Position numbers and translations under genes: made by a program | Shown: positions 1-64,000 of the stretch, piece after piece | Layout of the letters: every line of letters begins with the position of its first letter | How positions within the stretch are numbered: the first letter of the stretch is position 1 | The notes under the pieces: model-generated | The model's input: only the letters and a program-made list of their open reading frames with translations | Told to the model about the DNA's origin: nothing | The model's database searches: none | Origin: Alphaproteobacteria bacterium | GTDB taxonomy: Bacteria; Pseudomonadota; Gammaproteobacteria; Burkholderiales; Burkholderiaceae_C | Length of the DNA: 64,000 bases | Assembly (NCBI GenBank): GCA_030054175.1 | Contig: JASGCM010000001.1 | Coordinates: 124,001 to 188,000 of the forward strand | Reading direction: 5' to 3'

Positions 1-17
1 ACCAGGAGTCACCATGA
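1..17 (+). CDS. 3' end of PilM/PilN-like gene (cut by window start)
   Basis: Codons from base 3 read Q-E-S-P-stop, the last codons of the gene seen complete at 47636-48592 in the right arm. The TGA at 15-17 overlaps the ATG of the next gene at 14. The same bases carry an AGGAG ribosome-binding site for that next gene. Confidence 0.7.
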
Positions 18-862
18 GCCCACTGGCGCTTCTGGCCCGCAATGGGTGGCTCATTCCATGGGTGTGTTTGCTGGGGCTCTACGCCGCCATGGGTTGGCTG
101 GACCCCACGCATTGGCTGGGCACGGGCCTGCCCCAGTCTGAGGTCCTTGGCAGGGCCATGCCTTTGGGCTCGGCGGCCCATGCCGGAGCCAAGTCGCGAC
201 CAGTCCCCCTGGCCCCCGCGCCTTGGCCTGATGAAGCTGCTTTGCGGCGCCTATTGGCCTGGCACGGTCTCAGCCACCAAAGCCTGACCCTGGGGTCGCA
301 ACGCGCCGGACAAACCGAAGTGCGCTTGGTCTGGCGCTTTAGCGGCGCCATGGGGCCGGGGTTGGCTGCGCTCGAAGCCTTGGCCATTGACAGTCCGCAC
401 ATGGCTCCCGAAGCCCTGAACCTGCAATTCGAATCCCCGGGTCTCTGGCGTTTCGAGTGGCGCGGCGTGTGGCGGCAGGCAAAGGCGCCTGAGGTGTTGC
501 CCGAACGACCGCTACTTCAGACCCACTTGCGTGCTTTGGGTGCTTCGGCGGTTTTTGACCCAGACGTGTTGCGGCGTCAACAAGCCCGGTTGTGGGTCGC
601 AGGCGCTTCAGCGGCGTCTTTATTGACTGCCGCACGCCCCGAACATCTGCACCTGATTGCCGTCGCACACGACCCCAACCCTCAGGCATGGGTGGCTTGG
701 CAGCAGCAGGTATTGTTACTGCGCGTGGGTGATCGCGTCGGGCCCGAGGGCGCTCGGGTACAAACCATCGAACGCGCTCAAGTGCGCTTGACTGTGGCAG
801 GGCGGACGCAGTGGGTGCGACCTCGGCTTGCCCAAACTGCCATCGGGAGCGAGGCACCATGA
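14..862 (+). CDS. PilO/PilP-like type IV pilus inner-membrane protein (probable fusion)
   Basis: Seen: a 282-residue protein with one N-terminal membrane segment (about residues 12-30), a linker rich in Ala/Pro/Gly, a middle region (about 70-170) and a C-terminal module (about 205-275) with an AWV...VGDRVGPEGARVQTIE pattern. That last pattern resembles the beta domain of PilP/GspC, where it contacts the secretin. The membrane anchor plus middle domain resembles PilO. Inference: one gene combines PilO and PilP, which are separate genes in most pil operons. AGGAG lies six bases before the ATG. Its stop overlaps the pilQ start (ATGA). No strong family signature is visible, so the assignment rests on shape and on position between the PilMN-like gene and the secretin. 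Confidence 0.6.
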   Translation: MSPLALLARNGWLIPWVCLLGLYAAMGWLDPTHWLGTGLPQSEVLGRAMPLGSAAHAGAKSRPVPLAPAPWPDEAALRRLLAWHGLSHQSLTLGSQRAGQTEVRLVWRFSGAMGPGLAALEALAIDSPHMAPEALNLQFESPGLWRFEWRGVWRQAKAPEVLPERPLLQTHLRALGASAVFDPDVLRRQQARLWVAGASAASLLTAARPEHLHLIAVAHDPNPQAWVAWQQQVLLLRVGDRVGPEGARVQTIERAQVRLTVAGRTQWVRPRLAQTAIGSEAP

Positions 863-2175
863 AGCGCGTGGTGGTGATGGGGGCTTTATGGGTCACTGGG
901 TCTGCCGTTGGGGCCCAATCTGTCCCCTTTGACATCGATTTTCATGCCATCGACACCGCCAGCGCCTTGCGCGTGCTGGCCCACCAGTCGGGCATCAATT
1001 TGGTGCTCACCGAAGGCGTCAAAGGCAGCGTCAGCCTGCAATTGCACCAGACCGATGGCCTGAGTGCCATGCGAGCCTTGGCGCAGGCACGCGGCTTGGT
1101 CTTGGTGTCTCAAGACCAAGTTTGGTGGGTGGGGACTCAGGCCGAATGGCTGGTCCAGGAAAAAGGTCGTCAAGAGGTTCTGGCCTTGCAGCTGTTGCGC
1201 CAAGAACTGGTGTTGCGCAGCTACCGGCTGCACCATGGCCGCGCTTTGGACTGGCTCGATCAACTCCAAGGCCGTGCCGTGCATGCCGATACCGCATCCA
1301 GACTCAGCGGTGCCGGCGTGGCCACGGGGGGTGCGCGCGCCGGCGCCAGCAGTTCCCGCTGGCTGAGTCCACGAGGCCAAGCCATGGCCGATTCACGCAC
1401 CAACCACTTGGTGGTGCTCGACACTGCCGAGGTGCAAGAGCGCATCGCCCAGTGGGTCGCTCAACTCGACGTCCCCCAACGTCAGGTGCAAATCGAGGCC
1501 CGCATCGTCGAGGCCACCGAAGGTTTTGGTCAGTCACTCGGCGCACGCCTGCAAACGCCCGGTGACCGCTGGGCGCTGGACTGGTCGGCGGTGCCGTTGT
1601 CGGGCTTGTCCCCGGCGCGTGCGGCCCTATCGTTGCTGGGGCCAGGCCAGACTGGACGAGTTTGGGCCGAGATTTCCGCCCTCCAAGAGCGCGGACAGGG
1701 CAAGCTGGTCGCCACCCCCAGCCTGATCACCGCTGACCAGACCCGCGCCATCATTGAGCAAGGCACAGAACTGCCGTATCAAGTGGGCTCAAGCGCCGGC
1801 AACAGCCACACCATCGCCTTTCGCAAAGCCGAGTTGCGTCTGGATGTGGTGCCGCAAATCACACCCGAGGGTGAAATCCATCTGGATCTGGATTTACGAC
1901 GCGACAGCGTGGGCGAACTCACCGGCAATGGTTACGCCATCGACACCAAGCGCTTGCAAACTCAGGTGCGTGTGCCCGATGGCGGGACCCTGATCATCGG
2001 CGGCATTTACATTGACGACCACAACGACCAGCGCCACCAGATACCGGGATTGACCGAGGGTTGGCTAGGGCGTCTTTTCGGGCGCACGCAACAAAGGCGC
2101 CAGCGCCAAGAGTTACTGATCTTCATCACGCCTAAAATGCTACCCATTGGGCCAACACATGCGGGTGCACCATGA
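859..2175 (+). CDS. pilQ: Type IV pilus/competence secretin PilQ (HofQ-like, short form)
   Basis: Outer-membrane secretin forming the channel for pili or DNA uptake. The ATG at 859 is chosen because it overlaps the previous stop (ATGA) and gives a signal peptide ending near VGAQS; an upstream in-frame start at 811 would spoil this. Domains in order: signal peptide (1-20), STN/N0 domain (about 22-90), one secretin N domain (about 115-200), secretin core (about 205-435) with the signature VPDGGTLIIGGIY and a C-terminal ELLIFITPKML strand. At 438 residues it is much shorter than typical PilQ (600-700) and lacks N-terminal AMIN repeats, as in HofQ/ComE-type secretins. aroK follows closely, as in many proteobacteria. 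Confidence 0.88.
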   Translation: MKRVVVMGALWVTGSAVGAQSVPFDIDFHAIDTASALRVLAHQSGINLVLTEGVKGSVSLQLHQTDGLSAMRALAQARGLVLVSQDQVWWVGTQAEWLVQEKGRQEVLALQLLRQELVLRSYRLHHGRALDWLDQLQGRAVHADTASRLSGAGVATGGARAGASSSRWLSPRGQAMADSRTNHLVVLDTAEVQERIAQWVAQLDVPQRQVQIEARIVEATEGFGQSLGARLQTPGDRWALDWSAVPLSGLSPARAALSLLGPGQTGRVWAEISALQERGQGKLVATPSLITADQTRAIIEQGTELPYQVGSSAGNSHTIAFRKAELRLDVVPQITPEGEIHLDLDLRRDSVGELTGNGYAIDTKRLQTQVRVPDGGTLIIGGIYIDDHNDQRHQIPGLTEGWLGRLFGRTQQRRQRQELLIFITPKMLPIGPTHAGAP

Positions 2176-2227
2176 TCGGTGCATCCACAGGCCCTGTGTG
2201 GTTTCATTTGGTCGGAAAGGACATCCC

Positions 2228-2734
2228 TTGTTGGCTCTGGTTGGTTTGCCCGGAAGTGGCAAGTCCACGGTCGGGCGTCAGTTGGCGCGCCGACTCGACT
2301 TGCCCTTTATCGATGCCGATCAGGTCATCGAGTCCAAGCTCGGCTTTTCCATCCGAGAGTTCTTCGAGCGCGAGGGTGAAGACCGCTTTCGCGACCTGGA
2401 AGCCCAAACCTTGGATGAACTCACACGCCATCACCCGGGCGTACTCTCGACCGGTGGCGGCGTCGTGCTGCGGCCTCACAATCGGGAGGTCCTGCGCCAG
2501 CGCACCCGGGTCTTTTACCTGCGCGCCACGCCGGAAGAAATTTACCGTCGATTGCGCCACGACAAAGTGCGCCCGCTCTTGCAAGTGGCCGACCCTCTGG
2601 GCCGACTGCGCGAATTGCTCGCCCAACGCGACCCCTTGTACACCGAGGTGGCGCACCATATCATCGAATCGCACAAGCCCAACATCTCGGGCCTGGTCAA
2701 TCAAATTCTGCGCTGCGTGGCCCCGGCCACCTGA
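2228..2734 (+). CDS. aroK: Shikimate kinase
   Basis: Phosphorylates shikimate with ATP in the chorismate pathway. Seen: P-loop GLPGSGKST close to the N-terminus, an ADQVIE segment in the shikimate-binding region, the GGGVVLR loop and RPLL in the lid region, all typical of AroK. The start is uncertain. I prefer the TTG at 2228 because GGAAAGGA lies 7 bases upstream and the protein then begins LALVGLPGSGKS like its relatives (168 residues). An ATG at 2159 and a GTG at 2198 are in frame but lack a good ribosome-binding site and add an unconserved extension that overlaps the pilQ end. aroB starts six bases after the stop. Confidence 0.9.
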   Translation: MLALVGLPGSGKSTVGRQLARRLDLPFIDADQVIESKLGFSIREFFEREGEDRFRDLEAQTLDELTRHHPGVLSTGGGVVLRPHNREVLRQRTRVFYLRATPEEIYRRLRHDKVRPLLQVADPLGRLRELLAQRDPLYTEVAHHIIESHKPNISGLVNQILRCVAPAT

Positions 2735-2740
2735 AAGCCT

Positions 2741-3823
2741 ATGCAAACCCTCACCATCGACCTAGACGAACGCAGCTACCCCATTTTGATCGGTAAGGGG
2801 TTGCTCCAAAACCCCGAGGCGTGGCAAGGCCTGCCGCGCGCTGCGACGGCGGTGATCGTCAGCAACGAAATCGTCGCCCCCTTGTATGCAGACGATCTGC
2901 GCGCTGCCATTGCGCCGCATTACCCCCGCGTGCTCACGTTGGTCTTGCCTGACGGCGAAGCCCATAAAACGTTTCAGACCCTGCAAAAAGTTTTCGATTT
3001 GCTGCTGGGCGAGGGTTGTGATCGCAAGACCGTGCTGTTCGCTTTGGGTGGCGGCGTCATCGGCGACCTGACCGGGTTTGCCGCCGCTTGCTTCATGCGC
3101 GGCGTACCTTTCGTGCAAGTGCCCACCACGCTGTTGGCCCAAGTCGATTCCTCGGTGGGCGGCAAGACCGCCGTGAACCACCCTTTGGGCAAAAACATGA
3201 TTGGCGCCTTCTATCAACCGGTGCGTGTGGTGTGTGACCTCAGCACACTGCGCACCTTGCCTGAGCGCGAGTTGAGTGCTGGTTTGGCCGAGGTCATCAA
3301 GTACGGCCCCATTTACGACATGGCATTCCTCGATTGGATCGAGGCCCACATCGATGCGCTGCGCGCACGTGACATGCAAGCGCTGGCTCATGCCGTTCAA
3401 CGCAGTTGCCAGATCAAGGCGGACGTGGTGCGCCAAGACGAGCGCGAGTCTGGTTTGCGCGCCATCTTGAATTTTGGTCACACCTTCGGTCACGCCATCG
3501 AAGCGGGCTTGGGCTTTGGTGTCTGGTTGCACGGCGAGGCGGTCGGCTGCGGCATGCTCATGGCGGCGAGTTTGTCGCTGCGCCTGGGCCTGGTCGATGC
3601 GGCTTTCGTGACCCGTTTGCAAGCGCTGGTCGAACGCGCTGGCCTGCCGGTTCGCGGTCCCGTTTTAGGAGCCGATGCCTACATCGAACACATGCGTTTG
3701 GACAAAAAGTCCGAGGATGGTCAAATCAAATTCGTGCTCATCGATAGCCCTGGTCGGGTGGTGGTGCGTCCGGCTCCGGATGCACTGGTGGCCGAGGTCA
3801 TCGATGCTTCTTGCGGAAGCTGA
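2741..3823 (+). CDS. aroB: 3-dehydroquinate synthase
   Basis: Converts DAHP to 3-dehydroquinate, the second shikimate-pathway step, using NAD+ and a divalent metal. Seen in the 360-residue product: the NAD-binding [14 protein letters not shown] segment near residue 100, the [19 protein letters not shown] block with active-site lysine and asparagine, and the metal-ligand region with [11 protein letters not shown] and LHGEAV. Length and motif order match AroB. It is translated with aroK (6-base gap) and followed 3 bases later by dgt. Confidence 0.97.
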
Positions 3824-3826
3824 GGC

Positions 3827-4957
3827 ATGAGCCCTCTGGCCCCATACGCCAGTCATCCCGAGCACAGCCGAGGGCGGCGTCATGCCGAGCCCCAGGCGCC
3901 CACGCGCAACCCGTTTCAGCGTGATCGCGATCGCATCGTCCACTCCACCGCCTTTCGCCGCTTGGTCTACAAGACCCAGGTGTTTCTGAACCACGAGGGC
4001 GATTTGTTCCGCACACGCCTCACCCACTCGCTAGAGGTCGCGCAACTGGGACGCTCCATCGCAAGGTCCTTGGGACTGCAAGAAGACTTGGTTGAAGCCG
4101 TTGCCTTGGCTCACGATTTGGGGCACACGCCCTTCGGTCACGCCGGCCAGGACGCCCTGAACCATTGCATGACCCCGCACGGTGGCTTTGAGCACAACCT
4201 GCAAAGCCTGCGCGTGGTCGATGGGCTAGAGCACCGCTACCCCGAGTTTGACGGCCTGAACTTGTGTTTTGAGACACGCGAAGGCGTGCTCAAACACTGT
4301 TCGACCGCCAACGCCCAGCGCTTGGAGCAGCAAGAGCCCGGGGGCGTCGCGCATCGTTTTTTGCAAGGCATCCAACCCAGCCTCGAGTCGCAATTGTGTA
4401 ATCTGGCCGACAGCATTGCTTATAACGCGCACGACATCGACGACGGCGTGCGCTCGGGCTTGCTCACTCTGGATCAGGTGTCTCAAGCCCCTTTGTTCGG
4501 AGGCTATTTGCAAACCGTGCGAGCCCAGTATCCGCATCTGGCCCCGCGTCGATGGCTGTATGAAGCCATTCGGCGCATGCTCAGTGACCAGGTGTACGAC
4601 GTGGTAGCCGCCACCCAGAATGCGTTGAAACTCTCAGGCGTGTCCAGTGCCGACGAAGCCCGTCGGGTTGAGCCCTTGGTGCGTTTCACCGATGACATGC
4701 ACCGGCAGTCGGTGGGTTTGAAGCGCTTTTTATTTCAGCACCTCTACCGCCATCCTCAGGTGCAGCGCATGACCGACTTGGCCCAGCAGGTGGTGCGTGA
4801 ACTGTTCGCAGCTTACCAGGCACAACCCGAGGAGATGCGAGCCGAATTCGCCCAGCGCGAAGATCGGCCGCGGGCCATCGCAGACTACATCGCCGGCATG
4901 ACCGACCGCTTCGCGCAGAAAGAGCACGAGCGACTGACGGGACAGCGCTTGTGGTGA
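3827..4957 (+). CDS. dgt: dGTP triphosphohydrolase-like protein (HD domain)
   Basis: Hydrolyses dNTPs, classically dGTP, to deoxynucleoside and triphosphate. The 376-residue protein has the HD-domain metal motifs: RLTHSLEVAQ (first His, about residue 66), AHDLGHTPFGHAGQ (His-Asp pair) and a later SIAYNAHDIDDG with the last Asp. It corresponds to the shorter Dgt subfamily, often annotated deoxyguanosinetriphosphate triphosphohydrolase-like. Its last codons overlap the start of the MFS gene. Confidence 0.93.
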   Translation: MSPLAPYASHPEHSRGRRHAEPQAPTRNPFQRDRDRIVHSTAFRRLVYKTQVFLNHEGDLFRTRLTHSLEVAQLGRSIARSLGLQEDLVEAVALAHDLGHTPFGHAGQDALNHCMTPHGGFEHNLQSLRVVDGLEHRYPEFDGLNLCFETREGVLKHCSTANAQRLEQQEPGGVAHRFLQGIQPSLESQLCNLADSIAYNAHDIDDGVRSGLLTLDQVSQAPLFGGYLQTVRAQYPHLAPRRWLYEAIRRMLSDQVYDVVAATQNALKLSGVSSADEARRVEPLVRFTDDMHRQSVGLKRFLFQHLYRHPQVQRMTDLAQQVVRELFAAYQAQPEEMRAEFAQREDRPRAIADYIAGMTDRFAQKEHERLTGQRLW

Positions 4958-6162
4958 ATGGTCGTTCTGCCTGGCAGGCTTGGTTGATCATCGCTGCCGG
5001 CGGCGTGGCCGCCTTGCAGGTGGGCAAATTGCCCCCGGCTTTGCCCTGGTTGCAGGCGCAACTGGGCCTGAGCCTGCTTGACTCGGGCTTTTTGCTTTCA
5101 GTGGTGCAGGGCAGTGGCATGTTGCTGGGTCTGATGGTGGGGCAATGGATCGATGGGTATGGACTGCGCCGCAGCATGTGGACTGGGCTCATGCTCTTGT
5201 CGGCAGGCAGCTTCATGGGGGGCATGTCCGACCGAATATCCGAGCACACCGTGTGGGTCTTGCTGGCTTCACGGGTGGTCGAGGGGTTGGGTTTCTTGCT
5301 CACCGTCTTGCCTGGCCCCGGCCTGTTGCGGCGCCATGTCGAGTCCGATCGCCTCGCGCCCTTTTTGGGGTATTGGGGCACCTACATGCCTTTGGGCATG
5401 TCCCTCGCCTTGTTGGTCGGCCCTTTCTGGTTGCAGGCCGCACCCTGGTCGTCTTGGTGGTTTTTCTTTGCCTTTCTCAGCGCACTCATGGCGATGGCGC
5501 TCAGACGCGGCGTCGCCCCAGACCCTGAACCCGACGGAGCCCCTTTGGATCTGTCCTCGATCTTTGCTCGCCTGCGTCAGACTCTGGGGGCCAGTGGCCC
5601 GTGGCTGATCGCTGCCATGTTTTGCGTCTACTCAGCCCAATGGTTGTCGCTGGTCGGTTTTCTCCCCTCGATTTATTCCGCCGCGGGTGTGCAAGGTGCC
5701 ATGTTGGCGGTGCTGACCGCGCTGGCTGCTGCCGTTAACATGGGTGGCAACATGGTGTCGGGGCGATTGTTGCAACGGGGTTGGAGCGAGCGCAGCACCT
5801 TGCTCATCGGATATGGCGCGATGGCCTTGGGCAGTTTCTTGGCTTTTTCCGATCTGACCTTGGGCGTGCCCTGGGTGCGCTATTCGGGCATCTTGCTTTT
5901 TTCCTGTGTCGGCGGCCTGATTCCAGGCACGCTGTTTTCCCTGTCGGTGCGCTTGGCGCCAGCCCCCAATCTGGTTGCCAGCACGGTAGGTTGGATGCAG
6001 CAACTCTCGGCCACGGGCCAATTCCTGGGCCCCCCGCTGGCGGCTGCCTTGGCCATGGCGGTGGGAGGGTGGCAATTCACATGGGTTTTCACAGCCACCT
6101 GCTGCATCTTGGGGGTGGTGTTCGCCAGTCTCGTGTCACGCCACCCGCTTGTCCGACAATAG
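4951..6162 (+). CDS. Major facilitator superfamily transporter
   Basis: A 403-residue integral membrane protein with about 12 hydrophobic segments; the loop after TM2 reads GQWIDGYGLRRS, the usual MFS A-motif position. The substrate cannot be told from sequence. The start is GTG at 4951 (or 4954), inside the end of dgt, so the two are probably co-translated. A relatively hydrophilic loop around residues 190-205 separates the two six-helix halves. Confidence 0.85.
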   Translation: MVNGRSAWQAWLIIAAGGVAALQVGKLPPALPWLQAQLGLSLLDSGFLLSVVQGSGMLLGLMVGQWIDGYGLRRSMWTGLMLLSAGSFMGGMSDRISEHTVWVLLASRVVEGLGFLLTVLPGPGLLRRHVESDRLAPFLGYWGTYMPLGMSLALLVGPFWLQAAPWSSWWFFFAFLSALMAMALRRGVAPDPEPDGAPLDLSSIFARLRQTLGASGPWLIAAMFCVYSAQWLSLVGFLPSIYSAAGVQGAMLAVLTALAAAVNMGGNMVSGRLLQRGWSERSTLLIGYGAMALGSFLAFSDLTLGVPWVRYSGILLFSCVGGLIPGTLFSLSVRLAPAPNLVASTVGWMQQLSATGQFLGPPLAAALAMAVGGWQFTWVFTATCCILGVVFASLVSRHPLVRQ

Positions 6163-6166
6163 CGGC

Positions 6167-6736
6167 ATGTCCAGTCCTTTGACACCGGTCAACCCAAACC
6201 CGGCCCATGATGCGACGGTGCGCTGGCTCGAGCGCGCCGTCATTGGCCTGAACCTTTGCCCCTTTGCCAAAGCGCCGCACATCAAAGGTCGCATCCACAT
6301 AGCAGTTTGCGAGTCAACCGATGACGGCCAGTGCCTGGACGCCCTGTCCGACGAACTTCAGGCTTTGGTGGGCATGTCTGCGACCAAGCGCGAGACCACC
6401 TTGCTGGTGCTGCCCAACGCATGGTCTGATTTTCTCGACTTCAACGACCGCTTGGCCGATGCCGACCAAATCCTCGAAGACCTCGATTTGGTGGGCGTCA
6501 TCCAAATCGCCAGTTTCCATCCCCATTACCAATTCGCTGGCACTGCCCCCGACGACATCACCAACTACACCAACCGATCGCCTTACCCGGTGCTACATCT
6601 CCTGCGCGAGGACAGCATCGATCAGGCTGACCAGGCGTTTCCCCAGCCCGAGGCGATCTTTGAGGCCAACATGCGCACCCTGCGCGAATTGGGGCCCGAA
6701 GGTTGGGGAGCCTTGGGCATCCGGTCTTCTTCATGA
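6167..6736 (+). CDS. DUF1415 family protein
   Basis: A 189-residue cytosolic protein without signal peptide or membrane segment. Seen: WLERAVIGLNLCPFAKAP near the N-terminus, FHPHYQFAGT in the middle and NRSPYPVLHLLRE towards the C-terminus; this combination is typical of DUF1415, whose function is not established. ATG 6167 is preferred over an upstream TTG at 6149 that would overlap the MFS end. Its TGA overlaps the start of the methyltransferase gene (ATGA), so the two are probably translationally coupled. Confidence 0.82.
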   Translation: MSSPLTPVNPNPAHDATVRWLERAVIGLNLCPFAKAPHIKGRIHIAVCESTDDGQCLDALSDELQALVGMSATKRETTLLVLPNAWSDFLDFNDRLADADQILEDLDLVGVIQIASFHPHYQFAGTAPDDITNYTNRSPYPVLHLLREDSIDQADQAFPQPEAIFEANMRTLRELGPEGWGALGIRSSS

Positions 6737-7602
6737 AAAAAAATTCCATCGCCTCCGCGTCGGTGCTGCCACCCGAAGTGCGCCCCGGTCAGTCCGTGGA
6801 ACTCTTGCAGCACCTGCACATCCTGACCCGAGAAGGGCGACTCAACCAGGACTCCCGCCGCAAACTCAAACAGGTCTACCACCTGGTGCAGTTCATCGAA
6901 AAGCTGCTCGACACGGTATCGGACAACCCGAATGGCCCCACGCTGGCCGACCACGGTGCAGGTAAATCGTACTTGGGCTTCATCCTCTATGACCTCTACT
7001 TCAAGGCGTTGGGTTCAGGAACCATTTGGGGCATCGAGACCCGCACCGAGTTGGTCGCCAGCAGTCAGGCCCTGGCCATGCGGCTGGGTTTTCAGCGCAT
7101 GCTTTTTTTGAACCTCAGCGTGGCGCAATCGAGCGCCAGCACCGACTTGCCCGAGCGCATCGACATCGTCACCGCCTTGCACGCCTGCGACACCGCCACC
7201 GATGACGCCATTGCCTTTGGCCTGCTCAAACAAACCCGCGCCATGGTCTTGGTGCCCTGCTGTCAGGCCGAGGCTGCGGCTCTTTTGCGCCAAAACAAGG
7301 CACTATTCCTGTCCCAAACCCCCTTGGCTGAACTCTGGCGTCACCCCCTGCACACCCGTGAAATGGGCAGTCAACTCACCAACGTCATGCGCTGCCTGTA
7401 TTTGGAATCTCAAGGCTACAAAGTCACCGTGACCGAACTGGTGGGCTGGGAGCACAGCCTCAAAAACGAACTCATCCTGGCCGAATACACCGGCCAGAGC
7501 AAACGCAGCGCAGCTCAACGCCTGCTGGCCTTGCTCGACCAATTTGGCCTCCAAGACCTGATCGACACCCGCTTCCCGAAATTGGGGTCAGACCCCAATT
7601 AG
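6733..7602 (+). CDS. Class I SAM-dependent methyltransferase-like protein with a REP-encoded tail
   Basis: A 289-residue protein. Seen: an ADHGAGKSYLGF glycine-rich loop (about residues 72-83), a GIETRTELV acidic strand end and an ALHACDTATDDAI segment, a pattern of the methyltransferase family related to ribosomal-RNA or tRNA modifying enzymes. The substrate is unknown. ATG 6733 overlaps the DUF1415 stop. The last codons, K-L-G-S-D-P-N-stop, are encoded by a REP element (7580-7600), so the native C-terminus has been replaced or extended by about seven residues. Confidence 0.72.
   Translation: MKKNSIASASVLPPEVRPGQSVELLQHLHILTREGRLNQDSRRKLKQVYHLVQFIEKLLDTVSDNPNGPTLADHGAGKSYLGFILYDLYFKALGSGTIWGIETRTELVASSQALAMRLGFQRMLFLNLSVAQSSASTDLPERIDIVTALHACDTATDDAIAFGLLKQTRAMVLVPCCQAEAAALLRQNKALFLSQTPLAELWRHPLHTREMGSQLTNVMRCLYLESQGYKVTVTELVGWEHSLKNELILAEYTGQSKRSAAQRLLALLDQFGLQDLIDTRFPKLGSDPN
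7580..7600 (+). repeat. REP-like palindrome inside the 3' end of the methyltransferase gene
   Basis: Ten-base arms AATTGGGGTC and GACCCCAATT flank a single central A. Read in frame it gives L-G-S-D-P-N, and the following bases complete a TAG stop. Confidence 0.9.
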
Positions 7603-7650
7603 TAAGACCTCCAATAGAGTCAAACTCACACTGGGCCATCCCGCAGGCCC

Positions 7651-7703
7651 AATAATTGGGGTCACAATAATTGGGGTCAAATAATTGGGGTCAGACCCCA
7701 ATT
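7651..7703 (+). repeat. Tandem half-REP array ending in a full REP
   Basis: The 14-mer AATAATTGGGGTCA occurs at 7651, 7666 and 7680; only the third is followed by the second arm to form a complete palindrome (7683-7703). The array lies directly upstream of the transposase start at 7715. Confidence 0.88.
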
Positions 7704-7714
7704 TCATTTTTGCC

Positions 7715-8425
7715 ATGGCACGCCTTCCCCGTCTGACCGTTCCCGGCTACCCGCACCACGTGATCCAGCGCGGCACGAACCGCCAGCGTATCGTGGTCGA
7801 TGATCTTGATCGTCAGCGCCTGCTCGATCTGTGGCACCAGCATGCCCAGGCCTTCGGGGTGACAATCCATGCCTACGTCATCATGGACAACCACTTCCAT
7901 TTGCTGGCTACGCCCGAGACCGCGCAAAGCCTGCCTGGCATGATGCAGGCGGTCGGACGCAGCTATGTGCGTTACTTCAATTTGCGCCACGGCCGTACCG
8001 GTGCTTTGTGGGAGGGGCGCTACCGCAGCAACCTCGTTGAAAGTGAGCGCTATCTTCTGGCGTGCATGATTTACATCGATTTGAACCCCGTGCGGGCTGG
8101 CATGGTGGCCGACCCCAAGGACTACCGCTGGTCCAGTCACAGGCACCACATTGGGCTGGCCAGCGACAAATTGGTGAATCAGCACGCACTGTATTGGGTC
8201 TTAGGGGACACCCCATTTGGACGAGAAGCGGCCTATGCTGCCATGGTCGAAGCTGGACTGAGCCCCAAAGACCGGGAAGACCTGACCCAATCGGCGATGA
8301 AAGGTTGGGCGCTCGGATCAAAGCAATTTATGGTGAAAATTCAGAAAGATACGCCTAGAAGAGTCCATAAAGGCCAAGCCGGACGACCAGTCAGCAACCC
8401 CAGAAATCGATCTGTCCCCAATTAA
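7715..8425 (+). CDS. REP-associated tyrosine transposase (RAYT, IS200-like TnpA_REP)
   Basis: Single-strand DNA transposase family (Y1 HUH) thought to mobilise REP elements. The 236-residue product has the RAYT N-terminus RLTVPGYPHHVIQRGTNRQ, the HUH motif in MDNHFHLL (His60, His62), candidate catalytic tyrosines in SYVRYFN (Tyr84/Tyr87), the ALWEGRYRS block and IDLNPVRAGMV. ATG 7715 is preferred; an in-frame TTG at 7685 lies within the REP and would add GSDPNFIFA. Full REP copies flank the gene in the same orientation (7683-7703 and 8452-8472), and the stop lies in a degenerate half-REP (TGTCCCCAATT, 8413-8423). Family knowledge: RAYTs are usually single-copy and domesticated rather than classical insertion sequences. 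Confidence 0.92.
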   Translation: MARLPRLTVPGYPHHVIQRGTNRQRIVVDDLDRQRLLDLWHQHAQAFGVTIHAYVIMDNHFHLLATPETAQSLPGMMQAVGRSYVRYFNLRHGRTGALWEGRYRSNLVESERYLLACMIYIDLNPVRAGMVADPKDYRWSSHRHHIGLASDKLVNQHALYWVLGDTPFGREAAYAAMVEAGLSPKDREDLTQSAMKGWALGSKQFMVKIQKDTPRRVHKGQAGRPVSNPRNRSVPN

Positions 8426-8451
8426 TTCACTGTTGTAAAAAAACGACCATA

Positions 8452-8472
8452 AATTGGGGTCAGACCCCAATT
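8452..8472 (+). repeat. REP-like palindrome between transposase and gltB promoter
   Basis: Same orientation and arms as the copies upstream of the transposase. It ends seven bases before the putative -35 box of gltB. Confidence 0.9.
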
Positions 8473-8478
8473 ATTTTT

Positions 8479-8508
8479 TTGGCATTGCTGTTGCATTGCC
8501 TTTATGAT
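8479..8508 (+). promoter_or_regulatory. Putative sigma70 promoter of gltBD
   Basis: TTGGCA (8479-8484), 18-base spacer, TATGAT (8503-8508); each box differs from consensus by one base. The leader before the gltB ATG is about 30 bases and contains TAGGAG as ribosome-binding site. Confidence 0.5.
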
Positions 8509-8542
8509 GTGCATCCCCCCGTATATACCCTAGGAGAGCGCC

Positions 8543-11500
8543 ATGACCACGGCTGCTGAAAAAGATTGGTTTGAACGTTCCGGTCTGTATGACCCCGCCA
8601 ACGAGCACGATGCATGCGGCGTGGGCTTTGTGGCTCATATCAAGGGGCAAAAAAGCCATACCATCGTTACCCAAGCCTTGAAGATCCTGGAAAACCTCGA
8701 TCACCGGGGTGCGGTGGGTGCCGATGCGCTCATGGGTGATGGAGCCGGTATCCTGATTCAGTTGCCCGACGCCTTGTACCGAGAAGAGATGGCCAAGCAA
8801 GGCGTGAACCTGCCGCCGCAAGGCGAGTACGGCGTGGGCATGATTTTCCTGCCCAAGGAACACGCATCGCGTTTGGCTTGCGAGCAAGAGATGGAGCGCG
8901 CGATCCGAGCCGAAGGCCAAGTCTTGTTGGGCTGGCGCGATGTCCCCACCAACCGCGACATGCCCATGTCGCCCGCCGTGCGTGAAAAAGAGCCTGTGAT
9001 ACGTCAAGTCTTCATTGGTCGCGGCACCGACGTCATCGTGCAAGATGCGCTCGAGCGCAAGTTGTATGTGATCCGCAAAACCGCCAGCGCCTCGATCCAG
9101 CGCCTGAAGCTCAAGCACAGCAAAGAATATTATGTGCCCAGCATGTCCAGCCGCACGGTCATCTACAAAGGCCTGTTGCTGGCCGACCAAGTCGGCACTT
9201 ATTATTACGATTTGCAAGATGAGCGTTGCGTCTCGGCCCTGGGCCTGGTGCACCAGCGCTTTTCAACCAACACCTTCCCCGAGTGGCCGTTGGCTCACCC
9301 CTACCGTTATGTCGCTCACAACGGCGAAATCAACACGGTCAAGGGCAACTACAACTGGATGAAGGCTCGTGAAGGCGTGATGTCCTCTCCTGTGCTGGGC
9401 GAAGACCTGAAAAAACTCTATCCCATCAGTTTCCCGGACCAGTCGGACACCGCGACGTTCGATAACTGTCTGGAACTTCTGACCATGGCCGGTTACCCGA
9501 TCAGCCAAGCGGTGATGATGATGATCCCCGAACCTTGGGAGCAGCACACCACCATGGATGAGCGTCGCAAGGCCTTTTATGAATACCATGCCGCCATGCT
9601 CGAGCCCTGGGACGGCCCGGCTTCGATCGTGTTCACGGATGGGCGCCAGATCGGTGCGACGTTGGACCGCAACGGTCTGCGCCCCTCGCGTTACTGCATC
9701 ACCGATGACGATATGGTGATCATGGGTTCCGAGTCGGGCGTGTTGCCCGTGCCCGAGAGCAAGATCGTTCGCAAGTGGCGCCTGCAGCCCGGCAAGATGT
9801 TCCTGATCGATCTCGAACAGGGGCGCATGATCGATGACGAAGAGCTAAAAGCCAGTTTGTCCAGCACCAAGCCCTACAAGCAGTGGATTGAAAACCTGCG
9901 CGTGAAGCTTGACGATGTAGAAAGCGCCACCGAAGCGCCCGTTCCCCCGCAAGCCACCTTGCTCGACCGCCAACAGGCCTTTGGTTACACCCAGGAAGAC
10001 ATCAAATTCTTGATGGCGCCCATGGCGGCCAATGGCGAAGAAGGTATCGGTTCGATGGGTAATGACAGCCCCTTGGCCGTCTTGTCTGACAAAAACAAAC
10101 CGTTGTACAACTACTTCAAACAGTTGTTCGCACAGGTGACCAACCCGCCCATCGATCCGATCCGCGAAGCGATTGTGATGTCTTTGGTGTCCTTCATCGG
10201 TCCCAAGCCTAACCTGCTGGACATCAACCAGGTCAATCCCCCGATGCGCCTGGAGGTCAGCCAACCCATCCTGGACTTCCAGGACATGGCCAAGCTGCGT
10301 GCGATCGACGAACGCACCCAGGGCAAATTCCGCAGCCACACGCTGGACATCACTTACCCCGTGAACTGGGGCAGAGAGGGCGTGGAGGCCAAGTTGGCCT
10401 CGTTGTGCGCCGAAGCGGTCGACGCCATCCAGAGCGGCCATAACATCTTGATCATCAGCGACCTTGGCGTGAACGCGCACCAAGTCGCTGTGCCCGCGCT
10501 GCTGGCGCTGTCTGCCATCCACCAACACCTGGTGCGCGAAGGCCTGCGCACCACCGCCGGTCTGGTGGTGGAAACCGCCACTGCGCGCGAGGTTCATCAC
10601 TTTGGCGTTTTGGCCGGTTACGGCGCCGAAGCGGTACATCCTTATCTCGCCATGGAAACCCTACAGTCGATCCACCAGGATCTGCCGGGTGATTTGTCGG
10701 CCGACAAAGCCATTTACAACTATGTGAAGGCGATCGGCAAAGGCCTGTCCAAGATCATGTCGAAGATGGGCGTGAGCACCTACATGTCTTATTGCGGTGC
10801 CCAGTTGTTCGAGGCCATCGGCATCAACAAGGAAACCATCGATCAGTACTTCACCGGCACCGCCAGTCTCATCGAAGGCATCGGCGTCTTTGAGATGGCT
10901 GAAGAGGCCCTGCGCATGCACAAGGCCGCATTTGGCGATGACCCCGTGTTGGCCCATATGCTCGAGACCGGCGGTGAATACGCTTGGCGTGCGCGCGGCG
11001 AAGAACACATGTGGACGCCAGACGCCATTGCCAAGTTGCAGCACAGTGCACGTGCCGGCAACTTCAACACCTACAAAGAGTATGCTCAGATCATCAACGA
11101 CCAGAACAAACGCCACATGACATTGCGCGGCTTGTTCGAGTTCAGGATCGAGCCATCCAAAGCGATTCCTCTAGAACAGGTGGAGCCTGCGTCCGAGATC
11201 GTCAAGCGTTTTGCCACAGGCGCCATGTCGCTGGGTTCGATCTCGACCGAGGCGCATGCCACGCTGGCGATTGCCATGAACCGCATCGGCGGCAAAAGCA
11301 ACACTGGGGAAGGTGGCGAAGACCCGGCCCGTTATCGCAATGAACTCAAGGGCATCCCCATCAAGAAGGGTGAGACTTTAAAGAGCGTCATCGGTGATGC
11401 CCAAGTCGAAGTCGACATGCCGCTGAACGATGGAGACAGCTTGCGTTCACGCATCAAGCAGGTGGCCTCAGGTCGCTTTGGCGTGACCGCCGACTACCTG

Positions 11501-13228
11501 TCGAGTTCGGACCAGATCCAGATCAAGATGGCACAGGGGGCCAAGCCCGGCGAGGGGGGGCAGTTGCCCGGCGGCAAAGTGTCCGAGTACATCGGTAAAC
11601 TGCGCTACAGCGTCCCTGGCGTGGGGCTCATTTCGCCCCCGCCGCACCACGACATTTATTCCATTGAAGACTTGGCCCAGTTGATCCACGATCTGAAAAA
11701 CGTGGCACCGCACGCCAGCATCAGCGTCAAGCTGGTGTCTGAAGTCGGCGTGGGTACCATCGCCGCCGGCGTCGCCAAATGCAAGAGCGATCATGTGGTG
11801 ATTTCAGGCCATGACGGCGGCACGGGTGCCTCGCCCTGGTCTTCGATCAAGCACGCCGGTTCGCCTTGGGAAATCGGTTTGGCCGAAACCCAGCAAACCC
11901 TGGTGTTGAACCGTTTGCGCGGCCGCATCCGCGTTCAGGCCGATGGTCAGATGAAGACCGGTCGAGATGTTGCCATCGGTGCCTTGCTCGGTGCCGACGA
12001 GTTCGGTTTTTCCACCGCGCCCCTGGTGGTCGAGGGGTGCATCATGATGCGCAAGTGCCACCTGAACACCTGCCCGGTGGGGGTGGCTACCCAAGACCCG
12101 ACCTTGCGCAAGAAATTCGCCGGCAAGCCCGAGCATGTGGTGAATTTCTTCTTCTTTGTTGCGGAGGAAGTGCGCCAGATCATGGCGCAACTGGGCATTG
12201 CCAAATTCGACGATCTGATTGGTCGCAGCGATTTGCTCGACATGCGCAAAGGCATCGAGCACTGGAAGGCCCGTGGTCTGGATTTCAGCCGTCTGTTGGC
12301 TGTGCCCCAAGTGGGCGCCGAGGTCCCGGTGCGTCATGTCGCAGAGCAAGACCACGGTTTGGAGAAAGCCCTGGACAACGTGCTGATCGCCAAGAGCCTT
12401 CCAGCCATAGACAAGGGCGAAAAGGTACAGTTCATGGAAGCCGCACGCAATGTCAACCGCTCGGTCGGCGCAATGTTGTCTGGTGCCATCACCAAAGTGC
12501 ATCCCGAAGGCTTGCCCGACGACACCATCCGCATCCAGCTCGAAGGCACGGGTGGTCAGTCTTTTGGGGCCTTCTTGTGCAAGGGAGTGACCCTTTACCT
12601 CATCGGTGACGCCAACGACTATACCGGCAAGGGCCTCTCGGGGGGCCGCGTGGTGGTGCGACCGAGTTTGGACTTCCGAGGCGAGGCTTCGCAAAACATC
12701 ATCGTCGGCAACACGGTCATGTACGGCGCCACCCGAGGCGAGGCCTACTTCGCTGGTGTTGCCGGCGAACGATTCGCGGTTCGCTTATCGGGCGCCACTG
12801 CCGTGGTGGAAGGCACCGGTGACCATGGTTGTGAATACATGACCGGTGGCACGGTGGCTGTTTTGGGCAAGACCGGTCGCAACTTCGCCGCTGGCATGAG
12901 CGGAGGCGTGGCCTATGTCTTCGACGAAGACGGCCAGTTTGCCCAGCGTTGCAACACCGCCATGGTCAGCATGGAGAAAGTGCTGCCTGCCGCAGAGCAA
13001 GATGCGCAGCTCGAGCGCAAGTTCTGGCACAACGACCAGGCCGACGAGACGCAACTCAAGAAGCTGCTCGAAGATCACTTCAAGTGGACCGGCAGCCGCC
13101 GCGCCCGCGAACTGCTGGATGACTGGGTCAACGCCCGCACCAAGTTCGTCAAAGTGTTCCCGACCGAATACAAGCGCGCTCTGGGCGAAATCAATGCCCG
13201 CAAAGCGGCTCAACCCGTGGCCGCCTAA
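8543..13228 (+). CDS. gltB: Glutamate synthase (NADPH) large subunit
   Basis: Transfers the glutamine amide to 2-oxoglutarate to make two glutamates. Domains of the 1561-residue protein: class II glutamine amidotransferase after a 24-residue propeptide, with Cys25 in HDACGVGF as expected nucleophile; central domain; FMN-binding synthase domain with [13 protein letters not shown] and [18 protein letters not shown]; [3Fe-4S] ligands Cys1166, Cys1172 and Cys1177 in [17 protein letters not shown]-terminal beta-helix domain with repeated G-x-x-G-x-G. Length is normal for the bacterial large subunit. The gltD gene follows 29 bases downstream with the order usual for the enzyme's alpha-beta complex. 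Confidence 0.99.
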
Positions 13229-13257
13229 GGCCTGTCAGAGGAAGCAAGGGAATCATC

Positions 13258-14739
13258 ATGGGAAAAGTCACCGGCTTCATGGAATTTGAGCGCATCGAAG
13301 AGGGCTACGCCCCGGTCGCCGAGCGTGTCAAAAACTACAAAGAATTTGTCATCACGCTCGACCAGAGCCAGGCCAAGGTGCAAAGCGCGCGCTGCATGGA
13401 TTGCGGCACGCCGTTTTGCAACAACGGCTGTCCGGTCAACAACATCATCCCCGACTTCAACGACCTGGTGTATCAGGGCGACTGGCGCAACACCATCGAA
13501 GTGCTGCACAGCACCAACAATTTCCCCGAGTTCACTGGACGCATCTGCCCGGCACCTTGCGAAGCCGCCTGTGTGGTCAACGTCAACAATGACCCGGTCG
13601 GCATCAAGTCGATCGAGCACGCCATCATCGACCGCGCCTGGTCCGAGGGATGGGTCACACCGCGCCCGGCCGCGGTCAAGACCGGCAAGACTGTTGCTAT
13701 CGTGGGTTCCGGCCCCGCCGGACTGGCCGCCGCCCAGCAGCTGGCCCGCGTCGGCCACGCCGTGACGGTGTTTGAGAAAAACGACCGCGTCGGTGGCTTG
13801 CTGCGTTACGGCATCCCCGACTTCAAAATGGAGAAGTCTCACATTGATCGCCGCGTCAAGCAAATGGAAGCTGAAGGCGTGACTTTCCGCACCGGCGTGC
13901 TGGTCGCCAATTTGCCGCCAAGCGCCAAAGTCACCAACTGGGCCAAGGAAGTCGTCAGCGCCGAGCAATTGATGAAAGAATTCGATGCCGTGCTGTTGGC
14001 TGGTGGCTCCGAGCAATCGCGCGATTTGCCCGTGCCGGGCCGTGACCTGACTGGTGTTTATTTCGCCATGGAGTTCCTGCCCCAACAAAACAAAGTCGTG
14101 GCTGGCGACAAGATCAAGGACCAGCTGCGCGCCGACGACAAGAACGTCATCGTGATTGGTGGCGGCGACACTGGCAGCGACTGCGTGGGCACCAGCACCC
14201 GCCATGGCGCCCAAAGCGTCACCCAGTTCGAAGTCATGCCCATGCCCCCAGAAGAAGAAAACAAGCCTTTGGTGTGGCCTTATTGGCCGCTGAAGCTGCG
14301 CACCAGCTCCAGCCATGAAGAGAGCCAGGAAAAAGGGTTGCTCAGGCGCGAGTTCGCCATCTCTACCAAGGAATTTTTGGGCAAGGACGGCAAGCTCACC
14401 GGTTTGAAGACCGTGCATGTCGAGATGAAGGACGGCAAGCTCACCGAAGTGCCCGGCACCGAAAAAGAGTGGCCGGCCGACATGGTGCTGCTGGCCATGG
14501 GCTTTACCAACCCCTTGGCGACCGTGCTGGAAGCCTTTGGTGTTGACAAAGACGTTCGTGGCAACGCCAAGGCCGGCACCGAAGACCAGACGGGCTACAT
14601 CACCAATGTGCCCAAGGTCTTCGCTGCTGGCGACATGCGCCGTGGCCAGTCGCTGGTGGTTTGGGCCATCCGCGAAGGCCGCCAAGCCGCTCGCGCCGTC
14701 GATCAGTTCCTGATGGGGCAAACCAGTCTTCCCCGATAA
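13258..14739 (+). CDS. gltD: Glutamate synthase small subunit
   Basis: Takes electrons from NADPH through FAD and passes them via [4Fe-4S] clusters to GltB. Seen in 493 residues: cysteines 46, 49, 54 and 58 ([13 protein letters not shown]) and 97, 101 and 105 (CPAPCEAAC), the FAD loop GSGPAG at 150-155, the NADPH loop GGGDTG at 301-306 and a C-terminal [16 protein letters not shown] motif that completes the FAD site. A possible ribosome-binding site (AGGAAG) lies just upstream. A long antisense frame across this gene is a coding shadow. Confidence 0.98.
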
Positions 14740-14822
14740 GACGTCAGGGATTTCCCCGGTGAGGGGTAAAATCTGCGGTTCACTAACTGGTGCCGACTCA
14801 CCCCCGGCAGATCGCCTTGCGC

Positions 14823-15635
14823 ATGAACCCGCCGGATCCACTCGTCCAACTCACCGACCTGACTTTTGGGTATCGTGAACGTGTCATCCTCGACGGCATC
14901 ACGCTGTCGGTGCCGCGTGGCAAGGTCACGGCCCTGATGGGGGCGTCTGGCGGCGGTAAAACCACAGTGTTGCGCCTGATCGGTGGTCAGTACAGCGCGC
15001 AGTGCGGGACTTTGACTTTTGACGGACAAGAGGTCGGCGCGCTTGATCCCCAGGGGCTTTACGCCATTCGCCGTCGCATGGGCATGCTCTACCAGTTCGG
15101 CGCCTTGTTCACCGACCTCAGTGTCTTTGACAACGTGGCCTTCCCTTTGCGTGAACACACCGCTTTGTCCGAGGCCTTGATCCGCGACATCGTCTTGATG
15201 AAGCTCGAAGCGGTGGGTTTGCGCGGGGCGCGCGACCTCATGCCCAGTCAGATCTCGGGCGGCATGGCACGCCGGGTCGCCTTGGCCCGAGCCATTGCCC
15301 TGGACCCCGAGTTGGTCATGTACGACGAGCCTTTTGCCGGTCTGGATCCGATTTCATTGGGCACAGCAGCGCGGTTGATTCGCCAGTTGAATGATTCCTT
15401 GGGATTGACTACTTTATTGGTCTCTCACGATTTGGATGAAACCTTCCATATCGCAGATCAAGTGATCATTTTGGCCAACGGTTGCATCGCCGCCCAAGGT
15501 ACGCCCGACGAGGTGCGCCACAGCAGTGATCCCTTGGTGCACCAGTTCGTGACGGCTGCTCCCGAAGGGCCCGTGCGTTTTCACCATCCTGCGCCTGAGC
15601 GAGCGTCTGACTTCGGTTTGCGGGGGCGTGCATGA
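14823..15635 (+). CDS. mlaF: Mla phospholipid transport ATPase
   Basis: ATPase of the MlaFEDB inner-membrane complex that maintains outer-membrane lipid asymmetry. Seen: Walker A GASGGGKTT (residues 40-48), a signature ISGGMARRVALARA with the Met replacing the usual Gln as in MlaF proteins, Walker B LVMYDEPFAGLDP and the switch His in VSHDLDE. ATG 14823 (270 residues) is chosen over an upstream frame start at 14790 that adds an unconserved extension. First gene of a tightly overlapping operon; the stop overlaps mlaE (ATGA). A TAAAAT hexamer at 14767-14772 could be its -10 box, but no good -35 is visible. Confidence 0.95.
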   Translation: MNPPDPLVQLTDLTFGYRERVILDGITLSVPRGKVTALMGASGGGKTTVLRLIGGQYSAQCGTLTFDGQEVGALDPQGLYAIRRRMGMLYQFGALFTDLSVFDNVAFPLREHTALSEALIRDIVLMKLEAVGLRGARDLMPSQISGGMARRVALARAIALDPELVMYDEPFAGLDPISLGTAARLIRQLNDSLGLTTLLVSHDLDETFHIADQVIILANGCIAAQGTPDEVRHSSDPLVHQFVTAAPEGPVRFHHPAPERASDFGLRGRA

Positions 15636-16411
15636 TCGACTGGCTCGCCAATCTGGGTGCGTCCACCCGCGAACAACTGGCCCATCTGGGGCACGGCACT
15701 CGCCTGTTTCTGAAACTGCTGACTTTGGCCGTTTCGACACTGCGTCGTTTTGGGCTGGTGAGAGATCAGATCCATTTTTTGGGCAACCATTCGCTGGCCA
15801 TCATCTCGGTCTCTGGCTTATTTGTCGGTTTCGTGCTGGGTTTGCAGGGTTACTACACCTTACAGCGCTACGGTTCGGCGTCGGCCTTGGGGTTGCTGGT
15901 GGCGCTGAGCCTGGTCCGAGAACTCGGACCTGTGGTCACGGCCTTGCTTTTTGCTGGACGGGCCGGCACCTCCCTGACGGCCGAGATCGGTCTGATGAAG
16001 GCAGGCGAGCAACTCAGCGCCATGGACATGATGGCGGTTGACCCCGTCAAACGCATTCTGGCCCCGCGTTTCTGGGCCGGCATCATCACCATGCCGATCT
16101 TGGCGGCGGTGTTCAGTGCCGTGGGCATATTGGGTGGTTGGGTGGTCGGCGTCGTGATGATCGGTGTTGACCCGGGGTCTTTCTGGGGGCAGATGCAAGG
16201 CGGTGTCGATGTCTGGAAAGATGTCGGCAATGGCGTGGTCAAGAGCCTTGTATTTGGCATCACCGTCACCTTTGTCGCCGTTTACCAAGGCTTTCAAGCC
16301 CTGCCCACGCCCGAGGGCGTGTCACGCGCCACCACGCGGACTGTGGTGGTGGCCTCGTTGGCCGTGTTGGGGCTCGATTTCATCCTCACGGCCCTGATGT
16401 TCAGCATTTGA
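15632..16411 (+). CDS. mlaE: Mla phospholipid transport permease
   Basis: Inner-membrane permease partner of MlaF. The 259-residue protein has an N-terminal amphipathic segment, about five hydrophobic spans and the conserved GRAGTSLTAEIGLMKAGEQL block with DMMAVDPVKRILAPRFWAG, characteristic of the MlaE/TrnB permease family. Confidence 0.96.
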   Translation: MIDWLANLGASTREQLAHLGHGTRLFLKLLTLAVSTLRRFGLVRDQIHFLGNHSLAIISVSGLFVGFVLGLQGYYTLQRYGSASALGLLVALSLVRELGPVVTALLFAGRAGTSLTAEIGLMKAGEQLSAMDMMAVDPVKRILAPRFWAGIITMPILAAVFSAVGILGGWVVGVVMIGVDPGSFWGQMQGGVDVWKDVGNGVVKSLVFGITVTFVAVYQGFQALPTPEGVSRATTRTVVVASLAVLGLDFILTALMFSI

Positions 16412-16424
16412 AAGGAAAGCGCAC

Positions 16425-16898
16425 ATGCAACGCTCTAGAAATGACGTATGGGTAGGTCTGCTGGTCCTACTGGGTGCGTTCGCCCTGTTGTTTCTGGCCT
16501 TGAAATCGGCCAATTTGCTCACGCTCAGTTTTCAGAGCACCTACGCGGTCACGTCGCGATTCGATAACATCGGTGGATTGAAGCCCCAAGCGCCTTTGAA
16601 GAGTGCCGGTGTGGTGGTGGGGCGAGTGCAAAGCATTGGTTTTGATGACCAGACCTTTCAGGCCTTGGTGCGCATCGACATCGAAGATCGTTACAAATTC
16701 CCGAAAGACAGCTCCCTGAAAATCCTCACCAGCGGCTTGTTGGGTGAGCAGTACATTGGCATTGAGGCCGGTTCGGATGATAAAAACTTGGCCTCCGGTG
16801 ATCGGATCCAGCAAACTCAGTCGGCGGTGGTGTTGGAAAACCTGATCAGTCAATTCCTTTATAACAAGGCGGCAGAACCTGCCACCGCGAACAAGTGA
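16425..16898 (+). CDS. mlaD: Mla MCE-domain substrate-binding protein
   Basis: Periplasmic hexameric MCE ring anchored by one N-terminal helix (about residues 8-28). The MCE domain spans about 38-115, with FDNIGGLKPQAPLKSAGVVVGRV and a SGLLGEQYIGIEAG turn. The 157-residue length fits MlaD, with the C-terminal helix AVVLENLISQFLY that packs in the hexamer pore. An AAAGGAAA ribosome-binding site precedes the ATG. Confidence 0.95.
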   Translation: MQRSRNDVWVGLLVLLGAFALLFLALKSANLLTLSFQSTYAVTSRFDNIGGLKPQAPLKSAGVVVGRVQSIGFDDQTFQALVRIDIEDRYKFPKDSSLKILTSGLLGEQYIGIEAGSDDKNLASGDRIQQTQSAVVLENLISQFLYNKAAEPATANK

Positions 16899-16905
16899 TT
16901 TTCAA

Positions 16906-17709
16906 ATGATGTACAGGATCTGGCGCAGGTTACTTCTCTCGACATGTCTGGCCATTTCGGGTCTTGCGCCTGCCTGGTCCCAGGGCAGCGATGCCCCGCC
17001 TGCTGCCGCAAAGGCCAACGCGACAGCCGCAAATCCACAGGACCCGTGGGAGTCCTTCAACCGCCAGATCTTCGGCTTCAATGAAGTGGTCGATGGTGCC
17101 GTTCTTCGTCCGGTAGCCCGCGCCTATCGCGACAACACCCCCCAGTTGGTTCAAACCGGCGTGTCCAACTTTTTCGGCAACCTGCGTGACCTGTGGTCGG
17201 GGGTGAACAGTGCTTTACAGGCCAAGCCGGTGGCGGCCCTGGAAAACGTGGGTCGTTTTGTCGTCAACACCACGGTGGGCATTTACGGTCTGTTCGATGT
17301 TGCCACCCATTTGGGCCTAGAGCGGCATACCGAAGACTTTGGCCAGACTCTGGGGCGATGGGGCGTGCCCTCTGGCCCTTATGTGGTGATGCCCCTCTTC
17401 GGATCCTCCACCGTGAGAGACGCCATCGGTTTTGTGCCCGACCGCCGTTCCAGCCTGATCAACCAAGTCGATGACGGCACGGAGCGCAACCTGTTGCTGT
17501 TCAGTAGCCTGGTCAGTCTGCGTGCCCAGTTGTTGCCCTTGACCGATCAAATCGAGCGCGTGGCCCTGGACAAATACAGCTTCACCCGCGACGCCTTCCT
17601 GCAAAAGCGCCTCAATGATGTCTATGATGGAGATCCCCCGCAGGAAAAAGAACTCCCTGAGACCCCAGACGCCGGCCCCAGTGCCGATACGTCTTCAGCC
17701 AAGCCATGA
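16906..17709 (+). CDS. mlaA: Outer-membrane phospholipid-removal protein MlaA (VacJ)
   Basis: Removes misplaced phospholipids from the outer leaflet with the porin complex and hands them to MlaC. Seen in 267 residues: DPWESFNRQIFGFNEVVD at the start of the mature domain, FFGNLRDLWSGVN, GRFVVNTTVGIYGLFDVA and GRWGVPSGPYVVMPLFGSSTVRD, all diagnostic. MlaA is normally a lipoprotein, but the only leader cysteine here sits in L-S-T-C, a poor lipobox, whereas AWS-Q looks like a signal peptidase I site. The gene sits between mlaD and mlaC; in E. coli it is separate. The C-terminal tail after residue 240 is Pro/Glu-rich and low-complexity. Confidence 0.93.
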   Translation: MMYRIWRRLLLSTCLAISGLAPAWSQGSDAPPAAAKANATAANPQDPWESFNRQIFGFNEVVDGAVLRPVARAYRDNTPQLVQTGVSNFFGNLRDLWSGVNSALQAKPVAALENVGRFVVNTTVGIYGLFDVATHLGLERHTEDFGQTLGRWGVPSGPYVVMPLFGSSTVRDAIGFVPDRRSSLINQVDDGTERNLLLFSSLVSLRAQLLPLTDQIERVALDKYSFTRDAFLQKRLNDVYDGDPPQEKELPETPDAGPSADTSSAKP

Positions 17710-18371
17710 TGAATATTGCCCGTTTTGCCCCTTCCGCGTTGCCCCTGTTCACATGGGGAGTTTTGCGCCAATTTGTTCTTCTGGCCTTCATGTCGCTGTT
17801 CGGTATGTCCGCTTGGGCCGAAGAAGCGCCTGATGCTTTCATCAAGCGCTTGTCCGCCGATTTGCTTGAGACCGTGAAAAACGATCCAGCTCTCAGGTCG
17901 GGTGATGCCCAACGCCTGTCGCAATTGGTCGATCAAAAGGTGATGCCGCATCTGAATTTCCAGCGCATGACCGCATCGGCCGTGGGGCCGGCTTGGCGCC
18001 AGGCCTCACCCGAGCAACGCGCGCGTTTGCAAGACGAATTCAAGGCCTTGTTGGTGCGTACTTATTCTGGTGCGGTGTCGCAAGTCAAAGACCAAAGCAT
18101 CGTTGTCAAACCCGTGCGAATAACTGCCGGTGACACCGAGGTTCTGGTGCGCACTGAGGTGCGCGGTGGGGCTGAGCCGGTGGCCATCGACTATCGGTTG
18201 GAAAAATCCAGTGACGCCGCCAGTGGGTGGCGCATCTACAACCTGAATGTGGCAGGGATTTGGCTGGTCGATACCTACCGCACCCAATTTGGTCAAGAAA
18301 TCAACGCCCGTGGCATCGATGGCCTGATTGCTTCTTTGTCTGATCGCAACAAAGGCGGCGCCCGCAAGTGA
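17706..18371 (+). CDS. mlaC: Periplasmic phospholipid shuttle MlaC
   Basis: Carries phospholipid between MlaA and the MlaFEDB complex. The 221-residue precursor has a signal peptide ending near SAWA-EE (about residue 38), then the MlaC/Ttg2D fold with HLNFQRMTASAVGPAWRQASPEQR and a C-terminal YRTQFGQEINARGIDGLIASL helix. The start overlaps the mlaA stop (ATGA) and its own stop overlaps the mlaB GTG start. Confidence 0.95.
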   Translation: MMNIARFAPSALPLFTWGVLRQFVLLAFMSLFGMSAWAEEAPDAFIKRLSADLLETVKNDPALRSGDAQRLSQLVDQKVMPHLNFQRMTASAVGPAWRQASPEQRARLQDEFKALLVRTYSGAVSQVKDQSIVVKPVRITAGDTEVLVRTEVRGGAEPVAIDYRLEKSSDAASGWRIYNLNVAGIWLVDTYRTQFGQEINARGIDGLIASLSDRNKGGARK

Positions 18372-18637
18372 GTGACGCCGCCCCGACCCTGACCCTGCCG
18401 GCTACCCTGCGCCACGATCAAGTCATGGCTTGGCTCAGTCACGCAGCCTTACCTGCTCAGGGGCAGGTGCGGGTCATTGACGCCAGCGCTTTGCAGTCAT
18501 TCGATTCTTCGGCTTTGGCCTGCATCATCGAATTGCGTCGTCGAGCCGATGTCCAAGGTGCCCACTGGCAAGTGCAGGGCCTGCCCGAGCGCCTGCAGCG
18601 TTTGGCCCAGGTCTATGGCCTGTCTGATCTGATCTAA
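18368..18637 (+). CDS. mlaB: STAS-domain protein MlaB
   Basis: Small cytoplasmic STAS protein that binds and stabilises MlaF. The 89 residues contain DASALQSFDSSALACIIELRRRA, the STAS helix with the Asp-Ser-Ser-Ala turn. GTG start at 18368 overlaps the mlaC stop (GTGA), showing translational coupling. Confidence 0.88.
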   Translation: MSDAAPTLTLPATLRHDQVMAWLSHAALPAQGQVRVIDASALQSFDSSALACIIELRRRADVQGAHWQVQGLPERLQRLAQVYGLSDLI

Positions 18638-18651
18638 GGGGTTCCGTTCGC

Positions 18652-19578
18652 ATGCCTGCCGTCTCCTTCCAGTCCGTCAACAAAACATACAGCACATCCA
18701 AAGGCTCTTTTCAGGCCCTGAAGGACGTGACCTTCGACATCGAAGAAGGTGAATTTTTTGGCTTACTGGGCCCCAACGGGGCCGGGAAAACCACATTGAT
18801 CAGCATCCTGGCTGGTTTGAATCGCCCCAGTTCCGGGCAGGTGAAAGTGCGTGGCCACGATGTCATGGCGCAACCGGCACAAGCCCGCCAGCTGCTGGGT
18901 GTCGTTCCTCAAGAGTTGGTCTTCGACCCCTTTTTCTCGGTACGCGAGGCCCTGCGTTTTCAGTCGGGCTACTTTGGTGTCACCGACAACGCCGCCTGGA
19001 TCGACGAATTGCTCGAAGGATTGGGCCTGGCCGATAAGGCCAACCACAATATGCGCCAACTCTCCGGGGGCATGAAGCGCCGGGTATTGGTGGCGCAGGC
19101 CCTGGTGCATATGCCACCCGTCATCGTGCTCGACGAGCCCACTGCGGGCGTGGATGTCGAGTTGCGCCAGACCTTGTGGCAGTTCATTGCTCGCCTCAAT
19201 CGCGAAGGCCACACCGTTTTGCTGACCACCCATTACCTTGAAGAAGCAGAAGCCTTGTGCAGCCGCATCGCCATGCTCAAACAGGGACAGGTGGTGGCTT
19301 TGCAGCGAACCAGCGATTTACTCAGTGCCGCCTCCAGCAATGTGCTGCGCTTCAAGCTCGATGCGCCTTTGCCCCCCGAGCTGGCTCGCCAAGCTCGTGT
19401 CACTGGCCGCATCGTTCAATTTCCGGCCCATGATGCCCTGGAAATCGAGCGTTACTTGTCGGCGGTGCGTCAAGCCGGCTTGGTCGCCGAGGACGTCGAA
19501 ATTCGCAAAGCCGATTTGGAAGATGTGTTTCTGGACGTCATGGCTCGCGCCGGTCACACCTCGCAGGAGGTACCATGA
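18652..19578 (+). CDS. ABC-2 type exporter ATP-binding protein (YadG-like)
   Basis: A 308-residue ATPase. Walker A GPNGAGKTT (residues 40-48), signature LSGGMKRRVLVAQAL, Walker B VIVLDEPTAGVD and switch histidine in TTHYLEEAE are all present. The C-terminal 80 residues form the accessory domain usual in drug/polysaccharide-type ABC-2 ATPases. It forms a pair with the permease downstream (ATGA overlap). Its place between mlaB and ibaG suggests a cell-envelope role, but the substrate is unknown. Confidence 0.9.
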   Translation: MPAVSFQSVNKTYSTSKGSFQALKDVTFDIEEGEFFGLLGPNGAGKTTLISILAGLNRPSSGQVKVRGHDVMAQPAQARQLLGVVPQELVFDPFFSVREALRFQSGYFGVTDNAAWIDELLEGLGLADKANHNMRQLSGGMKRRVLVAQALVHMPPVIVLDEPTAGVDVELRQTLWQFIARLNREGHTVLLTTHYLEEAEALCSRIAMLKQGQVVALQRTSDLLSAASSNVLRFKLDAPLPPELARQARVTGRIVQFPAHDALEIERYLSAVRQAGLVAEDVEIRKADLEDVFLDVMARAGHTSQEVP

Positions 19579-20330
19579 ACGGATGGCAAGCCCTGTTTCT
19601 CAAAGAGGTGCTTCGTTTTTGGAAAGTCAGCTTCCAGACCGTTGCCGCACCAGTCATGACCGCCTGCCTGTATCTGCTGATCTTTGGTCATGTGTTGGAA
19701 AATAAAGTCCAGGTCTACAACCAGGTCAGCTATACCGCCTTTCTGATCCCCGGTTTGGTGATGATGAGCGTGTTGCAAAACGCTTTCGCCAACAGTTCAT
19801 CCTCGATCATCCAGAGCAAAATCATGGGTAACCTGATTTTCATTTTGCTCACCCCCCTAAGCCACCGCAGTTGGTTCGTGGCCTATGTGGGCTCATCGGT
19901 AGTGCGTGGCTTGGCGGTGGGCGTGGGCGTGTTGCTGGTCACCTCGTGGGTTGCCCCTTTGCAGATGGTTTCCCCGCTGTGGATTTTGGTGTTTGGTTTG
20001 CTGGGTGCGGCCATGTTGGGCACGCTGGGGCTGATCGCTGGTTTATGGGCTGAAAAGTTTGACCAGATGGCGGCCTTCCAGAACTTCATCATCATGCCCA
20101 TGACCTTCCTCAGCGGCGTGTTCTACTCCATCCACTCGCTGCCCGACTTCTGGCAGGTGGCCAGTCACCTGAACCCATTCTTTTACATGATCGATGGTTT
20201 TCGCTATGGCTTTTTCGGCGTCAGCGACGTCTCGCCCTGGCTCAGCTTGAGCTTGGTCGGGGTTGCTTGGTTGGCCGTATCCGCCTTGGCCTTGCACTTG
20301 CTGCGCATCGGTTACAAAATCAGAGGCTGA
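19575..20330 (+). CDS. ABC-2 type exporter permease (YadH-like)
   Basis: A 251-residue membrane protein with about six spans. Seen: FGHVLENKVQVYNQVSYTAFLIPGLVMMSV and FIIMPMTFLSGVFYSIHSLPDFWQ, the ABC-2 permease signature region, ending in a short basic tail. Partner of the preceding ATPase. Confidence 0.9.
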   Translation: MNGWQALFLKEVLRFWKVSFQTVAAPVMTACLYLLIFGHVLENKVQVYNQVSYTAFLIPGLVMMSVLQNAFANSSSSIIQSKIMGNLIFILLTPLSHRSWFVAYVGSSVVRGLAVGVGVLLVTSWVAPLQMVSPLWILVFGLLGAAMLGTLGLIAGLWAEKFDQMAAFQNFIIMPMTFLSGVFYSIHSLPDFWQVASHLNPFFYMIDGFRYGFFGVSDVSPWLSLSLVGVAWLAVSALALHLLRIGYKIRG

Positions 20331-20334
20331 ACGC

Positions 20335-20586
20335 ATGGACGCGCGACAACTCCAAGACATCATCAGCGCCGCCTTGCCCTGCGAGCACATCGAGGTCAAC
20401 GGCGACGGACGGCACTGGTATGCCACCCTGGTCAGCCCTGCTTTCCAGGGATTGAGCCGCGTTCGTCGCCATCAATTGGTGTATTCCACTTTGGGTCAGC
20501 GCATGCACACCGACGAGGTCCATGCCTTGTCCATGAAAACCTTGACCCCGGCCGAGTGGGCCGAGCAGGGGAGCAACCATGGATAA
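20335..20586 (+). CDS. ibaG: BolA family protein IbaG
   Basis: Small monothiol-glutaredoxin partner of the BolA/IbaG family. The 83-residue frame beginning at ATG 20335 has [34 protein letters not shown] and a C-terminal [15 protein letters not shown]; this RHQLVY plus [10 protein letters not shown] pattern is that of IbaG/YrbA. An upstream in-frame extension into the permease gene is discarded. It overlaps the murA start by 8 bases, the usual ibaG-murA neighbourhood. Confidence 0.92.
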
Positions 20587-21844
20587 ATTGCGAATCACCG
20601 GTGGCCAAGTCCTGAACGGCGAGATGAATGTCTCGGGTGCCAAAAACGCTGCCTTGCCCGAGTTGTGTGCCGCTTTGCTCACCAGCGATGCTGTTACCTT
20701 GCGCAACGTCCCCAAGTTACAAGACATCGCCACCATGTCCAAGCTGATCCGCCACATGGGCGTCGAGGTCCATCAGCCCGAAGCCGGCGTGGTTCAGTTG
20801 TGCGCTCAAGCTCTGGCGCGAACCGAGGCACCTTACGACTTGGTCAAGACCATGCGAGCCTCGGTGCTGGTGTTGGGGCCCTTGCTGGCCCGTTTTGGCC
20901 AGGCACGGGTGTCCTTGCCCGGTGGTTGCGCCATTGGCTCCCGCCCGGTGGATCAGCATATCAAGGGATTACAGGCCATGGGTGCAGTGATCGAAGTGCA
21001 GCACGGCTACATGGTCGCCAGTCTGGCTCCAGGTCTCAAGCGGCTGCGTGGCGCCCACATCACCACCGACATGGTGACCGTGACAGGCACCGAGAACTTC
21101 ATGATGGCGGCCTGTCTGGCCGAGGGCGAAACCGTGTTGGAGAACGCCGCCCAAGAGCCAGAAATTCCCGACCTGGCCGAACTGCTCATCGCCATGGGGG
21201 CTCGCATTAATGGGCATGGCACCAGCAAGATCCGCATCCAGGGCGTCGAACGTCTGCATGGGGCCGACCACCACGTGGTGGCCGACCGCATCGAAGCCGG
21301 CACCTTTTTGTGTGCGGTCGCCGCCACCGGGGGTGACGTGATCTTGCGCAACGCCCGGGCCGATCACTTGGAAGCGGTCATCGAAAAACTTCAAGCCGCA
21401 GGCGCGTCCATTGAGTCCGGCGACAGCTTCATCCGGATCCGCAGTCAAGGCCGTTTGAAGGCGCAAAGTTTCCGCACCACCGAATACCCGGGTTTTCCGA
21501 CCGACATGCAAGCCCAGTTCATGGCCTTGAACTGCGTTGCCACGGGGGCCAGCAAGGTGACCGAGACCATCTTCGAAAACCGCTTCATGCATGTCAACGA
21601 GTTGGTGAGGTTGGGCGCGCACATCCAGATCGACGGCAAGGTCGCCATGGTCGAAGGCGTGCCCAGCCTATCGGGCGCTACCGTCATGGCCACCGATTTG
21701 CGCGCATCGGCCAGTCTGGTCATTGCCGGTTTGGTGGCCCAGGGCGAGACCGTGGTCGACCGCATTTACCACCTCGATCGCGGTTACGATCACATGGAAG
21801 CCAAGCTCAGGGCACTGGGCGCCGACATCGAAAGAATCTCATGA
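20579..21844 (+). CDS. murA: UDP-N-acetylglucosamine 1-carboxyvinyltransferase
   Basis: First committed step of peptidoglycan synthesis, adding enolpyruvate from PEP to UDP-GlcNAc. In the 421-residue product: [18 protein letters not shown] at the N-terminus with the catalytic Lys22, the reactive Cys117 in [19 protein letters not shown], and the [13 protein letters not shown] block. Cys rather than Asp at the active site suggests normal fosfomycin sensitivity. The TGA stop overlaps the hisG start. Confidence 0.98.
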
Positions 21845-22485
21845 TCACGTTGGCCTTGTCCAAGGGACGCATCTTTGACGAAACCATGCCGTTGCTCGAA
21901 GCCGCCGGCATAAGTGTCTTGGAAGCCCCTGAAAAATCGCGTAAGCTGATCCTGCCCACCAATCAATCCGATGTGCGTGTGGTCTTGGTTCGCGCTTCGG
22001 ATGTGCCCACCTATGTGCAGTATGGCGGTGCCGATTTGGGCGTCACCGGCCTTGATACCTTGATTGAGCATGGCAGCCAAGGCTTGTACCAACCCCTCGA
22101 TTTGCGCATCGCCAAATGTCGCATGAGCGTGGCCGTGCCCGAGGGTTTTGATTACGCCGGTGCGGTCCGAAGGGGCTCGCGCTTGAAGGTCGCCACCAAA
22201 TACGTCGCTATCGCGCGCGACTTTTTCGCCAACAAAGGTGTTCACGTCGATTTAGTCAAGCTGTATGGCAGCATGGAATTGGCCCCGCTCACCGGCATGG
22301 CCGATGCCATCGTTGACCTGGTTTCGACCGGCAGCACCCTGAAAGCCAACCAACTGGTTGAAGTCGAGCGCATCATGGAGATCAGCTCGCGTCTGGTCGT
22401 CAACCAAGCCTCGCTCAAGCTCAAGCAAACCCCGATCCGCGCCTTGCTTGATGCTTTCGAGTTGGCCTTGAAAGCTCGGGTTTAA
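21841..22485 (+). CDS. hisG: ATP phosphoribosyltransferase catalytic subunit, short form
   Basis: First step of histidine synthesis. The 214-residue length is that of the short HisG that lacks the C-terminal regulatory domain and needs HisZ, which is not in this window. Seen: [11 protein letters not shown] at the N-terminus, [13 protein letters not shown], and [18 protein letters not shown], the PRPP-binding loop. It is coupled to murA by ATGA; hisD starts ten bases after its stop. Confidence 0.97.
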
Positions 22486-22495
22486 AGGAGCATCC

Positions 22496-23824
22496 ATGGC
22501 CCAACCCTTGCGACTGTCCACCGCCGACGACGGATTCGAAGCCGCTTTTCAAACGCGCTTGCACTGGTCGGCCGATACCGACGCAGCCATCGAGCAACGC
22601 GTCGCCGAGATCCTGGCCGATGTTCGCACCCGAGGCGATGCCGCCGTATTGGAGTACACCCAACGCTTTGACAACTTGAGCGTGACTGGCATGGTCCAGC
22701 TTGAGTTGGGTGCGACCGAATTGCGAAACGCTTTCGATGGTCTGCCTGCCGAGCAACGCCAGGCCTTGCAGACTGCGGCCGAGCGCGTTCGCAGTTACCA
22801 CCAGGCGCAAAAAAAGGCCAGTGGCGAGAGTTGGACTTACCGCGACCCTGACGGCACCTTGCTGGGTCAAAAAGTCACGCCTCTCGATCGGGTGGGCATC
22901 TACGTGCCTGGCGGCAAGGCCGCCTATCCCTCCAGCGTACTGATGAACGCAATACCCGCCCATGTGGCCGGCGTGCCCGAAATCATCATGGTCGTGCCCA
23001 CCCCGCGCGGCGAAAAAAATCCTCTGGTGTTGGCGGCCGCCCATGTTGCCGGCGTCAGCCGGGCCTTTACCATCGGTGGCGCCCAGGCCGTGGCTGCGCT
23101 GGCTTACGGCACCGCCACCGTGCCGGCGGTCGACAAAATCACCGGCCCCGGCAACGCCTATGTTGCTGCCGCCAAGCGCCGTGTTTTTGGCACCGTGGGC
23201 ATTGACATGATCGCCGGACCCAGTGAAATTTTGGTGCTGGCCGATGGCAGCACCCCCGCCGACTGGGTCGCCATGGATCTCTTTAGCCAAGCCGAGCACG
23301 ACGAATTGGCGCAAAGCATACTGCTCTGTCCCGATGCGGCTTACATCGACCGTGTGCAGGCCGAAATAGACCGCCTTTTGCCCGCCATGCCCCGGCGTGA
23401 CATCATTGAAAAATCACTCAATGGCCGAGGTGCGCTGATCTTGACCCGCAGCATGGCAGAGGCTTGCGAGATCTCCAACCGCATTGCCCCCGAGCACCTG
23501 GAAATCTCTAGCGACCAACCCGAGGTTTGGGAGCCTTTGTTGCGTCATGCTGGCGCGATATTCATGGGTGCCTACACCAGCGAATCGCTGGGAGACTATT
23601 GTGCCGGACCCAACCACGTGCTCCCCACCAGTGGCACTGCCCGCTTCTCATCCCCACTGGGGGTGTACGACTTCCAAAAACGCAGCAGCCTGATTCAGGT
23701 CAGCCAGGCCGGGGCTCAAACCCTGGGCCAAGTCGCCAGCATCCTGGCCCACGGCGAAGGCCTGCAAGCCCACGCCATGGCCGCCGAATTCCGCCTGCAG
23801 AAATTGGGGTCAGACCCCAATTAA
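22496..23824 (+). CDS. hisD: Histidinol dehydrogenase with REP-encoded C-terminus
   Basis: Last two oxidation steps of histidine synthesis, a zinc- and NAD-dependent enzyme. Seen: [62 protein letters not shown] with metal-ligand residues, and APEHLEI with the catalytic Glu-His pair. The last codons K-L-G-S-D-P-N-stop come from a REP element (23802-23822), so the native end has been replaced. The mirror axis lies two bases after the TAA. Relatives usually have hisC next; here the mirror sequence follows instead. Confidence 0.97.
23802..23822 (+). repeat. REP-like palindrome in the hisD 3' end (left of axis)
   Basis: Same arms AATTGGGGTC / GACCCCAATT with central A. It shares the preceding bases GCAGA with the groEL-downstream copy read on the opposite strand. 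Confidence 0.9.
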
Positions 23825-23830
23825 TGCATT
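23823..23830. other. Axis of the giant palindrome
   Basis: The eight bases AATGCATT join the two facing REP copies; the symmetry point lies between 23826 and 23827. The REP-axis-REP unit (23802-23851) is itself a perfect 50-base palindrome. Confidence 0.95.
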
Positions 23831-25157
23831 AATTGGGGTCTGACCCCAATTTCTGCAGGCGGAATTCGGCGGCCATGGCGTGGGCTTGCAGGCCTTCGCC
23901 GTGGGCCAGGATGCTGGCGACTTGGCCCAGGGTTTGAGCCCCGGCCTGGCTGACCTGAATCAGGCTGCTGCGTTTTTGGAAGTCGTACACCCCCAGTGGG
24001 GATGAGAAGCGGGCAGTGCCACTGGTGGGGAGCACGTGGTTGGGTCCGGCACAATAGTCTCCCAGCGATTCGCTGGTGTAGGCACCCATGAATATCGCGC
24101 CAGCATGACGCAACAAAGGCTCCCAAACCTCGGGTTGGTCGCTAGAGATTTCCAGGTGCTCGGGGGCAATGCGGTTGGAGATCTCGCAAGCCTCTGCCAT
24201 GCTGCGGGTCAAGATCAGCGCACCTCGGCCATTGAGTGATTTTTCAATGATGTCACGCCGGGGCATGGCGGGCAAAAGGCGGTCTATTTCGGCCTGCACA
24301 CGGTCGATGTAAGCCGCATCGGGACAGAGCAGTATGCTTTGCGCCAATTCGTCGTGCTCGGCTTGGCTAAAGAGATCCATGGCGACCCAGTCGGCGGGGG
24401 TGCTGCCATCGGCCAGCACCAAAATTTCACTGGGTCCGGCGATCATGTCAATGCCCACGGTGCCAAAAACACGGCGCTTGGCGGCAGCAACATAGGCGTT
24501 GCCGGGGCCGGTGATTTTGTCGACCGCCGGCACGGTGGCGGTGCCGTAAGCCAGCGCAGCCACGGCCTGGGCGCCACCGATGGTAAAGGCCCGGCTGACG
24601 CCGGCAACATGGGCGGCCGCCAACACCAGAGGATTTTTTTCGCCGCGCGGGGTGGGCACGACCATGATGATTTCGGGCACGCCGGCCACATGGGCGGGTA
24701 TTGCGTTCATCAGTACGCTGGAGGGATAGGCGGCCTTGCCGCCAGGCACGTAGATGCCCACCCGATCGAGAGGCGTGACTTTTTGACCCAGCAAGGTGCC
24801 GTCAGGGTCGCGGTAAGTCCAACTCTCGCCACTGGCCTTTTTTTGCGCCTGGTGGTAACTGCGAACGCGCTCGGCCGCAGTCTGCAAGGCCTGGCGTTGC
24901 TCGGCAGGCAGACCATCGAAAGCGTTTCGCAATTCGGTCGCACCCAACTCAAGCTGGACCATGCCAGTCACGCTCAAGTTGTCAAAGCGTTGGGTGTACT
25001 CCAATACGGCGGCATCGCCTCGGGTGCGAACATCGGCCAGGATCTCGGCGACGCGTTGCTCGATGGCTGCGTCGGTATCGGCCGACCAGTGCAAGCGCGT
25101 TTGAAAAGCGGCTTCGAATCCGTCGTCGGCGGTGGACAGTCGCAAGGGTTGGGCCAT
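23829..25157 (-). CDS. hisD: Histidinol dehydrogenase (mirror copy)
   Basis: Mirror of 22496-23824 with an identical 442-residue translation, including the REP-derived tail. In this arm the gene is the last before the axis, so in the native chromosome the region left of about 23802 should be replaced by other DNA, probably hisC. Confidence 0.95.
23831..23851 (-). repeat. REP-like palindrome in the mirror hisD 3' end
   Basis: Reverse-complement partner of the REP at 23802-23822, with central T on the plus strand. Confidence 0.9.
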
Positions 25158-25167
25158 GGATGCTCCT

Positions 25168-25812
25168 TTAAACCCGAGCTTTCAAGGCCAACTCGAAAGC
25201 ATCAAGCAAGGCGCGGATCGGGGTTTGCTTGAGCTTGAGCGAGGCTTGGTTGACGACCAGACGCGAGCTGATCTCCATGATGCGCTCGACTTCAACCAGT
25301 TGGTTGGCTTTCAGGGTGCTGCCGGTCGAAACCAGGTCAACGATGGCATCGGCCATGCCGGTGAGCGGGGCCAATTCCATGCTGCCATACAGCTTGACTA
25401 AATCGACGTGAACACCTTTGTTGGCGAAAAAGTCGCGCGCGATAGCGACGTATTTGGTGGCGACCTTCAAGCGCGAGCCCCTTCGGACCGCACCGGCGTA
25501 ATCAAAACCCTCGGGCACGGCCACGCTCATGCGACATTTGGCGATGCGCAAATCGAGGGGTTGGTACAAGCCTTGGCTGCCATGCTCAATCAAGGTATCA
25601 AGGCCGGTGACGCCCAAATCGGCACCGCCATACTGCACATAGGTGGGCACATCCGAAGCGCGAACCAAGACCACACGCACATCGGATTGATTGGTGGGCA
25701 GGATCAGCTTACGCGATTTTTCAGGGGCTTCCAAGACACTTATGCCGGCGGCTTCGAGCAACGGCATGGTTTCGTCAAAGATGCGTCCCTTGGACAAGGC
25801 CAACGTGATCAT
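25168..25812 (-). CDS. hisG: ATP phosphoribosyltransferase, short form (mirror copy)
   Basis: Mirror of 21841-22485, identical translation. The ribosome-binding site AAAGGAG of the following hisD lies between the two genes. Confidence 0.95.
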
Positions 25813-27074
25813 GAGATTCTTTCGATGTCGGCGCCCAGTGCCCTGAGCTTGGCTTCCATGTGATCGTAACCGCGATCGAGGTGGTAAATGCGGTCGACCA
25901 CGGTCTCGCCCTGGGCCACCAAACCGGCAATGACCAGACTGGCCGATGCGCGCAAATCGGTGGCCATGACGGTAGCGCCCGATAGGCTGGGCACGCCTTC
26001 GACCATGGCGACCTTGCCGTCGATCTGGATGTGCGCGCCCAACCTCACCAACTCGTTGACATGCATGAAGCGGTTTTCGAAGATGGTCTCGGTCACCTTG
26101 CTGGCCCCCGTGGCAACGCAGTTCAAGGCCATGAACTGGGCTTGCATGTCGGTCGGAAAACCCGGGTATTCGGTGGTGCGGAAACTTTGCGCCTTCAAAC
26201 GGCCTTGACTGCGGATCCGGATGAAGCTGTCGCCGGACTCAATGGACGCGCCTGCGGCTTGAAGTTTTTCGATGACCGCTTCCAAGTGATCGGCCCGGGC
26301 GTTGCGCAAGATCACGTCACCCCCGGTGGCGGCGACCGCACACAAAAAGGTGCCGGCTTCGATGCGGTCGGCCACCACGTGGTGGTCGGCCCCATGCAGA
26401 CGTTCGACGCCCTGGATGCGGATCTTGCTGGTGCCATGCCCATTAATGCGAGCCCCCATGGCGATGAGCAGTTCGGCCAGGTCGGGAATTTCTGGCTCTT
26501 GGGCGGCGTTCTCCAACACGGTTTCGCCCTCGGCCAGACAGGCCGCCATCATGAAGTTCTCGGTGCCTGTCACGGTCACCATGTCGGTGGTGATGTGGGC
26601 GCCACGCAGCCGCTTGAGACCTGGAGCCAGACTGGCGACCATGTAGCCGTGCTGCACTTCGATCACTGCACCCATGGCCTGTAATCCCTTGATATGCTGA
26701 TCCACCGGGCGGGAGCCAATGGCGCAACCACCGGGCAAGGACACCCGTGCCTGGCCAAAACGGGCCAGCAAGGGCCCCAACACCAGCACCGAGGCTCGCA
26801 TGGTCTTGACCAAGTCGTAAGGTGCCTCGGTTCGCGCCAGAGCTTGAGCGCACAACTGAACCACGCCGGCTTCGGGCTGATGGACCTCGACGCCCATGTG
26901 GCGGATCAGCTTGGACATGGTGGCGATGTCTTGTAACTTGGGGACGTTGCGCAAGGTAACAGCATCGCTGGTGAGCAAAGCGGCACACAACTCGGGCAAG
27001 GCAGCGTTTTTGGCACCCGAGACATTCATCTCGCCGTTCAGGACTTGGCCACCGGTGATTCGCAATTTATCCAT
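25809..27074 (-). CDS. murA: UDP-GlcNAc 1-carboxyvinyltransferase (mirror copy)
   Basis: Mirror of 20579-21844, identical in all 421 residues. Two real murA copies would be expected to diverge; their identity supports the artefact reading. Confidence 0.95.
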
Positions 27075-27318
27075 GGTTGCTCCCCTGCTCGGCCCACTCG
27101 GCCGGGGTCAAGGTTTTCATGGACAAGGCATGGACCTCGTCGGTGTGCATGCGCTGACCCAAAGTGGAATACACCAATTGATGGCGACGAACGCGGCTCA
27201 ATCCCTGGAAAGCAGGGCTGACCAGGGTGGCATACCAGTGCCGTCCGTCGCCGTTGACCTCGATGTGCTCGCAGGGCAAGGCGGCGCTGATGATGTCTTG
27301 GAGTTGTCGCGCGTCCAT
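27067..27318 (-). CDS. ibaG: BolA family protein IbaG (mirror copy)
   Basis: Mirror of 20335-20586, 83 residues, overlapping murA by 8 bases. Confidence 0.9.
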
Positions 27319-27322
27319 GCGT

Positions 27323-28078
27323 TCAGCCTCTGATTTTGTAACCGATGCGCAGCAAGTGCAAGGCCAAGGCGGATACGGCCAACCAAGCAACCCCGACCAA
27401 GCTCAAGCTGAGCCAGGGCGAGACGTCGCTGACGCCGAAAAAGCCATAGCGAAAACCATCGATCATGTAAAAGAATGGGTTCAGGTGACTGGCCACCTGC
27501 CAGAAGTCGGGCAGCGAGTGGATGGAGTAGAACACGCCGCTGAGGAAGGTCATGGGCATGATGATGAAGTTCTGGAAGGCCGCCATCTGGTCAAACTTTT
27601 CAGCCCATAAACCAGCGATCAGCCCCAGCGTGCCCAACATGGCCGCACCCAGCAAACCAAACACCAAAATCCACAGCGGGGAAACCATCTGCAAAGGGGC
27701 AACCCACGAGGTGACCAGCAACACGCCCACGCCCACCGCCAAGCCACGCACTACCGATGAGCCCACATAGGCCACGAACCAACTGCGGTGGCTTAGGGGG
27801 GTGAGCAAAATGAAAATCAGGTTACCCATGATTTTGCTCTGGATGATCGAGGATGAACTGTTGGCGAAAGCGTTTTGCAACACGCTCATCATCACCAAAC
27901 CGGGGATCAGAAAGGCGGTATAGCTGACCTGGTTGTAGACCTGGACTTTATTTTCCAACACATGACCAAAGATCAGCAGATACAGGCAGGCGGTCATGAC
28001 TGGTGCGGCAACGGTCTGGAAGCTGACTTTCCAAAAACGAAGCACCTCTTTGAGAAACAGGGCTTGCCATCCGTTCAT
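27323..28078 (-). CDS. ABC-2 exporter permease (mirror copy)
   Basis: Mirror of 19575-20330; identical 251-residue membrane protein, starting inside the stop of the ATPase gene. Confidence 0.88.
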   Translation of the reverse strand: MNGWQALFLKEVLRFWKVSFQTVAAPVMTACLYLLIFGHVLENKVQVYNQVSYTAFLIPGLVMMSVLQNAFANSSSSIIQSKIMGNLIFILLTPLSHRSWFVAYVGSSVVRGLAVGVGVLLVTSWVAPLQMVSPLWILVFGLLGAAMLGTLGLIAGLWAEKFDQMAAFQNFIIMPMTFLSGVFYSIHSLPDFWQVASHLNPFFYMIDGFRYGFFGVSDVSPWLSLSLVGVAWLAVSALALHLLRIGYKIRG

Positions 28079-29001
28079 GGTACCTCCTGCGAGGTGTGAC
28101 CGGCGCGAGCCATGACGTCCAGAAACACATCTTCCAAATCGGCTTTGCGAATTTCGACGTCCTCGGCGACCAAGCCGGCTTGACGCACCGCCGACAAGTA
28201 ACGCTCGATTTCCAGGGCATCATGGGCCGGAAATTGAACGATGCGGCCAGTGACACGAGCTTGGCGAGCCAGCTCGGGGGGCAAAGGCGCATCGAGCTTG
28301 AAGCGCAGCACATTGCTGGAGGCGGCACTGAGTAAATCGCTGGTTCGCTGCAAAGCCACCACCTGTCCCTGTTTGAGCATGGCGATGCGGCTGCACAAGG
28401 CTTCTGCTTCTTCAAGGTAATGGGTGGTCAGCAAAACGGTGTGGCCTTCGCGATTGAGGCGAGCAATGAACTGCCACAAGGTCTGGCGCAACTCGACATC
28501 CACGCCCGCAGTGGGCTCGTCGAGCACGATGACGGGTGGCATATGCACCAGGGCCTGCGCCACCAATACCCGGCGCTTCATGCCCCCGGAGAGTTGGCGC
28601 ATATTGTGGTTGGCCTTATCGGCCAGGCCCAATCCTTCGAGCAATTCGTCGATCCAGGCGGCGTTGTCGGTGACACCAAAGTAGCCCGACTGAAAACGCA
28701 GGGCCTCGCGTACCGAGAAAAAGGGGTCGAAGACCAACTCTTGAGGAACGACACCCAGCAGCTGGCGGGCTTGTGCCGGTTGCGCCATGACATCGTGGCC
28801 ACGCACTTTCACCTGCCCGGAACTGGGGCGATTCAAACCAGCCAGGATGCTGATCAATGTGGTTTTCCCGGCCCCGTTGGGGCCCAGTAAGCCAAAAAAT
28901 TCACCTTCTTCGATGTCGAAGGTCACGTCCTTCAGGGCCTGAAAAGAGCCTTTGGATGTGCTGTATGTTTTGTTGACGGACTGGAAGGAGACGGCAGGCA
29001 T
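28075..29001 (-). CDS. ABC-2 exporter ATPase (mirror copy)
   Basis: Mirror of 18652-19578; identical 308 residues with intact Walker A, signature and Walker B. Confidence 0.88.
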   Translation of the reverse strand: MPAVSFQSVNKTYSTSKGSFQALKDVTFDIEEGEFFGLLGPNGAGKTTLISILAGLNRPSSGQVKVRGHDVMAQPAQARQLLGVVPQELVFDPFFSVREALRFQSGYFGVTDNAAWIDELLEGLGLADKANHNMRQLSGGMKRRVLVAQALVHMPPVIVLDEPTAGVDVELRQTLWQFIARLNREGHTVLLTTHYLEEAEALCSRIAMLKQGQVVALQRTSDLLSAASSNVLRFKLDAPLPPELARQARVTGRIVQFPAHDALEIERYLSAVRQAGLVAEDVEIRKADLEDVFLDVMARAGHTSQEVP

Positions 29002-29015
29002 GCGAACGGAACCCC

Positions 29016-29285
29016 TTAGATCAGATCAGACAGGCCATAGACCTGGGCCAAACGCTGCAGGCGCTCGGGCAGGCCCTGCACTTGCCAGTGGGCACCTTGG
29101 ACATCGGCTCGACGACGCAATTCGATGATGCAGGCCAAAGCCGAAGAATCGAATGACTGCAAAGCGCTGGCGTCAATGACCCGCACCTGCCCCTGAGCAG
29201 GTAAGGCTGCGTGACTGAGCCAAGCCATGACTTGATCGTGGCGCAGGGTAGCCGGCAGGGTCAGGGTCGGGGCGGCGTCACTCAC
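29016..29285 (-). CDS. mlaB: STAS protein MlaB (mirror copy)
   Basis: Mirror of 18368-18637, GTG start overlapping the mlaC stop. Confidence 0.86.
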   Translation of the reverse strand: MSDAAPTLTLPATLRHDQVMAWLSHAALPAQGQVRVIDASALQSFDSSALACIIELRRRADVQGAHWQVQGLPERLQRLAQVYGLSDLI

Positions 29286-29947
29286 TTGCGGGCGCCGCCT
29301 TTGTTGCGATCAGACAAAGAAGCAATCAGGCCATCGATGCCACGGGCGTTGATTTCTTGACCAAATTGGGTGCGGTAGGTATCGACCAGCCAAATCCCTG
29401 CCACATTCAGGTTGTAGATGCGCCACCCACTGGCGGCGTCACTGGATTTTTCCAACCGATAGTCGATGGCCACCGGCTCAGCCCCACCGCGCACCTCAGT
29501 GCGCACCAGAACCTCGGTGTCACCGGCAGTTATTCGCACGGGTTTGACAACGATGCTTTGGTCTTTGACTTGCGACACCGCACCAGAATAAGTACGCACC
29601 AACAAGGCCTTGAATTCGTCTTGCAAACGCGCGCGTTGCTCGGGTGAGGCCTGGCGCCAAGCCGGCCCCACGGCCGATGCGGTCATGCGCTGGAAATTCA
29701 GATGCGGCATCACCTTTTGATCGACCAATTGCGACAGGCGTTGGGCATCACCCGACCTGAGAGCTGGATCGTTTTTCACGGTCTCAAGCAAATCGGCGGA
29801 CAAGCGCTTGATGAAAGCATCAGGCGCTTCTTCGGCCCAAGCGGACATACCGAACAGCGACATGAAGGCCAGAAGAACAAATTGGCGCAAAACTCCCCAT
29901 GTGAACAGGGGCAACGCGGAAGGGGCAAAACGGGCAATATTCATCAT
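29282..29947 (-). CDS. mlaC: Phospholipid shuttle MlaC (mirror copy)
   Basis: Mirror of 17706-18371, identical 221-residue precursor with signal peptide. Confidence 0.93.
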   Translation of the reverse strand: MMNIARFAPSALPLFTWGVLRQFVLLAFMSLFGMSAWAEEAPDAFIKRLSADLLETVKNDPALRSGDAQRLSQLVDQKVMPHLNFQRMTASAVGPAWRQASPEQRARLQDEFKALLVRTYSGAVSQVKDQSIVVKPVRITAGDTEVLVRTEVRGGAEPVAIDYRLEKSSDAASGWRIYNLNVAGIWLVDTYRTQFGQEINARGIDGLIASLSDRNKGGARK

Positions 29948-30747
29948 GGCTTGGCTGAAGACGTATCGGCACTGGGGCCGGCGTCTGGGGTCTCAGGGAG
30001 TTCTTTTTCCTGCGGGGGATCTCCATCATAGACATCATTGAGGCGCTTTTGCAGGAAGGCGTCGCGGGTGAAGCTGTATTTGTCCAGGGCCACGCGCTCG
30101 ATTTGATCGGTCAAGGGCAACAACTGGGCACGCAGACTGACCAGGCTACTGAACAGCAACAGGTTGCGCTCCGTGCCGTCATCGACTTGGTTGATCAGGC
30201 TGGAACGGCGGTCGGGCACAAAACCGATGGCGTCTCTCACGGTGGAGGATCCGAAGAGGGGCATCACCACATAAGGGCCAGAGGGCACGCCCCATCGCCC
30301 CAGAGTCTGGCCAAAGTCTTCGGTATGCCGCTCTAGGCCCAAATGGGTGGCAACATCGAACAGACCGTAAATGCCCACCGTGGTGTTGACGACAAAACGA
30401 CCCACGTTTTCCAGGGCCGCCACCGGCTTGGCCTGTAAAGCACTGTTCACCCCCGACCACAGGTCACGCAGGTTGCCGAAAAAGTTGGACACGCCGGTTT
30501 GAACCAACTGGGGGGTGTTGTCGCGATAGGCGCGGGCTACCGGACGAAGAACGGCACCATCGACCACTTCATTGAAGCCGAAGATCTGGCGGTTGAAGGA
30601 CTCCCACGGGTCCTGTGGATTTGCGGCTGTCGCGTTGGCCTTTGCGGCAGCAGGCGGGGCATCGCTGCCCTGGGACCAGGCAGGCGCAAGACCCGAAATG
30701 GCCAGACATGTCGAGAGAAGTAACCTGCGCCAGATCCTGTACATCAT
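29944..30747 (-). CDS. mlaA: MlaA/VacJ (mirror copy)
   Basis: Mirror of 16906-17709. The weak lipobox is the same in this copy, so it is not a one-off base error confined to one arm, although both arms may derive from the same reads. Confidence 0.91.
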   Translation of the reverse strand: MMYRIWRRLLLSTCLAISGLAPAWSQGSDAPPAAAKANATAANPQDPWESFNRQIFGFNEVVDGAVLRPVARAYRDNTPQLVQTGVSNFFGNLRDLWSGVNSALQAKPVAALENVGRFVVNTTVGIYGLFDVATHLGLERHTEDFGQTLGRWGVPSGPYVVMPLFGSSTVRDAIGFVPDRRSSLINQVDDGTERNLLLFSSLVSLRAQLLPLTDQIERVALDKYSFTRDAFLQKRLNDVYDGDPPQEKELPETPDAGPSADTSSAKP

Positions 30748-30754
30748 TTGAAAA

Positions 30755-31228
30755 TCACTTGTTCGCGGTGGCAGGTTCTGCCGCCTTGTTATAAAGGAAT
30801 TGACTGATCAGGTTTTCCAACACCACCGCCGACTGAGTTTGCTGGATCCGATCACCGGAGGCCAAGTTTTTATCATCCGAACCGGCCTCAATGCCAATGT
30901 ACTGCTCACCCAACAAGCCGCTGGTGAGGATTTTCAGGGAGCTGTCTTTCGGGAATTTGTAACGATCTTCGATGTCGATGCGCACCAAGGCCTGAAAGGT
31001 CTGGTCATCAAAACCAATGCTTTGCACTCGCCCCACCACCACACCGGCACTCTTCAAAGGCGCTTGGGGCTTCAATCCACCGATGTTATCGAATCGCGAC
31101 GTGACCGCGTAGGTGCTCTGAAAACTGAGCGTGAGCAAATTGGCCGATTTCAAGGCCAGAAACAACAGGGCGAACGCACCCAGTAGGACCAGCAGACCTA
31201 CCCATACGTCATTTCTAGAGCGTTGCAT
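30755..31228 (-). CDS. mlaD: MCE protein MlaD (mirror copy)
   Basis: Mirror of 16425-16898, identical 157 residues. Confidence 0.93.
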   Translation of the reverse strand: MQRSRNDVWVGLLVLLGAFALLFLALKSANLLTLSFQSTYAVTSRFDNIGGLKPQAPLKSAGVVVGRVQSIGFDDQTFQALVRIDIEDRYKFPKDSSLKILTSGLLGEQYIGIEAGSDDKNLASGDRIQQTQSAVVLENLISQFLYNKAAEPATANK

Positions 31229-31241
31229 GTGCGCTTTCCTT

Positions 31242-32021
31242 TCAAATGCTGAACATCAGGGCCGTGAGGATGAAATCGAGCCCCAACACGGCCAACGAGG
31301 CCACCACCACAGTCCGCGTGGTGGCGCGTGACACGCCCTCGGGCGTGGGCAGGGCTTGAAAGCCTTGGTAAACGGCGACAAAGGTGACGGTGATGCCAAA
31401 TACAAGGCTCTTGACCACGCCATTGCCGACATCTTTCCAGACATCGACACCGCCTTGCATCTGCCCCCAGAAAGACCCCGGGTCAACACCGATCATCACG
31501 ACGCCGACCACCCAACCACCCAATATGCCCACGGCACTGAACACCGCCGCCAAGATCGGCATGGTGATGATGCCGGCCCAGAAACGCGGGGCCAGAATGC
31601 GTTTGACGGGGTCAACCGCCATCATGTCCATGGCGCTGAGTTGCTCGCCTGCCTTCATCAGACCGATCTCGGCCGTCAGGGAGGTGCCGGCCCGTCCAGC
31701 AAAAAGCAAGGCCGTGACCACAGGTCCGAGTTCTCGGACCAGGCTCAGCGCCACCAGCAACCCCAAGGCCGACGCCGAACCGTAGCGCTGTAAGGTGTAG
31801 TAACCCTGCAAACCCAGCACGAAACCGACAAATAAGCCAGAGACCGAGATGATGGCCAGCGAATGGTTGCCCAAAAAATGGATCTGATCTCTCACCAGCC
31901 CAAAACGACGCAGTGTCGAAACGGCCAAAGTCAGCAGTTTCAGAAACAGGCGAGTGCCGTGCCCCAGATGGGCCAGTTGTTCGCGGGTGGACGCACCCAG
32001 ATTGGCGAGCCAGTCGATCAT
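31242..32021 (-). CDS. mlaE: Permease MlaE (mirror copy)
   Basis: Mirror of 15632-16411, identical 259 residues, ATGA-coupled to mlaF. Confidence 0.94.
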   Translation of the reverse strand: MIDWLANLGASTREQLAHLGHGTRLFLKLLTLAVSTLRRFGLVRDQIHFLGNHSLAIISVSGLFVGFVLGLQGYYTLQRYGSASALGLLVALSLVRELGPVVTALLFAGRAGTSLTAEIGLMKAGEQLSAMDMMAVDPVKRILAPRFWAGIITMPILAAVFSAVGILGGWVVGVVMIGVDPGSFWGQMQGGVDVWKDVGNGVVKSLVFGITVTFVAVYQGFQALPTPEGVSRATTRTVVVASLAVLGLDFILTALMFSI

Positions 32022-32830
32022 GCACGCCCCCGCAAACCGAAGTCAGACGCTCGCTCAGGCGCAGGATGGTGAAAACGCACGGGCCCTTCGGGAGCAGCCG
32101 TCACGAACTGGTGCACCAAGGGATCACTGCTGTGGCGCACCTCGTCGGGCGTACCTTGGGCGGCGATGCAACCGTTGGCCAAAATGATCACTTGATCTGC
32201 GATATGGAAGGTTTCATCCAAATCGTGAGAGACCAATAAAGTAGTCAATCCCAAGGAATCATTCAACTGGCGAATCAACCGCGCTGCTGTGCCCAATGAA
32301 ATCGGATCCAGACCGGCAAAAGGCTCGTCGTACATGACCAACTCGGGGTCCAGGGCAATGGCTCGGGCCAAGGCGACCCGGCGTGCCATGCCGCCCGAGA
32401 TCTGACTGGGCATGAGGTCGCGCGCCCCGCGCAAACCCACCGCTTCGAGCTTCATCAAGACGATGTCGCGGATCAAGGCCTCGGACAAAGCGGTGTGTTC
32501 ACGCAAAGGGAAGGCCACGTTGTCAAAGACACTGAGGTCGGTGAACAAGGCGCCGAACTGGTAGAGCATGCCCATGCGACGGCGAATGGCGTAAAGCCCC
32601 TGGGGATCAAGCGCGCCGACCTCTTGTCCGTCAAAAGTCAAAGTCCCGCACTGCGCGCTGTACTGACCACCGATCAGGCGCAACACTGTGGTTTTACCGC
32701 CGCCAGACGCCCCCATCAGGGCCGTGACCTTGCCACGCGGCACCGACAGCGTGATGCCGTCGAGGATGACACGTTCACGATACCCAAAAGTCAGGTCGGT
32801 GAGTTGGACGAGTGGATCCGGCGGGTTCAT
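32018..32830 (-). CDS. mlaF: ATPase MlaF (mirror copy)
   Basis: Mirror of 14823-15635 using the same internal ATG (270 residues). The 83-base gap to gltD has no obvious terminator. Confidence 0.93.
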   Translation of the reverse strand: MNPPDPLVQLTDLTFGYRERVILDGITLSVPRGKVTALMGASGGGKTTVLRLIGGQYSAQCGTLTFDGQEVGALDPQGLYAIRRRMGMLYQFGALFTDLSVFDNVAFPLREHTALSEALIRDIVLMKLEAVGLRGARDLMPSQISGGMARRVALARAIALDPELVMYDEPFAGLDPISLGTAARLIRQLNDSLGLTTLLVSHDLDETFHIADQVIILANGCIAAQGTPDEVRHSSDPLVHQFVTAAPEGPVRFHHPAPERASDFGLRGRA

Positions 32831-32913
32831 GCGCAAGGCGATCTGCCGGGGGTGAGTCGGCACCAGTTAGTGAACCGCAGATTTTACCCCTCACCGGGGA
32901 AATCCCTGACGTC

Positions 32914-34395
32914 TTATCGGGGAAGACTGGTTTGCCCCATCAGGAACTGATCGACGGCGCGAGCGGCTTGGCGGCCTTCGCGGATGGCCCAAACCACCAG
33001 CGACTGGCCACGGCGCATGTCGCCAGCAGCGAAGACCTTGGGCACATTGGTGATGTAGCCCGTCTGGTCTTCGGTGCCGGCCTTGGCGTTGCCACGAACG
33101 TCTTTGTCAACACCAAAGGCTTCCAGCACGGTCGCCAAGGGGTTGGTAAAGCCCATGGCCAGCAGCACCATGTCGGCCGGCCACTCTTTTTCGGTGCCGG
33201 GCACTTCGGTGAGCTTGCCGTCCTTCATCTCGACATGCACGGTCTTCAAACCGGTGAGCTTGCCGTCCTTGCCCAAAAATTCCTTGGTAGAGATGGCGAA
33301 CTCGCGCCTGAGCAACCCTTTTTCCTGGCTCTCTTCATGGCTGGAGCTGGTGCGCAGCTTCAGCGGCCAATAAGGCCACACCAAAGGCTTGTTTTCTTCT
33401 TCTGGGGGCATGGGCATGACTTCGAACTGGGTGACGCTTTGGGCGCCATGGCGGGTGCTGGTGCCCACGCAGTCGCTGCCAGTGTCGCCGCCACCAATCA
33501 CGATGACGTTCTTGTCGTCGGCGCGCAGCTGGTCCTTGATCTTGTCGCCAGCCACGACTTTGTTTTGTTGGGGCAGGAACTCCATGGCGAAATAAACACC
33601 AGTCAGGTCACGGCCCGGCACGGGCAAATCGCGCGATTGCTCGGAGCCACCAGCCAACAGCACGGCATCGAATTCTTTCATCAATTGCTCGGCGCTGACG
33701 ACTTCCTTGGCCCAGTTGGTGACTTTGGCGCTTGGCGGCAAATTGGCGACCAGCACGCCGGTGCGGAAAGTCACGCCTTCAGCTTCCATTTGCTTGACGC
33801 GGCGATCAATGTGAGACTTCTCCATTTTGAAGTCGGGGATGCCGTAACGCAGCAAGCCACCGACGCGGTCGTTTTTCTCAAACACCGTCACGGCGTGGCC
33901 GACGCGGGCCAGCTGCTGGGCGGCGGCCAGTCCGGCGGGGCCGGAACCCACGATAGCAACAGTCTTGCCGGTCTTGACCGCGGCCGGGCGCGGTGTGACC
34001 CATCCCTCGGACCAGGCGCGGTCGATGATGGCGTGCTCGATCGACTTGATGCCGACCGGGTCATTGTTGACGTTGACCACACAGGCGGCTTCGCAAGGTG
34101 CCGGGCAGATGCGTCCAGTGAACTCGGGGAAATTGTTGGTGCTGTGCAGCACTTCGATGGTGTTGCGCCAGTCGCCCTGATACACCAGGTCGTTGAAGTC
34201 GGGGATGATGTTGTTGACCGGACAGCCGTTGTTGCAAAACGGCGTGCCGCAATCCATGCAGCGCGCGCTTTGCACCTTGGCCTGGCTCTGGTCGAGCGTG
34301 ATGACAAATTCTTTGTAGTTTTTGACACGCTCGGCGACCGGGGCGTAGCCCTCTTCGATGCGCTCAAATTCCATGAAGCCGGTGACTTTTCCCAT
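32914..34395 (-). CDS. gltD: Glutamate synthase small subunit (mirror copy)
   Basis: Mirror of 13258-14739; identical 493 residues with both cysteine clusters and dinucleotide-binding loops. Confidence 0.96.
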
Positions 34396-34424
34396 GATGA
34401 TTCCCTTGCTTCCTCTGACAGGCC

Positions 34425-37400
34425 TTAGGCGGCCACGGGTTGAGCCGCTTTGCGGGCATTGATTTCGCCCAGAGCGCGCTTGTATTCGGTCGGGAACACT
34501 TTGACGAACTTGGTGCGGGCGTTGACCCAGTCATCCAGCAGTTCGCGGGCGCGGCGGCTGCCGGTCCACTTGAAGTGATCTTCGAGCAGCTTCTTGAGTT
34601 GCGTCTCGTCGGCCTGGTCGTTGTGCCAGAACTTGCGCTCGAGCTGCGCATCTTGCTCTGCGGCAGGCAGCACTTTCTCCATGCTGACCATGGCGGTGTT
34701 GCAACGCTGGGCAAACTGGCCGTCTTCGTCGAAGACATAGGCCACGCCTCCGCTCATGCCAGCGGCGAAGTTGCGACCGGTCTTGCCCAAAACAGCCACC
34801 GTGCCACCGGTCATGTATTCACAACCATGGTCACCGGTGCCTTCCACCACGGCAGTGGCGCCCGATAAGCGAACCGCGAATCGTTCGCCGGCAACACCAG
34901 CGAAGTAGGCCTCGCCTCGGGTGGCGCCGTACATGACCGTGTTGCCGACGATGATGTTTTGCGAAGCCTCGCCTCGGAAGTCCAAACTCGGTCGCACCAC
35001 CACGCGGCCCCCCGAGAGGCCCTTGCCGGTATAGTCGTTGGCGTCACCGATGAGGTAAAGGGTCACTCCCTTGCACAAGAAGGCCCCAAAAGACTGACCA
35101 CCCGTGCCTTCGAGCTGGATGCGGATGGTGTCGTCGGGCAAGCCTTCGGGATGCACTTTGGTGATGGCACCAGACAACATTGCGCCGACCGAGCGGTTGA
35201 CATTGCGTGCGGCTTCCATGAACTGTACCTTTTCGCCCTTGTCTATGGCTGGAAGGCTCTTGGCGATCAGCACGTTGTCCAGGGCTTTCTCCAAACCGTG
35301 GTCTTGCTCTGCGACATGACGCACCGGGACCTCGGCGCCCACTTGGGGCACAGCCAACAGACGGCTGAAATCCAGACCACGGGCCTTCCAGTGCTCGATG
35401 CCTTTGCGCATGTCGAGCAAATCGCTGCGACCAATCAGATCGTCGAATTTGGCAATGCCCAGTTGCGCCATGATCTGGCGCACTTCCTCCGCAACAAAGA
35501 AGAAGAAATTCACCACATGCTCGGGCTTGCCGGCGAATTTCTTGCGCAAGGTCGGGTCTTGGGTAGCCACCCCCACCGGGCAGGTGTTCAGGTGGCACTT
35601 GCGCATCATGATGCACCCCTCGACCACCAGGGGCGCGGTGGAAAAACCGAACTCGTCGGCACCGAGCAAGGCACCGATGGCAACATCTCGACCGGTCTTC
35701 ATCTGACCATCGGCCTGAACGCGGATGCGGCCGCGCAAACGGTTCAACACCAGGGTTTGCTGGGTTTCGGCCAAACCGATTTCCCAAGGCGAACCGGCGT
35801 GCTTGATCGAAGACCAGGGCGAGGCACCCGTGCCGCCGTCATGGCCTGAAATCACCACATGATCGCTCTTGCATTTGGCGACGCCGGCGGCGATGGTACC
35901 CACGCCGACTTCAGACACCAGCTTGACGCTGATGCTGGCGTGCGGTGCCACGTTTTTCAGATCGTGGATCAACTGGGCCAAGTCTTCAATGGAATAAATG
36001 TCGTGGTGCGGCGGGGGCGAAATGAGCCCCACGCCAGGGACGCTGTAGCGCAGTTTACCGATGTACTCGGACACTTTGCCGCCGGGCAACTGCCCCCCCT
36101 CGCCGGGCTTGGCCCCCTGTGCCATCTTGATCTGGATCTGGTCCGAACTCGACAGGTAGTCGGCGGTCACGCCAAAGCGACCTGAGGCCACCTGCTTGAT
36201 GCGTGAACGCAAGCTGTCTCCATCGTTCAGCGGCATGTCGACTTCGACTTGGGCATCACCGATGACGCTCTTTAAAGTCTCACCCTTCTTGATGGGGATG
36301 CCCTTGAGTTCATTGCGATAACGGGCCGGGTCTTCGCCACCTTCCCCAGTGTTGCTTTTGCCGCCGATGCGGTTCATGGCAATCGCCAGCGTGGCATGCG
36401 CCTCGGTCGAGATCGAACCCAGCGACATGGCGCCTGTGGCAAAACGCTTGACGATCTCGGACGCAGGCTCCACCTGTTCTAGAGGAATCGCTTTGGATGG
36501 CTCGATCCTGAACTCGAACAAGCCGCGCAATGTCATGTGGCGTTTGTTCTGGTCGTTGATGATCTGAGCATACTCTTTGTAGGTGTTGAAGTTGCCGGCA
36601 CGTGCACTGTGCTGCAACTTGGCAATGGCGTCTGGCGTCCACATGTGTTCTTCGCCGCGCGCACGCCAAGCGTATTCACCGCCGGTCTCGAGCATATGGG
36701 CCAACACGGGGTCATCGCCAAATGCGGCCTTGTGCATGCGCAGGGCCTCTTCAGCCATCTCAAAGACGCCGATGCCTTCGATGAGACTGGCGGTGCCGGT
36801 GAAGTACTGATCGATGGTTTCCTTGTTGATGCCGATGGCCTCGAACAACTGGGCACCGCAATAAGACATGTAGGTGCTCACGCCCATCTTCGACATGATC
36901 TTGGACAGGCCTTTGCCGATCGCCTTCACATAGTTGTAAATGGCTTTGTCGGCCGACAAATCACCCGGCAGATCCTGGTGGATCGACTGTAGGGTTTCCA
37001 TGGCGAGATAAGGATGTACCGCTTCGGCGCCGTAACCGGCCAAAACGCCAAAGTGATGAACCTCGCGCGCAGTGGCGGTTTCCACCACCAGACCGGCGGT
37101 GGTGCGCAGGCCTTCGCGCACCAGGTGTTGGTGGATGGCAGACAGCGCCAGCAGCGCGGGCACAGCGACTTGGTGCGCGTTCACGCCAAGGTCGCTGATG
37201 ATCAAGATGTTATGGCCGCTCTGGATGGCGTCGACCGCTTCGGCGCACAACGAGGCCAACTTGGCCTCCACGCCCTCTCTGCCCCAGTTCACGGGGTAAG
37301 TGATGTCCAGCGTGTGGCTGCGGAATTTGCCCTGGGTGCGTTCGTCGATCGCACGCAGCTTGGCCATGTCCTGGAAGTCCAGGATGGGTTGGCTGACCTC

Positions 37401-39110
37401 CAGGCGCATCGGGGGATTGACCTGGTTGATGTCCAGCAGGTTAGGCTTGGGACCGATGAAGGACACCAAAGACATCACAATCGCTTCGCGGATCGGATCG
37501 ATGGGCGGGTTGGTCACCTGTGCGAACAACTGTTTGAAGTAGTTGTACAACGGTTTGTTTTTGTCAGACAAGACGGCCAAGGGGCTGTCATTACCCATCG
37601 AACCGATACCTTCTTCGCCATTGGCCGCCATGGGCGCCATCAAGAATTTGATGTCTTCCTGGGTGTAACCAAAGGCCTGTTGGCGGTCGAGCAAGGTGGC
37701 TTGCGGGGGAACGGGCGCTTCGGTGGCGCTTTCTACATCGTCAAGCTTCACGCGCAGGTTTTCAATCCACTGCTTGTAGGGCTTGGTGCTGGACAAACTG
37801 GCTTTTAGCTCTTCGTCATCGATCATGCGCCCCTGTTCGAGATCGATCAGGAACATCTTGCCGGGCTGCAGGCGCCACTTGCGAACGATCTTGCTCTCGG
37901 GCACGGGCAACACGCCCGACTCGGAACCCATGATCACCATATCGTCATCGGTGATGCAGTAACGCGAGGGGCGCAGACCGTTGCGGTCCAACGTCGCACC
38001 GATCTGGCGCCCATCCGTGAACACGATCGAAGCCGGGCCGTCCCAGGGCTCGAGCATGGCGGCATGGTATTCATAAAAGGCCTTGCGACGCTCATCCATG
38101 GTGGTGTGCTGCTCCCAAGGTTCGGGGATCATCATCATCACCGCTTGGCTGATCGGGTAACCGGCCATGGTCAGAAGTTCCAGACAGTTATCGAACGTCG
38201 CGGTGTCCGACTGGTCCGGGAAACTGATGGGATAGAGTTTTTTCAGGTCTTCGCCCAGCACAGGAGAGGACATCACGCCTTCACGAGCCTTCATCCAGTT
38301 GTAGTTGCCCTTGACCGTGTTGATTTCGCCGTTGTGAGCGACATAACGGTAGGGGTGAGCCAACGGCCACTCGGGGAAGGTGTTGGTTGAAAAGCGCTGG
38401 TGCACCAGGCCCAGGGCCGAGACGCAACGCTCATCTTGCAAATCGTAATAATAAGTGCCGACTTGGTCGGCCAGCAACAGGCCTTTGTAGATGACCGTGC
38501 GGCTGGACATGCTGGGCACATAATATTCTTTGCTGTGCTTGAGCTTCAGGCGCTGGATCGAGGCGCTGGCGGTTTTGCGGATCACATACAACTTGCGCTC
38601 GAGCGCATCTTGCACGATGACGTCGGTGCCGCGACCAATGAAGACTTGACGTATCACAGGCTCTTTTTCACGCACGGCGGGCGACATGGGCATGTCGCGG
38701 TTGGTGGGGACATCGCGCCAGCCCAACAAGACTTGGCCTTCGGCTCGGATCGCGCGCTCCATCTCTTGCTCGCAAGCCAAACGCGATGCGTGTTCCTTGG
38801 GCAGGAAAATCATGCCCACGCCGTACTCGCCTTGCGGCGGCAGGTTCACGCCTTGCTTGGCCATCTCTTCTCGGTACAAGGCGTCGGGCAACTGAATCAG
38901 GATACCGGCTCCATCACCCATGAGCGCATCGGCACCCACCGCACCCCGGTGATCGAGGTTTTCCAGGATCTTCAAGGCTTGGGTAACGATGGTATGGCTT
39001 TTTTGCCCCTTGATATGAGCCACAAAGCCCACGCCGCATGCATCGTGCTCGTTGGCGGGGTCATACAGACCGGAACGTTCAAACCAATCTTTTTCAGCAG
39101 CCGTGGTCAT
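34425..39110 (-). CDS. gltB: Glutamate synthase large subunit (mirror copy)
   Basis: Mirror of 8543-13228. Over 4.7 kb no residue difference from the other copy is visible, the strongest single indication that the arms are not an old duplication. Confidence 0.97.
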
Positions 39111-39144
39111 GGCGCTCTCCTAGGGTATATACGGGGGGATGCAC

Positions 39145-39174
39145 ATCATAAAGGCAATGCAACAGCAATGCCAA
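39145..39174 (-). promoter_or_regulatory. Putative sigma70 promoter of gltBD (mirror copy)
   Basis: Mirror of the TTGGCA-N18-TATGAT element at 8479-8508. Confidence 0.45.
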
Positions 39175-39180
39175 AAAAAT

Positions 39181-39201
39181 AATTGGGGTCTGACCCCAAT
39201 T
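39181..39201 (-). repeat. REP-like palindrome (mirror of 8452-8472)
   Basis: Arms AATTGGGGTC / GACCCCAATT around a central T on the plus strand, next to the gltB promoter. Confidence 0.88.
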
Positions 39202-39227
39202 TATGGTCGTTTTTTTACAACAGTGAA

Positions 39228-39938
39228 TTAATTGGGGACAGATCGATTTCTGGGGTTGCTGACTGGTCGTCCGGCTTGGCCTTTATGGACTCTTCTAGGC
39301 GTATCTTTCTGAATTTTCACCATAAATTGCTTTGATCCGAGCGCCCAACCTTTCATCGCCGATTGGGTCAGGTCTTCCCGGTCTTTGGGGCTCAGTCCAG
39401 CTTCGACCATGGCAGCATAGGCCGCTTCTCGTCCAAATGGGGTGTCCCCTAAGACCCAATACAGTGCGTGCTGATTCACCAATTTGTCGCTGGCCAGCCC
39501 AATGTGGTGCCTGTGACTGGACCAGCGGTAGTCCTTGGGGTCGGCCACCATGCCAGCCCGCACGGGGTTCAAATCGATGTAAATCATGCACGCCAGAAGA
39601 TAGCGCTCACTTTCAACGAGGTTGCTGCGGTAGCGCCCCTCCCACAAAGCACCGGTACGGCCGTGGCGCAAATTGAAGTAACGCACATAGCTGCGTCCGA
39701 CCGCCTGCATCATGCCAGGCAGGCTTTGCGCGGTCTCGGGCGTAGCCAGCAAATGGAAGTGGTTGTCCATGATGACGTAGGCATGGATTGTCACCCCGAA
39801 GGCCTGGGCATGCTGGTGCCACAGATCGAGCAGGCGCTGACGATCAAGATCATCGACCACGATACGCTGGCGGTTCGTGCCGCGCTGGATCACGTGGTGC
39901 GGGTAGCCGGGAACGGTCAGACGGGGAAGGCGTGCCAT
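39228..39938 (-). CDS. REP-associated tyrosine transposase (mirror copy)
   Basis: Mirror of 7715-8425, identical 236-residue HUH transposase. If the palindrome is an artefact, the genome region has one RAYT gene, as is usual for the family. Confidence 0.9.
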   Translation of the reverse strand: MARLPRLTVPGYPHHVIQRGTNRQRIVVDDLDRQRLLDLWHQHAQAFGVTIHAYVIMDNHFHLLATPETAQSLPGMMQAVGRSYVRYFNLRHGRTGALWEGRYRSNLVESERYLLACMIYIDLNPVRAGMVADPKDYRWSSHRHHIGLASDKLVNQHALYWVLGDTPFGREAAYAAMVEAGLSPKDREDLTQSAMKGWALGSKQFMVKIQKDTPRRVHKGQAGRPVSNPRNRSVPN

Positions 39939-39949
39939 GGCAAAAATGA

Positions 39950-40002
39950 AATTGGGGTCTGACCCCAATTATTTGACCCCAATTATTGTGACCCCAATTA
40001 TT
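39950..40002 (-). repeat. Tandem half-REP array with full REP (mirror of 7651-7703)
   Basis: Three copies of the 14-mer, in reverse complement, upstream of the mirror transposase. Confidence 0.86.
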
Positions 40003-40050
40003 GGGCCTGCGGGATGGCCCAGTGTGAGTTTGACTCTATTGGAGGTCTTA

Positions 40051-40920
40051 CTAATTGGGGTCTGACCCCAATTTCGGGAAGCGGGTGTCGATCAGGTCTT
40101 GGAGGCCAAATTGGTCGAGCAAGGCCAGCAGGCGTTGAGCTGCGCTGCGTTTGCTCTGGCCGGTGTATTCGGCCAGGATGAGTTCGTTTTTGAGGCTGTG
40201 CTCCCAGCCCACCAGTTCGGTCACGGTGACTTTGTAGCCTTGAGATTCCAAATACAGGCAGCGCATGACGTTGGTGAGTTGACTGCCCATTTCACGGGTG
40301 TGCAGGGGGTGACGCCAGAGTTCAGCCAAGGGGGTTTGGGACAGGAATAGTGCCTTGTTTTGGCGCAAAAGAGCCGCAGCCTCGGCCTGACAGCAGGGCA
40401 CCAAGACCATGGCGCGGGTTTGTTTGAGCAGGCCAAAGGCAATGGCGTCATCGGTGGCGGTGTCGCAGGCGTGCAAGGCGGTGACGATGTCGATGCGCTC
40501 GGGCAAGTCGGTGCTGGCGCTCGATTGCGCCACGCTGAGGTTCAAAAAAAGCATGCGCTGAAAACCCAGCCGCATGGCCAGGGCCTGACTGCTGGCGACC
40601 AACTCGGTGCGGGTCTCGATGCCCCAAATGGTTCCTGAACCCAACGCCTTGAAGTAGAGGTCATAGAGGATGAAGCCCAAGTACGATTTACCTGCACCGT
40701 GGTCGGCCAGCGTGGGGCCATTCGGGTTGTCCGATACCGTGTCGAGCAGCTTTTCGATGAACTGCACCAGGTGGTAGACCTGTTTGAGTTTGCGGCGGGA
40801 GTCCTGGTTGAGTCGCCCTTCTCGGGTCAGGATGTGCAGGTGCTGCAAGAGTTCCACGGACTGACCGGGGCGCACTTCGGGTGGCAGCACCGACGCGGAG
40901 GCGATGGAATTTTTTTTCAT
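40051..40920 (-). CDS. SAM-dependent methyltransferase-like protein (mirror copy)
   Basis: Mirror of 6733-7602, identical 289 residues with the REP-encoded L-G-S-D-P-N end. Confidence 0.7.
   Translation of the reverse strand: MKKNSIASASVLPPEVRPGQSVELLQHLHILTREGRLNQDSRRKLKQVYHLVQFIEKLLDTVSDNPNGPTLADHGAGKSYLGFILYDLYFKALGSGTIWGIETRTELVASSQALAMRLGFQRMLFLNLSVAQSSASTDLPERIDIVTALHACDTATDDAIAFGLLKQTRAMVLVPCCQAEAAALLRQNKALFLSQTPLAELWRHPLHTREMGSQLTNVMRCLYLESQGYKVTVTELVGWEHSLKNELILAEYTGQSKRSAAQRLLALLDQFGLQDLIDTRFPKLGSDPN
40053..40073 (-). repeat. REP-like palindrome (mirror of 7580-7600)
   Basis: Lies inside the 3' end of the mirror methyltransferase gene and supplies its stop. Confidence 0.88.
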
Positions 40921-41486
40921 GAAGAAGACCGGATGCCCAAGGCTCCCCAACCTTCGGGCCCCAATTCGCGCAGGGTGCGCATGTTGGCCTCAAAGATCGC
41001 CTCGGGCTGGGGAAACGCCTGGTCAGCCTGATCGATGCTGTCCTCGCGCAGGAGATGTAGCACCGGGTAAGGCGATCGGTTGGTGTAGTTGGTGATGTCG
41101 TCGGGGGCAGTGCCAGCGAATTGGTAATGGGGATGGAAACTGGCGATTTGGATGACGCCCACCAAATCGAGGTCTTCGAGGATTTGGTCGGCATCGGCCA
41201 AGCGGTCGTTGAAGTCGAGAAAATCAGACCATGCGTTGGGCAGCACCAGCAAGGTGGTCTCGCGCTTGGTCGCAGACATGCCCACCAAAGCCTGAAGTTC
41301 GTCGGACAGGGCGTCCAGGCACTGGCCGTCATCGGTTGACTCGCAAACTGCTATGTGGATGCGACCTTTGATGTGCGGCGCTTTGGCAAAGGGGCAAAGG
41401 TTCAGGCCAATGACGGCGCGCTCGAGCCAGCGCACCGTCGCATCATGGGCCGGGTTTGGGTTGACCGGTGTCAAAGGACTGGACAT
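40917..41486 (-). CDS. DUF1415 family protein (mirror copy)
   Basis: Mirror of 6167-6736, identical 189 residues. Confidence 0.8.
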   Translation of the reverse strand: MSSPLTPVNPNPAHDATVRWLERAVIGLNLCPFAKAPHIKGRIHIAVCESTDDGQCLDALSDELQALVGMSATKRETTLLVLPNAWSDFLDFNDRLADADQILEDLDLVGVIQIASFHPHYQFAGTAPDDITNYTNRSPYPVLHLLREDSIDQADQAFPQPEAIFEANMRTLRELGPEGWGALGIRSSS

Positions 41487-41490
41487 GCCG

Positions 41491-42702
41491 CTATTGTCGG
41501 ACAAGCGGGTGGCGTGACACGAGACTGGCGAACACCACCCCCAAGATGCAGCAGGTGGCTGTGAAAACCCATGTGAATTGCCACCCTCCCACCGCCATGG
41601 CCAAGGCAGCCGCCAGCGGGGGGCCCAGGAATTGGCCCGTGGCCGAGAGTTGCTGCATCCAACCTACCGTGCTGGCAACCAGATTGGGGGCTGGCGCCAA
41701 GCGCACCGACAGGGAAAACAGCGTGCCTGGAATCAGGCCGCCGACACAGGAAAAAAGCAAGATGCCCGAATAGCGCACCCAGGGCACGCCCAAGGTCAGA
41801 TCGGAAAAAGCCAAGAAACTGCCCAAGGCCATCGCGCCATATCCGATGAGCAAGGTGCTGCGCTCGCTCCAACCCCGTTGCAACAATCGCCCCGACACCA
41901 TGTTGCCACCCATGTTAACGGCAGCAGCCAGCGCGGTCAGCACCGCCAACATGGCACCTTGCACACCCGCGGCGGAATAAATCGAGGGGAGAAAACCGAC
42001 CAGCGACAACCATTGGGCTGAGTAGACGCAAAACATGGCAGCGATCAGCCACGGGCCACTGGCCCCCAGAGTCTGACGCAGGCGAGCAAAGATCGAGGAC
42101 AGATCCAAAGGGGCTCCGTCGGGTTCAGGGTCTGGGGCGACGCCGCGTCTGAGCGCCATCGCCATGAGTGCGCTGAGAAAGGCAAAGAAAAACCACCAAG
42201 ACGACCAGGGTGCGGCCTGCAACCAGAAAGGGCCGACCAACAAGGCGAGGGACATGCCCAAAGGCATGTAGGTGCCCCAATACCCCAAAAAGGGCGCGAG
42301 GCGATCGGACTCGACATGGCGCCGCAACAGGCCGGGGCCAGGCAAGACGGTGAGCAAGAAACCCAACCCCTCGACCACCCGTGAAGCCAGCAAGACCCAC
42401 ACGGTGTGCTCGGATATTCGGTCGGACATGCCCCCCATGAAGCTGCCTGCCGACAAGAGCATGAGCCCAGTCCACATGCTGCGGCGCAGTCCATACCCAT
42501 CGATCCATTGCCCCACCATCAGACCCAGCAACATGCCACTGCCCTGCACCACTGAAAGCAAAAAGCCCGAGTCAAGCAGGCTCAGGCCCAGTTGCGCCTG
42601 CAACCAGGGCAAAGCCGGGGGCAATTTGCCCACCTGCAAGGCGGCCACGCCGCCGGCAGCGATGATCAACCAAGCCTGCCAGGCAGAACGACCATTCACC
42701 AC
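41491..42702 (-). CDS. MFS transporter (mirror copy)
   Basis: Mirror of 4951-6162, GTG start within the dgt 3' end. Confidence 0.83.
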   Translation of the reverse strand: MVNGRSAWQAWLIIAAGGVAALQVGKLPPALPWLQAQLGLSLLDSGFLLSVVQGSGMLLGLMVGQWIDGYGLRRSMWTGLMLLSAGSFMGGMSDRISEHTVWVLLASRVVEGLGFLLTVLPGPGLLRRHVESDRLAPFLGYWGTYMPLGMSLALLVGPFWLQAAPWSSWWFFFAFLSALMAMALRRGVAPDPEPDGAPLDLSSIFARLRQTLGASGPWLIAAMFCVYSAQWLSLVGFLPSIYSAAGVQGAMLAVLTALAAAVNMGGNMVSGRLLQRGWSERSTLLIGYGAMALGSFLAFSDLTLGVPWVRYSGILLFSCVGGLIPGTLFSLSVRLAPAPNLVASTVGWMQQLSATGQFLGPPLAAALAMAVGGWQFTWVFTATCCILGVVFASLVSRHPLVRQ

Positions 42703-43826
42703 AAGCGCTGTCCCGTCAGTCGCTCGTGCTCTTTCTGCGCGAAGCGGTCGGTCATGCCGGCGATGTAGTCTGCGATGGCCCGCGGCCGATCTTCGCGCTG
42801 GGCGAATTCGGCTCGCATCTCCTCGGGTTGTGCCTGGTAAGCTGCGAACAGTTCACGCACCACCTGCTGGGCCAAGTCGGTCATGCGCTGCACCTGAGGA
42901 TGGCGGTAGAGGTGCTGAAATAAAAAGCGCTTCAAACCCACCGACTGCCGGTGCATGTCATCGGTGAAACGCACCAAGGGCTCAACCCGACGGGCTTCGT
43001 CGGCACTGGACACGCCTGAGAGTTTCAACGCATTCTGGGTGGCGGCTACCACGTCGTACACCTGGTCACTGAGCATGCGCCGAATGGCTTCATACAGCCA
43101 TCGACGCGGGGCCAGATGCGGATACTGGGCTCGCACGGTTTGCAAATAGCCTCCGAACAAAGGGGCTTGAGACACCTGATCCAGAGTGAGCAAGCCCGAG
43201 CGCACGCCGTCGTCGATGTCGTGCGCGTTATAAGCAATGCTGTCGGCCAGATTACACAATTGCGACTCGAGGCTGGGTTGGATGCCTTGCAAAAAACGAT
43301 GCGCGACGCCCCCGGGCTCTTGCTGCTCCAAGCGCTGGGCGTTGGCGGTCGAACAGTGTTTGAGCACGCCTTCGCGTGTCTCAAAACACAAGTTCAGGCC
43401 GTCAAACTCGGGGTAGCGGTGCTCTAGCCCATCGACCACGCGCAGGCTTTGCAGGTTGTGCTCAAAGCCACCGTGCGGGGTCATGCAATGGTTCAGGGCG
43501 TCCTGGCCGGCGTGACCGAAGGGCGTGTGCCCCAAATCGTGAGCCAAGGCAACGGCTTCAACCAAGTCTTCTTGCAGTCCCAAGGACCTTGCGATGGAGC
43601 GTCCCAGTTGCGCGACCTCTAGCGAGTGGGTGAGGCGTGTGCGGAACAAATCGCCCTCGTGGTTCAGAAACACCTGGGTCTTGTAGACCAAGCGGCGAAA
43701 GGCGGTGGAGTGGACGATGCGATCGCGATCACGCTGAAACGGGTTGCGCGTGGGCGCCTGGGGCTCGGCATGACGCCGCCCTCGGCTGTGCTCGGGATGA
43801 CTGGCGTATGGGGCCAGAGGGCTCAT
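42696..43826 (-). CDS. dgt: dGTP triphosphohydrolase-like protein (mirror copy)
   Basis: Mirror of 3827-4957, identical HD-domain motifs. Confidence 0.91.
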   Translation of the reverse strand: MSPLAPYASHPEHSRGRRHAEPQAPTRNPFQRDRDRIVHSTAFRRLVYKTQVFLNHEGDLFRTRLTHSLEVAQLGRSIARSLGLQEDLVEAVALAHDLGHTPFGHAGQDALNHCMTPHGGFEHNLQSLRVVDGLEHRYPEFDGLNLCFETREGVLKHCSTANAQRLEQQEPGGVAHRFLQGIQPSLESQLCNLADSIAYNAHDIDDGVRSGLLTLDQVSQAPLFGGYLQTVRAQYPHLAPRRWLYEAIRRMLSDQVYDVVAATQNALKLSGVSSADEARRVEPLVRFTDDMHRQSVGLKRFLFQHLYRHPQVQRMTDLAQQVVRELFAAYQAQPEEMRAEFAQREDRPRAIADYIAGMTDRFAQKEHERLTGQRLW

Positions 43827-43829
43827 GCC

Positions 43830-44912
43830 TCAGCTTCCGCAAGAAGCATCGATGACCTCGGCCACCAGTGCATCCGGAGCCGGACGCACCACCACCCGAC
43901 CAGGGCTATCGATGAGCACGAATTTGATTTGACCATCCTCGGACTTTTTGTCCAAACGCATGTGTTCGATGTAGGCATCGGCTCCTAAAACGGGACCGCG
44001 AACCGGCAGGCCAGCGCGTTCGACCAGCGCTTGCAAACGGGTCACGAAAGCCGCATCGACCAGGCCCAGGCGCAGCGACAAACTCGCCGCCATGAGCATG
44101 CCGCAGCCGACCGCCTCGCCGTGCAACCAGACACCAAAGCCCAAGCCCGCTTCGATGGCGTGACCGAAGGTGTGACCAAAATTCAAGATGGCGCGCAAAC
44201 CAGACTCGCGCTCGTCTTGGCGCACCACGTCCGCCTTGATCTGGCAACTGCGTTGAACGGCATGAGCCAGCGCTTGCATGTCACGTGCGCGCAGCGCATC
44301 GATGTGGGCCTCGATCCAATCGAGGAATGCCATGTCGTAAATGGGGCCGTACTTGATGACCTCGGCCAAACCAGCACTCAACTCGCGCTCAGGCAAGGTG
44401 CGCAGTGTGCTGAGGTCACACACCACACGCACCGGTTGATAGAAGGCGCCAATCATGTTTTTGCCCAAAGGGTGGTTCACGGCGGTCTTGCCGCCCACCG
44501 AGGAATCGACTTGGGCCAACAGCGTGGTGGGCACTTGCACGAAAGGTACGCCGCGCATGAAGCAAGCGGCGGCAAACCCGGTCAGGTCGCCGATGACGCC
44601 GCCACCCAAAGCGAACAGCACGGTCTTGCGATCACAACCCTCGCCCAGCAGCAAATCGAAAACTTTTTGCAGGGTCTGAAACGTTTTATGGGCTTCGCCG
44701 TCAGGCAAGACCAACGTGAGCACGCGGGGGTAATGCGGCGCAATGGCAGCGCGCAGATCGTCTGCATACAAGGGGGCGACGATTTCGTTGCTGACGATCA
44801 CCGCCGTCGCAGCGCGCGGCAGGCCTTGCCACGCCTCGGGGTTTTGGAGCAACCCCTTACCGATCAAAATGGGGTAGCTGCGTTCGTCTAGGTCGATGGT
44901 GAGGGTTTGCAT
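43830..44912 (-). CDS. aroB: 3-dehydroquinate synthase (mirror copy)
   Basis: Mirror of 2741-3823, identical 360 residues. Confidence 0.95.
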
Positions 44913-44918
44913 AGGCTT

Positions 44919-45425
44919 TCAGGTGGCCGGGGCCACGCAGCGCAGAATTTGATTGACCAGGCCCGAGATGTTGGGCTTGTGCGATTCGATGATATGGTGC
45001 GCCACCTCGGTGTACAAGGGGTCGCGTTGGGCGAGCAATTCGCGCAGTCGGCCCAGAGGGTCGGCCACTTGCAAGAGCGGGCGCACTTTGTCGTGGCGCA
45101 ATCGACGGTAAATTTCTTCCGGCGTGGCGCGCAGGTAAAAGACCCGGGTGCGCTGGCGCAGGACCTCCCGATTGTGAGGCCGCAGCACGACGCCGCCACC
45201 GGTCGAGAGTACGCCCGGGTGATGGCGTGTGAGTTCATCCAAGGTTTGGGCTTCCAGGTCGCGAAAGCGGTCTTCACCCTCGCGCTCGAAGAACTCTCGG
45301 ATGGAAAAGCCGAGCTTGGACTCGATGACCTGATCGGCATCGATAAAGGGCAAGTCGAGTCGGCGCGCCAACTGACGCCCGACCGTGGACTTGCCACTTC
45401 CGGGCAAACCAACCAGAGCCAACAA
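44919..45425 (-). CDS. aroK: Shikimate kinase (mirror copy)
   Basis: Mirror of 2228-2734 using the same TTG start; in-frame alternatives are at 45455 (GTG) and 45494 (ATG). Confidence 0.88.
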   Translation of the reverse strand: MLALVGLPGSGKSTVGRQLARRLDLPFIDADQVIESKLGFSIREFFEREGEDRFRDLEAQTLDELTRHHPGVLSTGGGVVLRPHNREVLRQRTRVFYLRATPEEIYRRLRHDKVRPLLQVADPLGRLRELLAQRDPLYTEVAHHIIESHKPNISGLVNQILRCVAPAT

Positions 45426-45477
45426 GGGATGTCCTTTCCGACCAAATGAAACCACACAGGGCCTGTGGATGCACCGA

Positions 45478-46794
45478 TCATGGTGCACCCGCATGTGTTG
45501 GCCCAATGGGTAGCATTTTAGGCGTGATGAAGATCAGTAACTCTTGGCGCTGGCGCCTTTGTTGCGTGCGCCCGAAAAGACGCCCTAGCCAACCCTCGGT
45601 CAATCCCGGTATCTGGTGGCGCTGGTCGTTGTGGTCGTCAATGTAAATGCCGCCGATGATCAGGGTCCCGCCATCGGGCACACGCACCTGAGTTTGCAAG
45701 CGCTTGGTGTCGATGGCGTAACCATTGCCGGTGAGTTCGCCCACGCTGTCGCGTCGTAAATCCAGATCCAGATGGATTTCACCCTCGGGTGTGATTTGCG
45801 GCACCACATCCAGACGCAACTCGGCTTTGCGAAAGGCGATGGTGTGGCTGTTGCCGGCGCTTGAGCCCACTTGATACGGCAGTTCTGTGCCTTGCTCAAT
45901 GATGGCGCGGGTCTGGTCAGCGGTGATCAGGCTGGGGGTGGCGACCAGCTTGCCCTGTCCGCGCTCTTGGAGGGCGGAAATCTCGGCCCAAACTCGTCCA
46001 GTCTGGCCTGGCCCCAGCAACGATAGGGCCGCACGCGCCGGGGACAAGCCCGACAACGGCACCGCCGACCAGTCCAGCGCCCAGCGGTCACCGGGCGTTT
46101 GCAGGCGTGCGCCGAGTGACTGACCAAAACCTTCGGTGGCCTCGACGATGCGGGCCTCGATTTGCACCTGACGTTGGGGGACGTCGAGTTGAGCGACCCA
46201 CTGGGCGATGCGCTCTTGCACCTCGGCAGTGTCGAGCACCACCAAGTGGTTGGTGCGTGAATCGGCCATGGCTTGGCCTCGTGGACTCAGCCAGCGGGAA
46301 CTGCTGGCGCCGGCGCGCGCACCCCCCGTGGCCACGCCGGCACCGCTGAGTCTGGATGCGGTATCGGCATGCACGGCACGGCCTTGGAGTTGATCGAGCC
46401 AGTCCAAAGCGCGGCCATGGTGCAGCCGGTAGCTGCGCAACACCAGTTCTTGGCGCAACAGCTGCAAGGCCAGAACCTCTTGACGACCTTTTTCCTGGAC
46501 CAGCCATTCGGCCTGAGTCCCCACCCACCAAACTTGGTCTTGAGACACCAAGACCAAGCCGCGTGCCTGCGCCAAGGCTCGCATGGCACTCAGGCCATCG
46601 GTCTGGTGCAATTGCAGGCTGACGCTGCCTTTGACGCCTTCGGTGAGCACCAAATTGATGCCCGACTGGTGGGCCAGCACGCGCAAGGCGCTGGCGGTGT
46701 CGATGGCATGAAAATCGATGTCAAAGGGGACAGATTGGGCCCCAACGGCAGACCCAGTGACCCATAAAGCCCCCATCACCACCACGCGCTTCAT
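45478..46794 (-). CDS. pilQ: Short PilQ secretin (mirror copy)
   Basis: Mirror of 859-2175. In this arm its upstream operon partners are complete, so this copy shows the native operon: PilMN-like, PilOP-like, PilQ, AroK, AroB. Confidence 0.86.
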   Translation of the reverse strand: MKRVVVMGALWVTGSAVGAQSVPFDIDFHAIDTASALRVLAHQSGINLVLTEGVKGSVSLQLHQTDGLSAMRALAQARGLVLVSQDQVWWVGTQAEWLVQEKGRQEVLALQLLRQELVLRSYRLHHGRALDWLDQLQGRAVHADTASRLSGAGVATGGARAGASSSRWLSPRGQAMADSRTNHLVVLDTAEVQERIAQWVAQLDVPQRQVQIEARIVEATEGFGQSLGARLQTPGDRWALDWSAVPLSGLSPARAALSLLGPGQTGRVWAEISALQERGQGKLVATPSLITADQTRAIIEQGTELPYQVGSSAGNSHTIAFRKAELRLDVVPQITPEGEIHLDLDLRRDSVGELTGNGYAIDTKRLQTQVRVPDGGTLIIGGIYIDDHNDQRHQIPGLTEGWLGRLFGRTQQRRQRQELLIFITPKMLPIGPTHAGAP

Positions 46795-47639
46795 GGTGCC
46801 TCGCTCCCGATGGCAGTTTGGGCAAGCCGAGGTCGCACCCACTGCGTCCGCCCTGCCACAGTCAAGCGCACTTGAGCGCGTTCGATGGTTTGTACCCGAG
46901 CGCCCTCGGGCCCGACGCGATCACCCACGCGCAGTAACAATACCTGCTGCTGCCAAGCCACCCATGCCTGAGGGTTGGGGTCGTGTGCGACGGCAATCAG
47001 GTGCAGATGTTCGGGGCGTGCGGCAGTCAATAAAGACGCCGCTGAAGCGCCTGCGACCCACAACCGGGCTTGTTGACGCCGCAACACGTCTGGGTCAAAA
47101 ACCGCCGAAGCACCCAAAGCACGCAAGTGGGTCTGAAGTAGCGGTCGTTCGGGCAACACCTCAGGCGCCTTTGCCTGCCGCCACACGCCGCGCCACTCGA
47201 AACGCCAGAGACCCGGGGATTCGAATTGCAGGTTCAGGGCTTCGGGAGCCATGTGCGGACTGTCAATGGCCAAGGCTTCGAGCGCAGCCAACCCCGGCCC
47301 CATGGCGCCGCTAAAGCGCCAGACCAAGCGCACTTCGGTTTGTCCGGCGCGTTGCGACCCCAGGGTCAGGCTTTGGTGGCTGAGACCGTGCCAGGCCAAT
47401 AGGCGCCGCAAAGCAGCTTCATCAGGCCAAGGCGCGGGGGCCAGGGGGACTGGTCGCGACTTGGCTCCGGCATGGGCCGCCGAGCCCAAAGGCATGGCCC
47501 TGCCAAGGACCTCAGACTGGGGCAGGCCCGTGCCCAGCCAATGCGTGGGGTCCAGCCAACCCATGGCGGCGTAGAGCCCCAGCAAACACACCCATGGAAT
47601 GAGCCACCCATTGCGGGCCAGAAGCGCCAGTGGGCTCAT
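46791..47639 (-). CDS. PilO/PilP-like protein (mirror copy)
   Basis: Mirror of 14-862. A longer in-frame extension to 47783 exists but runs antiphase through the upstream gene. The ATG at 47639 has an AGGAG site and overlaps the upstream stop, so the 282-residue form is preferred. Confidence 0.58.
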   Translation of the reverse strand: MSPLALLARNGWLIPWVCLLGLYAAMGWLDPTHWLGTGLPQSEVLGRAMPLGSAAHAGAKSRPVPLAPAPWPDEAALRRLLAWHGLSHQSLTLGSQRAGQTEVRLVWRFSGAMGPGLAALEALAIDSPHMAPEALNLQFESPGLWRFEWRGVWRQAKAPEVLPERPLLQTHLRALGASAVFDPDVLRRQQARLWVAGASAASLLTAARPEHLHLIAVAHDPNPQAWVAWQQQVLLLRVGDRVGPEGARVQTIERAQVRLTVAGRTQWVRPRLAQTAIGSEAP

Positions 47640-48592
47640 GGTGACTCCTGGTTGGTGCCAGTCAGGCTCCAACGGGCACGAAAACGCCAAGCCGGCCAGC
47701 CCCATTCGGGCTCGGGTGGCCACACCCCGGGAGCAGACTCCAACAGTTGCGAGGTCCCACCAAACGAGGCCCATTGCCACCATGGCTGGACGTCGGACTC
47801 GTGGCTGGCCACCCCTTGCACTGTCCAGGCACCATCGGCATAGCGCAGGGCTTGCCAGAACTGCGGCGCGGCCATGGTGTCGGTCTGCCCCAAGACCTGG
47901 GCCAAAGACTGCAGCGGCCGCAGCGATTCAGATTGCCACATGGCCCACTGCCGGGTGCGTTGCACCTGCTCGACCTGCACGGCCCGCTCGCGCTCGCGCA
48001 GCAGACGTTGCTGTTCGGCCTGGCGGTCTTGCTCGGCTTGCGCCGAGGCCAGCGCACGCTGCTCTTGTATCCAAGGCCTGATGCCCCACTGCAAGGCGCT
48101 GTGCACACAGACGCAAACCAGCGCCGATACGCATGTGAGGGCCACAGGGCCAGGCCAGCGCAACGACCCGGGCGCGGAAACCTCTGCATTGGCCCATGCG
48201 CGCTGCGCTTGCGGCCAGATTTCGGTCAAATCTTGGACCGCCTCCATGGCTGTGGCCCCTGCCCAGGTCAAGCCTTCTTCGCGCGCCAGGGCTCGCCAAG
48301 GCGGCAGCCGACGTCTGCGACCAGGCCACCAACTCAAGTTCTGCCCCTTGGGGGCTGGAGCCCAGCACAGGCACAAGGGGGGTGGCGTGCCCCAATGCTC
48401 ACGCAAAGCCAGTTGCAGGGCTGGCGACCATAGATCGGTAGGGAATGCGACGGGTGGAAGCGAGTCAGGCCAGGCTTGCTCGGTCAGCGCCATGTCTGTA
48501 CCACGCCAGCCCAAGGCCCAACCCGGGGCGGCGCACACCAGGCACAACACAGGTGCGATGGGTGTTTCTTGCGGGACCAAATCGTGCGTCAT
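47636..48592 (-). CDS. PilM/PilN-like (GspL-like) type IV pilus assembly protein
   Basis: First gene of the pil operon, divergent from mrcA. Seen in 318 residues (ATG 48592; a TTG at 48604 is also in frame): a cytoplasmic N-terminal region of about 145 residues rich in Trp/Pro, one membrane segment (about 148-170, PVALTCVSALVCVCVHSAL), a charged coiled coil (about 178-215, AQAEQDRQAEQQRLLRERER) and a C-terminal periplasmic domain. This architecture is that of GspL, or of PilM joined to PilN. No clear actin-like ATP-binding motif is visible in the N-terminal part, so a degenerate PilM is only a possibility. The stop overlaps the next gene (ATGA). The 123-base gap to mrcA must hold both divergent promoters, but I see no convincing boxes. 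Confidence 0.5.
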   Translation of the reverse strand: MTHDLVPQETPIAPVLCLVCAAPGWALGWRGTDMALTEQAWPDSLPPVAFPTDLWSPALQLALREHWGTPPPLCLCWAPAPKGQNLSWWPGRRRRLPPWRALAREEGLTWAGATAMEAVQDLTEIWPQAQRAWANAEVSAPGSLRWPGPVALTCVSALVCVCVHSALQWGIRPWIQEQRALASAQAEQDRQAEQQRLLRERERAVQVEQVQRTRQWAMWQSESLRPLQSLAQVLGQTDTMAAPQFWQALRYADGAWTVQGVASHESDVQPWWQWASFGGTSQLLESAPGVWPPEPEWGWPAWRFRARWSLTGTNQESP

Positions 48593-48715
48593 GTTCGTGG
48601 GCAATGAAAGTTAGAATGAGATTGCAGCACGGCATGGGTTTCGGCCCAAGGAAACTGCGTTAGTTTTCACAATAGATTTCACTGAAACTCGAGACGTTCA
48701 GCCCCCAATCACCCG

Positions 48716-51079
48716 ATGGCCACCCCAAAACCCACCCCCTCGACGCCCCAACCCGAATCCGGCTTGGGCACCTTGCTGTTGAAGGCATCGGCCTGGGCAT
48801 TGGGTTTGCTGGCAGCGGGTGCTCTCGCCTTGGCGGCCTTGGTGGCAGTGGCGTTGGCCATGGCCTATCCGCAACTGCCCGATGTGTCGGACATGAGCGA
48901 TTACCGGCCCAAGTTGTCGATGCGGATCTATTCGGCCGACGGCAAGCAGATTGGTGAATTTGGCGAGGAACGGCGCAACTTCGTTCCCTTCAAAGAAATC
49001 CCGCAAGTGATGAAGGACGCGGTGCTGGCCATCGAGGATGCCCGTTTTTATCAGCACGGTGGCGTCGATTACATCGGCTTGATGCGTGCCAGTCTGGCCA
49101 ACCTGGGTCGCGCCAAGAGCCAGGGGGCTTCCACCATCACCATGCAGGTAGCGCGCAACGTCTATTTGTCTTCGGAGAAAACCTTCACCCGCAAGATCTA
49201 TGAGATTTTGTTGACGCTGAAACTCGAGCATCTGCTGACCAAAGACCAGATTTTCGAGATTTACCTGAACCAGATTTACCTGGGCCAGCGCGCCTATGGA
49301 TTCGCCTCGGCGGCCGAGACCTATTTTGGCAAACCACTCAAAGAGCTCAGCATCGCCGAAGCCGCGATGCTGGCGGGCTTGCCCAAAGCACCTTCGGCCT
49401 ACAACCCTGTCAGCAACCCCAAGCGCGCGCGCATTCGCCAGCTCTACATCATCGAGCGCATGTATGACAACGGCTTCATCACCAAAGCACAAGCCTTGTC
49501 GGCGAAAAATGAGCCCCTGCGGCTGCGCAACAGCGCACAGACCCAGCAAACGCATGCCGAATTCGTCGCCGAGATGGTGCGTCAGTTGATGTTCGCTCAA
49601 TACGGCGCCGACATCTACACCCGAGGCCTGCAGGTACACACCACTGTGCGCGCCGATGAGCAAGAGGCCGCTTACCAGGCGCTGCGTCGAGGCATCTTGG
49701 ACTACGAGCAGCGCCAACACTACCGTGGCCCAGAAAAATTCTTGAACTTGCCAGCCAAGCCCGAAGAGCGAGAAGACGTGATCGATGACGCGCTGATCGA
49801 CCAGGGCGACAAGGGCGATTTGCTGGCTGCGGTGGTGGTAGAGGTCAGCCCAAAAAAAGTGGTGGTGGCGCGTCACAACAACGAATTCATAGACATCACC
49901 GGCGATGGGCTCAAGCCTGTGCAGTCGGGCCTGGCCGACAATGCGCCGCCCAATATCAAGTTGCGTCCCGGCGCTATGGTGCGCATATTGAAGTCGTCCA
50001 AAGGGCACTATGACATCACCCAACTGCCCGAAGTCGAGGGGGCCTTCATCGCCATAGACCCGCGCGACGGCGCCATCCGCGCCTTGGTGGGCGGATTTGA
50101 TTTCTATAAAAACAAATTCAACCACGTGACCCAGGCCTGGCGCCAGCCCGGCTCAGCCTTCAAACCCTTCATCTATTCCGCCGCGCTGGAAAAGGGCTTC
50201 ACGCCCAGCACCGTCATCAACGATTCACCGCTGTTTTTTGATGCCAGTGTGACCGGCAGCCAGCCTTGGGAGCCGAAGAACTACGACGGTAAATTCGACG
50301 GCCCGATGTCGATGCGCACGGCATTGGCGAAGTCGAAAAACATGGTCTCGATTCGGGTCCTGCAATCGGTGGGCGCGAAAAATGCTCAGCAATGGGTGAC
50401 TCACTTTGGATTTGACGCCGAACGTCACCCGCCCTACCTGACGATGGCGCTCGGAGCAGGCTCAGTCACGCCGCTGCAAATGGCGGTGGGCTACTCGGTG
50501 TTCGCCAACGGCGGTTTTCGCGTCAACCCCTACCTGATCACCAAAGTCACCGACAACACCGGCAAGGTGCTGCACCAGTTCATGCCCATCGAACAGGAAG
50601 ACTCGCAACGCGCCATCGACGCGCGCAATGCGTTCCTAATGAGCCAGTTGCTGCAAGAGGTGACGCGCTCGGGCACGGCGGCGCGTGCTCAGGCCACTTT
50701 GCAACGCTCTGACTTATACGGTAAGACCGGCACCACCAATGACGCCATGGACGCCTGGTTCGCTGGATACACCCCCACGCTGGCGGCGGTGACATGGATC
50801 GGCTACGACTCCCCACGCAAACTGGGCGACCGGGAGACCGGCGGCGGCCTGAGTCTGCCGGTGTGGATCCAGTTCATGCAACACGCCCTCAAAGGCGTGC
50901 CGGTGACGCAAATGGCCGCCCCCGAGGGGGTGGTCTACTCCGGCGGCGAATGGTACTACAAGGAGTATGTGCGCGACGCCGGCGTGGTGTCGCTGGGCGT
51001 GGGCAACGCCAAAGACAGCGAGCGAGACATGCCCCCCGCAGACGAGAAAAAACGCATCCTCGATCTGTTCAGGAATTGA
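48716..51079 (+). CDS. mrcA: Penicillin-binding protein 1A (bifunctional transglycosylase/transpeptidase)
   Basis: Polymerises and cross-links peptidoglycan in the periplasm. The 787-residue protein has a Pro-rich cytoplasmic start, one membrane helix (about 22-50), a GT51 domain with catalytic Glu107 in AIEDARFYQHGG and the QGASTITMQVARN block, a linker, and a transpeptidase domain with SxxK Ser480-Ala-Phe-Lys483, SKN near residue 541 and Lys670-Thr-Gly672. Divergent orientation to the pil operon is the classical ponA-pilM arrangement. The stop lies 3 bases from the cyaY stop (convergent). Confidence 0.97.
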   Translation: MATPKPTPSTPQPESGLGTLLLKASAWALGLLAAGALALAALVAVALAMAYPQLPDVSDMSDYRPKLSMRIYSADGKQIGEFGEERRNFVPFKEIPQVMKDAVLAIEDARFYQHGGVDYIGLMRASLANLGRAKSQGASTITMQVARNVYLSSEKTFTRKIYEILLTLKLEHLLTKDQIFEIYLNQIYLGQRAYGFASAAETYFGKPLKELSIAEAAMLAGLPKAPSAYNPVSNPKRARIRQLYIIERMYDNGFITKAQALSAKNEPLRLRNSAQTQQTHAEFVAEMVRQLMFAQYGADIYTRGLQVHTTVRADEQEAAYQALRRGILDYEQRQHYRGPEKFLNLPAKPEEREDVIDDALIDQGDKGDLLAAVVVEVSPKKVVVARHNNEFIDITGDGLKPVQSGLADNAPPNIKLRPGAMVRILKSSKGHYDITQLPEVEGAFIAIDPRDGAIRALVGGFDFYKNKFNHVTQAWRQPGSAFKPFIYSAALEKGFTPSTVINDSPLFFDASVTGSQPWEPKNYDGKFDGPMSMRTALAKSKNMVSIRVLQSVGAKNAQQWVTHFGFDAERHPPYLTMALGAGSVTPLQMAVGYSVFANGGFRVNPYLITKVTDNTGKVLHQFMPIEQEDSQRAIDARNAFLMSQLLQEVTRSGTAARAQATLQRSDLYGKTGTTNDAMDAWFAGYTPTLAAVTWIGYDSPRKLGDRETGGGLSLPVWIQFMQHALKGVPVTQMAAPEGVVYSGGEWYYKEYVRDAGVVSLGVGNAKDSERDMPPADEKKRILDLFRN

Positions 51080-51082
51080 ATT

Positions 51083-51412
51083 TCAGGCAGAAAAGGTCAA
51101 TTCCATGACAGCATGAGAGCTGGCATCTTGGCTCAGGCGACTCCAAAAGTCGGGGCCACCTTTGGTATCGGCCCATTGCCCAGCAGCGTATTTGTAGTGG
51201 TAACCGCCATGTCGGGTGGCCAGCCACACCTCTTGCAGCGGCTTTTGCAGGTTGACAACGATCTGGCTGCGATCCGGGAAAACCAAAGTAACCATACCGC
51301 CAACGCGCTGGTTGTCAATGTCGGCGTCGCTGCCCTCGTTGAACTGGTCGCATTGCTGCTCAAGTCGACGCAACAAGTCCTCAGCCAGGTTGAGGTATTC
51401 AAGATCGTTCAT
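51083..51412 (-). CDS. cyaY: Iron-sulfur assembly protein CyaY (frataxin)
   Basis: Bacterial frataxin that regulates iron-sulfur cluster assembly on IscS. The 109 residues show an acidic first helix (DLEYLNLAEDLLRRLEQQCDQ), then VTLVFPDRSQIVVNLQKPLQEVWLATRHGGYHYKY, the conserved frataxin sheet, and a closing DFWSRLSQDAS helix. It is divergent from lptM with only 23 bases between the starts. Confidence 0.94.
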   Translation of the reverse strand: MNDLEYLNLAEDLLRRLEQQCDQFNEGSDADIDNQRVGGMVTLVFPDRSQIVVNLQKPLQEVWLATRHGGYHYKYAAGQWADTKGGPDFWSRLSQDASSHAVMELTFSA

Positions 51413-51435
51413 GGGATGCCGCTTACAATTTTGTC

Positions 51436-51642
51436 ATGTGGGGTCAAATTCTATTCAAGCGCACCGCCCTTGCCGTTGGCATGGTTACTGTCTGCGCCGC
51501 CTGCGGACAAAAAGGCCCGCTGTATCTGCCCAACGACCCCGAGTCGCGTGATCGCGCGACCCTGCCCCAGGTGCTGCTGCCTACCCTGCCCGGATCATCC
51601 AACCCACCCCCTCCCAGCGCACCCCCGCGCGAGTCGCCATGA
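51436..51642 (+). CDS. lptM: LPS-assembly-associated small lipoprotein LptM (YifL)
   Basis: A 68-residue lipoprotein: hydrophobic leader, probable lipidated Cys23 (C-A-A-C), then GQKGPLYLP, the motif of LptM/YifL, and a Pro/Ser-rich tail. LptM assists maturation of the LptDE translocon in E. coli. A TACAAT hexamer at 51424-51429 lies so close to the ATG that a leaderless or very short-leader mRNA is possible. It overlaps the lysA start, the usual lptM-lysA pair. Confidence 0.85.
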   Translation: MWGQILFKRTALAVGMVTVCAACGQKGPLYLPNDPESRDRATLPQVLLPTLPGSSNPPPPSAPPRESP

Positions 51643-52913
51643 ATTCACCCGCCCTCCCCATGGGATCGCAGTTGCAACGCAGCGGTCCCGAGTTGCATCT
51701 GGAACAAGTCAGTCTGAGCCAAATGGCCCGCGAGCACGGCACGCCCCTGTTCGTCTACTCCAAGGCCGCGATGCTGCAAGCCCTGGCCGCTTACCAGCGC
51801 GGCCTCAGTGGGCGCCGCTCGCGCATCCACTATGCGATGAAAGCCAACAGCTCGCTGGCCATCTTGCAGGTCTTTGCGCAAGCCGGGTGCGGCTTTGACA
51901 TTGTCTCGGGGGGCGAACTGACCCGGGTGCTGGCCGCTGGTGGCGAGCCTGGAAAAGTGATTTTCTCGGGCGTGGGCAAGACCCGTGCCGAGATGCGCCA
52001 AGCGCTCAAGGCCGGCATCGGTTGCTTCAACGTCGAGAGCCTGCCCGAGTTGGCGGTACTCAATGAGGTGGCGTTGGAACTGGGCACGACTGCGCCCATC
52101 AGCATCCGCGTCAATCCCAATGTCGACGCCAAAACCCACCCCTATATTTCCACCGGTCTGAAGGGCAATAAATTTGGCGTCGCCCACGAAGTCACCGTGC
52201 AAGCCTACCAACAAGCCGCCGAAATGCCAGGACTGCGGGTGGTGGGCATCGATTGCCACATAGGCTCGCAAATCACCGACATTGGCCCCTACTTGGACGC
52301 GATGGACCGAATGCTCGACATGGTCGAAGCCATCGAAGCCGCCGGCATTCCTTTGGACCATCTGGATTTTGGTGGCGGCCTGGGCATCGATTACCAAGGC
52401 GAGCGGCCGCCGCAGGCCGATGCGTTGTGGGCCCAGTTGCTGGACAGGTTGGACGCACGAGGCCAGGGCCAAAAAATGCTAATGATCGAACCTGGCCGCT
52501 CGCTGGTGGGCAATGCCGGGGTCTGCCTGACCGAGGTGCTCTACATCAAGCCCGGCGAGCAGAAGAATTTTTGCATCGTCGATGCGGCCATGAACGATTT
52601 GCCGCGCCCGGCCATGTACGAGGCCTACCACCAAATCGTGCCCGTTCACGAGCGTGCGACCCCTGTGCTGACTTGCGATGTGGTGGGTCCGGTGTGCGAA
52701 AGTGGAGACTGGTTAGGCCGTGACCGAAGCTTGTCGGCTGTGGCCGGTGATGTGTTGGCCGTGTTGTCTACCGGCGCCTATTGCATGAGCATGGCCAGCA
52801 ACTACAACACCCGTGGGCGCGCCGCCGAAGTCCTGGTCGATGGGTCGCAAGCACACCTGATCCGCGAGCGCGAGTCGGCCTTTGACACCTTCGCGCTGGA
52901 ACGCTTGCTCTGA
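51639..52913 (+). CDS. lysA: Diaminopimelate decarboxylase
   Basis: PLP enzyme making lysine from meso-diaminopimelate. Seen in 424 residues: PLP lysine Lys68 in IHYAMKANSS, DIVSGGEL, HIGSQI, the phosphate-binding GGGLGIDY loop, EPGRSLVGNAG, and CDVVGPVCESGDWLGRD containing the cysteine that completes the partner active site. It ends 4 bases from the convergent msrQ stop. Confidence 0.97.
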   Translation: MNSPALPMGSQLQRSGPELHLEQVSLSQMAREHGTPLFVYSKAAMLQALAAYQRGLSGRRSRIHYAMKANSSLAILQVFAQAGCGFDIVSGGELTRVLAAGGEPGKVIFSGVGKTRAEMRQALKAGIGCFNVESLPELAVLNEVALELGTTAPISIRVNPNVDAKTHPYISTGLKGNKFGVAHEVTVQAYQQAAEMPGLRVVGIDCHIGSQITDIGPYLDAMDRMLDMVEAIEAAGIPLDHLDFGGGLGIDYQGERPPQADALWAQLLDRLDARGQGQKMLMIEPGRSLVGNAGVCLTEVLYIKPGEQKNFCIVDAAMNDLPRPAMYEAYHQIVPVHERATPVLTCDVVGPVCESGDWLGRDRSLSAVAGDVLAVLSTGAYCMSMASNYNTRGRAAEVLVDGSQAHLIRERESAFDTFALERLL

Positions 52914-52917
52914 GCAC

Positions 52918-53544
52918 TCAGACCCCGGATCGCACAGGACCGCGCCACCGGTGCCATATGCGCCAGCCCAAAAGTATGGTGACGATGGCGGCGTAGACCC
53001 AGACATCGTCAAAATTGTTTTTGCCCGCACGCTTCCAGTAAAAATGCAGCAAGGCCAACAAGGCCGACAAATACACCAGACGGTGCAATAACTGCCAGCG
53101 CTTCGCACCCATCCGGCGGATGGCGGCGTTGAACGAGGTGGCAGCCAAGGACAGCAACAACACGAAGGTCAGCATGCCCACCAAAATGAAGGGCCGTTTG
53201 GCGATGTCAATGGCAATGTCCGCCACATCCAGGCCCATGTCGAGCCAGCCGTAGCACAGAAGGTGAATGAATGCGTAGCCAAACGCAAACAAACCAATCA
53301 TGCGCCGAAATCGCGCCAACTCGGTCCAGCCGCTGAGCACGCGCAAGGGCGTCACGGCCAAAGCCAAGCACAAACACCGCAAGGCCATTTCGCCGGTAGA
53401 GCGAATCAGCGCCTCGGCCGGATTGGCCCCCAGTGCATCGATGGCCGCACCCCACACCAAATAGACCATGGGCATGGCGAGAAACACCGCCAGCAAGGGC
53501 TTGGCCCAGGGGCGGCGCAATGCGGGGCGTAACACCAGAGACAT
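52918..53544 (-). CDS. msrQ: Heme-binding membrane subunit MsrQ
   Basis: Membrane cytochrome that feeds electrons to MsrP for repair of oxidised periplasmic methionines. The 208-residue protein has about six membrane segments in the ferric-reductase-like fold; candidate heme ligands lie in GYAFIHLLCY, the KRWQLLHRLVYLSALLALLHFYW block and nearby. ATG 53544 shares one base with the msrP TGA (TGATG), showing coupling; an in-frame TTG lies one codon earlier. Confidence 0.92.
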   Translation of the reverse strand: MSLVLRPALRRPWAKPLLAVFLAMPMVYLVWGAAIDALGANPAEALIRSTGEMALRCLCLALAVTPLRVLSGWTELARFRRMIGLFAFGYAFIHLLCYGWLDMGLDVADIAIDIAKRPFILVGMLTFVLLLSLAATSFNAAIRRMGAKRWQLLHRLVYLSALLALLHFYWKRAGKNNFDDVWVYAAIVTILLGWRIWHRWRGPVRSGV

Positions 53545-54539
53545 CAATAGTTTTTGCTCAAATCCATGCCAGCATAAAGCTGACCCACCTGCGCTTCATA
53601 GCCATTGAACATCAGCGTCTTGCGCTTTTTAGCGAATAGTCCGTCTTCGCCCAAACGTCGCTCGGTGGCCTGACTCCAGCGCGGGTGGTCGACATTGGGG
53701 TTGACATTGGAAAAAAAACCGTATTCATTGGCTGCGGCCTTGTTCCAGGCCGTGGAGGGCATTTGCTCGGTGAAGCGGATGCGCACCAGACTCTTGGCGT
53801 TTTTGAAGCCGTATTTCCAGGGCACCACCAAGCGCACCGGAGCACCATTTTGCTTGGGAAGCACCTCGCTATACATGCCAAAGGTGAGCAGGGTCAGCGG
53901 ATGCATGGCCTCGTCCATGCGCAGCCCCTCTGCATAGGGCCAATCGAGCACGCGCGAATTAAGATAAGGCATGACCTTGCGATCGGCCAAGGTCTCGAAC
54001 TGGATGAACTTGGCGCTGCCCAAAGGTTCGACGCGACGGATCAAGGCCGAGAGCGAATAACCGACCCAGGGCACGACCATCGACCAGCCCTCGACGCAAC
54101 GCATGCGGTAGACGCGCTCTTCCATGGGCGCGACTTTGAGCAAATCGGCCAGGTCAATGGCACCGGGTTTTTTCACCAAGCCTTCGATTTGCACGCTCCA
54201 TGGGTTGGTGACCAGAGTGTGTGCATTGCGCGCCGGATCGGACTTGTCGGTGCCGAACTCGTAGTAGTTGTTGTAGGTGCTGGCGTCGGTGTAGGGTGTG
54301 ACCTTGTCCATGACCATGGCACCGGCCACATTGGAGGGCATGGCGTCCATGGCTGCCAATTTACCGGGGCGATGGACACTGGCGCGCGCATCACGCTGCG
54401 CCCAAGTTGCCAAGGCGATTCCAGCAACCCCACTGGCCATGTGGGCGATGAAGCGGCGACGCTGGCGGTAAATGTCTGGCGAGGTGATCTCGCTGGGCAC
54501 AGCGTGGTCGAAACCGTTGGATGAATTGCGGATCAGCAT
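53544..54539 (-). CDS. msrP: Periplasmic methionine sulfoxide reductase, molybdopterin subunit
   Basis: Catalytic partner of MsrQ. The 331-residue precursor carries a twin-arginine signal ([13 protein letters not shown], residues 25-37). The sulfite-oxidase-type molybdopterin domain has the Mo-ligand Cys148 in [10 protein letters not shown], the VPWVGYSL helix and a [18 protein letters not shown] block. Family members are exported folded via Tat. Confidence 0.95.
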
Positions 54540-54580
54540 AAGAACCCTTGAATGGATGCTTTAGGATTATCGCATCAATG

Positions 54581-54605
54581 AAAAAAGACCCGCTTAGGGC
54601 GGGTC
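54581..54605 (-). terminator. Rho-independent terminator after the cytochrome c4 gene
   Basis: On the minus strand a 7-bp stem GACCCGC/GCGGGTC with a five-base loop is followed by six T. It separates the cytochrome gene from msrP. Confidence 0.8.
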
Positions 54606-54658
54606 GGTCGTGTGCCGGGTAGGGTCATCGGACCATTCGTCCGAACCCATGGATGAAA

Positions 54659-55279
54659 TCAGCGCAGGCCGGCCATGTAGTCGGACACGGCCTTGATTTC
54701 GCGGTCGTTGAGTTTGGCAGCGATTTGGGTCATCTGGGTGCTGTTTTTGCGCACGCCGTCACGGAAAGCCGTGAGTTGAGCGATGTTGTACTGGGCGTGC
54801 TGACCGCTCATGCGGGGGTATTGCGAGGGGATGCCAGCACCGCTGGGGCTGTGGCAGCCCGAGCAGGCAGCAATCTGGCGATCGGCGATGCCACCACGGA
54901 AGATGCGCTCGCCCAAAGCGACGTTCTCTTTGTCTTTGGCAAAACCAGCCTTGGGCTTTTGAGCGGCCAACCAGGCAGAGACGTTTTTCATGTCCTCGTC
55001 GCTGAGGGCGGCGGCCATGCCGCTCATGATGGCGTTGGCGCGCTTGCCCGACTTGAACTCAGTCAGCTGTTTGTTCAGGTACTCGGAGTATTGCCCGGCC
55101 AGCTTGGGGTTCTCGGGGGCGGATGAATTGCCATCGGCACCGTGACACGCTGCGCACATGGCGGTGTATTTGGCTTCGCCGGCTGCCAAATCGGGTTTGG
55201 CCACCTTGGGGGCATCGGTGGCGAACGCGGGTGCGGACAGGCAAAGAGCCGACAAAACAAGGGAGGCGAACGTCTTCAT
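54659..55279 (-). CDS. Diheme cytochrome c4
   Basis: Periplasmic electron carrier, usually donor to terminal oxidases. ATG 55279 is preferred (206 residues) because it starts directly with the signal peptide ending APAFA-TD; the longer in-frame start at 55303 adds eight residues. Two CxxCH heme sites: Cys42-Cys45-His46 and Cys139-Cys142-His143, each in a similar half-domain. Distal Met ligands are likely in ANAIMSGM and NSTQMTQI. Divergent from engB with a 91-base gap. Confidence 0.93.
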   Translation of the reverse strand: MKTFASLVLSALCLSAPAFATDAPKVAKPDLAAGEAKYTAMCAACHGADGNSSAPENPKLAGQYSEYLNKQLTEFKSGKRANAIMSGMAAALSDEDMKNVSAWLAAQKPKAGFAKDKENVALGERIFRGGIADRQIAACSGCHSPSGAGIPSQYPRMSGQHAQYNIAQLTAFRDGVRKNSTQMTQIAAKLNDREIKAVSDYMAGLR

Positions 55280-55370
55280 GACCAAGAAATGGGTTTTAAT
55301 CAATCCAGTGATTCTACAATGCTCTGAGTTCCGTGCCTGACGGCCTGCCTACACCCCACCTAGACCTGAC

Positions 55371-56045
55371 ATGACCGAACCTCTCGCTCCAGCCCCCTCG
55401 CCCGCGGACGAGACCGAACAAGCCAAGGCCGCCATGGGCTGGATGCACACGGCCCGCTTTCTGACCACCGCAACCCAATTGCACCATCTGCCGGCCCACG
55501 AGCACTCTGAAATCGCTTTTGTCGGGCGATCGAATGCCGGCAAATCGACCTGCATCAACACCCTGACCCAGCAAAAGCGGTTGGCTTTCGCTTCCAAAAC
55601 CCCAGGACGGACCCAGCACATTAACCTGTTCGCTCTGGGCCGGGGTGGTCAAACCGACGCTGTCCTGGCCGATTTGCCCGGCTACGGCTACGCCGCCGTG
55701 CCCAAGCAAGACAAGATCCGTTGGCAACAGGTCATGGCCAACTACCTGGTGTCGCGCGAGAACCTGCGTGGCGTGGTGCTGCTGTGTGACCCGCGCCACG
55801 GCCTGACCGAACTCGATGACGTGCTGCTGAAGGTCATCCGGCCCCGAGTCGAGGAAGGACTGAAATTTTTGGTGCTTCTGACCAAAGCCGACAAACTCAC
55901 CCGCAGCGATGGCGCCAAGGCGCTGTCCATCGCCAAATTGCAAGCGGGTGGCGGCGAAGTGGCGCTGTTTTCCGCCCTGAAAAAACAGGGGGTTGACACA
56001 ACCGCCCTGAAGTTGTGGAATTGGACTCATACCACCACACCATGA
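55371..56045 (+). CDS. engB: Ribosome-assembly GTPase EngB (YihA/YsxC)
   Basis: Essential GTPase for large-subunit assembly. Seen in 224 residues: G1 GRSNAGKST (52-60), TPGRTQHIN (G2 region), DLPGYGYA (G3), TKADKL (G4) and a FSALKK G5. A TACAAT hexamer at 55315-55320 may be its -10 box. Divergence from a cytochrome c4 gene is a common proteobacterial arrangement. The stop overlaps the hydrolase start (ATGA). Confidence 0.96.
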   Translation: MTEPLAPAPSPADETEQAKAAMGWMHTARFLTTATQLHHLPAHEHSEIAFVGRSNAGKSTCINTLTQQKRLAFASKTPGRTQHINLFALGRGGQTDAVLADLPGYGYAAVPKQDKIRWQQVMANYLVSRENLRGVVLLCDPRHGLTELDDVLLKVIRPRVEEGLKFLVLLTKADKLTRSDGAKALSIAKLQAGGGEVALFSALKKQGVDTTALKLWNWTHTTTP

Positions 56046-56950
56046 TCGAAATCCTGCGCCATCACCTGCCTCACGGCATTGAATTGTCCTGCCGTGTCAG
56101 TGGCGAGCCTGGTCAACCGGTGCTGATGTTTTTGCATGGCTTCCCCGAAGCCGCTTTCGTTTGGGATGACATGTTGGCGCATTACGCGCGCCCCGAGAAT
56201 GGCGGCTATCGTTGCGTGGCGCCGAACCTGCGTGGCTTTGCCGATTCAAGCGCACCTACCGATGTGGCCGCATACCGAGCCAAACACCTGTTGCAAGACG
56301 TGTTGGCGCTGATCGACCTGGAGTCCCCAACCCAGCCCCTGGCGGCCTTGGTGGCGCACGATTGGGGCGGCGCGGTGGCCTGGGCCTTGGCCAACCAACA
56401 CCCGGCGCGCATGCGACGGCTGGCCATTTTCAATTCACCACATCCCGGCACCTTCTGGCGCGAGTTGCGCAACAACCCGGCGCAACAAGCCGCCAGCGCC
56501 TACATGAATTTTCTGATACGCCCTGACGCCGCCGCCTTACTCAGCGAGCAAGACTTTCGCCGTTTGTGGGGCTTTTTTGCCGAAGAACAGCCACCCGGCA
56601 CACAGTCCGATTGGCTTGATGAGGCGATGCGCCAGCGCTATCGCGAGGTGTGGTCGCAGGGCTTGGAAGGCGGGCTGAACTATTACCGCGCATCACCCTT
56701 GAGGCCGGCGCGCGAAGGCGATGCGGGTGCCGCAGGCGTGGAATTGCCGGACGCGATGTGGCGCATCGAAGTGCCCACCTTGGTGCTGTGGGGGATGCGC
56801 GACCGCGCCCTATTGCCTTGCCTGCTGGAAGGCTTAGAGGCGCACATTCCGCAACTGGAAATCCGCCCCTTGGCACAAGCCAGCCATTGGCTGGTGCACG
56901 AACAGCCCGATCTGGTCAAAGGCCACCTGTCGGCCTGGCTTCAGTCGTAA
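56042..56950 (+). CDS. Alpha/beta hydrolase, epoxide-hydrolase-like
   Basis: A 302-residue alpha/beta hydrolase starting at ATG 56042. HGFP (32-35) supplies the oxyanion region, HDWGG has Asp107 rather than Ser as nucleophile, LWGMRDRALL the likely acid and ASHWLVHEQP the likely catalytic His. An Asp nucleophile with HGxP points to epoxide hydrolases or haloalkane/haloacetate dehalogenases rather than esterases; the substrate is unknown. It ends by overlapping the convergent acyltransferase gene by 10 bases. Confidence 0.85.
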   Translation: MIEILRHHLPHGIELSCRVSGEPGQPVLMFLHGFPEAAFVWDDMLAHYARPENGGYRCVAPNLRGFADSSAPTDVAAYRAKHLLQDVLALIDLESPTQPLAALVAHDWGGAVAWALANQHPARMRRLAIFNSPHPGTFWRELRNNPAQQAASAYMNFLIRPDAAALLSEQDFRRLWGFFAEEQPPGTQSDWLDEAMRQRYREVWSQGLEGGLNYYRASPLRPAREGDAGAAGVELPDAMWRIEVPTLVLWGMRDRALLPCLLEGLEAHIPQLEIRPLAQASHWLVHEQPDLVKGHLSAWLQS

Positions 56951-57816
56951 ATCGAAGGCTCGCCCTCGGGTCGGCTTTTGAAGCGTTGGTGCACCCAGTA
57001 ATACTGAGCCGGCATGGTGTCGATGTAGCCCTGCAACCGTTGGTTCATGAGGGCAGTGTCGGCCACCACGTCTGGCCCCGGGTAACCGTTCCAGGGCGGC
57101 AAGACCTCGACGACATACCCTTGGGCCGTCATGCGGGTGACGACGGGCACCACGCGGGCCTGGCCCAAACGGGCGAAGCGAGGCAGGGAGGGCACGGTGG
57201 CCGCCACCACACCGTAAAATGGGACGAACACCGACTCTTCGGTGCCGAAATTCATGTCGGGCAGCAGATAGAGCCACTCGCCTTCACACAGGCCTTTGAG
57301 CAAGCGCTTGACCCCATCGATGCGGGCATACAAGGTCACCCGGCCCAGTCGCGAACGGCTTTGTTTGATCCAATCGTCCATCACCGGGTTCGATTGGGTG
57401 GTGTAAATGGTGGACAGGCGCAACTGGGGCTCCAGAGCCAGGCGCGTCCAACCGGCATCCAGGCCCACAAAATGTGGGGCAAATAGGACCGTGGCTTGAT
57501 CTTGAAGCAAGACGCCCTGGGGATCGATCAAATTCAGGCGTTGGCGCAACACCCCAGGCGGGGCATTCCAGAGCCAGCCCCGATCCAACCAAGCTTGAGC
57601 GAAGTGGACGAAAACTTGGCGCGCGACCTGGTTGCGCTGCGTCGGGTCCCAATGCGGGAAACACAAGCGCAGATTGGTCAACACCACACGCCGGCGTGCC
57701 GGCACCATGGTGTACAGCAAGAGACCCAAGCCCGCGCCGAGCGCGCGCAACACCGGCAAGGGCAACGCCCCTAGACCTCGCATCACTGCATCGGGCCAGA
57801 ACCGCACTTCAATCAC
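56941..57816 (-). CDS. LpxL/LpxM-type lipid A acyltransferase, HX4D variant
   Basis: Adds a secondary acyl chain to lipid A at the inner membrane. The 291-residue protein has an N-terminal hydrophobic segment, catalytic HFVGLD (His115-Asp120), GVKRLLKGLCEGEWLYLLPDMNFG and VPFYGVVAATVPSLPRFARLG, all family landmarks. Second of two tandem genes; it starts 8 bases before the end of the upstream acyltransferase gene. Confidence 0.9.
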   Translation of the reverse strand: MIEVRFWPDAVMRGLGALPLPVLRALGAGLGLLLYTMVPARRRVVLTNLRLCFPHWDPTQRNQVARQVFVHFAQAWLDRGWLWNAPPGVLRQRLNLIDPQGVLLQDQATVLFAPHFVGLDAGWTRLALEPQLRLSTIYTTQSNPVMDDWIKQSRSRLGRVTLYARIDGVKRLLKGLCEGEWLYLLPDMNFGTEESVFVPFYGVVAATVPSLPRFARLGQARVVPVVTRMTAQGYVVEVLPPWNGYPGPDVVADTALMNQRLQGYIDTMPAQYYWVHQRFKSRPEGEPSIYD

Positions 57817-58663
57817 CCTCTCTCGGTTGTTTGTGGCGCTCGTAACCCCACAGGTATTGATCGGGGTGGGCGCGCACCAGCGACTCGATGGCCTGGTTCA
57901 TGGCCGAGGCCAGTTGTTCGGAGGTGGCTTCTGGGTCGCCGAGTTCGGGTGGATTCCAGGGTCGCAAATGCATCCTGAATCGGCCACCGGGGCAACGCTC
58001 ACACCAGGTCAACAAAACGCTGGCCCCTGTCTGTTGCACCAAACGCGGCAGCAAAGTCATGGTGTAGGCTGGTTGCCCCCAAAAAGGCGCCCAAACGCCC
58101 TGCCCCAAAGGCGGGACTTGGTCTGGCAAGATGGCGGTGCCAGCCCCGGCACGCAGGGCGCGCACCAGGCTGCGCACACCCGTGAGGTTGGTGGGCACGG
58201 CGCGCACATGGCCACGTTGACGTGACAATTCAACCAGTTCTCGCAACCAGGCTTTACGGGCAGGTCGGTACAACACCACCCAGTCTCCGTTCTGGCCCCC
58301 ATGGCGTTCGGCCAAGGCTTGGGCGCCAATCTCCCAACTGCCCAAATGGGGCGACATGATGATGACGCCCCGGCCAGCGCGAAACCCAGCCAGCAGATGC
58401 TCTTCGCCCACCCAGTCGATGCGATCAGACACCTTTTGGTCCATGGGTCGGGCCCAGACCCAGGGCAACTCAGCCAGCATGCGACCAGCGGCAGCGATGG
58501 CGGCGCGGGCTCGGGACGGGTCGACCCCGGCCCTGTCCACCTGCTGCCGAAACTGGCGCCGGTAAGACGACGAGGTCGCCCAAGTCACCCAGCCCAACAA
58601 CACCCCCAGGGCCTGCATCCAGACCAGGGGCACACGGGCCAGCAATTTGAACAACAGGGTCAT
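57809..58663 (-). CDS. LpxL-type lipid A acyltransferase, HX4E variant
   Basis: A 284-residue paralogue of the next gene with catalytic HLGSWE (His106-Glu111), an N-terminal membrane segment and the LLPDQVPPLGQGVWAPFWGQPAYTMTLLPRL block. The pair probably supplies two different secondary acylations. It is divergent from metK. Confidence 0.91.
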   Translation of the reverse strand: MTLLFKLLARVPLVWMQALGVLLGWVTWATSSSYRRQFRQQVDRAGVDPSRARAAIAAAGRMLAELPWVWARPMDQKVSDRIDWVGEEHLLAGFRAGRGVIIMSPHLGSWEIGAQALAERHGGQNGDWVVLYRPARKAWLRELVELSRQRGHVRAVPTNLTGVRSLVRALRAGAGTAILPDQVPPLGQGVWAPFWGQPAYTMTLLPRLVQQTGASVLLTWCERCPGGRFRMHLRPWNPPELGDPEATSEQLASAMNQAIESLVRAHPDQYLWGYERHKQPREGD

Positions 58664-58741
58664 CTCGAAAGATCCATCGTTTGGCTAGAATAACTATTGT
58701 CGCCGAGTTAATGAAGCAACTTGCAGGGCGGCAAACTGGGG

Positions 58742-58814
58742 CAACCCGGTGGTGTTGAATCGCCTACTGCTAAAGCGTTCGCCAAGCTCCAAACGGGTTG
58801 GCAACGCGCCAACC
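58742..58814 (+). promoter_or_regulatory. metK leader with two mutually exclusive stems (candidate cis-regulatory RNA)
   Basis: CAACCCG (58742-58748) is complementary to CGGGTTG (58794-58800). GGTTGGC (58796-58802) is also complementary to GCCAACC (58808-58814) across a five-base loop. Both pairings use the same central strand, so only one can form at a time. The metK ribosome-binding site GGAG (58824-58827) follows ten bases later. Seen: the pairings. Inferred: regulation. Confidence 0.4.
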
Positions 58815-58835
58815 ACATCGAATGGAGTTTTTTTC

Positions 58836-60017
58836 ATGGCCAACGATTATCTTTTCACCTCGGAGTCGGTTTCTGAAGGACACCCCGACAAGGTCGCCGA
58901 CCAGATCTCCGATGCCATCTTGGACGCTATCTTCGACCAAGACCCGCGCAGCCGCGTCGCCGCCGAAACCCTGTGCAATACCGGTTTGGTGGTGCTGGCT
59001 GGCGAAATCACCACCAATGCCCACGTTGACTACATTCAGGTCGCGCGCGACACCATCCGCCGCATCGGCTACGACAACACCGAGTACGGCATCGACTACA
59101 AAGGCTGTGCGGTCATGGTCTGCTACGACAAGCAGTCCAACGACATCGCCCAAGGTGTGGACCACGCCTCTGACGATCACCTGAACACCGGCGCCGGTGA
59201 CCAGGGCCTGATGTTCGGTTACGCCTGCGACGAAACGCCCGATCTGATGCCCGCCGCCATTTACTATGCGCACCGCCTGGTCGAGCGCCAAGCCATGCTG
59301 CGCAAGGACGGCCGTTTGCCCTTTCTGCGCCCAGACGCCAAGAGCCAGGTGACCCTGCGCTATATTGACGGCAAACCGCACAGCATCGACACTGTGGTGC
59401 TTTCCACCCAGCACGCCCCTGAAATGAGCTTGGGCACGCGCATGACCGACGCCTTTTATGAGGCCGTGCGAGAAGAAATCATCAAACCTGTGCTGCCCAA
59501 AGAGTGGCTGACCGCCGACACCAAATACCTGATCAACCCCACCGGTCGCTTCGTGGTGGGTGGCCCTCAGGGCGACTGCGGCCTGACCGGTCGCAAGATC
59601 ATCGTCGACACCTACGGCGGTGCCTGCCCGCACGGCGGTGGCGCTTTCAGCGGCAAGGACCCCTCGAAGGTAGACCGATCGGCGGCTTATGCCGCTCGAT
59701 ATGTGGCCAAAAACATCGTCGCCGCCGGTCTGGCCCGCCAGTGTCAGGTTCAGGTGGCCTATGCGATTGGCGTAGCACGCCCAATGAACGTGACCGTCAA
59801 CACCATGGGCACCGGTGTGGTCCCGGACGACCGCCTGTCGGCATTGGTTCAAGAATACTTCGACCTGCGCCCCAAGGGCATCATCCAGATGTTGAACCTG
59901 CTGCGTCCCATTTACTCTAAGACTGCGGCTTACGGCCACTTTGGCCGCAACGAACCCGACTTCACCTGGGAGCGCACCGACAAGGCGGTCGCCCTGAAGG
60001 CGGCTGCAGGCCAATAA
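58836..60017 (+). CDS. metK: S-adenosylmethionine synthetase
   Basis: Makes SAM from methionine and ATP. ATG 58836 starts [19 protein letters not shown], the normal N-terminus with active-site His16; a longer in-frame start at 58749 lies in the leader RNA. Other landmarks in 393 residues: [36 protein letters not shown] and [16 protein letters not shown], a P-loop-like segment. Followed by its own terminator, then groESL. Confidence 0.98.
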
Positions 60018-60039
60018 ACCCGGCAAAACCCTAGGCTTT

Positions 60040-60069
60040 AAAAGGGGACTCTTGAAAATTCCCCTTTTT
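60040..60069 (+). terminator. Rho-independent terminator of metK
   Basis: Nine-bp stem AAAAGGGGA / TCCCCTTTT with an 11-base loop and a T-run. The loop contains the TTGAAA that may be the -35 box of groES. Confidence 0.8.
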
Positions 60070-60079
60070 GCCTTATCAT
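60052..60079 (+). promoter_or_regulatory. Putative groESL promoter
   Basis: TTGAAA (60052-60057), 16-base spacer, TATCAT (60074-60079): one mismatch to each sigma70 consensus box. The predicted start falls inside the CIRCE element. Confidence 0.6.
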
Positions 60080-60105
60080 TAGCACTCGTCGGATATGAGT
60101 GCTAG
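60079..60105 (+). promoter_or_regulatory. CIRCE operator (HrcA binding site)
   Basis: TTAGCACTC, nine bases, GAGTGCTAG; only the last base departs from the consensus inverted repeat. CIRCE is the known operator of the HrcA repressor for groE operons. Confidence 0.95.
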
Positions 60106-60190
60106 TATTCGCATCATATCCCGTTCAGGCTCCCAGGTCGTGTGACTTTGTGGCCTATTTCTTCAATTCCAACCTTTCTTCGGAGATCGA

Positions 60191-60487
60191 ATGAAAACCC
60201 AACTGAAACCTTTGCACGATCGCGTGGTCGTCAAGCGCCTGGAAAACGAAACCAAAACCGCTTCAGGCATCGTGATCCCGGACAACGCCGCCGAAAAGCC
60301 CGACCAGGGTGAAGTCCTCGCCGTGGGCGAGGGCAAGAAAAACGACAAGGGCGAGCGTCTGCCCGTGGACGTTAAAGTCGGCGACATCGTCGTGTTTGGC
60401 AAATACAGCGGCCAGACCGTCAAGGTCGAGGGCGAGGAACTCCTCGTCATGAAAGAAGAAGACATTTTCGCCGTGGTCAAGAAGTAA
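60191..60487 (+). CDS. groES: Co-chaperonin GroES
   Basis: Seven-fold lid of the GroEL chamber. The 98 residues include [29 protein letters not shown], the mobile loop that binds GroEL, and [16 protein letters not shown] precedes the ATG. groEL follows 42 bases after the stop, in the standard operon. Confidence 0.98.
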
Positions 60488-60505
60488 TTGACCACCCCTT
60501 GTTGA

Positions 60506-62176
<1,671 letters not shown>

Positions 62177-62206
62177 TCACCCCCCTTTGCTGATCCACCA
62201 ACTTTA

Positions 62207-62227
62207 AATTGGGGTCTGACCCCAATT
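62207..62227 (-). repeat. REP-like palindrome between groEL and its terminator
   Basis: Same arms with central T on the plus strand, so opposite in orientation to the copies near the transposase. Flanked by TTTCTGC, which on the other strand matches the bases before the hisD copy. Confidence 0.9.
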
Positions 62228-62232
62228 TCTGC

Positions 62233-62261
62233 AAAACCCCGCCAGCGATGGCGGGGTTTTT
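62233..62261 (+). terminator. Rho-independent terminator of groESL
   Basis: Stem AAAACCCCGCC / GGCGGGGTTTT with a six-base loop followed by T. Confidence 0.9.
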
Positions 62262-62427
62262 GTCTTGAAAACCAGTCCACCAAGCACCCAAGCGAGCGAC
62301 TGCACGAAAACGTGACCCCTTCCGAAGAAAATACTGAAACGCAGCCGACCTTGCTCAAAACCATGGAGCCATCAGTAGCGGGTTTCGGCTGAGCCCTCAT
62401 CCATGGACAATATAAAATTAAACTATT

Positions 62428-62456
62428 TTGTATTTATTTTCAAAAAGTAATAAAAT
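62428..62456 (+). promoter_or_regulatory. Putative promoter of the metalloprotease lipoprotein gene
   Basis: TTGTAT (62428-62433), 17-base spacer, TAAAAT (62451-62456), within a strongly AT-rich stretch (about 62408-62475) unlike the GC-rich surroundings. Confidence 0.45.
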
Positions 62457-62486
62457 GTAAATTACTCATATTTATCGGGGGCCAAG

Positions 62487-64000
62487 ATGAACTTGAAGAC
62501 GTTGCGCTTTCTTGTCGCGTCAGGTTTGTTGGCCTTGATCGCGTGCGGAGGAGGGGGCGGGGGCGTAACGATCGGCACTTCGACCGAGGCCAGCGGGTTG
62601 GTCATTTCTGAAGTTTCCAGTTGTTATTTCGTCGATTCAGAATGCTGGTTTGAAATTCACAACACCGGGAGACTGCCTGTCGACCTGAGTCAGATGCAAA
62701 TCAGGACGCTGGGGGTGGACATCACGACCATCAACAATGTCCCATCGGTTTTTGACACCCGATTCAGCATGCCCGCCGTCACCATCCCCGCCGACGGGTA
62801 TGTGATCGTCTCAGCCAATTACGACAACCGACCCCAGGTCGGCACGCAACACATCAAATTGCGCAGCGGGTCGCTGATACCCGTGTGGAAAGAATACGGG
62901 TTTTTTGAAATTCTGAAAAACGGGGTCTCGATCGATTTTGTGAAATTCGGCAACCACAGGGTGATACCAACCAACGCCAGCGCATGGACTGGTGCCAGTG
63001 TGGCAGCCCTGCCCTCTGGGCCCAACGAATATGGGCGCTCGATCGTGAGGCCTTATGCCAACGGCACCGTCACCAACACCCACAGTGCCACCGATTGGCT
63101 GCACGTCGATTGGGCGACGCCAGCCGGCAGAAACGATGTCCCGGCCGGAGCGGTCGATGCCGACAACGACGGCATACCTGACTCGGCCGAGGTTTTGGGT
63201 GGCACCTTCGCCGGGCTGGACCTGTATGCCATGGGCGCACGCACCGGCACCCGCAATCTGTTCCTGGAAGTGGACCAGATGAGATCGAGCGATGCAGGGG
63301 TGGTGATCCGAAAAGACGCCTTACAAAAAGTGGTCGACGCCTTTGCGGTCCAGGGTATTGTGGTGGCCTTTGACGCCGGTACCGCCTTCAGCGCCAGTTT
63401 TTCCGTGGCCGATTTCAATCTAGGCCAGGGCACTCACTTGGTGGAGCCTGAACCATGTGTGCACATGGACCAAACCACCTGCAACCAGAACATCAGCCAC
63501 AGGCGCAGCATCTACGACTGGAAAGACGAAAACATGGATTTGCGGCGCCGGGCGGTGTTCCATTACGCCCTGTTTGCGCAATCGCTCAATGCCGATGGGA
63601 GTTGTGGCAGTGGCGGCATTGGGGAGGTGCAAGGCAATGACTTCATCGTCACTCTGGGGGGTTGCAAATTAAAAACGGACACGCTCGCTGGTCGGAATCT
63701 GGCGACCAATGCCCAGGCGGCCACCCTCATGCATGAAATAGGCCACAACCTGGGATTGCGGCATGGCGGATTTGAGGACCAGAACTACAAGCCCAACCAC
63801 TGGAGCGTCATGAACTACCTGTATTCCCTGTATGGGTTGGCCCCCGACGCGCGTTCAGCCCACGCCGCTGACCGCTGGCTCTTGTACCAAAGGGAATTGG
63901 AGAACATCAATACTGGGTCTGATATCGCATTTCTGGCTGGTTCTCCGCTGGGCGACCCAGCGTCTTTCGTCATCGATTATTCCAATGGCAGTAGCGCCGA
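62487..64000 (+). CDS. Lipoprotein metzincin-type zinc protease with lamin-tail-like domain (3' end outside window)
   Basis: Open from ATG 62487 to the window end (504 codons, no stop). Seen: a lipoprotein signal with LIAC at residues 17-20, a Gly-rich linker, a region (about 37-150) with SGLVISEVSS, CWFEIHNTG and PVDLSQMQIRT resembling a lamin-tail domain, a DADNDGIPDSAEV calcium-loop-like motif near residue 225, and the extended zinc motif HEIGHNLGLRH (416-426) with Met442 in SVMNY as Met-turn. These last two define a metzincin. Cysteines are frequent, suggesting disulfides outside the cytoplasm. Inferred: a surface-attached secreted protease. The AT-rich upstream region and lack of conserved neighbours suggest accessory DNA. 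Confidence 0.82.
   Translation, partial: MNLKTLRFLVASGLLALIACGGGGGGVTIGTSTEASGLVISEVSSCYFVDSECWFEIHNTGRLPVDLSQMQIRTLGVDITTINNVPSVFDTRFSMPAVTIPADGYVIVSANYDNRPQVGTQHIKLRSGSLIPVWKEYGFFEILKNGVSIDFVKFGNHRVIPTNASAWTGASVAALPSGPNEYGRSIVRPYANGTVTNTHSATDWLHVDWATPAGRNDVPAGAVDADNDGIPDSAEVLGGTFAGLDLYAMGARTGTRNLFLEVDQMRSSDAGVVIRKDALQKVVDAFAVQGIVVAFDAGTAFSASFSVADFNLGQGTHLVEPEPCVHMDQTTCNQNISHRRSIYDWKDENMDLRRRAVFHYALFAQSLNADGSCGSGGIGEVQGNDFIVTLGGCKLKTDTLAGRNLATNAQAATLMHEIGHNLGLRHGGFEDQNYKPNHWSVMNYLYSLYGLAPDARSAHAADRWLLYQRELENINTGSDIAFLAGSPLGDPASFVIDYSNGSSA

Follow-up and report, generated by a model that had tools for sequence, protein, structure and literature searches.

Palindromic k-mers are known to complicate the de Bruijn graph, as set out in the accessible part of PMC3656733, and the contig described here (C34) is alike in that its turn coincides exactly with a palindrome exceeding k in length. 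That source, as far as it is accessible, states the principle only, whereas here a 148-kb fold-back contig sits in a genome. Metagenome contigs in which assemblers repeat identical sequence are described in the available portions of PMC7111523 and PMC8116208; those portions make no mention of reverse-complement copies, whereas in C34 half of the contig is an inverted copy. Long-read foldbacks, as presented in the accessible part of PMC12870357, likewise join a sequence to its reverse complement, but they arise in the read, whereas the fold-back of C34 would have arisen in the assembly graph. The closest counterpart in living cells is the palindrome-induced inverted chromosome duplication of Escherichia coli lacking SbcCD and RecA, for which the available text of PMC3315005 reports a 246-bp interrupted palindrome. 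The likeness is an inverted duplication centred on a palindrome; the difference is that the E. coli event takes place in vivo in repair-deficient cells, while C34 bears no sign of such an event beyond its form. In the literature that we searched, we found no account of an entire contig of this size folding back at a REP palindrome, the REP core GGGGTCAGACCCC gave no match as text, and the accessible part of PMC7674155 mentions palindromes only for CRISPR.

Extent and symmetry of the palindrome

The window, by which we mean the whole stretch of 64,000 nucleotides that was analysed, is C34:107653-171652, minus strand, of an assembly (G000) comprising 3,101,799 bases in 39 contigs, with a listed completeness of 99.59% and a listed contamination of 4.91%. 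Positions 1-47652 of the window form a perfect spacer-less palindrome with the symmetry x to 47653-x and 0 mismatches over 47,652 positions; the axis lies between 23826 and 23827 and the in-window arms are 23,826 bp each. An earlier note on this DNA had described a perfect 47.65-kb palindrome without spacer, with this same symmetry and no divergence. Its perfection and symmetry hold at every one of the 47,652 positions, but its size does not: the palindrome is the whole contig. C34 is 295,652 bp long, that is 2 x 147,826, and from end to end it is identical to its reverse complement (0 mismatches in 295,652), without spacer and without unique flank, each arm being 147,826 bp. We checked whether the palindrome really ends at window position 47652, and it does not. 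This position is the mirror of the first base of the window; it marks no boundary, whether biological or of the assembly, and is set by the window edge. That the palindrome covers three quarters of the window, as stated earlier, is an effect of the cropping, since positions 47653-64000 are palindromic as well and merely have their mate outside the window (Table 1).

A genuine inverted duplication would be recognized by arms with different unique flanks or by some divergence between them. C34 has neither flank nor divergence, an absence that is also expected of a very recent duplication reaching beyond a repeat-bounded contig. When the first and last 1,000 bases of the 39 contigs were compared, mirrored tips were found in C34 only; in the interiors of the other 38 contigs, palindromes were read within the stretches taken around REP sites.

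The part of arm A shown as positions 1-23826 of the window carries chromosomal genes that end with an mlaC-like gene, an ABC transporter pair, a bolA-like gene, murA, hisG and hisD, names that were assigned from Pfam family and gene order. The murA gene belongs to the EPSP synthase family, and its position and length point to murA rather than aroA.

Table 1. Features of the window and the comparisons by which each was located.
Feature	Window position	Strand	Located by	Remarks
Part of palindrome arm A	1..23826	+	symmetry and contig position	C34:147827-171652
Exact mirror of 1-23826	23827..47652	-	0 mismatches in 47,652	almost certainly an artefactual second copy
Mirror arm, continued	47653..64000	-	contig symmetry	mate outside window at C34:171653-188000
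Y1_Tnp transposase gene, RAYT-like, REP-associated	7685..8425	+	family match	mirror copy, almost certainly false, at 39228-39968 (-)
murA (EPSP synthase family)	20579..21844	+	Pfam family	
hisG	21841..22485	+	Pfam family	
hisD	22496..23824	+	Pfam family	mirror copy, almost certainly false, at 23829-25157 (-)
Palindromic REP doublet at axis, two inverted GGGGTCAGACCCC cores	23798..23855	.	arm end versus C19 start	implied length 58 bp
55 bases identical to first 55 of C19	23801..23855	+	exact comparison	match stops at base 56

A REP doublet at the axis

The REP core is dispersed across G000, and the axis of C34 falls between two inverted copies of it. The last codons and the stop codon of hisD lie inside this REP doublet and give the protein the tail QKLGSDPN. 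Its length of 58 bp follows from the last 29 bases of the arm and the first 55 bases of a second contig, C19, which were compared without joining them, and by this comparison the native hisD/hisC junction would contain a perfect 58-bp palindrome. The REP palindrome (on C19, positions 1-55) gives last codons and stop to both convergent genes, and the HisD and HisC tails both read QKLGSDPN. It may also serve as a two-way terminator.

Seven places in G000 have two facing exact REP cores, and a self-complementary centre occurs at the axis only, the other six of six being asymmetric; this count takes exact-core doublets only, with mirror copies counted once and the C19 copy merged with the axis. 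Pairs with altered cores were inspected within the stretches around sampled REP sites. In 28 stretches around other REP sites (20 further REP places, six doublets other than that of the axis, and two contig ends, with two of the stretches overlapping and one lying on C34) even perfect palindromes reached at most 16 bp. A near-palindrome at the C32:46991 doublet measures 84 bp, with arms of 41 and a centre of 2 bases, and was assembled through with no fold, C32:46991-47032 and its surroundings lying undisturbed within a contig. Two 59-bp elements with a single odd central base, both on the same arm (C34:12232-12290 and 62443-62501), were likewise assembled through. With an asymmetric centre, a 55-mer can already distinguish the two strands. 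A search for REP doublets of the opposite arrangement, taking exact cores separated by 5-30 bases, found none.

Contig-end overlaps and a probable k of 55

An exact 55-base relation to another end was found at 33 of the 78 contig ends, with the two tips of C34 counted apart. End pairs with a common prefix of at least 40 bases numbered 34, and their prefixes were 55 bases long in 16 pairs, 54 in 10, 51 in three and 48 in four. The only pair longer than 55 is C34 with itself, which agrees over all 1,000 compared bases. Another 34 of the 78 ends have no shared end stretch of at least 40 bases, and the mark of k=55 is not present at every end. We infer the kind of assembler and its setting, a de Bruijn assembly with k=55, from the contig-end overlaps; 55 is the last k of default metaSPAdes. 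The start of C19 equals the last 55 of the 58 palindrome bases, as k=55 predicts.

Two further contig ends or pairs of ends drew our attention. The ends of C38 share an inward 55-mer, both leaving the same repeat in opposite orientation, and an inverted repeat possibly bounds this 92.8-kb segment. The start of C12 and the end of C39 both have REP cores and a 48-base dovetail overlap, which suggests that C39 may adjoin C12, with another REP doublet at the junction.

The contig ends also bear on whether a long-read hairpin or fold-back read, or a whole-genome amplification chimera, was carried into the contig. Fold-back artefacts in long reads are documented, in the part of PMC12870357 that is accessible, and C34 does have the form of a sequence followed by its reverse, but contig ends overlapping by 55 bases are what a short-read graph typically yields, and the position of the axis coincides exactly with a palindrome of which C19 shares 55 bases. 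The length of the arm is a further difficulty. Usual reads are far exceeded by 147.8 kb, and we regard such an origin as extremely unlikely.

C19 as the likely native neighbour of hisD

The identity of 55 bases between C19 and the axis is likely to be the k-mer overlap with the true neighbour of the arm. On C19 the hisC gene of G000 lies at positions 74-1111 on the minus strand, and beyond it are hisB and a glutamine amidotransferase gene that, from its position, is probably hisH. The operon order is murA-hisG-hisD-hisC-hisB, which predicts hisC right after hisD. We compared this with the best 80 of the 591 matches listed, among which the genome of the window itself may be missing. In these 80 named loci the order from hisG to hisB was seen in 64, and hisC adjoins hisD in 71, of which 68 are canonical and three inverted; the nine loci that gave no hisC match were kept in the denominator of 80. 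A perfect palindrome of at least 40 bp was present in 0 of these 80 best-matching loci.

The relative G011 has both sides of the axis on a single contig of 572,966 bp. There the first 20 kb of C19 have matches at 410,020-429,892 and window positions 7715-23824 at 430,003-446,411, in the same order and with some intervals unmatched. These matches represent 58 mechanical ORFs, 37 from C19 and 21 from the arm, counted as ATG ORFs of at least 120 amino acids matching over more than half their length, overlapping frames included. For window positions 1-7714, no ORF was matched over half its length within the stretch of G011 analysed, which ends at 450,000, and the collinearity with G011 is limited to window positions 7715-23824. 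The native neighbour of hisD, which the earlier note had sought, is very probably C19, to judge from the 55-base overlap, the hisC and hisB content of C19 and the collinearity with G011.

The orientation of hisC is inverted here in comparison with most relatives. An inverted hisC of the same type is found in L151, L213 and L229 (three of the best 80 of the 591 matches listed) and in G019, and contig 16 of G007 carries a hisD 3' end together with an inverted hisC of the G000 type. Since the junction of hisD with inverted hisC also occurs in other assemblies, a second assembly error at this point is unlikely.

Several observations concern the his genes themselves. The hisC region, C19:74-1233 (L024, L262), adjoins window position 23826 and is inverted between hisD and hisB. 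The hisC gene of G000 is only about 27-32% identical to that of most relatives of the same genus, and no other HisC above the cut-off was found in G000 besides the C19 gene. Judged from these comparisons, a different type of hisC has apparently replaced the usual one in place. A second, distant homologue of hisD is located at C29:27110-28330 and is 36% identical; similar genes are found in G010 (35%) and G028 (38%).

The outer tips and the missing EF-Tu gene

C34 starts, and in mirror image ends, with 3'-terminal codons followed by a tRNA-Trp gene; read by eye, these codons appear to be the 3' end of tuf. The first 55 bases of C25 are those of the C34 tip, and a gene for ribosomal protein S10 follows. 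No EF-Tu gene above the family cut-off was found in the G000 assembly despite its listed completeness of 99.59%, and a two-copy tuf repeat that dropped out of the assembly or bin between its neighbours seems to explain this absence. Taken by itself the arm is an ordinary contig, with a repeat (tuf) as its limit at one end and a palindrome (the REP doublet) at the other.

An N15-like linear replicon that ends in hairpin telomeres, or its head-to-head dimer, would resemble C34 in one respect, as such dimers are inverted and spacer-less. The arm, however, carries ordinary chromosomal genes, whose order agrees with that of a relative to either side of the axis, its outer tips are the tuf boundary, and the axis is formed by a member of a dispersed REP family with a chromosomal neighbour in C19 and not by a replicon-specific telomere. 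The probability of such a replicon is, in our judgment, vanishingly small.

C34 as a very probable fold-back of the assembly

We conclude that C34 is almost certainly a fold-back assembly artefact, present in the file and not in the cell. The real chromosome would run from arm A (tuf, tRNA-Trp and onward to murA-hisG-hisD) through the 58-bp REP palindrome into C19 (inverted hisC, hisB, hisH and onward). In a graph with k=55, a perfect palindrome of 58 bp would be its own reverse complement and be represented as a single self-complementary element, entered by A and by the reverse of C19 and left by C19 and by the reverse of A. The assembler would have followed the path from A through the palindrome into the reverse of A, leaving C19 as a separate contig whose start is the final 55 palindrome bases. 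The other end of A would stop at the tuf repeat, so that both tips of C34 would be the same tuf boundary. The path through the graph is our reconstruction; what we observed directly is the symmetry, the overlap of 55 bases, the gene neighbours found in relatives and the tips.

An artefact of this kind should give a contig that is its own reverse complement without unique flanks, and in C34 we found 0 mismatches in 295,652. Its axis should lie in a perfect palindrome longer than k, and the implied length is 58 bp against the inferred k of 55. The true neighbour should start with the last k bases of this palindrome, as C19 does with an exact 55, and near-palindromes with an asymmetric centre should be left unfolded, as are the two 59-bp elements and the 84-bp element. 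The earlier note had preferred a fold-back assembly join, and this choice is supported by the k=55 contig ends and the 58-bp palindrome at hisD/hisC. Without the second arm the assembly amounts to 2,953,973 bp, of which the arm is 5.0%, as compared with the listed contamination of 4.91%. We count this agreement as weak support for an artefact because genomes of the same genus are also listed at 4-5% contamination, two of 18 of them at 5% (rounded).

Alternatively, the REP palindrome could have nucleated a genuine inverted duplication in vivo, in which a nearby break, hairpin formation and replication produce a head-to-head copy of the arm. A perfect 58-bp palindrome does sit exactly at the axis, and according to the accessible text of PMC3315005 such reactions yield inverted chromosome duplications centred on a palindrome. 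Against this, the duplication would have to extend for 147.8 kb from hisD to at least the tuf repeat without a branch point or a mismatch, a contig with the native junction (C19) also exists, and, at 58 bp, the element falls short of the interrupted palindrome of 246 bp studied in E. coli (PMC3315005, same portion). An assembly error explains every observed detail, and no such event is needed. It is very unlikely, in our estimation, that in some of the sequenced cells the REP palindrome nucleated a head-to-head duplication of the arm to or beyond tuf, alongside the native junction; in that case the assembler would have traced genuine junction reads.

A RAYT-like transposase gene on the arm

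REP families travel with transposases of the Y1_Tnp type. The Y1_Tnp gene of the window, which is RAYT-like, is the only match of this family in G000 apart from its mirror copy, and REP cores lie around it at window positions 7584, 7687 and 8456. A REP core also supplies the terminal KLGSDPN of the gene preceding the transposase (region 6703-8468 of the window), and, if a TTG start is used, the ORF of the transposase itself opens with REP-encoded GSDPN. In G011 a stretch of 62% identity is found at the same place, beside the large gene that lies at window positions 8543-13228. Since this stretch occupies the same place in the relative, the transposase may have long resided at this locus without moving.

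Implications for gene content

Public assemblies could be screened for the same condition by searching for a contig that is its own reverse complement, has an axis palindrome longer than k and has an axis k-mer that starts another contig. In the present assembly the false duplicate of about 147.8 kb would inflate the copy numbers of murA, hisG, hisD, the transposase and all else on the arm. The earlier note had warned against gene-copy conclusions from the palindrome, rightly so, and with the full-length symmetry of C34 this warning extends to the whole 147.8-kb arm: conclusions on gene copies are unsafe when drawn from any part of C34. The false duplicate would also hide the true hisD/hisC junction of this organism.
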